From Siphonodentalium dalli (Eukaryota; Mollusca; Scaphopoda; Gadilida; Siphonodentaliidae): a stretch of DNA of 64,000 nucleotides. The stretch lies in contig CP136062.1 in the NCBI GenBank assembly GCA_032622095.1, forward strand, positions 17,983,739 to 18,047,738, written 5' to 3'. The notes under the pieces are model-generated. The model worked only from the letters and a program-made list of their open reading frames with translations. It did no database searches and was not told where the DNA came from. A program made the position numbers and the translations under genes. Shown in pieces: positions 1-64,000 of this stretch (the stretch's first letter is position 1; each line of letters opens with the position of its first letter).

Positions 1-204
1 TGAGAGGTGATATGGCTTGGAAGGGATGTTGGTTTATGTCAGGGTTGGGCCTGGGCCATGTGGGATGGGGTGGGTGGGGGAGGGTGGAATGTTTCCATAA
101 TTTCATTAAAGAGTAAAGTTTCATAACTCTGCAGATGTTATATATAATGGTGTCACTTTTTTTCAAATTTTAAAACATGTTTAAAAAAAATTGTCCCAGA
201 AGAT

Positions 205-312
205 GAGGCCTAAGCAGAATAAGGTAATTGAGGGTGTATTTGGTGATGCTAGCCTGCTGTATGGGGTAGCAACACTAAATTCACCATCTGGGGACTTCAT
301 TCTGCAAATGTC
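205..312. repeat. Palindromic MITE copy (AGAATGAGGT family), diverged
   Basis: The segment has inverted halves related to 'GGTGAATTTGGTGATGCTA' and ends in a 'CATTCTGCAAATGTCAGACA' motif. The same arms recur at 38095-38210 and 38300-38390. It is a small non-autonomous inverted-repeat element with no coding content. Confidence 0.55.
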
Positions 313-698
313 AGACACACTATGTCCAGGCTTGGAGAAATGAACAATGGACTATTCATTGTAGACTCTGGTAGAATAGTTGTTTAGCTAATGTCATGTG
401 GTGTAATGACAGATGGTAAACTGGTCTGAAGCAAGCAGTCTGAAGCAAGAGTATTGGGTGACCACACTATGATAAATTGGCTTTTTCAATAATACAGGCT
501 TCAGTGTTCTCTTAAAAATTAATAGTGCATAGCAAAGAGGTCTGAATTATAAAGGGCCATAACTCTGTTAAAATATATCGGATGAAACCCATATTTTAAC
601 TTGATCTGTATATAAGTGTCAAAAATTCATATACCAAATTTGGTGTTGATCAGATGAAAAATGTTTGAGTAATCCTGTCTTGGATGAATTCTATATCA

Positions 699-2106
699 AA
701 ACAAGAGTGGAAGGGGTTAAATAAACAATACCAAAATCCATACAGATGAAGAACATGCTAAGAAAAATCTAGGTAAGAAATATGAGGCTGTGATGTGTCC
801 TAAACAAAATTAAAGGTCAAAATGCAAAAATTAATTTTTTTGTTTTTAAAGTTATGTCCCTGGCTCTGCCCCTATTTGACCCAGTGACCCCATTTGAACA
901 AATCTGAACCCCAGTCACCCAAGGTATCTATGTACCAAATATAAGCTAAATCGGCCAAATATTTTTTTAGAAGAAGTCATTGTAAGAATTACTATGAGTT
1001 ATGGCCCTGGTTTCTCAACTAATTGACCGGGTGACCTCATTTGAACAAATCTGAACACCAGTGACCCAAGGACCTTCCATACCAAATATTAGCTAAATCG
1101 GCCCAATGGTTCTGAACAAGAAGTCGTTGTAAGAATTACTATGGAGGAATAGAGTTATGGCCCTGGCTTCGCAACTATTTGACCCAGTGACCTCATTTGA
1201 ACAAATCTGAATTAGAGTCACCTAGGGAACATCCACACCAAATATGAACCAATACGGTATGATGGTTTCAGAGGAGAAGATGTTTTTTAAAAAGTTTGAC
1301 GGACGGACAGACAGACGGACAGACGGACGGACGTACAGACGATAGGTACCTTGTGCAAATTTTTTGTCCGGTTTCATTGTGGGGTTACATCATTGTACAA
1401 TGGCATTTTGTGAGGTGCATATTGAGATTACTTACGAAAGCTACCTTGTGGGGTTTGTACTCAAGTTTGTGCTGTTAACAATCTGCAAACTAATGGGATT
1501 AATTGCAGTAACCATACAATTGTGTAAGTCCTGGATAATGGGCTGTCACTGTGAGGTTAACTTCACTGATAATGGTTCAGATTTGTTTGATTCTTATAAC
1601 TCTTATAACATTTGCTTTATATGGTTACATAAATATGAGGGATTGGGAATGTTTAACCAAACAGCTTACAACTTGTCAAAAAACATTTACTAATTAAACA
1701 ATATGGCATGACATGAACTTTGACTCATCCCAAGTCAAGAACATAGAAATAACCATATAATGAAACATGAAATTAACTTTGACTACCTTCTGGAGTTAAC
1801 CCCACAAGTGATTATCATAACGTCCAAGTGAGACTGATGGACAATCCACCGATGGACATTTTTGCTGATGGGAAAAACCTTGTGGGGTGCATTTTCAATT
1901 AATGAAAATTTAACATCACAAAGACGTTTTATACCATTTTAGATATAAAGTTTTGTGGGGTTAACCCCACAGTCCGAAATAACCCCACAAGTCAATGGCA
2001 GTACATGAAAATAACCCCACAAGGTACCTCTCCTAAGAGCGGACGGACGGACGACGGACGAGGAGTGATGACTATAGCTCCACCGAAGACTTTGTCTCAG
2101 GTGAGC
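699..2106. mobile_element. GGCCATAACTC-type non-autonomous element, copy 1 (interrupted)
   Basis: Starts at 'AAAACAAGAG' and ends at 'GTCTCAGGTGAGCTAA'. Inside are repeated modules of about 120 bp with 'GTTATGGCCCTGG', 'TTGACCCAGTGACC' and 'ATTTGAACAAATCTGAA', then a GGACGGACAGAC run. Copy 2 at 2108-2776 has the same ends, but here the GGACGG run is split by a nested element at 1347-2027. It has no ORF of substance. Confidence 0.7.
1347..2027. mobile_element. Nested TIR element with GGTACCTTGTG ends and TA target
   Basis: The ends are GG-TA-CCTTGTG and CACAAGG-TA-CC. The motif 'TTGTGGGGTTA' recurs internally near both ends. It sits inside the GGACGG run of the surrounding element. TA flanks suggest a Tc1/mariner-type mechanism, but no transposase is present. 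The 60- and 109-residue reading frames here look non-coding. A relative with 'TACTTGTGGGGTG' ends is at 9899-10263. Confidence 0.6.
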
Positions 2107-2107
2107 T

Positions 2108-2776
2108 AAAAACAAGAGAGGATATGGTTAAATAAATGATACAAAAATAAATACAGATGAAGAACGTGCCAAGAAAAATCTAGGTAAGAAATATGAGGCT
2201 GTGATGTGTCTAAAAGAAAATTCAAGGTCAAAATGCAAAAATTAATTTTTTTGTTTTTAGAGTTATGTCCCTGGCTCTGCCCCTATTTGACCCAGTGACC
2301 CCATTTGAATAAATCTGAACCCAAGTCAACCAAGGTTCCTCCGTACCAAATATAAGCTAAATCAGCCCAATATTTCTTGAGAAGAAGTCATTATAAGAAT
2401 TACTATGACTTATGGCCCTGGTTTCTCAAGTAATCAACCTGGTGACCTCATTTGAACAAATCTGAATGTGAGTCACCTAGGGAATATCCACACCAAACAT
2501 GAACCCATTAGATCTTATGGTTCTGGAAAAGAAGTCGTTCTAAGAATTACTATGAAGGAATAGAGTTGTGGCCCTGCTTTCGCAACTATTTGACCCAGTG
2601 ACCTCATTTGAACAAATCTGAATGAGAGTCACTTAGGGAACATCCATACCTAATATGAACCAATTCGGTCCAATGGAACTTTAGAAGAAGATGTTCAAGA
2701 ATTGTTGACGGACAGATGGACGGACGGACGAGGAGTGATAACTATAGCTCCAACGGAGACTTCGTCTCAGGTGAGC
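2108..2776. mobile_element. GGCCATAACTC-type non-autonomous element, copy 2
   Basis: Runs from 'AACAAGAGAGG' to 'GTCTCAGGTGAGCTAA' and lies directly after copy 1. It carries the same internal modules and a short GGACGGACGG tract near the 3' end, without the nested element seen in copy 1. Confidence 0.7.
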
Positions 2777-4745
2777 TAATAAAAAATAGAATGGCTGACT
2801 GAAGCCGTTTTATCGTTCCAACTAAGCCTGTTCTTAGCAGCACTTCATCCACATAATACGAATATACACCATGTATCAGAAGACATATCAAATGTGATAT
2901 TTTAAGGGAATTGCGCTCTTCATTTGTTATAATTCACACTTATCTTTTTATCAAGCTCAGTTGTGACTAAAAGCCCAGATGCCAGAAGCCGGTGTCTGGC
3001 GATTACAAGACAAGTTACAAAATAGATTAACTGGTTTGAACGCATGAATATGTCAATGGTCAGAAAAAGTGTTTATAGACTTAAAAACTTAAGTGTCAGC
3101 TGGTCATACGCGGTGGAGGTTCTCATATTATCTGCCGGTCATAAGCGGGCGAAGTTCTCATATGAACATATTATCCGCCGTCATATGCTTTGGAGGTTCT
3201 CATATTATCTGCGGTCATATGCGGGGGAGGTTCTCATATTATCTGCCGGTCATACGTGGGGGAGGTTCTCATATGAACATATTATCTGCCGGTCATACGT
3301 GGTGGAGGTTCATATTATACGTGGTCATACGTGGGGGAGGTTCTCATATTATCAGCCGGTCATACGTGGTGAAGGTTCATATTATCCGCCGGTCATACGT
3401 GAAGGAGGTTCTCATATTATCAGCCGGTCATATGGGGAGGTTCTCATATGAACATATCCACCGGTCATACGCAGGGGGAGGTTTTCATATAAACATATTA
3501 TCCGGTGGTCATATGCGGTGGAGGTTCATATTATCCGCCGGTCATACGCGAGGGAGGTTCTCATATTATCAGCCGGTCATATGGGAGAGGTTCTCATATG
3601 AACATATTATCCGCCGGTCATACGCGGGGGGAAGGTTCTCATATGAACATATTATCCATTGGTCATCTGCTTTAGAGGTTATCATATTTTCCGTGGTCAT
3701 AAGCGAGGGGAGGTTCTCATATTATCCGCCGGTCATATGGGGGAGGTTCTCATATTAACATATTATCCGCTGGTCATACACGGTGGAGGTTCATATTATC
3801 TGCCGGTCATACACGAGGGAGGTTCTCATATTATCAGCCGGTCATATGGGGGAGGTTCTCATATTAACATATTATCCACCGGTCATACACAGTGGAGGTT
3901 CATATTATCGGCCGGTCATATGCAAGGGAGGTTCTCATATCAATAGCCGGTCATATGGGGGATGTTCTCATATTAACATATTATCCACTGGTCATACACG
4001 GCGGAGGTTCTCATATGAACATATTATCCGCCGGTCATATGCGGTGGAGGTTCATATTATTCGCCGGGTCATACGCGAGGATGATTCTCATATGTGGGGG
4101 AGGTTCTCATATTATCTGCCGGTTATATGCGGGGAGGTTCTCAACTTCTCATATGAAGTTCTGATGTTATTCGCGGTCATCTGCAGGGGAGGTTCTCATA
4201 TTATCCGCCGGTTATATATGGTGGAGATTCATGTTATTCACTGGTCATACACGAGGGAGATTCTCATATTCTCATATGAGGACCTCACCTGCATTTGACT
4301 GACGAATAATATGAGAACCTCCACCATGTATGACTGGCGGATAATATGTTCATATGGGAACCTCCCCCATATGACCGGCAGATAATATGAGAACCTCCAC
4401 CGCATATGACCGGCGGACAAGTCTATAAACACTATTTGATTTGAATATTCTTTCGAACAGTCTGACCATTGACATATTCATGTGTTCAAACCGGTTAGTC
4501 TATTTTGTAACTTGGCTTGTATTCACCGGAAACCGGCTTCCGGCATCTGGGCTTTTAGTCACAACTGAAATAAAAAATAAGTGCGAATTATAACATATGA
4601 AGAGCGCAAATCCCTTTAAAAATCACATTTGATACGTCTTCTGATACATGGTGTATATTTGTATTTTGTGAATGGAGTGCTGCTGAGAACAGGCTTATTT
4701 GGAATGATAAAACTGTTTCAGACTCGGCCATCCTATTTTTTACGA
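2777..4745. mobile_element. Foldback element: long inverted arms around a minisatellite core
   Basis: Outer arms of about 280 bp, at roughly 2777-3085 and 4425-4745, are inverted copies of each other. For example 'AAAAAATAGAATGGCTGA' on the left pairs with the complement near 4725, and 'CACCATGTATCAGAAGAC' is mirrored near 4640. The core (3090-4300) is a degenerate tandem array with units of about 35-50 bp containing 'GGAGGTTCTCATATTATC' and 'CGCCGGTCATA'. It switches orientation at about 4300. Long ORFs here are translations of the repeat. No target duplication was identified. Confidence 0.75.
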
Positions 4746-5264
4746 GAAAAAGTAGCACTCTTTCTTGGAGCGAATTCTGCAACAATTTCACTGCGTGGTG
4801 GACCCATTTAGAAATTATTATGTTCCCTGTGTCTTATATATATATATATAATCATACATTTTGATATACCGGTACTATACGCCCCATTATGTGGAATATA
4901 TCAGCTGAAATAGATCCTGTTATTGTTTTTAAACATCGAGTCTGTTTTTAGCTGTTTTCATCAGCGTGTGTTTGCATGTTCGCCATTACAATATTTGTAC
5001 TAAAACAGCCTCATTGTAGCTAAAAATGAGTGTGCAGTGCATGATTTGATACCTAATACTTGTTGTTTGCTAGCGTATTCATCAAGATATCTAAATTCTA
5101 AACATTGATGTCGAACGCAGTTTTCTGTGTTTTGTGGCACCTTCGCATGGGTGGGTTAATCGGGGTAGTATCATATGACCTCCCCGTCGTCGCCCAATGT
5201 TTTGAGTTTTTCAAAGAAATGTAACTCTAACATTCCTGTTATTAAGTCAAATATTACCTTTACT

Positions 5265-6255
5265 AAACAAGAGGTACGCTGTCAGCCTGTCGCGTGGCAT
5301 TTGCCCCCGACGGTAGCAATTCGGATTAAGCATGGACGAAACTGCGGATATCTGAGGAGGTCTATATGACCATTCCAAAAGAAGTTCGTACTAGGAATTC
5401 CGGAAACCCAAAAACAAGCGATATGGAAACCCAAAAACAAGCGAAAATTCAAATTTCTAAGTTGAAAAAAGGGCCATAACTCTGGCAAAAATCATCAGAT
5501 CATACCCAAATTCGCACTTGACATGTATTTTCATATAACTAATCCACAAAAATATGGGATTTGCAATCGTACCACCAAAGCTCATACTATCATCTGGAAA
5601 CCCAAAAAAACAAGAGAAAAATTTGAATTTTCTAATTAAAAAAAGGCCATAACTCTGGTGAAAATGTGTGGACGAAACCCGCACTATGCATGTAGCTGTT
5701 CCCCCCATGCTGCTCTATCACCATACCAAATATCAGCTAAATCTGCCCGGCGGTTGCTGAACAATAATGCAAAATGTTTGTACGGACGGACAAAATTGAA
5801 ATTTTCTAAATTGAAAAAAGAGCCATAACTCTGGCAAAAATCATCAGATCATACCCAAATTCGCACTTGACATGTATTTTCATATAACTGATCCACAAAA
5901 ATACGGGATTTGCAATCGTACCACCAAAGCTCACGCTATCATCTGGAAACCTAAAAAACAAGAAAGAAAAAAAAAAACGGTCATAACTGTGGTGAAAATG
6001 GGTGGACGAAACCCGCGCTATGCATGTAGCTGTTACCCAATGCTGCTCTATCACCATACCAAATATCAGCTAAATCTGGCCAGCGGTTGCTGAACAATAA
6101 TGCAAAATGTTTGTACGGATGGACAAAATTGAATTTTCTAAGTCAAAAAAGGGCCATAACTCTGGTGAAAATGGGTGGATGAAACCCACGCTATGCATGT
6201 AGCGGTTGCTGAAAAATAATGCAAAATGTTTGTACAGACGTACGGACGTATGGAC
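5265..6255. mobile_element. GGCCATAACTC-type element (AACAAGAGGTACGCTG variant)
   Basis: Starts 'AAACAAGAGGTACGCTG' and contains tandem modules with 'GGGCCATAACTCTGG', 'GGTGGACGAAACCCGC', 'CATGCTGCTCTATCACCA' and 'TGTTTGTACGGACGG'. The same family, less decayed, is inserted in the satellite at 59585-60701. Apparent ORFs on both strands are repeat translations. Confidence 0.7.
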
Positions 6256-6779
6256 GAACAAATGGGTAGATATGTGGCTCCGACCTATGTGGCCAGAAAT
6301 GGTAATGTGGCTTTAGTTTTTATGTGGCTTCTCATAAAATTTTATGTGGCTATCAAGTAGTAGATAGTGATAAAACTCCAGATTATGGATTCATAACATG
6401 TTGGAATTATAGCAGAAGAAGCCGATTAAAACTCAAAAACTTGCACACAGCAACTGGGAAAGTGGAATAGGAGAAACTGACAGGTCCGTGATTGGGTGAC
6501 TTGCCACATAAATGTCCGTCAGTGTCCGACATCTCCTATTGACAGGTCATGGATGTCTAAATCTATGGACTTTTTGTTTCCAAATTTTGAGTGACTACAA
6601 AATTAAACAAGTGCACCGCTGGGTGGAGGTAACGCCCCTGACTGTACAATCAGAGAGGATTTTTCTTATTTTTGTGCAAATACTTATTAAATGGCACTTT
6701 GTAAAGTTATGTTATTCATGAGTATTTAGTACGAATGTTGTTCTATATTAGCTTCAAATTTGGTCTGGTGCCACAAAAA

Positions 6780-7285
6780 TAGAAGGAAAACTGAATTTTC
6801 TGAAAAAAAAAACTGAATGTTTTAAGTCGAAAAAGGGTCATAACTCTCACAAAAATTATCCGATTGAACCGAAATTTTACCTTGACCTGTATTGCGATAT
6901 TGGTAATACACAAAAAAAACGGGTTTTGCAAATAAACAATCCAAAATCAAGTTATCATCTGGAAACCAAAAAAAGTAGCAGAAAACCTGAATTTTCTAAG
7001 TCCAAAAAGGGGCGTAACTCTGGAAAAAATGGGCGGACGAAACCACGGCTATGTGGAAATCTTGTCCCCCCGGCTGGTCTATTGGCATACCAAAGATCAA
7101 CTGAATTGAATTAGCGAAACCAAAGTTATGAGTTGAAACGTTTGTACGGACGGACAGAAGGACGGACAGACGGACGGACGGACGGACGGAAGGACGGACG
7201 GAAGGACGGACGAAAGGACGGACGGAGACGGACGGAGGGCTCCACTATATACCCCCAAATCTCCATCGGAGATCGGGGGCATAAT
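6780..7285. mobile_element. GGCCATAACTC-type element with GGACGG run and GGGGGCATAATAA end
   Basis: Contains 'AAGGGTCATAACTC', 'GGGGCGTAACTCTGG' and a long (GGAC)n/(GGAA)n-type run at 7145-7232. It ends in 'CGGGGGCATAATAAG', a 3' end also found at 60695. The left boundary is unclear. Confidence 0.6.
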
Positions 7286-9012
7286 AAGCTGATTAGGCCA
7301 AATAGATCATTTTTGAACGTCCATCTGAAAGCTGTTACGTGGCTAGCCACGCAACGGAAGTTATGCACATAAATATCCATTTTACACAATCTTAGCCACA
7401 TAAGTAGTCATTAGTAAACGCGGACGGACGGAGAAGTCGGGGGGCATAATAAAGGGCATACAAAAAGAATGACACCACAGTCAGATACACATTTCAAAAA
7501 CACTATAGGAAAAAACACTGTAAGGGTGGGTGGGCTTGGGGGAGGTTGGCGGCACATTAAAACAAACTTCAGCCCAAAATTTACTCGACTGGGAAGTCGT
7601 GTGAGATTGCCTCAATCGGTCTCTAGATGCGCATAAATCACAGCTTCGCACGAATTAATAGAATTTTTATGTGCAATAGATAATAAACTTCATTTTAATA
7701 CCAAATTTGCTTGTGGGCATAGTGTTATCACTGTAAAAATGCATTCTACAGCTGTTCCACAGCCTTGATTTTGACAATTTTATGGTAGGTCAGTTGTCGA
7801 CTGAATAATGCAACTTCTGGTGTGTGGGCAGTGGCGGGGTTAACATTTGTGGCTACAGCGAATATCGGAATTTTGTTAGACACCAAAAGGCCCTCTATAA
7901 TGTACGTGCTGTATTCCTTGAGATATCGGCCGTTCCACGCAATTTGAAATTCTCTTCCGCAGATTGTCGTTCTATTCCATATTCCATTCCATCCCGCAGA
8001 TTGTCATGTCCCCATACCTGGCAAAAGAGTGAAGGAGAGAATACAAACATACCTGGTAGAAGATGGTACCGGTACAACTCCACTTGAAACCTCTGGGTTT
8101 ATAGGGAAGTTAGCCTCCGCCATTTTGCCCTCTGTAATAAAGGACTTTGCACGCCCCACTTAAATAATCATAAGTCGATCACTGAGTCAATATCAACTTC
8201 CTTGTTTCGACTGATGGGAAATTCCAATTCTAAATTTACAGTGCGCCGTCTTCTCAACACGTGACAAAATTCGCCAATCAAAATATTAATCAAAAGGAAT
8301 ATATAAAGTTTCGGTTTCGAAACGGAAATTTGGTCCTTGGCGTGTCGTACTTTGGTTATTGCGTACTTAGTGTGTATAAAAATGCTTGATATACACACTG
8401 CACGGTGTGGAAGAATTATGCGGACTTATGGATAATTATGTGTTATTCTAAATAGGGGGTCATTTATTTTTAATAGGACATGTTATATAATATTATTACC
8501 ACTTTATAGGGCGTTCTCTAGGCCATTGATAATGTTTTTCGGGGCGTTCCAAATAGCGTATTGTTACCAAAACAGCGGGCCGCGGGCCGTTAATGAGAAG
8601 CCTAGTTCAATATCGGCCCGCCGCCCGGAAACTATGGATCTCGTTTATTATCGCGAGAGTTACGTCCCTTCAACTTCCGATGTGGCGTGTTTATTTCAAG
8701 AAAATAATGGGAAGATGTATCCGATTTCCTCGCCACTATAGTGGTTTTATGATTGGAATTCACGCTATATGATTGAATTATTGTATCAAGCGTAAGTATG
8801 CATTGATAATTTTAGCTGTCAACCTCTCATTGGTTGTTACTCGTCTCCAATGCTGGGTTTTCCCCTATCCTATATTCGAGACTCCGTCAGTCCGTGTCAG
8901 CTGACAAGTCAAATGGTATCAAATTTAAATGTTCTTGAAAATATTTCTCTCTTAATCTACTTCATTATTCCACTAAATCCTCAAATGGGTCAAATGTCCA
9001 AAACTGTGGTAA
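7286..9012. other. Gene-free stretch, no recognisable feature
   Basis: Short ORFs at 7824-8087 and 8168-8398 have no recognised motif or codon pattern. A second 'GGGGGGCATAATAAAG' element end lies near 7438. Nothing else could be supported. Confidence 0.5.
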
Positions 9013-9204
9013 TAATAGTAATAACATGATTTCATCGGGCATTATGGTTTATTAACGGCCCTCTGGAATGATTAACAGCCCTCGGGCCTATTAGTGTCCC
9101 TCGACTTCGTCTCGGGCCGCTAATAGGCCCTTGGGCTGTTAATCATTCCAGCCGGGCCGTTAATAAACCATAACGCCCTCAAAAATCATGTTATTGTTAT
9201 ATTA
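9013..9204. repeat. Near-perfect palindrome (MITE-like hairpin)
   Basis: The arms read inward as 'ATAACATGATTT' and 'TTTATTAACGGCCC', then 'GGAATGATTAACAGCCC' and 'CGGGCCTATTAG'. Their complements follow in reverse order, around a centre at 'GACTTCGTC' (about 9110). It is a foldback of about 190 bp with no coding capacity. Confidence 0.7.
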
Positions 9205-9479
9205 TTTCATATATACATACACAGAGGAGCTTGTATTTTACCACGCTTAATTGCGAACAGCATATATACTGAGACGATTAGATTATATATAGATTTATTG
9301 GTAATGATACATATCTAGACAATTTTATACAAAAGTTGACACATGTATACGAATTGAATAAAAGGTCAGCCGACCACAGTGTTTCCCGAAAACGTGCACA
9401 TCTCCAATATGTGGGTAACAATACTCTGAAGTTTCAAATATCTACGATCAAAACTGTAGGAGGAGTTGATTACACCATG

Positions 9480-10340
9480 ACGGTACCATCATACAGAAAA
9501 ATTTAAAAAATGTTTTTCAAAGTCGAAAGGCCCATAACTCTGGGAAAAATCATCGGATCAGACTAAAATTCGAACTTAAGTCGAAAAAAGTTCATAACTC
9601 TAGGAAAAATCATCGGATCAAACTCAAATTCGAACTCAACTTGTATCTTGATATGACTGATCCACATTATACGGTATTTGCAATCAAATGATCCAAAATG
9701 ATATCCAGAAACCGAAAAAGTGAGAAATGTTCTCAGTAAAAAAAATTGAAAAAATGGAAATAACTCCATAAAAGAACATCGGATCAAACCCAGAATTGCA
9801 GAGCACCTGTGTTATTGGTTGAGACACATACATACCAAGTTTCAATCAAATCGGATGATCATTACTGGAGTTATAACTCGGACGCACAGACCAAAGTATA
9901 CTTGTGGGGTGACCGCACATACCTATGAATACTTGTGGGATGCGATCTTTTGTTTGAGTAACTTGTGGGGTGCAACCCACAACTGACGAAACCTCCCCCA
10001 AGCCCACCCACCCTAGTGTAGAATTCGACTTATACGGGACGAAATTGATCATTTGTGGTGTTATAAACTGTTTCTAAGCAATCTCCGTTATTTCGTTAAT
10101 ATATCCGCTTTTTCAAATATCTTTTTTTCCTAAATATTTATTTCAGATATATTACATATTCTGAGAAATATTATATTAACGAAATAACGGAGATGGTTTG
10201 TAAATAAAACAATTAGAAGAAAAGCATGTTAAATTTATGTTAAATTCATCGCACCCCACAAGTACTCTCTGGTTAGTGCGGACGCACGGGTGGACGGACG
10301 GGGCGGACGGACGGGGATGATTAATATAGTGCCCCAAAAA
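9480..10340. mobile_element. GGCCATAACTC/GGACGG-type element, interrupted
   Basis: Repeated 'AAGTCGAAA..CCATAACTC' and 'CATCGGATCAAACTC' modules are followed by 'TCGGACGCAC' at 9878 and resume at 10280 with 'GTGCGGACGCACGGGTGG'. The interruption is the TIR element at 9899-10263. Confidence 0.6.
9899..10263. mobile_element. Nested TIR element, TACTTGTGGGGTG ends
   Basis: The left end is 'TACTTGTGGGGTG' and the right end 'CACCCCACAAGTA', with TA flanks. Internal copies of 'ACTTGTGGGGTG' occur near the left end. A hairpin lies at about 10082-10192, with arms 'ATCTCCGTTATTTCGTTAAT'. It is inserted in the middle of a GGACGG-type element, as in the related case at 1347-2027. Confidence 0.6.
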
Positions 10341-10909
10341 AATAAATTTTTCGGGGGACAATTAGCAATAATAAATAATTATGGATGGAACTGCGGTCGA
10401 CATTAACCTGTTAACATATATTTGTAAGTGGGTGATATAAAGAGCTAACTATTTTGATGTATATAATCAAAAAGAGAATTAACAAATAAAGTTTTAAGAT
10501 GGTTAGTTGGTGGTATTACTTTTAATAAATTTTATTATTAATACTCGTCAGCCTCTATAATTGAATTTATCATTACCAGTGATAACACTTAAAGAATGAC
10601 AAAAATACCTCTTATTCCCATAGTGGTCCTAATACTTATGATGGGTTTAATTACGAAGACTGTCCAGTCATAAACAGATACGGTCAGTTCAGGTCAGTTG
10701 GGGATAGATCAGAAACCAATATTAGCTACATATATATATGTATCACATTACTATGAAATGTGAGTACTTTATATGAAAAATTTTGATCCTAATTAACATG
10801 AAAGTATCAGAATGATCCAGAATACCAGTCTAGAATTAAGACTCAACTCGAAAGTCCGTGAATACGGAACTTCTGCATATCCGTCTGTGTCCTGTAGCCT
10901 CGAACACGA

Positions 10910-11156
10910 TCAGACTTAAATTTGGTATGTAGGCCTACTTTGATCCCGGGAACAATATGGGCGGGTCCAATTTCACGTGCGACCGATTCATTGATGTCGC
11001 TCGTATACACTCATATATGTATGCATGCATGTTTCTGGATCTCGATAGATGATAGATCCACCTCATATTTGGTATGTAGGACTACTTTGTTCCCATGGTA
11101 AATAATATAATGGGCGGGTCCAATTTCACGTGCGACCGCGTTCTTGACATTGCCAT
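10910..11156. repeat. Two direct copies of an ~85-bp repeat
   Basis: 'TTTGGTATGTAGG.CTACTTTG' followed by 'GGGCGGGTCCAATTTCACG' and 'TGCGACCG' occurs at about 10917-11000 and again at 11063-11156. The two copies are in the same orientation and about 85% alike by eye. Confidence 0.6.
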
Positions 11157-11210
11157 CGATATAATATACGCTAAATATGAATGTGTCTGGACCGATCGAA
11201 CAATGTTATA

Positions 11211-11363
11211 CAGTTATCGCATTGTTTCGAGGTTGACACGAGGAATTGTCAACCCGATTAAGTCAATATTCACCAAGGCCGTAGGCCGATGTGAATATTG
11301 GCTTCCGAGGGCTGACAATTCCTCGTGTCAACCAAGAAACAATGCGATAAGTTGCGATAACTG
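11211..11363. repeat. Long palindrome
   Basis: The left arm starts 'CAGTTATCGCATTGTTTC' then 'GGTTGACACGAGGAATTGTC'. The right arm mirrors it and ends '..GCGATAACTG'. The centre is 'AAGGCCGTAGGCCGATG'. It can form a hairpin of about 75-bp arms. Confidence 0.7.
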
Positions 11364-11865
11364 TTTTATTATATGAAACGCGCTTTGATTGGACAAGACG
11401 TTGTGACGTTGAACGTCGCTGGAAAGCCTGATCAATTTTCAGGTCTGATAATAAGTTATGTTAACCTCTGAAGTTTCTGACGTCACTCAGAACTGATATT
11501 AACCTGTTGCTTCATTGATGAGGTGAACATCGTTAGATATCTCGATTTTTTCGTTACGTCTTAACATATGAATTGGGGAAAGAAACTTATGATCATATCA
11601 TAAATACATGTATTACACGCTTGTTCCTAGAAGTACAGTGTTATTGCTGCTCCATGCATATTCACAAATCCGTATGGAACGTACGTCCATACGCATCTCG
11701 TTGACGTAAAATGACGTACATGACTTTCGCCTCAACCATGAAACTGGAACTATTTAAATAAAAGAATCATCACACATGACAAACACGCCCTGTATGAGCC
11801 TAAATAAACATTCTAATCATGTATTTTTAATGCACGGATTCTAGGACGCGAAGCGTGTAATAAAC

Positions 11866-12020
11866 GCAGAACGACACGACATGTAAATGGGTTTGTCGAT
11901 ACGACACTCGTGCTGTCGCGGAGGGATAGAACTCGAGGCGCAAGCGCCTCTCGTTCGATCCTTCCGCGACATCACTCGCGCCGTGTCGACAAACCCATTA
12001 ACACATCGTGTCGTTCTGTG
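11866..12020. repeat. GC-rich palindrome
   Basis: The arms are 'GCAGAACGACACGA', then 'ATGGGTTTGTCGA.ACG' and 'GTCGCGGA.GGAT.GAAC', mirrored around 'GAGGCGCAAGCGCCTC' and ending 'TCGTGTCGTTCTGTG'. It is an inverted repeat that contains no tRNA. Confidence 0.65.
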
Positions 12021-12581
12021 TAAATATCGTTTGTCCAGACGCTATAATTTAGATTCTGTCCAGACGGAGGCGATCACAAATAAATCCCTAAATAGCCCGA
12101 CGAAGTTGGGCATATCATGCAACTAGTATGTCTATAATTATACATAGTGTGGTATTTGGGTATCAAATTATCAATTAATTATCGTGGATAAACCAACAAA
12201 ACACCGAAAAGCACGTGATCAGAAGCCAAACAAAAGATATCACATTTGACCTATATGTCCACAACCGCGGGAGAAACATGCAATCTTGTTTGTTTGCTGT
12301 GGACATCACTCTTTAAGCGAGGAGCACCACCGTATATTGGTTATATAATTAAATAGATCGTAATGATAGAAGAATTGATAAAACTGTGGAGATAGTTAAT
12401 TAAAAGATAATTTATTTGATTCAAACAGTTCGGTCTAATATATATATATAAAACGATATATTTGAAATGATGCGGCAGTAACAGCTGGGGTGTATACGAC
12501 GTCCATGTGTCCCTCGTGGTATATAACACCACTCAGTTATCCCCTGTATCCACTTGGTCCTTCTGTCGGCATCACTGAGGC

Positions 12582-12946
12582 CAGGGGTGCCGGAAGAGGG
12601 GGGGCAGCTAACCCCCCCTGCCCTTGACCAAGGGGGGCGAGCGGGGGCAGGACTTGCCCTTTTTCTGGAGACAGAAAATGCTTTTTGTGTGTTTAATCTC
12701 ATGTTTTTATAGCAAAATGTGACTTTTTTGGTCCAAATACCACCAATTTCACAAGGAATATTAATTTTTTGTCAATTTTATCACAAAACGGCCATAAAAA
12801 CCGACAAATACCTTTAAAATAGGGATTTTGCCACAATGAATTTATGGTTATTTTCCCGAGTTTGCGGAGAAAATGCCCTTTTTTGCGGAAAAGTGCCCTT
12901 TTTGTAGGCTCTGCCCCCCTGTCCTTGGATGCTTCCGGCGCCCCTG
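12582..12946. mobile_element. hAT-type MITE with perfect 8-bp target duplication
   Basis: The terminal inverted repeats are 'CAGGGGTGCCGGAAG' (12582-12596) and 'CTTCCGGCGCCCCTG' (12932-12946), with one mismatch. They are flanked on both sides by 'ACTGAGGC' (12574-12581 and 12947-12954). Eight-base duplications and CAG-starting TIRs are the mark of the hAT superfamily. The element is 365 bp, has G/C-rich subterminal stretches and has no transposase. Confidence 0.85.
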
Positions 12947-13721
12947 ACTGAGGCGTCTTGAATGTGTCTTCTTTGACCAAAATGTTCAACAGTTGGAAAT
13001 TGCATACTTACCACATCATTTGGAAATTTCACACTAACAATAAGTTGAAAATGTTCTTGTAGTTTGATTTTCAAACAATTTATTGAGGGAATTTATTGTT
13101 TTTGTAGCAATATTTGCATATTGTATGATCAACATGGTCATTGGAATTGTGATTTGTTGGAAAATTTCCAACCTCAGTGAAATTTCCAACTCTATAAAGG
13201 CTTGAGGCTAGTCTAGATTCTAGGATTCTGCGATGTTCAGATTTAAAAATTTTCGCACATGAACCTTGGTCGGCTCGGTGTGTCATATATTCTCTCCCCT
13301 GGCCAATAAAACAGCTATGTTAGTTTAACGAAGGTCAGTCTGCATGCAGATGCTAGGATTTTGCGATTTTCTTGTTTAGTTTTAAAATTTTCTCACTGGT
13401 GTGTCATTGTCTCTTGTCTATAGTCGTGTGTATGTGTCTGAGTTGGACCACTAGCTGTTGCGATTTATGCAATTTTCAGGTTCAAATTAATATCTGAATG
13501 TTCTGATACCGTGCATGTATATAGAACCATGGTTTATAAATGTATAGGCTATTATGCCTGAGCATTGAGGTGCAAGTGGGTGCAAATGTGGAATTATGCA
13601 AAACTTGTGACTTGTGTTTGGTCGGATTCAAGGGGGGGGGGGGGTGGTGCAGTTGGAATTTCCCAAAAGTGGACACCCCAACGGAGACCCTCTACCACGT
13701 CCCTGTTGATGTTGGCCCACT

Positions 13722-15773
13722 ATGACTGTGCAAAGTCCCTTCATCCTTTATCCGGGTTTGGGACTGGCAGATATGATTTTCGGGGAACTAATAGACGTTA
13801 AGACCGAGTCGCGTATCAATGCTCATGCATTCCTGTCCGCGACAACTCACCATTGGAACAAAAACAAAAATGGAAGTTTAGGGATCTTCAACTGTGGTTC
13901 GTGCGATTCCGATAGCGAGGGTAATGAAGATCCCATTCAACTTTCAACAAATCCATTATATGTTGCTGTATACTCTGATGGATCTTATGGCGTCATCAGC
14001 AATCGAGGACAAAGCTTCAAGTGCACAACATGTGACAGAAAGTGTACCACATGCCAACATGTAAAATTATATTCTGAATGGGTTAGTGAAAATGGTGTGG
14101 ACGAAACATACTCGACCAACTCAGATGTAACTCTTGATCCGTTTAAATGTGTATCAAATCGGACAATTCCATATATGTTCACAAAACACATGCGAGATCC
14201 AGGTGACACCACGTGTGAGCACAACAACCGTTTTCATTCTGAGGACCCTGTCGCAAACAAGTGGATTCTTTGTTCGGCCAAGATACACAAAAAACATGTT
14301 GTTATGGGCGATGCTTGTGTATACTTCAGGCCATCAGTTGGGAGTTGTGAGTGTAAATATATGTATGATGGTCAGGGTGATTTGTTATTAAATCTTGATA
14401 ACAAGCACATGTTATACTATGGATGGTTATATGATATTCTCCATGACAGTTTTCAGACTCGATATCCGCTCGCAGCTGGCCATCGTTCATCGAAGCAGAC
14501 AAAGACAACTTGCGGTGGGTCTGGAATAACGGACTATAATATTCTACGGAGATCATACAATGCCTTTATTAGACTTCTTGATGTGGATTACTATGATGCA
14601 TTCTCGTGTGAATTATGTGGTCCTAATGTCGATTGTGTGATCATGGATGCTGTGATGATGGGTTGTCGTCGTGATTTAGTTACCGCATTTAGCCAGGAGG
14701 TTGAAACTTCTTCGATGCCAGTCATTAAGGGCAGTTCACGGAACGATCGAATTTTGGTTACAAGTGCCAAGGCTCGACGTCTGCTTTCAAAATATACATG
14801 CTTGGAGCGTGGACGTTATTCGAAAGAAGTTAGTGAAATGACATCGGCTGATCACAAGACATTGTGCGATGAACTCAAGTGTTGTAAAAGCGTTCAGTCT
14901 CTTGTTATTGCATCAGGAAGAAAATGTCCCGAGTACATAAGAATTATTCTCGGAGAGCTTTCTCGTGGTAGCCCAACATGTGCAATACTTCAGTTCGGAG
15001 GCGATGAACGCTTTCGATTGTTATTGCGTAATATAATCGACGGAAATTTTAATCTTACAGATCCATCTAACCAGCAAGATTTAGGTATCATAATGAAGAC
15101 ATGCCCTTTGTTAAAAGACATTCTAAAGAGTAAGACAGTGAGTCCCGATGTCAGGCGTGTTCTATCTGACATGGCAGTGCTTTTGTCGATTGACAATACC
15201 TACGGTCACAGCGTTCCTGATGAGAATAATTATCCACCACCAACCGCTACACACAAGCAGATGGAAACCACGACAAGGGACACATCTTCTGGTTGTCGTA
15301 AAATGACAGAAAGCCATCAAAAATTAACGCCAGGTCTGTTCACAATGTTTTGCAAACACGGAATTTGCTTGGGATTCCAAGTAATGTTAGCATGCGAATC
15401 ACCACAAACTGCCTTTGACATTCTGATGAGGAGATTCCGTGTTATTCCGAGTCAAATAATTTATGACAACTGTTGCAAATTGCATTTGTATTCACTCTTA
15501 AGGGAACCAGCTAGGTTCAAAAACTCTAAGTTGTTTGTCGATCGGCTGCACTTCCGTGTTGGACACATCGGGTGTACTTTTGGATACGATATGCAGACGT
15601 ATAAAAGTGACACTATAATAAGATATACAACCAGCCAAGTAGTAGAACAGGCAAATAGTGGGCTCCGCCGAATACAAACTCAACTAACGTATATGGCACC
15701 GGAAAACTTAATAGTGCACGCAGCAGTTTTCCTTGCCATCAGGAACATGGAGAAGGCAGCCAGAAATAAATAA
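13722..15773 (+). CDS. KDZ-transposase-like protein (HMGXB3-like C-terminal region)
   Basis: A 683-residue ORF. A SWIM-like Cys/His cluster (KCTTCDRKCTTCQHV) lies at about residues 99-113, with further CxxC pairs before and after it. The C-terminal half matches the Kyakuja-Dileera-Zisupton transposase fold, with 'VIMDAVMMG' (Asp 309), 'IIYDNCCKLHLY' (Asp 582), 'FVDRLHFRVGHIGC' and 'VVEQANSGLRRIQ' (Glu 642). A DDE triad is therefore present in the expected order. This block is also found in HMG-domain protein 3 and its invertebrate relatives. The start is uncertain: the preceding frame encodes 'DTPTETLYHVPVDVGPL', which appears to run into 'TVQSPF' except for a one-base shift at about 13720. 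The true N terminus may therefore be upstream, either frameshifted or spliced. A poly-G run (13631-13643) lies just before. It could be a transposon gene or a domesticated host copy; no TIRs were found next to it. Confidence 0.75.
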   Translation: MTVQSPFILYPGLGLADMIFGELIDVKTESRINAHAFLSATTHHWNKNKNGSLGIFNCGSCDSDSEGNEDPIQLSTNPLYVAVYSDGSYGVISNRGQSFKCTTCDRKCTTCQHVKLYSEWVSENGVDETYSTNSDVTLDPFKCVSNRTIPYMFTKHMRDPGDTTCEHNNRFHSEDPVANKWILCSAKIHKKHVVMGDACVYFRPSVGSCECKYMYDGQGDLLLNLDNKHMLYYGWLYDILHDSFQTRYPLAAGHRSSKQTKTTCGGSGITDYNILRRSYNAFIRLLDVDYYDAFSCELCGPNVDCVIMDAVMMGCRRDLVTAFSQEVETSSMPVIKGSSRNDRILVTSAKARRLLSKYTCLERGRYSKEVSEMTSADHKTLCDELKCCKSVQSLVIASGRKCPEYIRIILGELSRGSPTCAILQFGGDERFRLLLRNIIDGNFNLTDPSNQQDLGIIMKTCPLLKDILKSKTVSPDVRRVLSDMAVLLSIDNTYGHSVPDENNYPPPTATHKQMETTTRDTSSGCRKMTESHQKLTPGLFTMFCKHGICLGFQVMLACESPQTAFDILMRRFRVIPSQIIYDNCCKLHLYSLLREPARFKNSKLFVDRLHFRVGHIGCTFGYDMQTYKSDTIIRYTTSQVVEQANSGLRRIQTQLTYMAPENLIVHAAVFLAIRNMEKAARNK

Positions 15774-16323
15774 GACTTTTTGTTATTGTTAATTGTATAT
15801 TTTATTTAAATATAAAATGTTTTCATACATACATATGTAGTTTGTTTGTCAATACCCACTACACCACTAATTTGGAACTAGATATGTGAGCGCTGAATGG
15901 TCATGTTGTCACTAATGAGATTTGCGCGGTGTGGTGACATAATTACACATATAATGGGCAACGCGGATTAGCAACAATGTATCACATTTTCGCTTAAAAA
16001 CTAAGCTCTATTGTGTAATGTGTTTCCCAATGCGCGCAACGTTCATTTGTGTCAGAGCGACCCCATCGTGTTGGCGTGCGCGCGTAAGTGAAAGCATATC
16101 ACATTTCCCTTCATGTCCAGAGGCGGTCGTAATTAAAGACAGCCGCGCTCATTTAGTAAAATCCCTATAGCAATTTGAGCGTGTATAAACAATAAGGCTC
16201 AATGGTGTCTTATTCTCACACTGGAGCGTCATCATGTAGAACAAAGCTCCTTTGTGGAAGCTGTTTACCACTCCGCGTGAAGCTCATTGGTGATAATCGT
16301 GCCAAATTACATATATGAACACA
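15774..16323. other. Intergenic stretch after the KDZ-like gene
   Basis: The stop codon overlaps 'AATAAATAA', so a polyadenylation signal may lie at the end of the ORF. The following A/T-rich bases hold no ORF or repeat that could be recognised. Confidence 0.4.
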
Positions 16324-17568
16324 GGGACACACTAATAGTTGTAGTCCGAGCCCGAGTCCAGTAAAATGTGTAGTTGGGATTTTCAATTTCGTTTATTGTC
16401 GTTAATATAATTCCCATAGTGATGAATTTTGGTTTGTGGTAAGTTATGCCAATTACAAATGAAAAAAACTAAAAAGATAATTTGTAAGTCTTATATTTCA
16501 ACTTTTATCGACTTTTTTCGTTCTCCAGCACACTAAAAGTTGTAATTGGAATCAGCTGAGCCGGCCGCCGAGTCGCTAATTAGCTGTTAATTGTTATTGT
16601 TAGGCGGCTGATTGGATTAAGTCAGTGGTGGGTCACATGAAGATCAAAGGGGAAGTAGTGGGGAATAAAACAAACAATGACTTTTTATTAAGCAATATAT
16701 GAAGGTTTAGCAATTTTAAAGATTACTCTTTAGGAGAAAGTGAGTGGCCCTGAAAAGGGCCGTTTTTTTTATCTTGACTTCCATCTTCTTCGCCGTGAAC
16801 TGCACCTGAAATTATAAACTTGAAAAACGTTAATAACACCTGAAATAAAACGTGATATTAGTACATTATTAATATATATACATTTATAAAAGAAGTGTTA
16901 CCAGTTTTCTGGGTTGTACAAAATTCTACCAAAAACGCTAAAGAGAATATACCATAGTCGACGGAGTTCGTTTGCTTCTGGACGCTGGGTATGATGATGT
17001 AGTTGCTGTTGTACAGCACTTCTCGATAACCAAGGACAGATTCTTTGTTCATGTAGATTGTAGCTGACATTGTGTACGATGAAGAAGCTAGCATATACTG
17101 ACCACATTACTACGTGCAGATTATATATGTTCACGAGAGCTGTAACTCACACAAAAATATCGCTCATGTGTGTTTGCATATTCATCTTTTAAAAAACACA
17201 TTACTGTATACAGTACTTTGATTATATTTCACTATAAGTTGCAAAAACTCTTGTCTTAACTCATAAATCCATTGATTTGAGCCGCCAACATATTCCTAAC
17301 AATAGCAATTAACAGCTAATTAGCTACTCGGCGGCCGGCTCGGCTGATTCCAATTACAACTTTTAGTGTGCTGGAGAACGAAAAATGTCGATAAAAGTTG
17401 AAATATAAGACTTACAAATTATCTTTTTATTTTTTTTCATTTGTAATTGGCATAACTTACCACAAACCAAAATTCATCACTATGGGAATTATATTAACGA
17501 CAATAAACGAAATTGAAAATCCCAACTACACATTTTACTGGACTCGGACTACAACTATTAGTGTGTCC
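16324..17568. mobile_element. Non-autonomous MULE-like element with ~290-bp TIRs
   Basis: The outer ends are 'GGGACACACTAATAGTTGTA' (from 16324) and its exact complement ending at 17568. The arms stay nearly identical for about 290 bp (16324-16612 and 17290-17568), including 'GGCCGCCGAGT.GCTAATTA'. Very long TIRs are typical of Mutator-like elements. The flanks are 'GAACACA' on the left and 'GAAACACA' on the right, a near but not exact duplication. The right end abuts the left arm of the giant element at 17572, so this one probably inserted into that arm. The interior carries a dead Ulp1 fragment. Confidence 0.75.
16888..17094 (-). pseudogene. Ulp1-like cysteine protease relic with Cys-to-Tyr change
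   Basis: The minus-strand frame reads 'VQKQTNSVDYGIFSLAFLVE' followed by FC. This is the C-terminal catalytic block of a Ulp1/SUMO-type protease (normally QxQTNSxDCGxFA). The protease in the neighbouring giant element has 'QRQTNSDDCGVFALANLVEF' at the same place. The catalytic Cys is a Tyr codon here (16954-16956), and no His/Asp part of the active site is recognisable upstream. It is therefore an inactive fragment, probably captured or left behind during internal deletion of a larger element. Confidence 0.65.
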
Positions 17569-17767
17569 CGAAACACATGATCATATTTTGTTGCACACAT
17601 CAACGTGTTATTAAAATTTAAATCATTTGAAACGAGTATTTAGATGATTTTGATGAGTGTTTGTTGAATCGTTCAAAAATAACAAATAACCACATATTGT
17701 TTGTAAACGCTTAGATTTTGTTCGTTTGGGTCATTTAGAACCAATCTTTAAACGATTTTCTAAATCC

Positions 17768-17850
17768 CACTGAACCGCCCAGCTGGGCGGTTACGAACCT
17801 CCGAGCTGGGCGGTTACGTCCATGGCTGGGCGGGTACGAACATGGCTTGG
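17768..17850. repeat. CCGCCCAGCTGGGCGG palindromic repeats in the left arm
   Basis: Starts with 'AACCGCCCAGCTGGGCGGTT' and continues with 'GAGCTGGGCGGTTACG' and 'GGCTGGGCGGGTACGAAC'. The inverted counterpart is at 32005-32090, and further scattered copies occur to 32900. Confidence 0.7.
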
Positions 17851-18939
17851 CTGACTAATGCTTAAACTAAACCACATGTATTGAGGATAAGATTTAAGAT
17901 TCAGAACATCACTTTTCTCCAATACAAGTATAAAATTATACAACATCAAGATAAACATAAAAAATTTATTCCTGTTATATTTTAAAATTATTTCAGCTCA
18001 TATTTCAGATTGTGTATACTCATTCCTGTTCTTTTGTTATTATTGCTTAATTTTTTAATGTATGTTCAATAAATTGAATTGAATTGAAGGATTTTCAGTA
18101 GTATCGCGAATAAATTGAAGCTTACCTTTTATAGCCGATACAATTATCCAATATCACAGTAAAATCCGATCATGGTTACACACATGTCGAACGATGTTTA
18201 GCTGATGAACAATATCTTTCCTACTGTAAGCAATTTAAAAAAAAAATGCTAGTAAGCAATCTTTGACAGGATCAAGCATGAGTTGTTCTCACCTTGTCAC
18301 GTTTCTAACATTTGAGTGAGCGATAAAGGTGATATGTCATATGTTCAGTTTTGAAACGGTGGTGTGCTCGCGTGAGACCAACGTTGTAACAACACGTCAA
18401 AAAGACAATGGTGTGATTTTGATTCACTTTCTATTATACCGGTGCCAACATAAAGAAACCATACGAGGTGCATGAGCTCGTCGCCGTATCAACACTCCTT
18501 TGTGATAGTGACATGTGATCGACCTTAACTAAATATAAACGATGCTCACATCAAAGAAATGCCAAACCAATACACGGGCTTCAGAACCGGATAAGTTGAC
18601 AATACAATGTCGGAGATCTTCCTATTTCAAATTGTATAATATGGCATATATTTTATATATGTGATCTGGGGGTTGATATTCCTTTCAAATACATGTTGTC
18701 AGTTCGGACAGACTGTATCTCTTACATGTAGTTTATTCAGTCATGCAATTATCGTGTTTTCAACTTTCCATAATAAACGATAAACTGATACTTTCTTCTT
18801 TCTAATAATAACAATTTGGGTATTAGAATGGGGTGTATAAATGTAATATATGTGAATACTAGCATAATTGTATTTTTCATTCCTCGTGAGGTTTTTGTTG
18901 AGGGGGCGGGTGCAATTTTGATTCATTTCTGGTAAAATA

Positions 18940-19095
18940 CGCCCAAAATAGAAAACCTTCGGAATAGCGAACCTTCGGGATAGTTAACCTTCGGAATAAT
19001 GAACTTTCGGAATAGGGACCCCACGGAATAATGAACATTCGGAATAGCAAACGTTCGGAATAATGAACCTTCGGAATAGAGAACCCTACTCATGT
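18940..19095. repeat. ~19-bp tandem repeat (CCTTCGGAATAGxGAA)
   Basis: About eight degenerate copies of 'AACCTTCGGAATAGCGA'. Small ORFs over it are repeat translations. Confidence 0.65.
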
Positions 19096-19454
19096 TGGGG
19101 TATATATGGACCCTCCTGCATCTGAACATGGCAATCGGCAAACCTCGGCGATTTCCGTAACTATATATTTTCTCAAGAACGATAATCCGAGAAGTTGCGA
19201 TTGCTGGACATTACACCGGCATTCTGAACTCCTCGATATGTGACCTCTGGTGATGGAATCTGACGAGGTTTGCCGAATGATGACACATGAATAGCTGTCT
19301 TAGGTATGGGCCCATACTTATTTTCTAAGAATGGCCCTTAAAATATGGAACCCCAAATTGGAGCCCGTGCAGAATAATTCTATCTCCTAGTTTGAAACAC
19401 CCTGAAACACCTTGAAAAAAACGCGTCAAGTCGTGCGTCGTAACGTTGATTTTG

Positions 19455-21130
19455 TCATGATGTTATACATTTATCGTATAGAATGGTCATTGGCGAAGAC
19501 ATGGGGACCATAATATACATTCATTGTGGGATATTTTTGTCCGTTATCACGTTTTCACAAATGCCGGTATAATAGGTCACCGCCGAATCAACGCTAATAA
19601 CGTGATGTAATGTTTCGAATCAATGAATGTTATTGCTATCATAACAACACCCATGCATATATATGTACAGGAGATAGTCGAGCTAGGATTCCTCTTATAC
19701 CCGAGTTGAGAAATATTCACCCTAATCCAAGATGGCGGCCAAAATGGCCACCATAAATAGAAAATCGCCGACAATCGCTGATTTTAACATCAGTGAGCAT
19801 TATTGTCATGATAAATCCACACCTACTTACTATTGTGAATTGGGAAGACTTAAGCAAAGAACTTTCCTTGTACCATTTTCAAATAAAAGTCCCCCAAATC
19901 CAAAATAGCGCCCACAATGTCGGACAGATTTTGAAAAATCACCGAAATTCCCTCATATTCACACCATTGGGCATTATTGTAGAGACAACTCCACCCATGC
20001 TTACAGTTGAGTTGTAAATACTGAGGTGAAGTAATTACCTTACATCTCATGCAAGAAATGGTTTTCCAAATCGAAGATGGCTGCCAAAATGGCGACCGAA
20101 ATTTGAAAACACGCCTGCATTCCTTTACTTTCTTACGATGGGCATTATTGTTTCGCGATTTATACCCACCATTGCATCTTGATGTGGAATATTGATATGA
20201 AGTATTCATTAGGGTTTGGCAATTGATACTCAGTCAAGATCGTGGCCAAACTGGCGGCCAGAAATTGAAAAGAAGTCGATATTATCACATGCTAATTTCA
20301 ACTTTTTGTCATAATATCGATCTGTATAGACGAAACGGTACAAAATATAACCCATCTATTAGTTCCAATATAAGTCGTAGCCTTTTGGAAGGATGAAAAC
20401 CCACAATCGCGATGTGATATTTCAAAATCCATTCTTGACTATAAAGGGCGCATACTGGTCGTAACCGTATATAGGTGCGCCGAATAGTCAAATTATGACT
20501 TCCAAGATTCAAAACAACAGTACCTTTCTTGCATGGGATGTAAGGTAATTACTTCACTTCAGTATTCCAATTCAACTTTAAGCATGGGTGGAGTTGTCTC
20601 GACAATAATGCCCAATAATGTGACTATGAGGGAATTTCGGTGATTTTTCAAAATCTGTCCGCCATTGTGGGCGCCATTTTGAATTTGGGCGACTTTTATT
20701 TGGATATGGTACAAGGAAAGTTCTTCGCCTAAATGTTCCCAACTCATAATAGTAAGCAGGTGTGGAGTTGTGATGACAATAATGCTCACTGATGTTAAAA
20801 TCAGTGATTTTGAGCATTTTTCTATTTCTGGTGGCCATTTTGGCCGCCATCTTGGATTTGGTTGAATATTCCTCAACTCAGGTATAATAGGAATCCTAGC
20901 TCGAGTATCTCCTGCACATATATATGTATGGGTGTTGTTATGATAGCAGTAACATTCATTGATTCGAAACATTACATCGCTTTATTAATATCGATTCGAC
21001 TTTGACCTATTATACCGGCATTTGGGAAAACATTATATCGGACAAAAAGATCCCACAATGAATACATATTATGGCCCCATGTGTTCGCCAATGAATCTTC
21101 TATGCGATAAATGTATAACATGACGCCAAT
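19455..21130. mobile_element. Foldback element with ~600-bp inverted arms
   Basis: 19455-20065 is mirrored by about 20520-21130: 'AATGCCGGTATAATAGGTC', 'TCCAAGATGGCGGCCAAAAT', 'GGGCATTATTGTAGAGACAA' and others occur on opposite strands at matching distances. The spacer (20066-20519) has further 'GAAGATGGCTGCCAAAATGG' motifs. It lies inside the giant element's non-coding left half. Long ORFs on either strand mirror one another and are not genes. Confidence 0.75.
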
Positions 21131-22212
21131 ATGCCAATATTTTCCCACAGAGACAAACAAAAGGTGGTGAAATGTCTGAAAAATAGCGTATTTTCACATT
21201 TCGGCGGCCATCTTGGATTCTGGTGTCGGATTTTTGGCTAATTTGTAAGAGTTGTATATTAGGATAACGAATCGAGCGGAAAGCAAGACCGCATGTGATA
21301 TCATCTTTACTATAACGGCGATCAAAGAGACCTGGTGCATATAAAAAAAAAATGGCCACCATGATTGACGCCATCTTGTCTGGAGTCTCTGCGGCCACTT
21401 TTTATTCTTGTTAGCAAGTGAAAACAATTAGAGGAGACATTAAGAAAGAAAATTAGTGGGGTGAAGTTGAGTCCTGGGAGGGGGGGGGGGTGCAGAGGTT
21501 GACCAATATCTCCTGGACTAATTGGTTCTTAGTTTAAACAGTATTTATTTTTCCCTCTATGGACATTCAGATAGATAATTACAATAGATACAAATTTAGA
21601 AGAAAAATGGGATTAGGCAACAAGCCATAGGCTTATTTGAAGCCCGCTCCCTTGACAATGGCACAGCCCTACTTGACTGCAAGTCAAGTAGGGGTAAATA
21701 ATAGAGGCATAAAAAAGATCCATAGAAAGAAGAAATATGAGGTGGAGGCGAGACAAAGGGACAGAAGATAATGTCAGAATTTTAGAGAGAAGGTCAGAGT
21801 ACAGAGTGTGAGGTGTAATTATATATCTGAACATGCATATAATTAATTTCAAATAAACCAAAAAGATATATAATAACACATTTCAAGGAAATAAAAAGTA
21901 TTTATACATAATTTGTGATTGGAAAAATAACCATGTGAACATCTGCAGTGGTCCATCGACCCGACGACCCACGTCGGAGAGACACATAGCATCTCGGTTT
22001 ATGATGTACCATGCAAGTTCAATATTGCAATTTTGGAACAGCTTAAGAGAAGAATCGTTGAAATCTAATTGGTTCTTATCAGAGATGCGGTTTTAAATTA
22101 CTGTTTGCTTTTGTTTACATAACCCTCCGACTTGTTGTCTGATCCTCGTTTCCATATATTTTGTAGACAAGTTTGTTTTGATTGGGAAGTAAAAATATAT
22201 TTACACTAATCT
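21131..22212. other. Non-coding stretch with CATCTTGGATTC-type motifs
   Basis: Continues the 'GCGGCCATCTTGGATTC' and 'ATGGCCACCATGATTGACGC' theme to about 21400, then a G-run (21480-21490) and A/T-rich sequence. No gene was supported. Confidence 0.4.
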
Positions 22213-22320
22213 ACACAGGTCCCCTGGTGCGACAAGACAACCCAACAATGGGTGTCCACCTTAATAAAGGCATTAATGTGGATACTCATGGTGGAGTTAT
22301 CGCACCAGGGGACCTGTGCA
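22213..22320. repeat. Small hairpin (MITE-like), ACAGGTCCCCTGGTGCGA arms
   Basis: 'CACAGGTCCCCTGGTGCGA' at 22214 is repeated inverted at 22300-22319, with a loop of about 70 bp. It is a 107-bp hairpin without coding content. Confidence 0.7.
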
Positions 22321-22539
22321 TCTAGGTATGAAACTCTGATCAATCTGGGGATAGATTATGTCATGATATGATTTGAGTCACTGGGCCACAATTCAGACAA
22401 AGAAGCTGATATTTTACAACAGTTTAATAAAATTATAAACACATGCATGGTAACCAAGTACATCGTAATTTGAACAACAAAAAACATTTTGAGGCATGGA
22501 CGTCTGTGTTTCTGTTTGTGATTCTTTATCCGGTCTTAT

Positions 22540-22900
22540 CTTGAAGTCTATGTTTCGGTGTAGCAGTTATTGAAGTATGTGTTTCTGTGTAGCAGTCCTC
22601 GAAATCTGTTTCTGTGTAGCAGTTCTTGAAGTATGTGTTTCTGTGTAGCAGTCCTCGAAATCTGTGTTTCTTTGTAGCAGTTCTTGAAGTCTGTGTTTCT
22701 GTAAAGCAGTTCTTGGAGCCTATTTCCGTAGTCTACGGCAGCTACTCTTCTTTTATTAATTTTTAAACTAAATACAACACTCTCAAACTATGTACAATAC
22801 TATAAAACTATAGACAAAGTTCTAAAACTATATGCAATGTTCTATAAATATATGCCATACTGAATACTCAACTATAAACAATGCTCTAAAACTATACAAT
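22540..22900. repeat. Two adjacent imperfect tandem arrays
   Basis: 22540-22715 repeats 'GTAGCAGTTCTTGAAGT.TG' followed by 'TGTTTCTGT' about six times. 22756-22900 repeats 'AAAACTATA.ACAATGCTCT' in units of about 25 bp. Confidence 0.6.
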
Positions 22901-23054
22901 CGTTTGATAAATATTTGAATAAATAAACGAATAAATAATGAGTTCAAGAATGAGGGGCACCGTTCCTCTATTTATTACATATTTAGTGATATCAATAATT
23001 CGATTTAATGAGATCATAAAATGATTTAATGAGATCATAAAATGATTTGTGATG

Positions 23055-24225
23055 AAATTGAGAAAAATAACTAAAGGAGTAGGCAGGCAATCCACCGTCA
23101 ACAAATGAAAATTCTCCCCAACATAGATGCGAAATTTCATGTGAAGTCGGTGGAGTCCATGCCAGGAAATCGAATTTGTGATATCATACTTCCATCTAGT
23201 ATTTATTGATATTAACTAAACAGGTAATAAATAGAAGAACGTCGCCCCATACAAGATTACTTGTTTGTCTGATGATGTTTTAAGCATGCCATATATGTGC
23301 ACAGATAAGAAACACCAGAATAAATAAACGAATCAATGATAGCACTCGCTTCAATAATCAATAGCACGTGTTTGTATAAGAGGTTTAACGGATGACCTTC
23401 GCGATGGGTACCGCTGTTAAAATAGTCAAATCAGAAATAATATTAAAATATAGACATCTTTTTGTTCTAGACATAGATATAGCTATTGTCAAGTTCGTAC
23501 GCGTTGTTATGTATGTAAGCACAATCATACATAACAGGCCAACACTGTTACAGAACCTGGTTCCACCAATGGAAATATCAATAAATACAGATGGAGGCAG
23601 AAAATCCACCGCCAACAAATGAAAAATCTCCCCAACTTAGTTGCGAAATTTCAAGCGGTGTCGGTGGAGTCCTGCAATCCACATGCAGTTGAAGAGAAAA
23701 TAATGTTGAAAGGTATTTTAAGATCGAGAATAAATGTCAGCACTGGTTTCAATGTTCAAGAACACTTTCGGTGGAGTCCTGCAATCCCCGTGCAGCTTCT
23801 GAGACATAATAGACATAACTATAAATAAATAGACATTTATATTTAATGTTGCAAGGCTCGAGCTGTATGGAAAATCACTTCTTTAGTCAACACTTTTAAA
23901 CTTCTAGGCCGATGTGTCGCTATACGGAGCTCGCGAGCATACCTGCATTGCCAGAAAATCAATAAGGACGGACGGAAAAATGATTGCTATAGATAAAGGC
24001 ACTAAGATAATATTTGAAACCAAAATGACTGAATTAATTAAGGTTGTGTTCACATGACAATTGAGTGTGAAAATTAACCAAAGAAAGTGGCCTGCGCTAG
24101 TGAAATTGAGAAACATAACTAAAGGAGTAGGCAGGCAATCCACTGTCAACAAATGAAAATTCTCCCCAACATAGATGGGAACTTTCATGTGAAGTCGGTG
24201 GAGTCCATGCCATGAAATCATTGTC
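23055..24225. repeat. Three direct copies of a ~115-bp segment
   Basis: 'GCAATCCACCGTCAACAAAT', then 'GAAAATTCTCCCCAAC' and 'GTCGGTGGAGTCC' occur at about 23055-23172, 23585-23680 and 24102-24225 in the same orientation. The first and third are nearly identical. The array ends just before the stop codon of the Ulp1-PHD ORF. Confidence 0.65.
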
Positions 24226-24241
24226 GATATATATTTCGCGT

Positions 24242-25611
24242 TCAATGTTTTTTTGGACAGAAGGAACAAATCCAAGTTCCCCTGGTAGCGCGTTTGCTGA
24301 TGTTTTGGCAGTAGATGTGGTACCAATTCATACATTCAGAACACTGTGTCATGTTGTCATAACAATCCGGCATTGCACAACCCTGATGGTTACAATTCTT
24401 CTCAATATAAAATGACGTGAATTTCGACTTTGTGCGCATGCATAAGAAATTCTTCGGGAAAGGAGTGAAATGTCCCTTCTGGAGGCATGCAAGTAAATGC
24501 TGTCGCATTCCATTGGGTCTGAATCTGCAGTAATCATTCCTACCAAAAGAAGGTTCGTGGCAAAACTCCACAAGGTTTGCCAAAGCGAATACTCCACAGT
24601 CATCCGAATTTGTTTGCCGTTGGGTGTGTGGTATCCGCACGCTCAATTTGCCTATTTTCGATCCATGACCATACATGGACCACAATTGAATCATTGTGGA
24701 TGTTGACAATGGGTCAGATTCGTTTAGAAGCGAATCAAACAAGTAAACAGAAGTGTCATCATAACTTGGGACATACGTCGAAGCAATCCAATGGCTATGA
24801 CCGGTGTGGTGCACTTGAGCAACTGGTTGAGTCGGTCCGAAACCGGTGAAGTGGCTGAAAGGATTATAAAGCCCTGTCGTGCCTTCCATGGTAGGTGCGA
24901 AGATTGTATCCTGGAAACCATGTGTCCAGGGAAACTGATTTGCAAGAATGGACTGAGATTCTCTAACAATCGAATCACACAACCACTTACCGGCTGTGAT
25001 CGTCTGAACCTTAGTAGGAGTTAGGTTTTTACCAGTTTTACCATTTTTGCTGATCGCAGAATGTAGCTGGTTTGATGATGGTGGTTTGGGTTTAAGGGGT
25101 CGATGCGACCTAGTTGACAGAACAGGGAGAACGAGATTTTTGTCAGGCGAAGACTGAACAGGCGAAGAGGGAGGGGAAGGTGATAGCATGAAATCGATCG
25201 ATGCAGTCGAGTCAGAAATAAGATGTTTCGAAGACGAAATAGGTGGTACAATGACTGAGGAATGTTCCTGGAATTCTATCGTGGATTTTGGCGATGCCAC
25301 GGGTGATGAGTCCGAAGGAGACAAACGTAGAGCAAGTGGTGAGGACATATCATCAATGCGCGGTGACTCAACAGGGCGGGGTGACACCGACGCAGAATGT
25401 GAAGGCGATGCGACCTGTGTATTACAATCAATTGTCGGTGTCATCACCGATGGCTGAGAGATTGGAGAACATGATATCCTGTTTGCAGATGGGATTTTCG
25501 AGCTTGATTTGGGACGAACTGGTGTAGAAGACGTCGTGGAACACGGTGACAAAGCGGTAGGGGATATATCTTGAGAAGCAGCTGCAGAATCAGGTGCGGG
25601 TGTGGGAACGG
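24242..25611 (-). CDS. Ulp1/SUMO-type cysteine protease with C-terminal PHD finger (MULE-encoded)
   Basis: The open frame runs for about 456 residues. The N-terminal half is Ser/Pro-rich and low in complexity (to about residue 195). The Ulp1 catalytic order is visible: His 277 in 'HSHWIAS', Asp 296 in 'LFDSL', Gln 336 in 'RQTNS' and Cys 342 in 'DDCGVFA'. A PHD finger fills the end (about residues 412-457, Cys4-His-Cys3, with 'CSECMNWYHIYC' and 'GTWICSFC'). Ulp1 proteases cleave SUMO-like modifiers; PHD fingers usually read histone tails. There is no ATG at the 5' end: the frame enters directly from a nested element at 25612. The region is therefore read as the C-terminal part of a longer protein that followed the transposase/SWIM part beyond 27847. 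The catalytic residues are intact. Confidence 0.8.
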
Positions 25612-26021
25612 GACTACCCACCCCCGAGACAACCCGCCCCTATGCTATTTTGGGGGCGGGTTGTCCCGATAAATGAGGGCGGGTTGTCCCGAAATTGTTA
25701 ATAGTGATTATGTTCTTTTATGTTCTTTGATGATATATTATTAAAGATTTTGATCAACAAAACATGTGTTTATTCATTAATTATGTCAATGCGTGGACTG
25801 GGATAAAGAATGATACAATGTTTTGACAACTGAACGGCACTTAAGGTAAGCGAAGACTAATTAAAATGGTTGCTTTCAAAACAAACATTTGATGCAAATG
25901 GTTCATTATCACAGTGTGGTATCACAACACTTAGTGGTCGGGATTCATCTCACTGATGTTAACTGGAGGTGAGTAAACACAAACAGCCTTTGAACGATGC
26001 CGACGGAACTGGACGCAGGCC

Positions 26022-26129
26022 GTGAATAGACACACATCAACCGTCGGCCTTAAGACGGCATATGGCCAGAAGGCTCTTCCCTTCCTCCCGGGTCCACAAA
26101 TAAGAGAAACGTTCCAGGAGTACTATGAC
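26022..26129 (+). pseudogene. Transposase-like relic, 5' part
   Basis: Encodes 'GLKTAYGQKALPFLPGPQ' followed by 'IRETFQEYYD'. This resembles the 'ALPFLP..I...F' region of MULE-like transposases associated with FLYWCH fingers. The same frame resumes after the inserted retroposon, at 27292. Confidence 0.45.
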
Positions 26130-27277
26130 TCTGGCAGGAGTCGAGCGGGACAGTTCATTATTGCTTTGTCTGTCTGCTGTTCCTCTTGTCAGACACTGAG
26201 CACGGGTGAGTTGTGCGGTCGCGATCTAGGTTGCAGCTGCCCCCGTGCTTAGCGCCAGTGAGATGGTTTTGGATTAGGCTTAGGACGGATTATGGACTTG
26301 ATCCCCGAAGCCGCGTTGCTTGCAGTGCAAAGTAGTTCGGTAGTTAACATCGCTAGTTGGTCTCTCCAGTCTAGCGGGGGCTACCTTACACTTTGCTTGG
26401 AGTTCAGGACCAAAGATGCTGGAAACCAGAAATCTAAAGACCTGGACGTCAACGCCAAAGCCACCCGCTGCACCATGAAGATGAAGACCGGGCCTACGAA
26501 GAAAAAGACTCCTTCTAGGCGCCGAAGGGACGCTGCTAGACGGGCAAAGTGGAAGAAGAAGATGGGGGCGACCGTTGATCGACCGGTCACCCCTCCCCGT
26601 GTGGTTCAGCCATCTACAGTCATAGCCGGCGGGTCGAAGTTGTCTGAGAGACGCCCAGACGACTCGACCCGCATGGAGACTGATGACATTGAACCAGCTA
26701 GCAGGGACTCCGTGGATCTGCCGGAGGTCCCTGCTGTCGTCATCGAAGCTTGCGGAGACAGGGACGTGGATACCACCCCAGATGTTCCTGCCGCCAGCTT
26801 CAACGTGGAACTGGACAGTTTTACACCTCGGACACCGGATTACCAAAACATCCCGGTGTCCCCCAGCCCCACCAGCACCAACAACAACACCTACGCAGCC
26901 TACATCCCCTCTGTAGAAGAGATAGAAGCTGAATTACAAGCTGATTTACGATTTCAAAAACGCATCGCAGATTCAGACAGAGTGTTGGAGATGGCACGCA
27001 AATGGCAAGAAGAACGAGATCGGGAAGAAACCACCAGTTCCGATTCAAACCCAGTCACAACAACAGCAACATCAAACCGAAGAAAAAAGAAAGCGAAGAA
27101 ATCAAAGAAGAAAAAAAAATAATATGTCTAGATCATTCTCATTTCACCTTCACCAATTCATGCTTATGTCACACCATAACATGTATCAAATTAAAATTCA
27201 CAAGTGGGTTGTAGGAGAGGGGTTCCGCCCCTTTCAAATCTTCCCGGGAGAAATCCCAAACCCCCCATAGTAGTAGT
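26130..27277 (+). mobile_element. Non-LTR retroposon insertion with 14-bp target duplication
   Basis: 'AGGAGTACTATGAC' occurs exactly at 26116-26129 and again at 27278-27291. The 3' end just before the second copy is a short (TAG)n tail (27270-27277). Skipping the insert and one target copy keeps the surrounding relic reading frame open. Direct flanking repeats of this length plus a simple-repeat tail, without TIRs, point to target-primed reverse transcription. No reverse transcriptase is present, so it is short or 5'-truncated. It carries one ORF (26292-27122). Confidence 0.8.
26292..27122 (+). CDS. Retroposon ORF: basic protein with polylysine C terminus
   Basis: A 276-residue ORF inside the retroposon. 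The N-terminal part has 'WSLQSSGGYLTLCLEF'. It is followed by a very basic segment (KKKTPSRRRRDAARRAKWKKK, about residues 75-95), an acidic/Pro-rich middle, a short probable coiled coil (VEEIEAELQADLRFQKRI) and a Lys-rich tail (KKKAKKSKKKKK). It has no catalytic domain. The basic segments suggest nucleic acid binding, comparable with accessory ORFs of non-LTR elements, but the family was not identified. The frame is intact, which suggests the insertion is fairly young. Confidence 0.6.
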   Translation: MDLIPEAALLAVQSSSVVNIASWSLQSSGGYLTLCLEFRTKDAGNQKSKDLDVNAKATRCTMKMKTGPTKKKTPSRRRRDAARRAKWKKKMGATVDRPVTPPRVVQPSTVIAGGSKLSERRPDDSTRMETDDIEPASRDSVDLPEVPAVVIEACGDRDVDTTPDVPAASFNVELDSFTPRTPDYQNIPVSPSPTSTNNNTYAAYIPSVEEIEAELQADLRFQKRIADSDRVLEMARKWQEERDREETTSSDSNPVTTTATSNRRKKKAKKSKKKKK

Positions 27278-27291
27278 AGGAGTACTATGAC

Positions 27292-27510
27292 AGAACGTCT
27301 GAAGGTTCAAAGATCAGGGAGGTCCTAGACTACATGCAGCGCCAGTGGATCACGAGCTCATCATTCCCCCAGAGAGTTGGAGCATATACTCATATGACGT
27401 CCGCAACGACATCGAAGCATGACATAGACGAATGAATACAATGGGGACCGGCTTAGATTTCTATACCATGGTCCCACTTCTGCAGAAGGAGGCACCAGCC
27501 CCAAATTAAT
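27292..27510 (+). pseudogene. Transposase-like relic, 3' part with frameshift and stop
   Basis: Continues 'RTSEGSKIREVLDYMQRQW', then after a frameshift 'YSYDVRNDIEA' stop 'HRRMNTMG', and ends 'FYTMVPLLQKEA'. This resembles the 'NNDVEGWHxRLN' and 'LLxxEA' parts of MULE-like transposases. It has at least one frameshift and one in-frame stop. Confidence 0.45.
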
Positions 27511-27846
27511 CATTGTTCGTTTGTTAAACTTATTAAATTTTGTTTATAATCTTCGTTCATTCCGTTTTTAAATTTCGTTCATTAATTTCGTTCGTAATAA
27601 ATAAACATATTATCGTTGATGTTCATAAGTTATATTATATTACATGTGTATTTATTGTTGTCCATGTTGTTAAATCAAATAAAAATCTATAAAAAAACAA
27701 CCCAGTTTCGTTAAACAAACATCTCGTAATCCCATCACACCTCCTAATTAACCACTGATTACCGCTAATTGATTTTTGGGGCGGGTTGTCCGGGGGCGGG
27801 TTGTCTCAGAGTGAAAGGGGGCGGGTTGTCTCGGGGGCGGGTAGTC

Positions 27847-29314
27847 ACGGACCCGCGGGTGTGACTAGACAATCATAGTCATTTTTTCTAGACTTTTTCC
27901 TGCCAGATTTTTTGTCAGCCCGTGAGCGTCCACGTTTTCTGAGGACGGTCAAATTGACGGGTCTAGATTCGATATTATCATCTGTTTCCATCCCTATGAA
28001 CATACGGGAAGCGATGATGTGATAACAAGTTGATGTGGAAGGACATCCACATTTCTCTTTGGGGAAAAGCTGTACGCAGTAGTTGTCTCCCCTGTTTCCG
28101 ACAACGCAGAAAACTCGTTGATCGGGAACAAATGAGATTCGTTTGGACCGAATAACTTCAATTGCAAGCGACTTCTGACTGGTGAATCTCGGTTGTTCTG
28201 AGCTAATCTCGGGCTCAGTTTCAGTGTCAAGGACGTCACTGGTGGCATTTTCCACCAAGAGCCGCCCCCCTCTGGTATCATTGACTATGTCTTGCCAATG
28301 AGTGATCCCTTGTGGTATTATGCATTCGCCGGACTGATATTTGGCGAACGCATATATTTCTCTGAGGACCATGTTTCCGACTCCGAGTCGGCCCCTCTGA
28401 TACTCATAAAAATAAAATTTCATTAAGAAGTACAGAGATATGACAATAGCATCAATATGGACTTCTTTCCAGCCCTGTAACTGCTTTAGAATGACATTAA
28501 AAGACTCTGATTGATTATTTGTTAACCCAGAAAGTGGATTATAGAGTTTGTGTGGGCGGAGCAACCAGCGCCTTTTTTTATGTCGCTCTTGAGACATTTA
28601 TCGAAGTAGGCTTTCACAGCCTCTGTCCAATTCGCGGTCAGTTGTTCGTACTTATCGTCGAATTCAGCCTCGGATGAAGCCTTCATCATGGCGACCACGT
28701 CCTGTTTATAAGCGGCTATTTCATCCAAGCCAGCTTTTAGTTCCGCGTGGAGATAACGATGCATATCTCTTTTGATGTGGTTCCAACAAAAGAACACAGG
28801 CATTTGTGGGAACACGGCATGAACAGCATTTGAGAAGCTGTCTTCCCTATCGAAGACGATGGGAATATTAGATTGGTATTTGAAAATCTTTGGAAATTTG
28901 TCTTTAACCATTTCAAATAGCCGAGTGTGTGCTTTTTGATATTTGCGCTCATGTATCAAAAACGCTAAAGGAAAAACAGGTGAGCCCTCGAATAGAATGT
29001 TTCTTATTATTAACGAGGAGACATAGAAGTCACCTACATTGAAGGTCGTGTCGTAGCCGAGCACGAAACGGTGCGATTCCTGATCAATTTCCAACAAATC
29101 ATTGACCTCATGTGACCATTCAGGATAGTGGACGATAACGTACAAATCGTTATCGAGGTAGCACATTTAAGGAATATGCTTTAATTGATGAGCCATTTGC
29201 AAAAGATCCCTAATTGGGTCTTTGTTGCGTTTTTCTGACACTGACTTGGCCTTAATATTAGTAATTTGCCTTGTATTTATTGGGTTTAAGACCCCATTGT
29301 GATCTGGTTGTTGT
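27847..29314 (-). pseudogene. MULE transposase core with SWIM zinc finger (central/C-terminal part)
   Basis: Reading on the minus strand from 29314: a region with 'KSVSEKRNKDPIRDLL', an in-frame TAA at 29167-29169, then the MULE transposase domain. This has 'LGYDTTFNVGDFYVSS' (first Asp), 'IPIVFDREDSFSNAV' (second Asp) and 'CWNHIKRDMHRYL'. At a run of seven T on the plus strand (28573-28579) the frame shifts by one. It continues with 'RWLLRPHKLYNPLSGLTNNQ' and 'SESFN' (expected Glu), then a SWIM finger (CxCx5CxH in 'KCGCPSTSTCYHI') and a basic tail. The family cuts and pastes Mutator-type DNA. One stop, one frameshift and two large insertions make it inactive unless the stop and shift are sequencing errors. 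Confidence 0.8.
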
Positions 29315-29534
29315 CCCTTACCGAAATCATTAGCCATCTGTTAGCCATTCTTTAGCACTCGGAAGAGAAGGAATGATGGCTTACTGATGGCTAGCAGTTT
29401 TCAGAGGATATGGATGGCTAATGCAAAATTTAGCCATCGAGGCTAGGTGATGGCTAGATGATGGCTTATTAGCCATCGCTTAGCCCTCCTATAGGCCGAA
29501 ATATTTAAATGAGCTAAGCCATCGCTTAGCCCTC

Positions 29535-29730
29535 GATGGATGGATGGCTAGTAGGCCGATGGCTAGTAGGCCGATGGCTAGGATGGCTAGTAGGCCGATG
29601 GCTAGGATGGCTAGTACACTACTGATGGCTTGTAGGCCGATGGCTAGTAGGCCGATGGCTAGTAAGCCGATGGCTAGTAGGCCGATGGCTAGTAGGCCGA
29701 TGGCCAGTAAGCCATCGGATTGTTAGCCCT
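29535..29730. repeat. Tandem GATGGCTAGTAGGCC array
   Basis: About a dozen 15-bp units 'GATGGCTAGTAGGCC', some replaced by 'GATGGCTAG'. The plus-strand ORF reading MASRP repeats is a repeat translation. Confidence 0.75.
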
Positions 29731-30067
29731 GGACATTTAGTGATGGCTATATATGTTATCTAACTTGCTTCAGGAGGAATAACTCTTTGGCATCATCTAT
29801 TTGAGAATGAATTATCTTTAAAATAATGTTATATCATAAAAATAATTTTTAACAACATATTTATCAATGTCCATTATTTTTGTTATCTTTTGCCAAGTTT
29901 TCATCATAAATAAAGTGGAAACGATTTGCAATTGTATCACTGGACACACGGACTGCATGGTATCTGGAATCATGCAACATCTTCACATTAGGCTGGGCCA
30001 GCCAAAGATTTCTTCAGATTTTTGTCAAAATTCAAAAGAAAATAGTCTGGTCAAGATAGATCTTTAA

Positions 30068-30253
30068 CCCTTCCAATATGAGAACTATATATGCTGGTGC
30101 AGCACTAAAGAACCTGGTTCCAGCTGAATTCTCTTATATATGCGAGTTTCCCATCTATAGGGATCAAGCCTAGCATATATAAGAGAATTTACTGGCTAGA
30201 ATTGCATTGGTACAGGATTTTCAAAAAATTTCAAGAAGCTCCCATCGGAATGG
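30068..30253. mobile_element. piggyBac-type MITE copy (diverged), TTAA-flanked
   Basis: TTAA lies at 30064-30067 and 30254-30257. The ends 'CCCTTCCAATATGAGAAC' and the complement of 'CCATTCCGATGGGAGCT' are imperfect inverted repeats. The middle is a hairpin with 'ATTCTCTTATATATGCGAG', shared with 33117-33343 and 42407-42500. It is nested inside the 29315-31059 element. Confidence 0.6.
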
Positions 30254-31059
30254 TTAAATATGAATATGTTTTTTTTTTCAAGATGTTTAATGTGTCATAT
30301 CATGCCCAAAAATTAGAAAATATAGTGCTGAGGATTGTACTTACCAATTTCCAGATTAATTTGTATATACATGTATCTTAGTGGCAGCAGGATATTTTCT
30401 CAGAATCTCAGGCAGAATGTTTGATAAACATGCGGATTTCTGAGAGTTATTTCACAACTTTTAAAATTAGCAGGCTCAGCTATCTTGAAGCCATTACAGT
30501 TCTAGTCCAATGAATCTCAACTAAAGAAATCACAAGTTTATAAGAGTGCTAAGAACATAAGTGTAAAAAAACTGGAACAACAAACTTCAATGAGCAGTGA
30601 ATATAGACTAGCAGTTACAATTCAAATGTTGTTGAGTACAATAATCCCAGGATGCATGTATGCAGCCTCTATCTGGTTGGACCAACATATGGCAGCCATA
30701 TGTCAGGTCTATGGCAGTCTCAGGAGAGAAGGTCTCCTAACCATTAATATGACTTTGGTGAAGGCTATAACATTAGAATGTTAAAAATTCTCCGGTATGA
30801 GGTTATCGAATAAATTCTTAATCTCCAGTAATGATGGCTAGTGAATATAATTCCATGTTGTTAGCCATCGACTAACCATCGCCTTAGCCATCACCAGAAA
30901 TTCTTCCTGATTGGATGGCTACCTTAGCCATCAGACCCCTTCTTATTCTTCATGAGTGCTAATATAACTATAGTGATGGTTTATCTTAGCCATCATTGGT
31001 CTCTGATGGCTAAGCAAGGGCTTAGGGATGGCTTAATAAGCCATTCTGTTCGGTAAGGG

Positions 31060-31597
31060 GTGGTACTGTAACTAACTGTTGATAAATCGTTTGAGGATTC
31101 CTTTCAGATGACGTTACGGTGTTTCTGATCGAAGCCAAAGTAGAAGGGGCAGTTCTTTTGAATGTTGATCGGCTGTCTTTCGAATTACCATGTGGAATAT
31201 CTGTTGATAGCGAATCGTCGCCAAGGTAATGGATGAGGGTATCAGAGTTATGTTTGTCGAACAGTGTGTATGCTGTACGAATAAAAGAATTCGAGCCCTT
31301 TCTATCACCAATGCCTTGCTTCAAAGTGAAGCGTGATTTTGTTATGACAGGTGAGTTTTTCGGGTGGTTGTTGGGACCTCTATTCACCCACAGATGTTGA
31401 TCGGCCTTCCAATCATCTTTTTTGAGTGGGTCTTCATTTCTATACAGATATATGTCACCTCCCTTTGGTTTTACAGGTGGTATATCACATATTTTGACCC
31501 GATCGGGTTCTGACAACAGTTCTAAGGCATATGCGTTGGAAAGTACTTTATCCCATTTATCAATACTAGTAAGTGGAGATGATTCGGCTGACGCCAT
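31060..31597 (-). pseudogene. MULE transposase, N-terminal part
   Basis: The ATG at 31595-31597 opens about 179 residues that include 'DDWKADQHLWVNRGPNNHP', 'NSFIRTAYTLFDKHN' and 'LIHYLGDDS'. This matches the N-terminal region found before the MULE domain in many invertebrate elements. The frame runs into the nested element at 31059 and resumes at 29314. The right inverted arm of the giant element begins about 125 bp upstream of the ATG. Confidence 0.7.
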
Positions 31598-31721
31598 GCT
31601 AATATGACTATAATTATTGCATTACTCACGAGAACGGATGAATCTGAATGGAGTCGTCTTGGTTATGAATTGTCATACCATGCGAGCTTTTTATATTATT
31701 AGGATAATTCCAAAATCGACC

Positions 31722-32364
31722 AGAGAAGCCCGTGTATTGGTTTGGCATTTCTTTGATGTGAGCATCGTTTATATTTAGTTGAGGTCGACCACATGTCACT
31801 ATCACAAAGGAGTGTTGATACGGCGACGAGCTCATGCACCTCGTATGGTTTCTTTATGTTGGCACCGGTATAATAGAAAGTGAATCAAAATCACACCATT
31901 GTCTTTTTGACGTGTTGTTACAACGTTGGTCTCACGCGAGCACACCACCGTTTCAAAACTGAACATATGACATATCACCTTTATATTAGTCAGCCTGATA
32001 GTTCGTAACCGCCCAGCCATGTTCGTACCCGCCCAGCCATGGACGTAACCGCCCAGCCCGGAGGTTCGTAACCGCCCAGCTGGGCGGTTCAGTGGGAGTT
32101 AGAAAATCGTTTAAAGATTGGTTCTAAATGACCCAAACGAACAAAATCTAAGCGTTTACAAACAATATGTGGTTATTTGTTATTTTTGAACACACGGATG
32201 CACTATAGCTGCTGTGAAAACGAATAAATGGTTAAAAAACGTTGATCATAATATTTCGTGAGCGCGATTCAACAAACACTCATCAAAATCATCTAAATAC
32301 TCGTTTCAAATGATTTAAATTTTAATAACACATTGATGTGTGCAACAAAATATGATCATGTGTT
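31722..32364. repeat. Right inverted arm of the giant MULE
   Basis: The inverted counterpart of 17572-17860 plus 18325-18592. It contains three tandem 'GTTCGTAACCGCCCAGCC'-type units (31992-32075), the palindrome 'AACCGCCCAGCTGGGCGGTT' (32071-32090) and the terminal 'CAAAATATGATCATGTGTT'. Confidence 0.7.
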
Positions 32365-33112
32365 ATGTTTGTATTCTAGAGCGCATCAGAATTGGTGTAA
32401 AAATCTAGAAATTTGCAAAAATCTGCGAAGACAATATTTATCGAAAGTGCCCAGCTGGGCGGTTCCACATTATTTGATAAATATTGTCTCAAAACTCGTT
32501 TTAAAAGATGTTCTTATAAAAACCCTTTAATGTGAATGTTTAAAAATGGTCACTTGTTGTGTTACAACGTGGAAACATCTTTGTATTGATGCATAGAATT
32601 AGAAATTAGCGAAAATTGGGCGAAAACTGAGTGAAAATTAGCGAAAATTTACTTCGGTCACCCGTCGATGCTTCGGACTGCTATATTCGCTCCTAAAGCT
32701 TTTCTAATGACAAGTTTTCGGGATATTCGCAAAGAAATATATATATTAGTTGTCCAAAAGTAATAATCAATCACTATTGCGTCCAAAATATCCTTTAATT
32801 TGGAGTTTACTCTAATACCGCCCAGCTGGGCCGCCCAGTAGGGGCTTTTATACTATTTTCTCAAAATCGCCCAACTGGGCCGCCCAGCTGGGCTTTTATA
32901 GGGTCTCCATTTTGTGCAAAATCGAACAGCTAGTCCCATAAGAGTGACAACACGCTCAAATTATATGAGGAAGAATGATTGCAGAGTAAAAGAGAAACAT
33001 TTTATCAGAGATGTACGAATTATCTCTAATTTATCTCGCGAAAATCAAGGCCTCATACAGTCTCTTTGAAAAGCCGACGAAACTCTTATCGTATGTACGT
33101 CACTATATCCTA
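32365..33112. other. Flank with scattered GCCCAGCTGGGC motifs
   Basis: A hairpin 'GACAATATTTATC..GATAAATATTGTC' (about 32430-32490) surrounds 'GCCCAGCTGGGCGGTT'. Two more clusters of 'CCGCCCAGCTGGGCCGCCCAG' type lie at 32817-32845 and 32868-32896. No gene was seen. Confidence 0.5.
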
Positions 33113-33116
33113 TTAA

Positions 33117-33343
33117 CCCTTTGAGTGCCAGGGGCCGATCTAATCGGCCCTAAACCTACAAAATAAGTCTGTTAAAGAATATAAAGAATAAATTGTTAAA
33201 ATTGTAAAAAAACAAAAAAAATTGTTAGGCCAATGCATTCTCTTGTATATGCGAGGCGACCTATGGTCGACTCGCATATATAAGAGAATGCATTGGCACA
33301 GGGTATATGGGTTGGTACAAAAATCGACCTGGCACTCAAAGGG
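33117..33343. mobile_element. piggyBac-type MITE with TTAA duplication and near-perfect hairpin
   Basis: TTAA (33113-33116) + 'CCCTTTGAGTGCCAGG' ... 'CCTGGCACTCAAAGGG' + TTAA (33344-33347). The 16-bp terminal repeats are exact complements, and TTAA duplication with CCC ends is the piggyBac signature. Inside, 33230-33297 is a near-perfect hairpin (arms 'CCAATGCATTCTCTTGTATA', then GCGAG). It is 227 bp and non-coding. Confidence 0.85.
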
Positions 33344-33651
33344 TTAAAATTAGTTTCTGTACTGAAGGGATTCCCTCTATTTCATTGGAGAGTGGCACAG
33401 ACTACACGCGATTTCATTGGTTTATGGCATAACAGGTCACTTCACAGATCAGAGGTCAATGACGTGTTGACAATTTTCCCACACATTGTCAAACTCAATT
33501 ACTGTTGGAAAACTGAATACAGGTTATATATCCATAATTCATTTTACTAATTCATCGCAATATAGGAGACATCATCTTCAAGTATTTATCAGTCAACGAT
33601 ATTCATGACTGATTATTCTTTCGCATCTTGTTGTATTTATAACTATTTCTA

Positions 33652-34372
33652 ACAAGAGCATCGCTAGGGCGTGGCAAAATACGCCCTTTAGCCATTTTGA
33701 ATTGTACTATCGCAAAATAAGATAATACTTTTAGCTTACATTTAAAGAATATCTGATATACCCCTAATTTCAATGCCAAAATGTGGTCAAATTCTAAGTC
33801 GAAAAATGGCCATAACTCATGTAAAAATAATTAGACAGAACCTATATTCAAACTTGGCGTGTAGTTTTAGCTGGGAAATACACATACCAGCTTTGGTTCA
33901 GCTCAAATAATAAAAACTGGAGTTATCGGTCGGAAACCAAAATGTTATGAAATTGGTCAAATTCTAAGTTGAAAAAGGGCCGTAACTCATGTAAATATAA
34001 TTGGACGGAACCCATATTCGAACTTGGCCTGTATCTTTAGCTGGGAAATACACACACCAACTTTGGTTCAGATCAAATAATCCAAACTGGAGTTATCGTT
34101 CGGAAACCAAAAATATTAACAGACGGTCAAATTCTAAGTCGAAAAAGGGCCGTAACTCATGTAAAAATAATTGGACGGAACCCATATACGAACTTGGCCT
34201 GTATCTTTAGCTGGGAAATACACATACCAACTTTGGTTCAGATCAAATAATCCAAACTGGAGTTATCGATCGGAAACCAAAAATGTTAACGGACGGACAG
34301 ACGGTATGACAGACAGACGGACGGACAAACTGATAACATAATACGACCTTTTTTCAAAAAGGGCGTATAAAA
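33652..34372. mobile_element. GGCCATAACTC-type element with three tandem ~170-bp modules
   Basis: Starts 'AACAAGAGCATCGCTAGGGC'. Three modules (about 33785, 33958 and 34130) each have 'GGGCCGTAACTCATG', 'AATTGGACGGAACCCATAT' and 'TTTAGCTGGGAAATACACA'. It ends with a GGACGGACAGACGG run and 'AAAAAGGGCGTATAA'. Confidence 0.7.
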
Positions 34373-34375
34373 ACT

Positions 34376-34512
34376 ACGATTCTCACAAACATTTACTACG
34401 CCAGGAACGCACTCCATAATACTATGATACTCACAAACATTTACTACGCCAGGAACGCATTCCATAATACTATGATACTCACAAACATTTACTACACCAG
34501 GAACGCACTCCT
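34376..34512. repeat. 57-bp tandem repeat, ~2.4 copies
   Basis: The unit contains 'CTCACAAACATTTACTACGC' and 'CAGGAACGCACTCCATAATA'. The matching minus-strand ORF (repeat of ECVPGVVNVCE) is a translation of the repeat. Confidence 0.75.
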
Positions 34513-34639
34513 TATTAGGAAACAATTTATTACATCATGTTGGGAATGCCGCGTCATCGTAGAAATGAAATATAATGGACACTTCTAGAGACGTACATCC
34601 ATTAGGATATTTGTCGGCTGTTCAAAGAGACTGGGCATC

Positions 34640-34764
34640 TACAGTAATGCCCTAAATAATAGACTCCTTAACCACAGTAGAATTATGGGTAATTTTTAAG
34701 GATTTAGTTGGAAATATGGCTTGTTGCCATTCATCAGAAAGCTCTCACTGAGAGCTTATTTCAA
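34640..34764. mobile_element. TA-flanked hairpin MITE (CAGTAATGCCCTAA family), half copy
   Basis: Left half plus centre of the family hairpin: 'TACAGTAATGCCCTAAATAA' to 'CTCTCACTGAGAGCTTA'. The right arm is missing. It is followed (34780-34860) by sequence that is an inverted copy of 43740-43825. Confidence 0.7.
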
Positions 34765-34860
34765 GCCTTGGACTTCATCATATATTTCCATTTTCCAGTA
34801 TGTTGGTCCAGAAACGAAACAACACCCTGTATTTGATCACACGATTTGGATGTTCGGAAA

Positions 34861-35083
34861 TACAGTAATGCCCTAAATAATCGACTCCATAGCCACAGCA
34901 GAATTATGGGTATGGGTAATTTTTCAGGATTTAGTCAGAAATATGGCTTGTTGCCATTCATCAGAAAGATCTCAGTGAGAGCTTTCCGATGAATGGCAAC
35001 AAGCCATTTTTCCGACTAAATCCTGAAAAATTACCCATAATTCTGCTGTGATTAAGGAGTCTATTATTTAGGGCATCACTGTA
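34861..35083. mobile_element. TA-flanked hairpin MITE (CAGTAATGCCCTAA family), full copy
   Basis: 'TACAGTAATGCCCTAAATAA' to 'TTTAGGGCATCACTGTA', about 220 bp, with near-complete inverted arms around 'CTCAGTGAGAG'. TA at each end and a CAGT start suggest a Tc1/mariner-type origin. Related copies are at 37157, 40881, 43348, 43590, 44885, 45127 and 46203. Confidence 0.8.
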
Positions 35084-35641
35084 TATATCCAATTTGAAAC
35101 TGATTGAGGTTGTGCGGTAACGAATTGCATCATATGCATGGTACAACACAACGTGTCAATACATCGTAACTACGAAATATTGTCATCTGAACCCTAAAAC
35201 CTTTGGTGGGTGTATGAGTACCTCATATAACAACAAATCAGCGGGTGAATATATTTTGCAAATACTAAGTAATATTATAATAATCATACAAACAATATTA
35301 TTAACAAGCACGAATCAATGTAAATTGTAAATAACAAAATCCTTTATTTCATATCCCCATAAAATGCCATAGACAATAAATTGAATGGAGTGAGACCCAA
35401 TCCGATGATGGCAAACATACTCTGCACAGATTCCCCATTACCAATTATACGAAATCCCCTTTAGCCCTTTAGAGCTCTTTCCATCAATGTATCACATTAT
35501 TATAATCAATAAATTTGAAAAATGATCAAGGAAATATGGGTTGATACAAAAATCGGACTTGGAACTGAAAGGGTTAATCTACAGTATCAGCCGTTAATAA
35601 ATGACGTGACCTATGTTGTATACTTGCACTTCTTCAGCCTC

Positions 35642-35642
<1 letters not shown>

Positions 35643-35673
<31 letters not shown>
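35643..35673. repeat. Poly-C run (31 bases)
   Basis: An uninterrupted C homopolymer; its length may be an assembly estimate. Confidence 0.8.
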
Positions 35674-35676
<3 letters not shown>

Positions 35677-35697
35677 ACACTCATCAGTTATACCTGA

Positions 35698-36010
35698 TAT
35701 TATATTTATAATTCATATATGCATATATATATATATCTTTGTATGCATGCGCCTGTCATGCCTAATCGATTATATTTATAATTCATATATATTTACCTCG
35801 TATGCATGCACCCGTCATGCCTAATCGATTATATTTATAATTCATATATATTTACCTCGTATGCATGCACCCGTCATGCCTAATCGATTATATTTATAAT
35901 TCATATATATTTACCGTATGCATGCGCCTGTCATGCCTAATCGATTATATTTATAATTCATATATATTTACCTCGTATGCATGCACCCGTCATGCCTAAT
36001 CGATTATATT
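35698..36010. repeat. ~62-bp tandem repeat, five copies
   Basis: The unit contains 'TATATTTATAATTCATATAT', 'GTATGCATGCACCCGTCATG' and 'CCTAATCGAT'. The copies are highly similar, and the first and fourth vary slightly. Confidence 0.8.
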
Positions 36011-37049
36011 TCATTTTTGTTGATCACATTGTTATACATATTCTGTATAGTGGGCACCGGATGTCCATCTAAGTTTCCAATTTTTGATTACATATCACCA
36101 GGTTAACATTGAAACAGGAGCATCACCAGGGCAAGGCAAAATATGCCCGTGATAATTTCAAGAAAGGGCCATAATGATTAATCCATATACCAAATATAAA
36201 AACAAACAGATCACTATAACTAAAGTTATAAATCGGTTCACACCCCTCGACCAATCAGATTGCTCCAATTCATGAACAATATTTCTTGTATGAATCTGTA
36301 TTTCGACGGGGCCAAATAACAATGCGCCATGATAATGTTCGCATCAGTTACTCGGGAAGTAAAAAAAAATCATTCCATTATTAGCGGACATATAAGGGTG
36401 GGCTGCATGGGTGGGCGCGCCCAACACTTTCGACTGAATATATTTTGGTTTGTCGGGAGGGGCATGTGATTGGAAGTAAACTGAACGAGATCCAAACCTG
36501 TTTCGAATGTATAATCCACAATAATCACGTAATGGTCTTTAGAATGATAACATTGAGAACATTCCACAACTATTCGCATATACATGCATTTGCGCGGAAA
36601 ATACAGGCACTATACACAGGTTTGCTCAAGTCTTTTGTCATGATTGCCGGTGATATTTCATCACACAAACTTCATGCCATGTGGAATATAGTTTCACTTC
36701 GCAGTCCCAACACTACCGGAACATTCCATTATGACAGCAAGGCGAAAAATAACCTTAAAAGCTAAAACAGTTTATTGTCACAAGGAAGAATCTGTTTTAT
36801 CAAGAAACACGCTATCAGTATAAAAATGTTCTCAAATTCGGAGACAAAATGGTTTATGAATGCTGATATATAATGCAGATGCAAGTGATTCGATTGCCAA
36901 CGAGCATTTGACTAATTATTCAACAGGAATTTGTAACACCACAAAGAATTCAATTAACCGTTGATTGAATGGTAATTGATAGGTAATCATCGTATTGAAT
37001 ATGGCTCTCAATTCCTCTTTCCTCTGGGTGTGAATCGGTTTATAAATAT
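36011..37049. other. Stretch without a recognised gene
   Basis: A fragment of a GGCCATAATG-type element lies at 36115-36240. The plus-strand ORF 36445-36765 (106 residues, 'GREGHVIGSK'-like start) shows no recognised domain. Nothing else is supported. Confidence 0.4.
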
Positions 37050-37132
37050 GTCATAACCCGCTTGGGTATCTGTACAATAAATACAGATCACGGTGCTGTA
37101 TTTCTTGTACAGATACCCAAGCGGGTTATGAC
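37050..37132. repeat. Hairpin with 26-bp perfect arms
   Basis: 'GTCATAACCCGCTTGGGTAT' and 'CTGTACA' are mirrored at 37106-37132. The loop itself contains a short inverted pair (AATACAG/CTGTATT). Confidence 0.75.
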
Positions 37133-37156
37133 CTATACCTATCACCCGGAAACCAA

Positions 37157-37348
37157 AATAATCGACTCCTTAACCACAGCAGAATTATGGGTAATTTTTC
37201 AGGATTTATAGCTTGTTGCCATTCATCGGAATGCTCTCACTGAGAGCTTTCCGATGAATGGCAACAAGCCATATTTCCGACTAAATCCTGAAAAATTACC
37301 CATAATTCTGCTGTGGTTAAGGAGTCGGTTAGTTAGGGCATTACTGTA
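37157..37348. mobile_element. CAGTAATGCCCTAA-family MITE, left end truncated
   Basis: Begins at 'AATAATCGACTCCTTAACCA' and ends 'TTAGGGCATTACTGTA'. The first about 12 bases of the family are missing. Confidence 0.7.
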
Positions 37349-37359
37349 AGTTGGTATCC

Positions 37360-37850
37360 TTTCCCCAACCTGTGCAATCACCATACCAAACGACAATGAA
37401 ATCCGATAATTAACACCCAAGTTACAAGGTGATATATGGAGAAGGACACAAATTTCCAAATCAAACAAGGGCCGTAACTCTGGTAAAATTTAATGGATGG
37501 AATCTGTAGTTTGTGGGTATCCTTTCCCCTAACCTGTGCTATCAACACAAAAGGACAACAAATTCTGACAATTAACACCCTAGTTACAAGGTGATATGTT
37601 CAGATGGACACAAAATTCACAAATTTTTAAGCGAAACAGGGGCCGTAACTCAGGTAAAAATTGAATGGACGCAACCCATAGTATGTGGGTATCCTTCCCC
37701 CAACTTGTGCTATCAGCATCCCAAAGGACAACGAAATGCGATAATTACACCCGAGTTACAAGGAAATATGTTCAGATGAATGGAGCCCTTGGCTATATGC
37801 CCCGAACCTCCTATGGGGTCGGGGGCAGAAAGGAACAAATGTCATTGCAG
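37360..37850. mobile_element. GGCCGTAACTC-type element with three tandem ~165-bp modules
   Basis: The modules share 'GGGCCGTAACTC', 'GTGGGTATCCTTTCCCC', 'AAAGGACAACGAAAT' and 'GTTACAAGG.GATATGTTCAG'. It ends near 'ATGCCCCGAACCTCC'. Confidence 0.65.
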
Positions 37851-38094
37851 AGGGGTATCAAACCAGACATGGTGACGAAATATCAATAAATTTTGTAAAT
37901 ATTCTGCTAAAAAAACAGCAATTGCATGTCATACACGCTAATTTTAATATTGGTGTCGACGCAATTTATTCAGAATTTTCTTAAATAAAATGAGAGATTA
38001 CATGTGGAATATATAACATAACTGAAAAAAAAATAAAAAATATTTCAATATTTTGGCCAAAAGCCTGGATATATATGTAGTGAGTCTGACATTT

Positions 38095-38390
38095 GTAGAA
38101 TGAGGTCCTCCAGAGGGTGAATTAGTGATGCTACACCACAGCGGGATAGCATAACCAAATTCACCCTCTTGGAACCTCCTACTGCTTAGGTTTAGCTTCT
38201 GGGAAGTATCTATAGTCTCAAATTAACATTTGCAGAAGATAAAATGCATGGTGAACATCACCAGCTTCAACTGGGTCTTCCATAGCATTTGAGGAATAAG
38301 CAGAATGAGGTTCCCAGAGGGGGAATTTGGTGATGCTATTATTACTAAATTCACCCTCTGGGGACCTCATTCTGTAAATGTCAGACAGAC
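38095..38390. repeat. Two palindromic MITE copies (AGAATGAGGT family)
   Basis: The copies lie at about 38095-38210 and 38300-38390. Each has 'AGAATGAGGT.CC.CAGAGGG' mirrored by 'CACCCTCTGGGGACCTCATT'. They are relatives of 205-312. Confidence 0.7.
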
Positions 38391-38969
38391 TACATCTAGA
38401 AAAGTTCAAAATCATAAACATATTAAACATGTTTTATCTCTTCCAAAACTTTCAAAAACAACAAATTACGTTTTCATTACCAGTAGACACAGGAGTAACA
38501 TCTGGGCTAGTATTCACCAACTGGGTTAATTTTATATAACGGAGAGTTCATTGGGTAGCGGCTGAAGGCACAAGATGCATTCGCTAGCATTTACGATACA
38601 TACTTTAGCCGATATGATTAACCCAATCTATCAGATTTGCAAATTGACACAACTAAATCACGAACACTAATTGGATAAAATCCGCATAATGGTAGAGATT
38701 TAGGTGAATCTTTGCAGATTGGGTGCCAAATATATACTAGGCTGCAGATTGGGTGTTGAATATATATTGAGGCTAGTGGAAACTTCCAGTCTCCTTATAT
38801 TCCAGAACGTGGACAAAAATTGATAAACAAAAACCTGTTCCCTTCGTCAGTGGTATATTATTTCGCTCCACGATATTTACCACTCATAATTGAAATGATT
38901 CAAACATAATTCTATGGGAAGGTTTTTAAGTAACTGGTGACCGACAATAAGTTGTCAATCTATAATCCA

Positions 38970-39722
38970 GGGACCAGCCTAGAAGGCGATTTGGGAGACA
39001 GGGACCAGTCTAGAGGGCAACTTGGGAGACAGGGACCAGTCTAGAGGGTGACTTGGGAGACAGGGACCAGACTAGAGGGCGACTTGGGAGACAGGGACCA
39101 GCCTAGAGGGCGACTTGGGAGACAGGGACCAGCCTAGAGGGCGACTTTGGAGACGGGGACCAGCCTAGAGGGCGACTTGGGAGATGGGGACCAGCCTAGA
39201 GGGCGACTTGGGAGACAGGGACCAGTCTAGAGGGTGACTTGAGAGACGGGGACCAGCCTAGAGGGCGACTTGGGAGATGGGGACCAGTCTAGAGGGCGAC
39301 TTGGGAGATGGGGACCAGTCTAGAAGGCGACTTGGGCGATGTGGTGACTTGGGAGATGGGGACCAGCCTATAGGGTGACTTGGGAGACGGGGACCAGCCT
39401 AGAGGGCGACTTGAGAGACAGGGACCAGCCTAGAGGGCGACTTGGGAGACAGGAACCAGCCTAGAGGGCGACTTGGGAGACAGGGACCAGCCTAGAGGGT
39501 GACTTGGGAGACAGGGACCAGCCTAGAGGGCGACTTGGGAGACGGGGACCAGCCTAGAGGGCAACTTGGGAGACGGGGACCAGCCTAGAGGGTGACTTGG
39601 GAGACAGGGACCAGCCTAGAGGGCGACTTGGGAGATGGGGACCAGCCTAGAGGGCGACTTGGGAGATGGGGACCAGCCTAGAGGGTGACTTGGGAGATGG
39701 GGACCAGCCTAGAGGGCGACTC
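38970..39722. repeat. 31-bp minisatellite, ~24 copies
   Basis: The unit reads 'GGGACCAGCCTAGAGGGCGA' then 'CTTGGGAGACA', with A/G and C/T variants in the 'GAGACA', 'GAGATG' and 'GTGACTT' positions. One irregular unit lies near 39335. A 71-residue ORF starting in its last units is incidental. Confidence 0.9.
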
Positions 39723-40084
39723 CCTAAATTGTGCGACTTCTCAGTGAACTTCTCATATATCAGTATGCATATGTCCCAACATCATTGTAGTCAGTCAATA
39801 TACTTTAAATATGGTGTTCTAAATCACTATAATCATTTTATAAGTGAACTCTTGTGTTGTATAATAATTACTGGATCATAGAAGGGTGATGTTAAGATGT
39901 AAATTGAACTTCAGCTATTGTTACTTCTCCCTGATAACAGTCCACAATATCAAAACTGGGAGAAGTGACTTCTCCAAATTTGGTACCTCTAGGCTGGTGC
40001 CTGCTACGATCAGCCTTAAATTCACTTGATTGGATAATTCTATACCGTGACAACGACCGCAGATTATAAGTTACAGGGCGAGTT

Positions 40085-40194
40085 GTTGCCGGATACGGTG
40101 TCATATGAGGCGAAGTGAGATTAATATCGGGTGAGGCCCTAGCCGAGCCTGATATTAATCTTGCTGAGCCTCATATGTCACAGTAGCCGGCAAC
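40085..40194. repeat. Palindrome with GTTGCCGG/CCGGCAAC ends
   Basis: The left arm is 'GTTGCCGGATACGGTG.CATATGAGGC', then 'GATTAATATCGGG'. The right arm mirrors it and ends 'GTAGCCGGCAAC'. Confidence 0.65.
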
Positions 40195-40880
40195 TAAGAG
40201 TCCTGTAACGATTTTATCATACTTTCCCTGTGAGAATTTGAAATACTTGTACGAAGTTCATTAGCTGCCAGTAAGTAAATTTGTTGTTTATGGTCATTAA
40301 CTTAATATATAACACCACAGTGACGCGTCATGGGCGTTGAACGTCAACGCATTGAGTCAATGGCTAATCAGCAGAATCAGGACAACAAATTGAGTTTGAT
40401 AGTTAATTTATGAGTGTTTAGAATTCCTCAAATATATCACATGCAGGTTTTGGTACATGGTACTATCTCTTAAATTCACAGAAAATGATTTCCGACAGAT
40501 ATCCCTTTTCTTGGCGCCAAAATACACCGAAAACATACCCGAGGCGGCAGAGTTCCATGAAAAACAAGATGGCGTCTATCGACCACATATGAATCCATAT
40601 ACCCCCTGGGGCTTTCAATATGGGGTCGGTGACAATCAACGTGAACCTAATATGCCCCCATCTCGTGTCAGTAGATCTCCATTCTCATTGGTCAATCTAA
40701 TAGGACAGCATGATAAAGCTTCACATGGAGCCTTGCCCGGTATAAATCACCTGTACTATATATACATCCAGTTGGTGAATACGAGACCTGGTGTTACAAT
40801 TAAAATATTGTAATGTTCTAGAAATAGTAAATAATTTCTGTAAAAGTTTGTTGAAAGAGTAAGTCAAACTGACATAAGAA
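40195..40880. other. Downstream flank of the Deltex-like gene
   Basis: Contains a short plus-strand ORF (40457-40813, 118 residues) whose 3' half looks like spill-over from repeats ('AAAACAAGATGGCGTC', 'ATATACCCCCTGGGGC'). No domain was recognised. Confidence 0.35.
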
Positions 40881-41095
40881 TACAGTAATGCCCTAAATAA
40901 TTGACTTCTTAACCACAACAGAATTATGGGTAATGTTTCAGGATTTAGTCGGAAATATGACTTGTTGCCATTCATCGGAAAGCTCTCACAGAGCTTTCCG
41001 ATGAATGGCAACAAGCCATATTTCTGACTAAATCTTGAAAAGTTACCCATAATTCTGCTGTGGTTTAGGGGTCAATTATTTAGGGCATTACTGTA
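40881..41095. mobile_element. TA-flanked hairpin MITE (CAGTAATGCCCTAA family)
   Basis: 'TACAGTAATGCCCTAAATAA' to 'TTAGGGCATTACTGTA', with inverted arms around 'CTCTCACAGAG'. It lies about 33 bp beyond the stop codon of the Deltex-like gene, so it is probably in its 3' UTR. Confidence 0.8.
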
Positions 41096-41127
41096 CATTA
41101 TGAATATCCAAACAGAATCCTGTGGAT

Positions 41128-41305
41128 TCAAGGAAATCTGCGGGTGGAGCTGCGGGTGCCATAACTATGATTTTGTGAATGTCGAGCAGGACGTTGCACT
41201 GATCTGTCAGGACTTTTGCTCTTCTTTAATTCTTCTACTGTCACTCCTTTATCAGCCAGCTCCTCTTTGACTCGTCGGAGATACGTTTTATCTGGGTACC
41301 CAAAA
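41128..41305 (-). CDS. Deltex-like gene, last exon (end of DTC and basic tail)
   Basis: The acceptor 'ATATTTTTAG' precedes a single T that completes an AAT codon with the previous exon. The translation continues 'FGYPDKTYLRRVKEELADKG', the classic end of the Deltex C-terminal domain (GYPDxxYLxxVxxEL). About 37 Ser/Arg/Lys-rich residues follow, ending 'SSTRRFP' and TGA. The tail is longer than in most Deltex proteins, where the domain normally ends the chain. Confidence 0.85.
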
Positions 41306-41317
41306 CTAAAAATATTA

Positions 41318-41450
41318 ACAATACATTATTTTAGACTCGTTGGAGGTACGTTTGAAATGGGTACCCAAAGCTAAATATATTAACAATATATGATGTTTGA
41401 CTTGTTGGAGGTACATTTCATTCAGGTATCCAAAGCTGTAAAATATGATT
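41318..41450 (-). pseudogene. Two partial copies of the last exon's acceptor and first codons
   Basis: At 41367-41331 an acceptor 'ATATATTTAG' is followed by codons reading FGYPFQTYLQRV and a stop. At 41440-41400 'ATTTTACAG' is followed by FGYLNEMYLQQVK. Both resemble 'FGYPDKTYLRRVKEEL' in the real exon at 41305, and both keep the splice-acceptor AG in the same phase. They would be met first by the splicing machinery. They are either relics of tandem duplication or alternative C-terminal ends. Confidence 0.65.
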
Positions 41451-42035
41451 ACACTTACACATGGGGACAAAATGCAAGTTGTTAATACATTGAATGAATT
41501 TTATGGTAAATATTGCCGTCTAAGCCTTCACTAAGTATTTGTACCTATTAATAAAGTCCATAATCTTCGTTTAACATAAAAGTAAAATTCCAATTTCTTA
41601 GGTCAAATAAATTTTTAAAGCATGCGGTTACCAGTGATGACTTTTTGAAAAACAAAGAGGTATAACTCTTTAATGGAAATTGTGAACAACGTCAATGAAC
41701 CGTCATTTGAAGCCCCCCTGATGCCAAACATGCAAACCAAATTTCATCGAGATCCAATAACAGATGGTCGAGATATATGAGCAGACGGACACAATGATGA
41801 ATGAATGAACAGACGGATGGCCCGATAAACGCATGTAATCCAGTATACCCCCATAATTACACAGGAGAGATTCCATAATTGTAACCGATGAAAAGCCAAA
41901 TCGCTCATAAAGTCACTTAAAATGTGCAAGTGAAGTATGTTATTTAGGAACAGAACATAACTAAAATATATATTCCCCGCATTATTTTTCGACTTTATAA
42001 GGTTCCCTGTGAAAACAAAAAAAAGTTCCCATGTT

Positions 42036-42105
42036 TTGTACTGGTGGCATATGATCTCTATGGGCGTAAGCCAGAGTAGAGATTCATGGTATGATCTAAC
42101 ATGTA
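42036..42105. repeat. Decayed ATGATCT..GGTATGATCT hairpin
   Basis: 'GGCATATGATCTCTATGGGC' and 'AGAGATTCATGGTATGATCT' form a weak hairpin. A better copy is at 57566-57631. Confidence 0.4.
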
Positions 42106-42406
42106 ACGTACTAGTATAACATGAGATTGATGAGTATAAAGTACTTCACACAGCTGGTGCATGATACAGTACAAAGTATTTGGGAAGATAAAATTGTTGT
42201 AACTAAATATATTGAGAACGATATTTTTTAGAATGGGAAACTAAGACATATTACGCCATATTGGCAACATCTATTGGTTTTATGCCGAGTTGACATTGGG
42301 CCTGGTACACTCAAGTTCCACAGATTCAGTCCACTGGAATTTTGAAAACAGCATTTTCCACCCAGCATATATGTGACCCGCCATATCAAATCCAGTCGTA
42401 AGTCGG

Positions 42407-42545
42407 GATTTTTTTACCCTGTGCCAATGCATTCTCTTATATATGCGAGTCGACCATAGGTCGCCTCGCATATATAAGAGAATGCATTGGCCTAACAATT
42501 TTTTACAATTTTAATAATTTTTTCTTGTATTCTTTAACAATTTTA
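42407..42545. mobile_element. piggyBac-type MITE fragment with perfect hairpin (inverted relative to 33117)
   Basis: 'CCAATGCATTCTCTTATATA' + 'TGCGAG' is mirrored to 42493. The following 'TTGGCCTAACAATTTTTTAC' and 'TTCTTTAACAATTTT' match the left interior of the 33117-33343 element on the other strand. The TTAA ends are not retained. Confidence 0.7.
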
Positions 42546-43347
42546 TAATTTCACCCATACAGAGCCCCAGACAAACATGAGCAGACGACACTCTTCTATA
42601 TGCTTCTATATATGTGTGGGGCTCCCTGCAGGGTAATGGATGTTTTTTATTTTAATACTAGGCCAACTAAATCAATTTTTGTGTGTGTATGCAATTGTGA
42701 CTAAGTATAATTAAATACATCGAAACAAAAGTGTTTACCCAATCACAGAGCCGCAAACAAAAGGTAACGAGACTGAAACTGATAGATTTAATTTAGGAAG
42801 AGGGAAATAGTGTACGGGTTTTTCCAGGAATTACCATAACTAATCTAATTTTCTATCGCACATAATTATTTTGGCGATAGCTCTGTGTAATCATTCCAAA
42901 TCCCGCGATCATAAAGGAATGCCAACTATTCAAGGGTTTTCCAACATTTCAAGGATTTATACATACCCTATTATTCAAGGGTTTTCAATGAGTTTAGGTG
43001 AAATACAAGGTTATTCAAGGAGCCGTGGTAACCATGTTTATTGACATTAGTACAAGTCAATTTTCCTTCTCTTTGAAGACTGCCGACATCTTTTATCAAT
43101 TGAAAACTAGGATCCTTATGATGCATACCATATGAAGGTATGTGTTACGCTTTACAACACCAGTTATCCTACGTTGTTGTGCGCAGACAGTAACGTACTA
43201 TGTGGAGCCACAAAATAAGCGGCGACAAACAGGTGAGTCATATTTCTGTCTATCAATTATCTTTTTTGCGGACGAAAAAAACTAAAATCTGGTAGTACCC
43301 TTTGTAGCATATACCCTGGCATCCACAGGCAGTATTTTTCAGTAACC

Positions 43348-43563
43348 TACAGTAATGCCCTAAGTAATCCACTCCATAACCACAGCAGAATTATGGGTAA
43401 CTTTTCAGGATTTAGTCAGAAATGTGGAGTGTTGCCATTCATCGGAAAGCTCTCGGGGAGAGCTTTCCGATGAATGGCAACAAGCCATATTTCGACTAAA
43501 TCCTGAAAAGTTACCCATAATTCTGCTGTGGTTATGGAGTCGATTACTTAGGGCATTACTGTA
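43348..43563. mobile_element. TA-flanked hairpin MITE (CAGTAATGCCCTAA family)
   Basis: Full copy 'TACAGTAATGCCCTAAGTAA' to 'TTAGGGCATTACTGTA', centred on 'CTCTCGGGGAGAG'. Repeated at 44885-45100 by the tandem duplication. Confidence 0.8.
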
Positions 43564-43589
43564 TCCTTAGAATTATTGAAATTATATTA

Positions 43590-43741
43590 TAGTCGGAATT
43601 ATGGCTTGTTGCCACTCATCGGAAAGCTCTCAGTGAGAGCTTTCCGATGAATGCCAACAAGCCATATTTCTGATTAAATCCTGAAAAGTTACCCATAATT
43701 CTGCTGTGGTTAAGGAGTCGCTTATTTAGGGCATTACTGTA
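43590..43741. mobile_element. CAGTAATGCCCTAA-family MITE, left end truncated
   Basis: Starts within the left arm at 'TCGGAATTATGGCTTGTTGC' and runs to 'GGGCATTACTGTA'. Repeated at 45127-45278. Confidence 0.75.
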
Positions 43742-43815
43742 TTTCCGAACATCCAAATCATGTGATCAAATACAGGGAGTTGTTTCTGGACCAACATACT
43801 GGAAAATGAAAGTAT

Positions 43816-44115
43816 ATGATGAAGTCTGAGGATGGCATAGTTCCAAATGAACAAGTGAAAGAATTAAAAGCGAATAGATATGAGCAAAGGGATGGTGTAT
43901 ACATAATCAACAATATTACGAAAAAGAATAAACTAAACAGTCCAGTAAAAGTCCCAGAAAGCAGAAGGTCAATCACATTTGAAGACCAATGTCGCCGAAA
44001 TGAGAGTCAGGAAAGCAGGATAATAGGAGCTGACGATACATCGACCAATGAAAAGGAGACATTCTTAAGAGAAGTCGCCACTTTGATGCCATGGCAACTA
44101 TTTCATATACAATAA
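43816..44115 (+). CDS. Small ORF of unknown function (copy 1), doubtful
   Basis: 99 residues, charged, starting 'MMKSEDGIVPNEQVKELKAN'. The exact same ORF is at 45353-45652. No domain was recognised. It lies in an intron on the opposite strand and next to MITEs, and its composition is protein-like. It may be an exon of a transposon or chance. Low confidence that it is a gene. Confidence 0.2.
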   Translation: MMKSEDGIVPNEQVKELKANRYEQRDGVYIINNITKKNKLNSPVKVPESRRSITFEDQCRRNESQESRIIGADDTSTNEKETFLREVATLMPWQLFHIQ

Positions 44116-44884
44116 ATATTCATGGTGGGTGACGGGGTTTGCCGAATGGAAGTGGGCGTCGCCTATACAAGACCTCATATTCCCAACTGTTGCAAAAATG
44201 TGGACTGGGAAATGGACTAGTCACAGTCAACTGCGTAAACATTGTGTGGCTTGCTGGGTGTGGGAAAAAAGTTGAATTTTTCGCCTGTTCTTCTATCAAA
44301 ATGATGGCTATCTTCATGTGATTTTCGTTTTGATGAATAGCCTGTTGTTCTGGCCCTACCTCGATCATGCGCTCGTTTTCATTTAGTAAATAATCAACAT
44401 AATTATTTTGGCGATTGCTCTGTGTAATCATTCCAAATCCCGCGATCATAAAGGAATGCCAACTATTCAAGGGTTTTCCAACATTTCAAGGATTTATACA
44501 TACCCTATTATTCAAGGGTTTTCAATGAGTTTAGGTGAAATACAAGGTTATTCAAGGAGCCGTGGTAACCATGTTTATTGACATTAGTACAAGTCAATTT
44601 TCCTTCTCTTTGAAGACTGCCGACATCTTTTATCAATTGAAAACTAGGATCCTTATGATGCATACCATATGAAGGTATGTGTTACGCTTTACAACACCAG
44701 TTATCCTACGTTGTTGTGCGCAGACAGTAACGTACTATGTGGAGCCACAAAATAAGCGGCGACAAACAGGTGAGTCATATTTCTGTCTATCAATTATCTT
44801 TTTTGCGGACGAAAAAAACTAAAATCTGGTAGTACCCTTTGTAGCATATACCCTGGCATCCACAGGCAGTATTTTTCAGTAACC

Positions 44885-45278
44885 TACAGTAATGCCCTAA
44901 GTAATCCACTCCATAACCACAGCAGAATTATGGGTAACTTTTCAGGATTTAGTCAGAAATGTGGAGTGTTGCCATTCATCGGAAAGCTCTCGGGGAGAGC
45001 TTTCCGATGAATGGCAACAAGCCATATTTCGACTAAATCCTGAAAAGTTACCCATAATTCTGCTGTGGTTATGGAGTCGATTACTTAGGGCATTACTGTA
45101 TCCTTAGAATTATTGAAATTATATTATAGTCGGAATTATGGCTTGTTGCCACTCATCGGAAAGCTCTCAGTGAGAGCTTTCCGATGAATGCCAACAAGCC
45201 ATATTTCTGATTAAATCCTGAAAAGTTACCCATAATTCTGCTGTGGTTAAGGAGTCGCTTATTTAGGGCATTACTGTA
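44885..45278. mobile_element. Two CAGTAATGCCCTAA-family MITEs (duplicate copies)
   Basis: The 1537-bp-shifted equivalents of the MITEs at 43348-43563 and 43590-43741. Confidence 0.8.
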
Positions 45279-45352
45279 TTTCCGAACATCCAAATCATGT
45301 GATCAAATACAGGGAGTTGTTTCTGGACCAACATACTGGAAAATGAAAGTAT

Positions 45353-45652
45353 ATGATGAAGTCTGAGGATGGCATAGTTCCAAATGAACAAGTGAAAGAA
45401 TTAAAAGCGAATAGATATGAGCAAAGGGATGGTGTATACATAATCAACAATATTACGAAAAAGAATAAACTAAACAGTCCAGTAAAAGTCCCAGAAAGCA
45501 GAAGGTCAATCACATTTGAAGACCAATGTCGCCGAAATGAGAGTCAGGAAAGCAGGATAATAGGAGCTGACGATACATCGACCAATGAAAAGGAGACATT
45601 CTTAAGAGAAGTCGCCACTTTGATGCCATGGCAACTATTTCATATACAATAA
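45353..45652 (+). CDS. Small ORF of unknown function (copy 2), doubtful
   Basis: Identical to the ORF at 43816-44115, carried by the tandem duplication. No recognised domain. Confidence 0.2.
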   Translation: MMKSEDGIVPNEQVKELKANRYEQRDGVYIINNITKKNKLNSPVKVPESRRSITFEDQCRRNESQESRIIGADDTSTNEKETFLREVATLMPWQLFHIQ

Positions 45653-46202
45653 ATATTCATGGTGGGTGACGGGGTTTGCCGAATGGAAGTGGGCGTCGCC
45701 TATACAAGACCTCATATTCCCAACTGTTGCAAAAATGTGGACTGGGAAATGGACTAGTCACAGTCAACTGCGTAAACATTGTGTGGCTTGCTGGGTGTGG
45801 GAAAAAAGTTGAATTTTTCGCCTGTTCTTCTATCAAAATGATGGCTATCTTCATGTGATTTTCGTTTTGATGAATAGCCTGTTGTTCTGGCCCTACCTCG
45901 ATCATGCGCTCGTTTTCATTTAGTAAATAATCAACATACCATATTACATTTATCGTTTCCGAAAGCAAAACAAGAACAACTTACACACTTGGAAGTCCCT
46001 GTTCGCTTAAAATAGATTATGTAATTCATGGAAGGGGAACGAAACACACGCGAAACGAAATTCTCATAGTTCGATTGAACAGCCACAGCGAGTGAGTGAA
46101 CTCTTTGATGCGCGTCGATGTTTGATCATCATACTTTAATTTAGTCTTTACCGGCAAAAATCATGCTTACAGATCATCGTAATTTGGGCACAATTTTGCA
46201 TT

Positions 46203-46420
46203 TACAGTAATGCTCTAATTAATCAACTTCTTAACCACAGCATAATTATGGGTAACTTTTAAGGATTTAGTCGGAAATATGCCTTGTTGCTATTCATCGG
46301 AAAGCTCTCGGCAAGAGCTTTCCGATGAATGGCAACAAGCTATATTTCCGACTAAATCCTGAAAAGTTACCCATAATTTTGCTGTGGTTAAGAAGTCGAT
46401 TAATTAGAGCATTACTTTAT
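46203..46420. mobile_element. TA-flanked hairpin MITE (CAGTAATGCTCTAA variant)
   Basis: 'TACAGTAATGCTCTAATTAA' to 'TTAGAGCATTACTTTA', with the same interior arms as the family ('ATTATGGGTAACTTTT'). Slightly diverged ends. Confidence 0.75.
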
Positions 46421-47207
46421 GACACACTATTTACCGGCTCTAAATTGGAGGAATTTAATATAGGAAACATGTATTTATCGGTAGACGAATTCACTAGTAT
46501 ACTCCTTTGACTTAATAGTATTCACTAGTATACACCTATGACTTAATAAAATGGAATCTTCCATCATAACTGTCCAAAAAAATGCAACATATCAAGTTAC
46601 TTGGACACGTTTCATTGTATCAGATATTTCTATTATCGTTTAGTTCATAGGGATTTGATGAGACATATTCCATGGTATTTTAATGACAAATATAGCCCTA
46701 ATATTCAAGTTAGCGAATATTTCAGATCACAGTTGTGAACAAAGCTTACATTATATTCTGCACCAAGTTGAAGATGTGGTACTTGTATATACTCAGAGTA
46801 TTATTTCAGGTCCTCTGATGATATTTACACTTGGTTTCAATCTATTTCCCCATTTTATCCAGGAAAGAACATATTTTTGGTGCAAAACAGCGCACACATG
46901 TTATCTTTTTTTGGCGCACAATTGTTATCTTTGTCATTTCTCAGGTGCGCACATGTTATCCATGAACGCTGGCTGGTGGTTCCCAAATTGTCATTTTCTT
47001 GTGATAAACTTGAACAAAAGATAGGGTTATATTGGTTATTTGGGTACCCAAGAGAACCAAAATCATAGTTATGTTGAAACGTTTGAGCATGTATGAGTTT
47101 TTTTCGGCAAAAATTGCCACCGAAGTGGTGCAAGTTACTTCGAAAACAGAAACTGTCGCATTGATATGGTAATAATTTCAATAATTTTAAGGATAGGATA
47201 CTGAAAA

Positions 47208-47275
47208 AACTTTCTATGGATGCCAGGGTATATGCTACGAAGGGTATTACCAGACTTTTGTTTTTTCGTCAGAGA
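47208..47275. repeat. Inverted copy of 43265-43335
   Basis: 'GATGCCAGGGTATATGCTAC' and 'GGGTATTACCAGA' match the complement of 43265-43335 (and of 44802-44872). The rest of 46421-47650 has no recognised feature. Confidence 0.6.
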
Positions 47276-47649
47276 AAAAGTGAAACATGTTTCACATGTT
47301 TGTTATAGCTCAGTTTATGACACAAATGTCAGATAACTGGAGTGTTTACATTGCATTGAAAATAGAATCTCTCTGTTGTGTGTGTTAATGGATACAACGT
47401 AACAGATGTATCACAGCCTTGGTGTTATTTTCTCTAATAAATTTCCTGCACAATGCACGCAATGTACTCATTTCAACGCTACTTTAATCAATTTACTTAT
47501 GAACAGTTTGGAGACATTGTAAAAATAGATTTACTTACGAACAGTTTTGAGAAATGGTAAATAGTTTACTTTCAGATTTCGTTATAGAGACTCACTAATT
47601 CGTCAATATGAATGAAAATCCATCGTAAAGAGAAACTGTACATAACTCA

Positions 47650-48225
<576 letters not shown>

Positions 48226-48264
48226 TGGATTGGGATGGTTTTCTTGCAAAGATTCTTTCTATAA
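48226..48264 (-). pseudogene. Partial copy of the exon 4 start
   Basis: The minus strand reads 'CTTTGCAAG' followed by codons ENHPNPSRL, against 'CTTTTCAG' and [10 protein letters not shown] at the real exon. The 24-bp array lies between the two copies, so the array may have grown from or within a duplication of this junction. Confidence 0.6.
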
Positions 48265-48884
48265 TAAATAATATAACGCCCACTAATGCTGCATTTCATT
48301 TTAGAACTTTATTTATAATTGGTTACCCAGCATTGCAAGGGTTAAAAGAGTACACAAGCCTTTAATATTATTTATTACGGGTGACAGATAATAAAGTCAC
48401 TTACTAAATATATTCACATTCTTTACCAATGCCAAAGATGAACCCACAACACTAACAGTTAAGTGTCCCGACCCTTCTGCCATTATTTTGGTGACTTTAT
48501 ATCACGCCATTAGATTCCCATTATCATGTCGATGCATCTTAGTTTGCAGAAAATTGGTAAATTTACAATGAGAAGTTTGGAACATAATGTGATAAGATAT
48601 CTGAGAAATTAAACAATTCCATTTTTTCCCTGCACAGAACAAAATTTATCACATATTAATTAGCCCCTAAACCTGGCCTCATATTTTTTAGTAAGACACA
48701 CATGTATTATTGGCACATGCAGGGATGTAACAGCTTAGCGCAATAATATCGATCAATGTTATTATTATGTTAATTAGTATACAACTATGAAATTAATTTT
48801 GTCAATTTTGTCAACATGAAAGCTTGGCTCGAATAGAATTTAGTACACTTGGTTAATAATTTTATACAGAATTGCGACTCATCA

Positions 48885-48965
48885 GAGATCCTCTATGGTG
48901 CGGGTGCCTATGATAAACAACTAATATTTTGTGTTGAACGGCCTTATATATAGTGAATTATTATT
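48885..48965. repeat. Copy of the exon 3 downstream intron segment
   Basis: 'GATAAACAACTAATATTTTG' and 'CCTTATATATAGTGAATTAT' match 54935-54990 and 55030-55095. This links the two sides of the 48.97-54.90 kb block. Confidence 0.6.
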
Positions 48966-48979
48966 AAATATAAATTAAA

Positions 48980-49600
48980 GTCGAGGAGAATCCTCCAGGG
49001 AGGCTCTCAATCTAAGCAAAATCCTTGTAATGGTCTAGCACTTTCGATAACTGGTGTATCTTCATCAGGACCAGAATGGCATGGGCAGAAGTGGATTTTT
49101 GCCTGTCCTTTTATACTTTAGATTGGTTGAGAGTGTAATTTGATTGGTCAATGAGTAGAGGTCAGTGGGTAGTAGTTAACCCAGAAGAGGTCATGAGGTG
49201 GTGTGCGGGTATATTGCGGGTATTTTTTCCCGTTGAGATTTGCGGGTAGTTTGTGCGGGTATATGGTCGCTTCCCCATAACTGCAGTTCAGTGCGGGTAG
49301 TTGTGTGGGTATGTTGGATTCGGTGCTCCAAATATGTCGGTTGGCCCTTGATTTCCGTTCAATTTGTGCGGGTAGTTCAAGCGGGTATGTTTTTTACCAT
49401 ACACTGTGGTCGAGTGCAGGTAGTGGTAGCGGGTATGTTGGGTGCATTGCTACAGGTGACCAGGTGTGTGCATAGATTTGAGTATGAACGTTTGGGGTAT
49501 ATGATATGTAAGCCTGGTTGCCCAAGCTTTGTGGTTGCGGGTATGCGTCGAACATGCAACGTTCATACGGCCGGAAATGATGTGGCTATGTCGTTTTAAT
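48980..49600 (-). mobile_element. Possible Penelope-like element fragment
   Basis: On the minus strand: repeated 'ATACCCGCA' motifs, 'TATAAAAGG' (about 49120), then 'CCTGATGAAGATACACCAGT' and 'TATCGAAAGTGCT', then 'GAGAGCCTCCCTGGAGGATT'. A CTGATGA..GAAA core after a TATA-like motif is reminiscent of terminal repeats of Penelope-like elements, which can carry hammerhead ribozyme motifs. No GIY-YIG or reverse transcriptase was seen. Tentative. Confidence 0.3.
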
Positions 49601-50707
49601 CATGACAATAAGTACCCAACACTGGTGTGTATTGTTTAGTATCCGTAGTTGTAGTGCTCCGTTGATGGTATGGGTACTTCTTGTATCCAGGTATGGTTTA
49701 CAAGAGGATTTATCTATCGCGATATATCTTGTGCAGAGCGTGCACGAGTGGGGTGTGGTTTGTAATTGTTTAAACAGGAAGGTCTTGATTAGCAGAGACC
49801 CATGTTGGGTGTTGCGTGGTCGCGACGATGGTGGTTTGTTGGTGTGCAGAGTGTGAGTATATATAATATTTTTTTACCCAAAATATGTATCTCCTATAAT
49901 AAATATCTTGGACACTGAAACTAATGGTTATATATTCTTGCTTGCAAGAAATCTAGAAGTCGTAAAAAAAACAAATCGGTACGCAATACCTCGAGTCAAA
50001 TGCCAATTAATGGCGATATATTCTTTGGACCAATCATGCGAGTCCTTTCACTATAACAGCGATGGAAAGACAAGACCTCATTCATTTTAATTTCTTCCTC
50101 CTGTGTGTTTGATGCGTTTGACCGAGTGCGCGGGGCGGGAATGTTGATCCCAACTGGGAGGGCCCTCTATGTTCAGTGTCCAAGATATTTATTATAGGAG
50201 ATACATATTTTGGGTAAAAAAATATTATATCTCCTTCAAATATATCTTGGACACTGAAACTAATGGTTATAATTAGAATTCTTGAAGAGGAGGAGGCCAC
50301 GAGGCAGATAATCCGACTATGTCCATGAAACCCACCTGCTGAAGCAGAAAAGACCTGCATCCTGTACCAAAAAGATTTCTTGGTAGACATGTGCCAAAAA
50401 TAGATCATTGTGTCCCATATGTAATAGTTCAGATAAACTCAAAAACAACTGAGCCTCCTAACAGGAAACACCACGTACTTCATGTGTCCTACTAGTAATG
50501 ATCACAGGGTGAAGGGGTCCAGGATAAACATTGGTCATAGGCAAGGGGGATAACTCATTCATTCATGTACCTAATAGGATAAAGGAACCTATCCCACCCC
50601 CCCCCCTCCTTAGAGGATGAAGCAGCACTATCACGACATCCAGAGGATGCTGACTGGCCCACAATACATGCAAAAGGTGCAACGAGGGGAAAACACGGTT
50701 ATGACAG

Positions 50708-50736
50708 CCCCCCCCCCCCCCCCCCCCCCCCCCCCC
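50708..50736. repeat. Poly-C run (29 bases)
   Basis: A C homopolymer, preceded by a shorter C run at 50596-50607. Its length may be unreliable. Confidence 0.8.
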
Positions 50737-50739
50737 GCC

Positions 50740-52105
50740 AGAAAAGCTGAATCAATACTCAGAATGGATCTCACAAAATGAGGCAATGCTCAGTGCGGTA
50801 TGACCGACTTGACAGTATTTTGAGCCCGACCGAGAGACCCAGGGGAGATATGAGAAACCGTTGGGCCCAGACCAATGGGGGTCCGGGAATCACCAGGAAA
50901 ACATGACATGAGTTGAGCACTGGAAATCATGACCCTGGAAAGAAAAAACATACACATAAGGGAGGGGACCAAGATGGAAAGATTGCCTGCCTCTGGTACA
51001 CCAAGCCAAGGAACTGGAAATTGAAGTGTACGGGCAACCAAGGAGAGGAACTAATACCGCGACTGGAACACTGTCTGATCACACGGCCAATCTGTGATGC
51101 AATGAACCGGCCTGCATGGTTTCAAAATAAATGTGGAACTTAGTTTAATATCGTTCGTCAGGTGGTGGTATAGGAAACCCATACCGTAGGTTAGCAGAAA
51201 GTTACAAAAACTGTGATAACCCGCCAACTGGTATGCTCAAGCACCGATGGGCATGCAGCAATAAGTGTGAAATGTCGCAAAGGTGAGAATCGGTAATCGC
51301 TAAATCAGATTAGAATTAGAATCACGCCTGCCAAGTGATGTTAAACACTCGGCCCGAGTGATAACATAGAATTGGAAAATATTCTTGGTTCAAAGTCTGT
51401 GAGCACTGTGACAAAGACGATAACAAAATGGACTACGTACATGACGCCTAGACACCAATGAAATGCCGATACGCTATATGATGAAATCCTATGGTGTTAG
51501 GTGGTCACTGAAAGATACATCCCAAATCTAGAAGTAAAATTGAAAATGAGCATAGTTCAGACGATAGTGTCTATGGAGCTGAACGGTCGATATTCATGAT
51601 ATGTTCGGCGAAGTGAGTAGAGCGCCAATTTCCCCTGTGAGATATAGCACCCGCATACTAACTTATCAGGTTCACACACACGATCAAGTCCATAATACGT
51701 CTAGGTTTGTCTCATAAAAGCGGCCTAATTGTTGAATAAAAATCTAACAGATTAGAAGGCCCAAAACTATAAAGACAGGTCTCAACAACACCTGGAATAC
51801 CCCGACGGGATAAGAACGGAGGTGAGAATGGAGGCGAAAGAAACTTATTCAGGAGCAGTTCCTGAATGCGGCACATAGCCAGAGCAATGCGATATGGCAG
51901 AAAGCAGACTGACCGAGGAAACCTCAGAGTACAAAGAATGAAGGTAATATTGTACAAAACACTCAGTCGAATGAATGCCACTTGTCGGCGACTAGGAACA
52001 ATGAGGTAGCCAAGGCAAGAAAGGGTTCGGAAAAACCGCTATGTGCCGTGACAGCATGAACCTGGATGGACTGAGACAGAACGAGCGGTAGATGCTGCAG
52101 AACCT
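50740..52105. other. Interior of the inverted-repeat block, no recognised gene
   Basis: Base composition is more balanced than the A/T-rich surroundings. Only short ORFs without motifs are seen. Confidence 0.35.
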
Positions 52106-52119
52106 CCATCGCTGCTCGT

Positions 52120-53430
52120 CGCTGCGAAGGTTGTGGGAGCCGCGACTACAAATAGAGGAGGCATGACCACCAACAGATTCCGAGCCTGCAGCGCAGGCTG
52201 TACCGAGTTGACAGAGGAAAATTCACTGTTGCCCATCTTGGAGAAGGTTGTGGAAGCCGCGACTACAAATAGAGGAGGCATGACCACCAACAGATTTCGA
52301 GCCTGCAGCGCAGGCTGTACCGAGTGGACAGAGGAAAATTCATTGTTTCCTGTCTCTGCGAAGGTTGTGGAAGCCGCGACTACAAATAGAGGAGGCATGA
52401 CCACTAACAGACCCTGAGCCTGCTGCGCAGGCTGTATCGAGTTGGCAGAGGAAAATCGTCACACGTTGGTTTTTGTTCTTGATATGTGGGGCCCCATGCA
52501 GTCCTTCGGTTGTGGAAGACAGGCGTACTTCTCTGCGGATGGCTCAGGAGGCCGCGACCAATAAGGAGGAGGCATGTCCCGCAACCGACTCCAGCGGAGG
52601 CTCCATGTGAATGGAGGAAACAAGAGAATGGCGCTGTTTGTTCTTCCTTTTTCTGTGCTGTTAGTATCGTGCTGGTAATGCATGCAAAATTGTGCTCAAT
52701 TGTTATCCTAAGACCGAAGGACTGACCCATCCGAAATGACCCTCGGGGAAGGCACTCTCGGATGGGCATGGCGAACTCGGACACGCATCAAACACTGCCA
52801 AATCCAGGAGATGTTGCGACAGCACGTCCTCGTCTCTGAACAGCACCATCCGTCCGGAGATGGGGGGAAAGGGGCAAGTATCCCGACCAGGTCACCTGGT
52901 GTGATGAGGCAAGAAATTCCGGAGCCTCGGAAAGGAAACTAAGTCTAAGTTCTGGCCTAGGAGCCCAAAAGAGGCCAGAAACTGTAAAAGCAAGGCCACA
53001 CTGGTGGAGGAAAGAACACAGGTGAATAATAGGGATACATACCCATCCCAAAACAGGGAGGGACGGATGCCGGAAAAGACGTTGACGAATGGAGGACAGG
53101 TCAGAACCCGTGCGGTCAAATCCCCTGGAGTGGAAGCAGTGGCAGTTGACACATTGAACTGCGTAGGCAGGCAATGTGCCGAGGGCACCGGGGCTTGCCA
53201 GCTAAACGGACCACTGATGTGGTAGCTGTAGCAAGTGGCCGGCTGGTGCAGCGATGGTGCGAACCTGGCGGAACCGGAGGCAGGACCAAGGGCAGCTGCC
53301 CTTGGACCACTATCGCTGCCCTTCTCTGCGGGGGCTATGGACGCCGCGACCCTGAGGGAGGAGGCATGTCCACCAACCAACTCCAGCGGCGTCTCCAAGT
53401 TAATGGAGGATGCAAGAGAAGGTGCCACGT
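52120..53430. repeat. ~115-bp repeat: three tandem copies and two diverged ones
   Basis: 'GCGAAGGTTGTGGAAGCCGC' + 'GACTACAAATAGAGGAGGCA' and 'GAGCCTGCAGCGCAGGCTGT' occur tandemly at 52125-52450. Diverged copies ('GGAGGAGGCATGTCC.C.AACC', 'ACTCCAGCGG.G.CTCCA') are at 52540-52630 and 53320-53420. ORFs of 94-178 residues across this region are repeat translations and show no known domain. Confidence 0.65.
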
Positions 53431-53469
53431 CAGCAGAGGTGCCACGATCATTGAACTTGATAATCGATA

Positions 53470-54687
53470 GTCAATACTAGATTAGAATTGATGAAGCGTA
53501 TCTAATAGCAAGGACAGAGGAAGTAGTGCATAATATTCACATGTGCATAATTTGTATCAGAAACCACCGAGACTGTCCTTCCCATGACAAAAAATATAGT
53601 TTCGTTGATTAGAAGGGTGTAATTGCACCGGTAATATAATTGTGAGTTGGGGTTATCTCAAATCAAAGGTCATTGTGTGATATACCCAAGTCCACTGACA
53701 ATTTCACATGCCCATAAATTAACGGAGATGGGAAATGTGCTAAATATATCTTCGCATATTTTAATATTGATGGTGACCAGGTGGACAAGTGCAAATGGTG
53801 AATACCCGTGAATAGAAAATTGCGAGAGCAATCGTTACTGACTCGTGGGAAGGAAAGCCGGTAATTAGTAATGAGCACAATGCGTTACCAATATCTTTGC
53901 ACGATCAACGATCGTTAACCTGTCCGTTGGATATTAAACTGTAAAACAGGTTATCCAAATATGTCTGGTACTTTTCGACATCCGAAATAAAGAACTCAGA
54001 CTAATCGCAGCCGAAAATGGTCATCGAATATCGGCCGTATCAACATTTCATCGATTATACGCTTAATTGTGGCACCCCTACCTGTCGGAGGGAAATAACA
54101 TTTCGAAGTTTTCATCGGAAAAGCATTGAGCCTTATGTTCAATGTAGAGAGAAGAGGCAAGCCACACTGTGGATATTTTATCTAGCATCCGTGAGGAAAA
54201 TTATTGTAAAATATTGTAATGTAAAATATTGTAAATTATTACTTCTAATACATTTGGATAGGATTTTGTCAGGGACCAAACTCCAAACTGGAGTGTAGTG
54301 GAGACGACAACACGATATTGCATCCGGTGCAGTGTTAACAAAATCCTGACGAGAACCCGAAAGACTCGAAAGAGCATCGGTTTGTTTTATTGAGTATTGA
54401 TTTATGCAAACAAAAACGATATTTGTTCTAAGTGATTCTCGTAAATAAAACAAAATTGAAATATTTGTTAATGAAAATATCCACCCACGGACTACTGTCA
54501 TTAATAAGACAGTATTGTAGAATAAAAGATTGTTGAACAATTGTAAAACTAAATTGCGAAAATTGGAAAACACGTGCGTAGTGCACGAAATTAGGCAACT
54601 GCGTGTTGTCGTTCGCAATAGCATAAAGAGAAACGTTCATGAGAAATGAACAGATAAAAAATGCGACTTATCTTGCGTCTAGAAGAA
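53470..54687. other. Interior of the inverted-repeat block, no recognised gene
   Basis: A/T-rich sequence with overlapping short ORFs (54017-54298, 54178-54624) that lack motifs. Confidence 0.35.
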
Positions 54688-54911
54688 TTTAAAATGAATG
54701 AGGTCTTGTCTTTCCATCGCTGTTATAGTGAAAGGACTCGCATGATTGGTCCAAAGAATATATCGCCATTAATTGGCATTTGACAAGTGCGCGTACTCGA
54801 GGTAATGTGTACCGAATTTTTTTTTTTTACGACTTCTAGATTTCTTGCAAGCAAGAATATATATAAACCATTAGTTTCAGTGTCCAAGATATATTTGAAG
54901 GAGATATTATT

Positions 54912-55036
54912 AAATATACCTTCCGGATTCCACTCCAGATGACATAGATAAACAACTAATATTTTGTGTTGAGTGGCCTTATATATAGTGAATTATTATA
55001 CAGTATACCTTCTGCATTCCACTCTGGATGGTATAG
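54912..55036 (-). pseudogene. Two partial copies of the exon 3 end and donor
   Basis: 55035-55006 reads codons YTIQSGMQK and 54945-54917 reads YVIWSGIRK. Each is followed by a GT donor ('AAG|GTATA'), as at the real exon 3 end (YALRTGIQK|GTATAC at 55107). The copies are about 92 bp apart and include the same downstream intron segment. They are partial tandem duplicates that kept frame and donor. Confidence 0.65.
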
Positions 55037-55106
55037 ATGCTTAAGATAAACAACTAATATTATGTGTTGAGTGGCCTTATATATAGTGAATTATTATACA
55101 GTATAC

Positions 55107-55630
55107 CTTCTGGATTCCAGTCCGGAGGGCATAGTTTATTTCTATAGCACCATAGCTCTCGTATCCCGCTAGATGTTTGAAAGATTTAACACTTGATTCC
55201 ATCGTTCCGTCTTCAGGCTGATCCCCCGTCAGTATGCCGTACACCTTCCCACACAACGGACAGGTCGGTTTGAACTTAAAGCTCTGATCTATGCAGTCCT
55301 TACAGAAGACGTGACCACACTTATCGAGCTTTTTAGGCTCGGTAATCTTATCCATGCATATGGAACAATTCTCCTCCTCCGGCTTCTCATCCTTTATCGT
55401 TCCCATTGATAAAGGTTTTTCAGGTGCTTTATTTTTTGAGTTGTTTTTCGAGTCATGTTTGTCGCAGTCTTTACAAAGATTGATCATTCTCTCCCTGAGT
55501 TTCGACTGTGCTACATCTTTTTCGGTGATGACGTGGATTTCAGACAGTGACCGATCACTGCGTGATATCTCACAAATAATTAAATCAAATAATAAATTGA
55601 CTGCTGTTTCTTTTGGTGCACCAGCATTAC
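55107..55630 (-). CDS. Deltex-like gene, exon 3 (end of macrodomain 2, RING)
   Basis: The acceptor 'TTTTTTGTAG' and the donor 'GTATAC' bound it. It begins with 'GNAGAPKETAVNLLFDLI', the C-terminal phosphate-loop part of macrodomain 2. A Lys/Asn-rich linker follows, then a C3HC4 RING with Cys 713, 716, 729, His 731, Cys 734, 737, 748 and 751 ('CSICMD', 'CGHVFCKDC', 'CPLC'). After it come the Deltex linking block with 'GDQPEDGTM' and 'HLAGYESYGAIEINY'. GDQPxGTM after the RING is diagnostic of DTX3/DTX3L-type ligases. The RING would recruit the E2-ubiquitin. Confidence 0.92.
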
Positions 55631-55679
55631 CTACAAAAAATAATATATGTTGGAATAATTACTTTCGCATGAATTATTT

Positions 55680-56560
55680 ATACTCATTTATAGTAACATA
55701 AATATCTATCATTCTTCATAAAGGTCACACACAGGTGATACAAAAGTAATTTTATGTCCTATAATCAATAAAAAACCTGGAAAATTCCGTTGAAAAAAAT
55801 CTATTATTATTATTAAAAAACCGAATTTTGTAGCCAGATTGGACAGGTAGCAGAAGGTAGGAGCTTCACACTATCCAAATAACCTGTTGACATTATTACA
55901 ATACATAAGTGATTTAAAGATGGTCTATCTATTCCGGGTCACAATTACAACAACAACATAAATTTTATAAGTCCCAATTTCAATATTACAAACAGCTATT
56001 TTGTGAATAATTTAAAATACAGAAAAACCATCATTCCCAGATGAACAAAGAAGGATAACTTTAGAACGGAATGACAATGTTTTTAGGCACTCTTTGAAAG
56101 CACTTCTGATGGCATCCATCCATACCAAGTTTCATTCAGATCCGATGAACCATGACTGAAGATATCTGGGCACACATGTATTATCTGTTTGGCAGTCTGT
56201 TGTCTCATTATATTTATGAACCATGAGTGAAGATATTTCGGCAGACATGTATTATCAGTTTGACAGACAGTTGTGTCTGATTATATTTCCCAAACTGTAC
56301 ACTTTTTTAATAAATGATGGGGAATCTATTTAGTAAAGAAATTGTTAACTCTATAATAAATACTCAGGAAATGTTCAGATAATAATTTCAACAAATGTCA
56401 TTTGCTAGGTTGAACTTATCATCTGAACTTACAAAGAATATAAATCCTTTTGCACTTGTATTTTCTCATCTACTCATTTTCCTAAACACCCCCTCCAATT
56501 TAATAGTAGATGATTCCAATGTATACTATTAAACTGAATGGGAGAATCCATTTAGTGAAG
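55680..56560. other. Intron between exons 2 and 3
   Basis: About 1 kb. It includes two related pieces ('GAACCATGA.TGAAGATAT.', 'GACATGTATTATC.GTTTG') at about 56145-56205 and 56215-56270. No gene. Confidence 0.4.
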
Positions 56561-56572
56561 AGTTAAACTTAC

Positions 56573-56662
56573 CTGCGCACAGTATCGGGAAAGTAACAGA
56601 ATGTAGCGCATATGCATCAATGGTTGTGAAAACTTTCTTAATACAGTCCGAGAAAATGGGAG
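56573..56662 (-). pseudogene. Partial copy of the exon 2 end and donor
   Basis: The minus strand reads 'SDCIKKVFTTIDAYALHSVT' + FPILCAG, followed by a 'GTAAGTTT' donor. The real exon 2 end reads 'SDCIKNVFTRISEYGLQTVT' + FPILCAG with the same donor at 56694. Upstream of the copy there is no obvious acceptor. It is a partial tandem duplicate 122 bp downstream of the real one. It could act as an alternative donor only if the intervening sequence were retained. Confidence 0.7.
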
Positions 56663-56694
56663 AATCCATTTATAAAAGAAAGGGTTAAACTTAC

Positions 56695-57420
56695 CTGCAC
56701 ACAGTATCGGGAAGGTAACCGTCTGTAGCCCGTATTCACTGATCCTTGTGAAAACATTCTTAATACAGTCAGAGAATATATTCTCAAATTTGTCTTTTTC
56801 ACTTCGATATCCTGGTAAAACAACATGGACAACATGTCGAGTAGGCAGATTTCCACCGCATGTTATGAAAACAGTCCCGAGTTTATCTTCATGCCTATTC
56901 GACATCTCCGACAAATGATCCTGATAATCCTTTCCTCCTTTCCTCTTTACTGCATTTTGTAAATATCCGTTAGAACTCCTGTTCCATCCAATCACTATAC
57001 AGTCAGTATTTACTTTTAGTAAATCACCTTTGTAACCATAAATCGTTGTTTTGCTCAATTCACACATGTCAGCCTCAGTACCATTTTCTAATTTAATTTT
57101 TTTGTATCGTCCGATCTTCTCACTTTTGGACTCTTTCATTTCATCATCAACCATCACATAGCTGTCAAGCTGTAGGTTCTCTGACATACCATCTCCTTGT
57201 TGATAATGTGAGTCGACACCTTGGTAGACTGATTGATCAATGGGGTTCACTATGGGTGAATTCTTCCGGAATTCTGTCTCCATCTTGGAAAGCATATCCT
57301 CACTAACATCAACAAAATGGATCACCTCCAGCGTTGAGTTTGATGTTCTGTGTTCGCTGTAGTATCGTGCTGCATCAGCGTAAACCTTAGCACAATGTCG
57401 CTTTGGTACTCTGTAGATAC
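56695..57420 (-). CDS. Deltex-like gene, exon 2 (end of macrodomain 1, most of macrodomain 2)
   Basis: The acceptor 'TTTTAACTTTAG' and the donor 'GTAAGT' bound 726 bp, phase 1 to phase 1. The first codons complete macrodomain 1 (SG + IYRVPKRHCAKVYADAAR, in the usual SSGIYG..P position). After a linker, macrodomain 2 runs from 'TTIYGYKGDLLKVNTDCIVI' through 'GTVFITCGGNLPTRHVVHVV' to 'VTFPILCAG'. It lacks the NAAN motif ('IGWNRSSNGYLQ' instead) and the GGG loop, so it is probably a reader or structural domain rather than a hydrolase. Confidence 0.88.
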
Positions 57421-57565
57421 CTAAAGTTAAAAGATATCATAACATTCACATCTGACCTATTATAGTTACAGGGACAGATATATTATTTACCGAGGGCATT
57501 ATGGTTTTGTGATAACATTCATTTGAAAGCCATATAGTAGGAGTATACGATGTACGTTGTATAGT

Positions 57566-57631
57566 ATAGATCATGCCATGAATCTGTACATAAGGGCATT
57601 AGCCAAAGTAGAGTTTCATGGCATGATCTAT
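57566..57631. repeat. Hairpin with ATAGATCATGCCATGAA arms
   Basis: 'ATAGATCATGCCATGAATCT' is mirrored by 'GAGTTTCATGGCATGATCTA' around 'CATAAGGGCATTAGCC'. Related to 42036-42105. It lies in intron 1. Confidence 0.65.
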
Positions 57632-57859
57632 GTGTAGTATTGCACTAATGTTAACTTGAAGAAAAGATTTAATTTTGCCTAGTAACATTTAATGAAATAT
57701 TCATGGTTCCAGGCCTCCATGCAGTTACAACATAACATATTTTTGCATTATTCCAATGAAAAAGAAATTGTGAAAAAACCAAATGTGACATATAAACTAG
57801 ACACATTACACACACACCAATATGTCATATAACCCTTGCAAAAAGAAATCCGAGCTATT

Positions 57860-59470
57860 TTAAAGAAGTTTGGGAATCCTAGGAATTCATAGGATTTCCA
57901 AGGTTTGAACCAAGCTTTTTGAATGAAAATATTTACTCTTCAACAAAGTTTGGAAATCCTTGGTTGGAACCTTGGTAAAGCTTAGTAAAGCTTGGATCTA
58001 AGTTTTACCAAGCTTTACCAAGCTTTACCAAGGTTGTCACATAAAGTGAAACCTTGGAAAAGCTTGGAAAAGCTTGGAAATCCTTGACTCAGTGTTGACC
58101 AACCTTGGTAAAGCTAAGTAAAGCTTGGATCTAATAGTTACTAAGCTTTTCCAAGCTTTACCAAGGTTCTTACATGAAGTTTGAAAAGCTTGGAAATCCT
58201 TGGAAAAACTTGGTAAAGCTTAGTTGTAGGTCACATGACTGGGTCACATGACTATGCAGACGTCACTGTTGTATGTGGCAGCATTTTGAATTAACTGTTG
58301 CACTGAGTTTAAATCCATGCTTTATCACAACAATTTTCACATAAGTTATTGTTTGTGTGGCCATGATGTTTTCTATTTTACTCATAGCATATGGCTGTAC
58401 ATGTAGTGATATTTTTATTTATGATATTATTTTAACAATTGTTTTACCATTTCCAAGACTGACCTTAAGGACCACTATCTACCTTTTCATTCAAAAGGCT
58501 TGTCCATATCATTATTTATTTATAGCTAATTTATCTAATTTAACTGTTTTATCACACTCCAAATACCTCAGATCCATAAACATATACCTGTGAATATTAT
58601 TCTATACATTTTACATGGTATAAGGTACCATTTATCTCAATCTAAATAGAATAACAAAATTCTGACTGAAAAGTGAACTTTGAATGAATATCATGAATGA
58701 TTATATGGCATGGTTCATGACTGTTTTAAATTTCAAGAGATTGTATCATTAATGATGATGCTATTGTCAAAGTTGAAGCCTTTGCAGTGTCATTAGTGAT
58801 TTTCACCTTTTAAATACAAAACAATTGCAACCTTGGTAAAGCTGGGTTGCAACCTTGACCAAGGTCGTTTACAACCTTGGTAAAGCTTGGTAAAGTTAGG
58901 TTGGAAAGCTTGGTAAAGCTTGGAAAAGCTAGGCTGCAACCTTGGTAAAGCTTGGAAAAGCTGAGCTGGAACCTTGGTAAAGCTTGGAAAAGCTAGGCTG
59001 GAACCTTGGTAAAGCTTGGAAAAGCTAGGTAAAGCTAGGCTGGAACCTTGGTAAAGCTTGGTAAAGCTAGGTAAAGCTAGGCTGGAACCTTGGTAAAGCT
59101 AGGCTGGAACCTTGGTAAAGCTTGGTAAAGCTAGGTAAAGCTAAGCTGGAACCTTGGTAAAACTAGGTAAAGCTAGGCTGGAACCTTGGTAAAGCTAGGT
59201 AAAGCTAGATTGGAAACCTTGGTAAAGCTTGGTAAAGTTATGATTAAGATTTTGTAAAGCTTGGAAATCCTTGGATAAGCTCGGTATAATTTGCTGAGGT
59301 ATTCCAAGGTTTTCCGAACTTGAAACGTTCCAATACCGCCCCAAGGATTTCCCAGCTTTTCCAAGGTCTCTGATCCTAGGATATCCTAGGAATTCCAAGG
59401 AATTTTCCTAACTTTTCCAAGCTTTTATTCCTAGGATATCCTAGGAATTCCTTGGATATCCTAGGACATT
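57860..59470. repeat. Degenerate CCTTGGTAAAGCTTGGAA repeat field
   Basis: Dense repeats of 'CCTTGGTAAAGCTTGGAAAA', 'GCTAGGCTGGAA' and their complements at 57860-58220 and 58825-59470. Between them (58240-58820) is an A/T-rich piece without repeats. The last part adds 'CTAGGATATCCTAGGAATTC'. Confidence 0.75.
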
Positions 59471-59488
59471 TTGGTAAGGGAAACTAGG

Positions 59489-61335
59489 CATATTACACAC
59501 ACCAATGTGTCATACAAACTAGGCACATTACACACACCAATGTGTCATATAAACTAGGCACATTACACACACCTATGTGTCATATAAACAAGAGGTACGC
59601 TGCCGCGTGGCATTTGCCCCCGACCGTAGCAATTCGGATTAAGCATGGACGAAACTGCGCATATCCGTGGAGGTCTATATGACCATTCCAAAAGAAGTTT
59701 GTACAGAAATGTTGACTAAAAACCCCAAAACAAGCGATCCGGAAACCCAAAAACAAGCGAAAATTCAAATTTTCTAAGTTAAGAAAAGGGCCATAACTCT
59801 GGCAAAAATCATCAGATCATACCCAAATTCGCGCTTGACATGTATTTTCATATAACTGATCCACAAAAATACAGGATTTACAATCGTACCACCAAAGCTC
59901 ACGCTATCATCTGGAAACCCCAAAAAACAAGAGAAAAATTGAATTTTCTAAGTAAAAAAGGGCCATAACTCTGGTGAAAATGGCTGGACGAAACCCGTGC
60001 TATGCATGTAGCTGTTCCCCCATGCTGCTCTATCACCATACCAAATATCAGCTAAATCTGCCCAGCGGTTGCTGAACAATAATGCAAAATGTTCGTACGG
60101 ACGGACAAAATTCAAATTTTCTAAGTTGAAAAAAATGGCCATTACTCTGGCAAAAATCATCAGATCATACCCAAATTCGCACTTGACATGTATTTTCATA
60201 TAACTGATCCACAAAAATACGGGATTTGCAATCGTACCACCAAAGCTCACGCTATCATCTGGAAACAAAAAAAACATGAGAAAAATTGAATTTTCTAAGT
60301 AAAAAAAAGGGCAATAACTCTGGTGAAAATGGGTGGACGAAACCCGCGCTATGCATGTAGCTGTTCCCCCATGCTGCTCTATCACCATACCAAATATCAG
60401 CTAAATCTTCCCAGCGGTTGCTGAACAATAATGCAAAATGTTTGTACAGATGGATAAAATTTAATTTTCTAAGTAAAAAAAAGGGCCATAACTCTGGTGA
60501 AAATGGGTGGACAAAACCCATGTTATACATGTAGCTGTTCCCCCATGCTGCTCTATCACCATACCAAACTCTATCACCATACTAAATCTGCCCAGCGGAT
60601 GCTGAACAATAATGCAAAATGTTTGTACGGACAGACGTACGGACGGACGGACAGAGACGTCGACTATATACCCGCCGACTTCAAGTCGGGGGCATAATAA
60701 ATGGGGCATTATACACACACCAATGTGTCATATAAACTAGGCACATTAAACACACCAATGTGTCATATACACTAGGCACATTACACACACACGCCAATGT
60801 GTCATACAAACTAGGCACATTACACAAACCAATGTGTCATATAAACTAGGCATATTACACACACCAATGTGTCATATAAAATAGGCACATTACACACACA
60901 CCAATGTGTCATATAAACTAGGCATATTACACACACTAATGCGACATATAAACTAGGCACATTACACACCAATGTGTCATATAAACTAGGCATATTACAC
61001 ATACCAATGTGTCATATAAAATAGGCACATTACACGCACCAATGTGTCATATAAACTAGGCACATTACACACACCAATGTGTCATATAAACTAGGCATAT
61101 TACACACACCAATGTGTCATATAAACTAGGCATATTCCACACACCAATGTGTCATATAAACTAGGCATATTACACACACCAATGTGTCATATAAACTAGG
61201 CATATTCCACACACCAATGTGTCATATAAAATAGTAAAATTACACACACCAATGTGTCATATAAACTAGGCACATTACACACACATCAATGTGACATATA
61301 AACTAGGCACATTACACACACACCAATGTGTCATT
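59489..61335. repeat. 35-bp satellite, ~21 copies, split by an inserted element
   Basis: The unit is 'ACTAGGCACATTACACACAC' then 'CAATGTGTCATATAA'. About three units precede the insertion (59489-59588) and about eighteen follow it (60702-61335). Variants include CATATT for CACATT and added CA. Confidence 0.85.
59585..60701. mobile_element. GGCCATAACTC-type element inserted in the satellite
   Basis: Starts 'AACAAGAGGTACGCTGCCGC' and ends 'CAAGTCGGGGGCATAATAA'. Four tandem modules carry 'GGGCCATAACTCTGG', 'CATGCTGCTCTATCACCA' and 'TGTTTGTACGGACGG'. With satellite on both sides, both termini of this family can be read here. Confidence 0.8.
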
Positions 61336-61470
61336 TTGTTATTGAACAATTGAAACAATTAATTATTTTCTGTCCCTCTAACAGATTGAGACTATATCAA
61401 ATAAATAGAGAGAAAAATCCGTATCAAACAAAATAGTGTCTATCACAGTTAAATTGTAGCAAAATGGGTC

Positions 61471-61669
61471 AGGTTACTATGAATCGGGTGGCAGGTTACT
61501 ATGAATCGGGTGGCAGGTTACTATGAATCGGGTGGCAGGTTACTATGAATCGGGTGGCAGGTTACTATGAATCGGGTGGCAGGTTACTATGAATCGGGTG
61601 GCAGGTTACTATGAATCGGGTGGCAGGTTACTATGAATCGGGTGGCAGGTTACTATGAATCGGGTGGCA
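61471..61669. repeat. 22-bp perfect tandem repeat, nine copies
   Basis: The unit 'AGGTTACTATGAATCGGGTG' + 'GC' is repeated without a visible mismatch from 61471 to 61669, followed by 'CAACAGTACAGTACAG'. It is intronic, about 390 bp from the exon 1 donor. Confidence 0.92.
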
Positions 61670-61799
61670 CAACAGTACAGTACAGTATTGTCAATTGAAC
61701 AAAAAGATATACCGTAATAACGGCTATTTAAAATCACCACTCTTTTGATAAGTAAGCACACATGACTTCTGGTAAATTGTTATCCAAATAAACACGGGG

Positions 61800-61972
61800 G
61801 ATTAACTAATAACTGTGGAGACTCACATATATAAGAGAATACATTGGCCAAATAATATTTACCTTGACAATGTAAGTCAGTGTATTCTCTAATATATGTG
61901 AGGCTCCCTATGGGAGACACTGGCACAGGATCAATAATGCTACACCAGCTCGGCTCCTGTCATGAAAGGGTT
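61800..61972. mobile_element. Diverged TTAA/hairpin MITE near exon 1
   Basis: Contains 'TCACATATATAAGAGAATAC' mirrored by 'GTATTCTCTAATATATGTGA' and ends 'CATGAAAGGG' + TTAA. It resembles the piggyBac-type hairpins at 33117 and 42407 but is more diverged. It lies 84 bp downstream of the exon 1 donor. Confidence 0.55.
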
Positions 61973-62055
61973 AATGAATGACTGCACAGGTTTTAGTGAG
62001 GCCTGGGGATATTCTGACTGACTGGCCAAAAGTCTGGCTATTATGAATACTATAC

Positions 62056-63202
62056 CTGAGCTGATAGTGCACACGGCTATGGACTTGGCTTTGATCTTGT
62101 CGGCCTCAATGAAGCAGATATGCACAGCCTTGAAAAGGTCGTTCAGGCAGTCTGATTTGCTTAATGGGTAGTCGTCCCACTGAGGTCCGACGGTGTGTAT
62201 CACGCTATGGCATGGCATCCTTCCCGCGGACGTGATATAAGCTGAACCTATGTCTAACTTCCCTTGTCTCATAACCAGATTGTCACTTTCCACCCTGATA
62301 ATATCACCGCCGGCTCTTTCTATGGCAGCCGCGATTCCACCACCATGCCTCATCTCCGCATTAGCTGCATTCACGATAGTGTCAACCTGAATTTTAGTGA
62401 TGTCAGCCCGGTGAACTTTAACCCAAAGCTTTTCTCCCAGCTTGATCATGTCATCATCAACCTTGTGTGAAGTATCATCTGAAACATCGTCTGCATCATC
62501 GCTTGCAAATTGTCGCCGTTTTCTCGATTTTGTTTTCTTTGGGCCTAGAAGGTATTGGAGTTTATTCTTCACCATAGAAATCTCTTCCCAGTCCAAACTC
62601 TGAATTCTTATTTTGCGATTAGAATCATCCATTAAAATATTACATGAGAAATTCTTCTCGCAATCCGATATGATTTCTGCGAGTTCGGCCTGTGAATCGG
62701 GCTGATATTCCACAACATCCTCATTGACATGAGGGATTATATCAACGTCGTGACTAATAAGCCTACTGAACGTGACAACATCATGCTTTTGGCAGAATAA
62801 TCTGACCATCCCATCTTCGTTTAATTGAATTCTTATGAACTGAGAATCGATCAAGCTCTTTAATAATTTTAACTTTGAAAACTGCATGGTTTTGTCGTAA
62901 TCTTTCCTAGAAAGCAGTTTGAACTCTATGTTCTTTTCCTCATTTTCACTCTGACTTCTAGATACTACAGATGGCAAGAGAGCAGCTGTGTGTGGCTCAG
63001 CATGTCCAATATAGTGTTTAATAGCTTTTTCTGCTTCTAAGATCTGGTACATCGTTCCCTGGAATTCAATCGTGTTTTTCCTTTGGACAGCCTCGAGTCC
63101 TGTTTGCAATTTCACTTTCCGTTTCATATCGCTGACAGCACTCTTGCACTCAGCAGCTTCAAATAAGCTTTGTCGTAACTGAACTTTGACTTCACAAAAA
63201 AC
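62056..63202 (-). CDS. Deltex-like gene, first exon in window (KH-like region, macrodomain 1)
   Basis: The acceptor 'ACATTTTCAG' at 63203 and the donor 'GTATAG' at 62055 bound 1147 bp. The frame is open from the first codon, so this is an internal exon and the start codon lies upstream of the window. Residues 1-220 resemble the KH-like repeats of PARP14/DTX3L-type proteins ('EFQGTMYQILEAEKAIKHYI', 'LQYLLGPKK'). 'KKTKSRKRRQ' (about 223-231) could be a nuclear localisation signal. Macrodomain 1 starts at about 257, with 'DTIVNAANAEMRHGGGIAAA', 'GSAYITSAGRMPCHSVIHTV' and 'AVCTISSG'. The ADP-ribose-binding NAAN and HGGGIA loops are intact, so binding and perhaps hydrolysis is expected. Confidence 0.9.
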
Positions 63203-64000
63203 CTGAAAATGTGAAGAGTAAAATTATCAATGTTCTAAAAATAGCAACAATTTACTGTCCCAATTTGTATAAAAAAAATATTTTCCTGGTGATAGAAGCT
63301 GCTGTTGTCTTTAAGGCCTATTCAAATGGCGACATGAGCAATTAGGACAAAGGTAATACTGCTGATAAATTCACACGACCAAAGCGTCAATCGAAAAAAT
63401 AGGATTCGTCCTAGTTGAGCGACGACATGGTCAGAGCGTTTACTTGAGTGTTTTCGGCTTTTTCAACGATGGCGATCCGTCAACATTCCCAAGTTCATTC
63501 AAGGTAAACAGAATGGCTACTTCAAATCCAATATCTATAGCGGAAATTATAAATTATGAAGTATTAACTAACAAGACTGTATCATACAAAACACACAAAG
63601 AGAATGTATGGAATATAGATAGACCAGTCTACAAGTTAATTTTATAATTAATTTGGCATTTTATTGTTTTATTAGATGGCGTTAAAAAAAATATTTCAGT
63701 GTTATTGACTCGCGTGAGTTGGCCCAATGAGCCCGGCCCACCCCCCCCCCCGGGAAAACTACCAGATATAAACCATATGTGATGCCATTGACGTAGAAAT
63801 TGCATCGCTCGAGTCACGTCTGTACTTATCTTATGAAACAGGAGAAAATTAGTAAGTTCTACAATTAACTTTGTGAGAATAATTATAACTCAACAAAGTT
63901 ATCATTTGGAACAATAAAATAATCAACAAATTCTAAGTAGAACATGGGGTAACTCTGTCAGAAATTTTCATACTGGACTCAAATTAAAACTAGACAGGAA
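63203..64000. other. Upstream intron of the Deltex-like gene
   Basis: No further exon could be identified. A plus-strand ORF (63444-63647) has no domain. A C-run lies at 63739-63751. A fragment of a GGCCATAACTC-type element begins near 63928 ('TAACTCTGTCAGAAATTTTC'). Confidence 0.4.

Follow-up and report, generated by a model that had tools for sequence, protein, structure and literature searches.

Vertebrates couple the macrodomains of PARP9 to the ubiquitin ligase DTX3L in a known protein complex (PMC13224862, PMC10810221). Does the locus studied here, from the scaphopod mollusc Siphonodentalium dalli, encode such a combination as one chain, as an earlier note made from the sequence alone had claimed, and if so, where do its parts belong? 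The window, i.e., the whole 64,000-nucleotide stretch that was analysed, corresponds to C2:17983739-18047738 of a 2.2-Gb genome in nine sequences.

Gene model and continuity of the chain

The five phase-compatible minus-strand exons listed in the earlier note (Table 1) were all confirmed, with canonical AG/GT borders and an open frame. Spliced across introns of 4.6, 1.1, 7.2, and 6.3 kb, exons A-E (2793 nt; phases 0, 1, 1, 0, 2) encode 930 residues, the length noted earlier, plus a stop, with no internal stop codon. A Pfam search of the spliced protein returned two Macro domains (161 bits in total, E 1.1e-47), a C3HC4 RING (7e-11), and a DTC matching positions 1-133 of the 133-position profile (4.7e-57), in the order macrodomain 1 (MD1), macrodomain 2 (MD2), RING, DTC. 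The RING (residues 712-751) directly precedes the complete DTC (759-893), which is the arrangement that marks a Deltex E3 ligase.

Table 1. Coding features on the minus strand of the window (window coordinates)
Feature	Position	Strand	Length and phase	Content	Splice sites
Exon A	62056..63202	-	1147 nt, phase 0 in	N-terminal region and first ~90% of MD1	acceptor TTTTCAG, donor GTATAG; conserved in four other genomic copies
MD1, exon A part	from ~62374	-		NAAN...HGGGIAAAI, ...ISS/G
Exon B	56695..57420	-	726 nt, phase 1	MD1 end, linker, MD2 beginning	acceptor CTTTAG, donor GTAAGT
MD1 end	to ~57287	-		GIYRVPKRHCAKVYADAA...
Degenerate MD2, first part	~57075-56695	-
Exon C	55107..55630	-	524 nt, phase 1	MD2 end, RING, DTC beginning (GDQPEDGTM...GIQK)	acceptor TTGTAG, donor GTATAC
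MD2 end	55630-~55505	-
C3HC4 RING	~55367-55251	-
Exon D	47651..47868	-	218 nt, phase 0	DTC core ENHPNPGK...WNDIHHKT...GGPE, with catalytic His	acceptor TTTCAG, donor GTGAGT
Exon E	41128..41305	-	178 nt, phase 2	DTC end FGYPDKTYLRRVKEELADKGV, with catalytic Glu; basic C-terminal tail, TGA stop	acceptor TTTTAG

Each of the four introns interrupts a domain. MD1 is divided between exons A and B (ISS/G-IYRVP), MD2 between B and C (PILCAG/G-NAGAP), and the DTC among C, D, and E, with the D/E division at GGPE/N-FGYPD. Joining the exons raised the Pfam score of MD2 from 52 to 62 bits once exon C was added, and the three exon pieces of the DTC scored 26, 113, and 28 bits versus 192 bits when joined. 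Because MD2 is completed on the RING exon, the macrodomain and RING parts cannot be two genes; the earlier note's proposal of a single gene holds up in this respect, exon C carrying both the MD2 end and the RING. The introns are long and the exon joins are predicted, so that two neighbouring genes, one for macrodomains and one for a RING-DTC, might have been chained by eye. This reading is largely refuted, and is scarcely credible, given the domains that run across exon borders, the conservation of exon order and phases in diverged copies, and the recurrence of this design in two distant subfamilies (both below). That exons A-E form one gene, with macrodomains and a DTX3L-type RING-DTC in the same product, is strongly supported.

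Duplications lie among these exons. Beside the real exons are a short local duplication of the exon B 3' end (window 56580-56640), a duplicate of the exon C 3' end with its donor (54930-55050), and a degenerate exon E copy (41340-41400). A block of ~1.54 kb is also duplicated near-exactly in tandem at 42844-46095, the open reading frames of 42844-44275 matching those of 44390-45812.

The gene continues upstream beyond the window, and the 930 residues are therefore only part of the protein: exon A opens with a splice acceptor, and a conserved exon of matching phase lies just past the window edge. This 65-nt exon, IDKVLEDKEFNKYNPRRPKPN, is at C2:18047887-18047951, enters exon A in phase 0, is conserved in two copies, and itself requires a further exon upstream. 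The first coding exon was sought across 29 kb upstream of the window copy and of copy g3 (one of the two complete copies described below), and across 20 kb upstream of copy g5; this yielded just the 65-nt exon and then minisatellite arrays. A made-up RRM-like probe matched the RRM repeats of PARP14-like genes and an exon designated Z, and no upstream exon here. The minisatellite arrays in the 5' introns or flanks are very long (>14 kb) with differing units, and occur at C2:18.056-18.073 Mb and upstream of the 17.4 and 17.6 Mb copies. The N-terminal region in exon A, which the earlier note called KH-like, is possibly so: in a single-sequence AlphaFold model its helices and strands follow one another as in a KH domain, at a pLDDT of only 43, and Pfam gave the region no match even at E 10.

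Affinities of the RING-DTC and the macrodomains

Compared with solved structures of DTX3L, DTX2, and DTX1, the RING-DTC matched DTX3L best (1.5e-52), then DTX2 (3.6e-40) and DTX1 (3e-35). Identity to DTX3L was 63% over the DTC in the tree alignment, and 67 of the 98 residues of the core DTC segment are identical in the human protein. Both catalytic residues are present, in IHHKT and KEEL aligned to structure 3pg6, with their 26-residue spacing conserved. By alignment they are the equivalents of DTX3L H707 and E733, which are catalytic and strictly conserved, and activate the 3' hydroxyl of ADP-ribose for ubiquitin (PMC10810221).

Among solved macrodomain structures, MD1 was closest to PARP14 MD1 (3vfq, 2e-41), followed by PARP9 MD1 (4e-29), and MD2 to PARP14 MD2 (6.7e-18), with PARP9 MD2 far lower (about 3e-5). 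Hydrolase-competent macrodomains of macroPARPs are recognized by a loop-1 Asn and Gly and a hydrophobic-aromatic pair in loop 2 (PMC10221186), and the MD1s of PARP14 and PARP9 both act on glutamate-linked ADP-ribose (PMC10499325). MD1 has all of these residues, the loop-2 pair being I-Y; MD2 has neither the loop-1 nor the loop-2 set. By this residue rule MD1 should be hydrolase-competent, and MD2 should at most bind.

The earlier note had described the protein as PARP9 and DTX3L in one chain. The DTX3L half of that description fits the RING-DTC, but the PARP9 label is too specific because the macrodomains match PARP14 best, no ART/PARP domain (PF00644) was matched within the C2:14-18 Mb cluster, and published work places PARP9 in jawed vertebrates only. 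The survey in question found PARP9 absent from non-vertebrate metazoans and identified PARP14 as the ancestral macroPARP (PMC10221186), and a 2026 review remarks that PARP9 and DTX3L together resemble PARP14 with added ubiquitylation modules (PMC13224862). Like PARP9, the chain has two macrodomains of which the first is hydrolase-competent by its residues; it ends in a DTC and has no C-terminal ART-like domain. Nor does it unite macrodomains with an ART domain in one protein, as a macroPARP does. A literal PARP9-DTX3L fusion, with the ART-like domain in exons not yet seen, would have to place that domain in the unseen 5' part of the gene. It is very improbable: the PARP-domain matches of the genome (C2:196 Mb, C6, C8, and others) all lie outside the C2:14-18 Mb cluster, and the ART of PARP9 is C-terminal to its macrodomains, where the window chain has RING-DTC. 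Judged by sequence, the chain should not be called a fusion of PARP9 and DTX3L; the best label is a Deltex ligase of DTX3L type bearing an MD1-MD2 tandem of PARP14 type.

Copies, subfamilies, and bacterial relatives

Further copies, in the same exon order, occupy C2:14.415-14.436, 17.595-17.623, and 17.867-17.898 Mb; a fourth, at 17.415-17.487 Mb, is partial. The first (C2:14414950-14435800), 3.6 Mb from the window, is 99-100% identical including its introns; it is possibly an assembly duplicate (uncollapsed haplotype) or a very recent segmental duplication, and was left out as independent evidence. The complete copies at 17.6 and 17.9 Mb (g3 and g4) are ~4-10% divergent in exons A-C and retain all splice sites, phases, and the frame, their indels being of 3 or 12 nt. 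Comparison of copies gave dN/dS values of 0.1-0.5 across exons A-D, the highest (about 0.5) in exon A; exon E is near-identical between copies and therefore carries no signal of selection. The gene model is not a product of chance, because its exons, splice sites, and phases recur at C2:17.60-17.62 and 17.87-17.90 Mb with dN/dS <1 in exons A-D.

Individual copies have changed at functional positions. The 17.9 Mb copy has an altered DTC catalytic His (IFHKT; C2:17888000-17888600, L024), the 17.4 Mb copy has lost the RING from exon C by an in-frame deletion (C2:17486200-17486900, L032), and NHAN replaces NAAN in MD1 of both. Since one copy is without the DTC His and another without the RING, some members of the family are decaying or repurposed. 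The window gene could itself be a non-functional or decaying member of this tandem family, as might be suggested by its recent relatives at C2:14.4 and 17.4-18.0 Mb, some of them with the RING deleted or the DTC His lost, and by the moderate dN/dS, above all in exon A. We consider this improbable, as frame, splice sites, and catalytic residues are intact in the window copy and substitutions are mainly synonymous per site.

More distant relatives have the same design. A single-copy gene at C2:118.174-118.191 Mb encodes macro, RING, and DTC domains (Pfam 1.5e-23, 2.1e-8, and 1.1e-39) with about 33% identity in the macrodomain and 44-57% in the RING/DTC. Exons for macro, RING, and DTC also follow one another in order in a set of genes at C3:242.28-242.65 Mb. 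The C2:118 and C3:242.28 genes both have the phase-1 intron in macrodomain loop 2, the exon running from the RING to the DTC start, and the early DTC intron, after GIQ/GTQ, of the window gene. Because the genome holds three diverged subfamilies, a very recent fusion is unlikely. Within the C3 set there are near-identical pairs (242.28/242.57 and 242.34/242.64 Mb), which may be haplotypes left uncollapsed or segmental duplications of very recent date.

The only WWE-paired DTC gene of the genome is at C4:23.06-23.11 Mb, DTX1/2/4-like and without a macrodomain partner. PARP14-like genes with macro, WWE, and PARP domains are separate, at C2:195.5-196.8 Mb. There and at 181.4-181.7 Mb, large clusters hold many RRM-like and macrodomain matches, with WWE and PARP at 195.5-196.8 Mb; they are a strongly expanded PARP14-like family.

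A DTC scan of prokaryote genomes showed that other genes than the one in the window also combine macro and DTC in a single chain. A contig of Endozoicomonas cretensis carries an uninterrupted 1040-residue frame (L040:3310-6432, plus strand) with two macrodomain stretches and a full DTC, the latter 58% identical to that of the window protein and with DTX3L as its nearest solved structure; no RING was detected in the frame. DTC matches occurred in 12 of 37 Endozoicomonas-family genomes (bacterial DTC proteins L040:3310-6432 and L055-L065; genomes G001, G003, G009-G015, G020, and G021). In Pfam searches of eleven such proteins (L040 and ten others), six had macrodomain(s) with DTC, two RING with DTC, and three DTC only. 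They are plausibly host-derived effectors; the DTC tree, mostly unresolved, fixes neither the number nor the direction of transfers to bacteria. Neither of two Endozoicomonas genome papers mentions Deltex in its main text, and the window DTC query found no DTC relative in viral contigs.

Proposed function and known systems

The gene model, domain order, catalytic residues, and diverged complete copies are observed, and from them we infer activities. In our judgement the window exons probably belong to an intact animal gene for a DTX3L-type Deltex E3 with a PARP14-type MD1-MD2 in cis, N-terminal to the RING-DTC, which would serve as an ADP-ribose reader, probable eraser, and ADP-ribose-directed ligase. 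The macrodomains would dock onto proteins or nucleic acids that carry ADP-ribose, a modification probably added by the PARP14-like enzymes that this genome encodes separately. MD2 would be a reader only, and MD1 would probably also remove glutamate-linked ADP-ribose. The RING would recruit E2~ubiquitin, and the DTC would hold ADP-ribose so that ubiquitin passes to the target or to the 3' hydroxyl of ADP-ribose itself. Docking would thus be followed by either erasing or ubiquitylation, the choice being made in cis, and one chain would perform the work of the vertebrate PARP9:DTX3L complex. The presence of the MD1 motif and the DTC His and Glu, and the lack of the motif in MD2, fit the earlier note's proposal that one protein could read ADP-ribose, possibly trim it, and attach ubiquitin; both the hydrolase and the ligase activity are predicted ones.

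The macrodomains may alternatively be readers that simply target the E3 to ADP-ribosylated substrates, with no erasing. The NHAN of MD1 in the 17.4 and 17.9 Mb copies, the recurrent loss of MD1 in mammalian PARP14 (PMC10221186), and the competition for the same ADP-ribose that an active eraser would offer the ligase make this a real, if somewhat doubtful, possibility; the window copy, however, has every loop-1 and loop-2 residue for hydrolysis. The protein offers a compact single-polypeptide system for asking if hydrolysis competes with ubiquitylation for one and the same ADP-ribose. It also joins two signalling chemistries thought relevant to antiviral and DNA-damage responses. A role in either could be proposed by analogy only; in Aplysia, antiviral-type genes are co-expressed with a transcript that carries a DTX3L annotation (PMC8195618), which is no more than suggestive.

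The literature searched contains no description of a macro-RING-DTC animal protein, and the single-chain form adds a new architecture to the Deltex family. As a "Rosetta stone" fusion, in which activities complexed in vertebrates are found as one chain, it favours the idea that recognition by macrodomains and ubiquitylation of ADP-ribose by Deltex ligases make up one functional unit, and it bears on the origin of the vertebrate PARP9/DTX3L locus. We tentatively raise the idea that a single-chain reader-eraser-ligase is the old animal form, of which vertebrate PARP9:DTX3L is a split derivative, and that macro-DTC coupling recurs in bacteria associated with marine animals because of its usefulness.

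The window protein resembles four known systems in part. It shares with DTX3L the C3HC4 RING followed by a DTC with catalytic His and Glu, but the human protein has RRM/KH-like domains and no macrodomain, whereas here two macrodomains precede the RING and the Tyr of the YGYPD motif is replaced by F. The Endozoicomonadaceae proteins likewise have macrodomain(s) and DTC in one chain, but they are bacterial and intronless, and no RING was detected in the macro-bearing ones. PARP14 provides the best match among solved structures to the MD1-MD2 tandem, but its third macrodomain, WWE, and ART are absent from the seen part of the window protein. The PARP9:DTX3L heterodimer is similar in coupling tandem macrodomains, the first hydrolase-competent by sequence and the second not, to a RING-DTC; it differs in having two chains rather than one and an ART-like domain that is absent here, and the macrodomains here are nearer to PARP14 MD1 and MD2.
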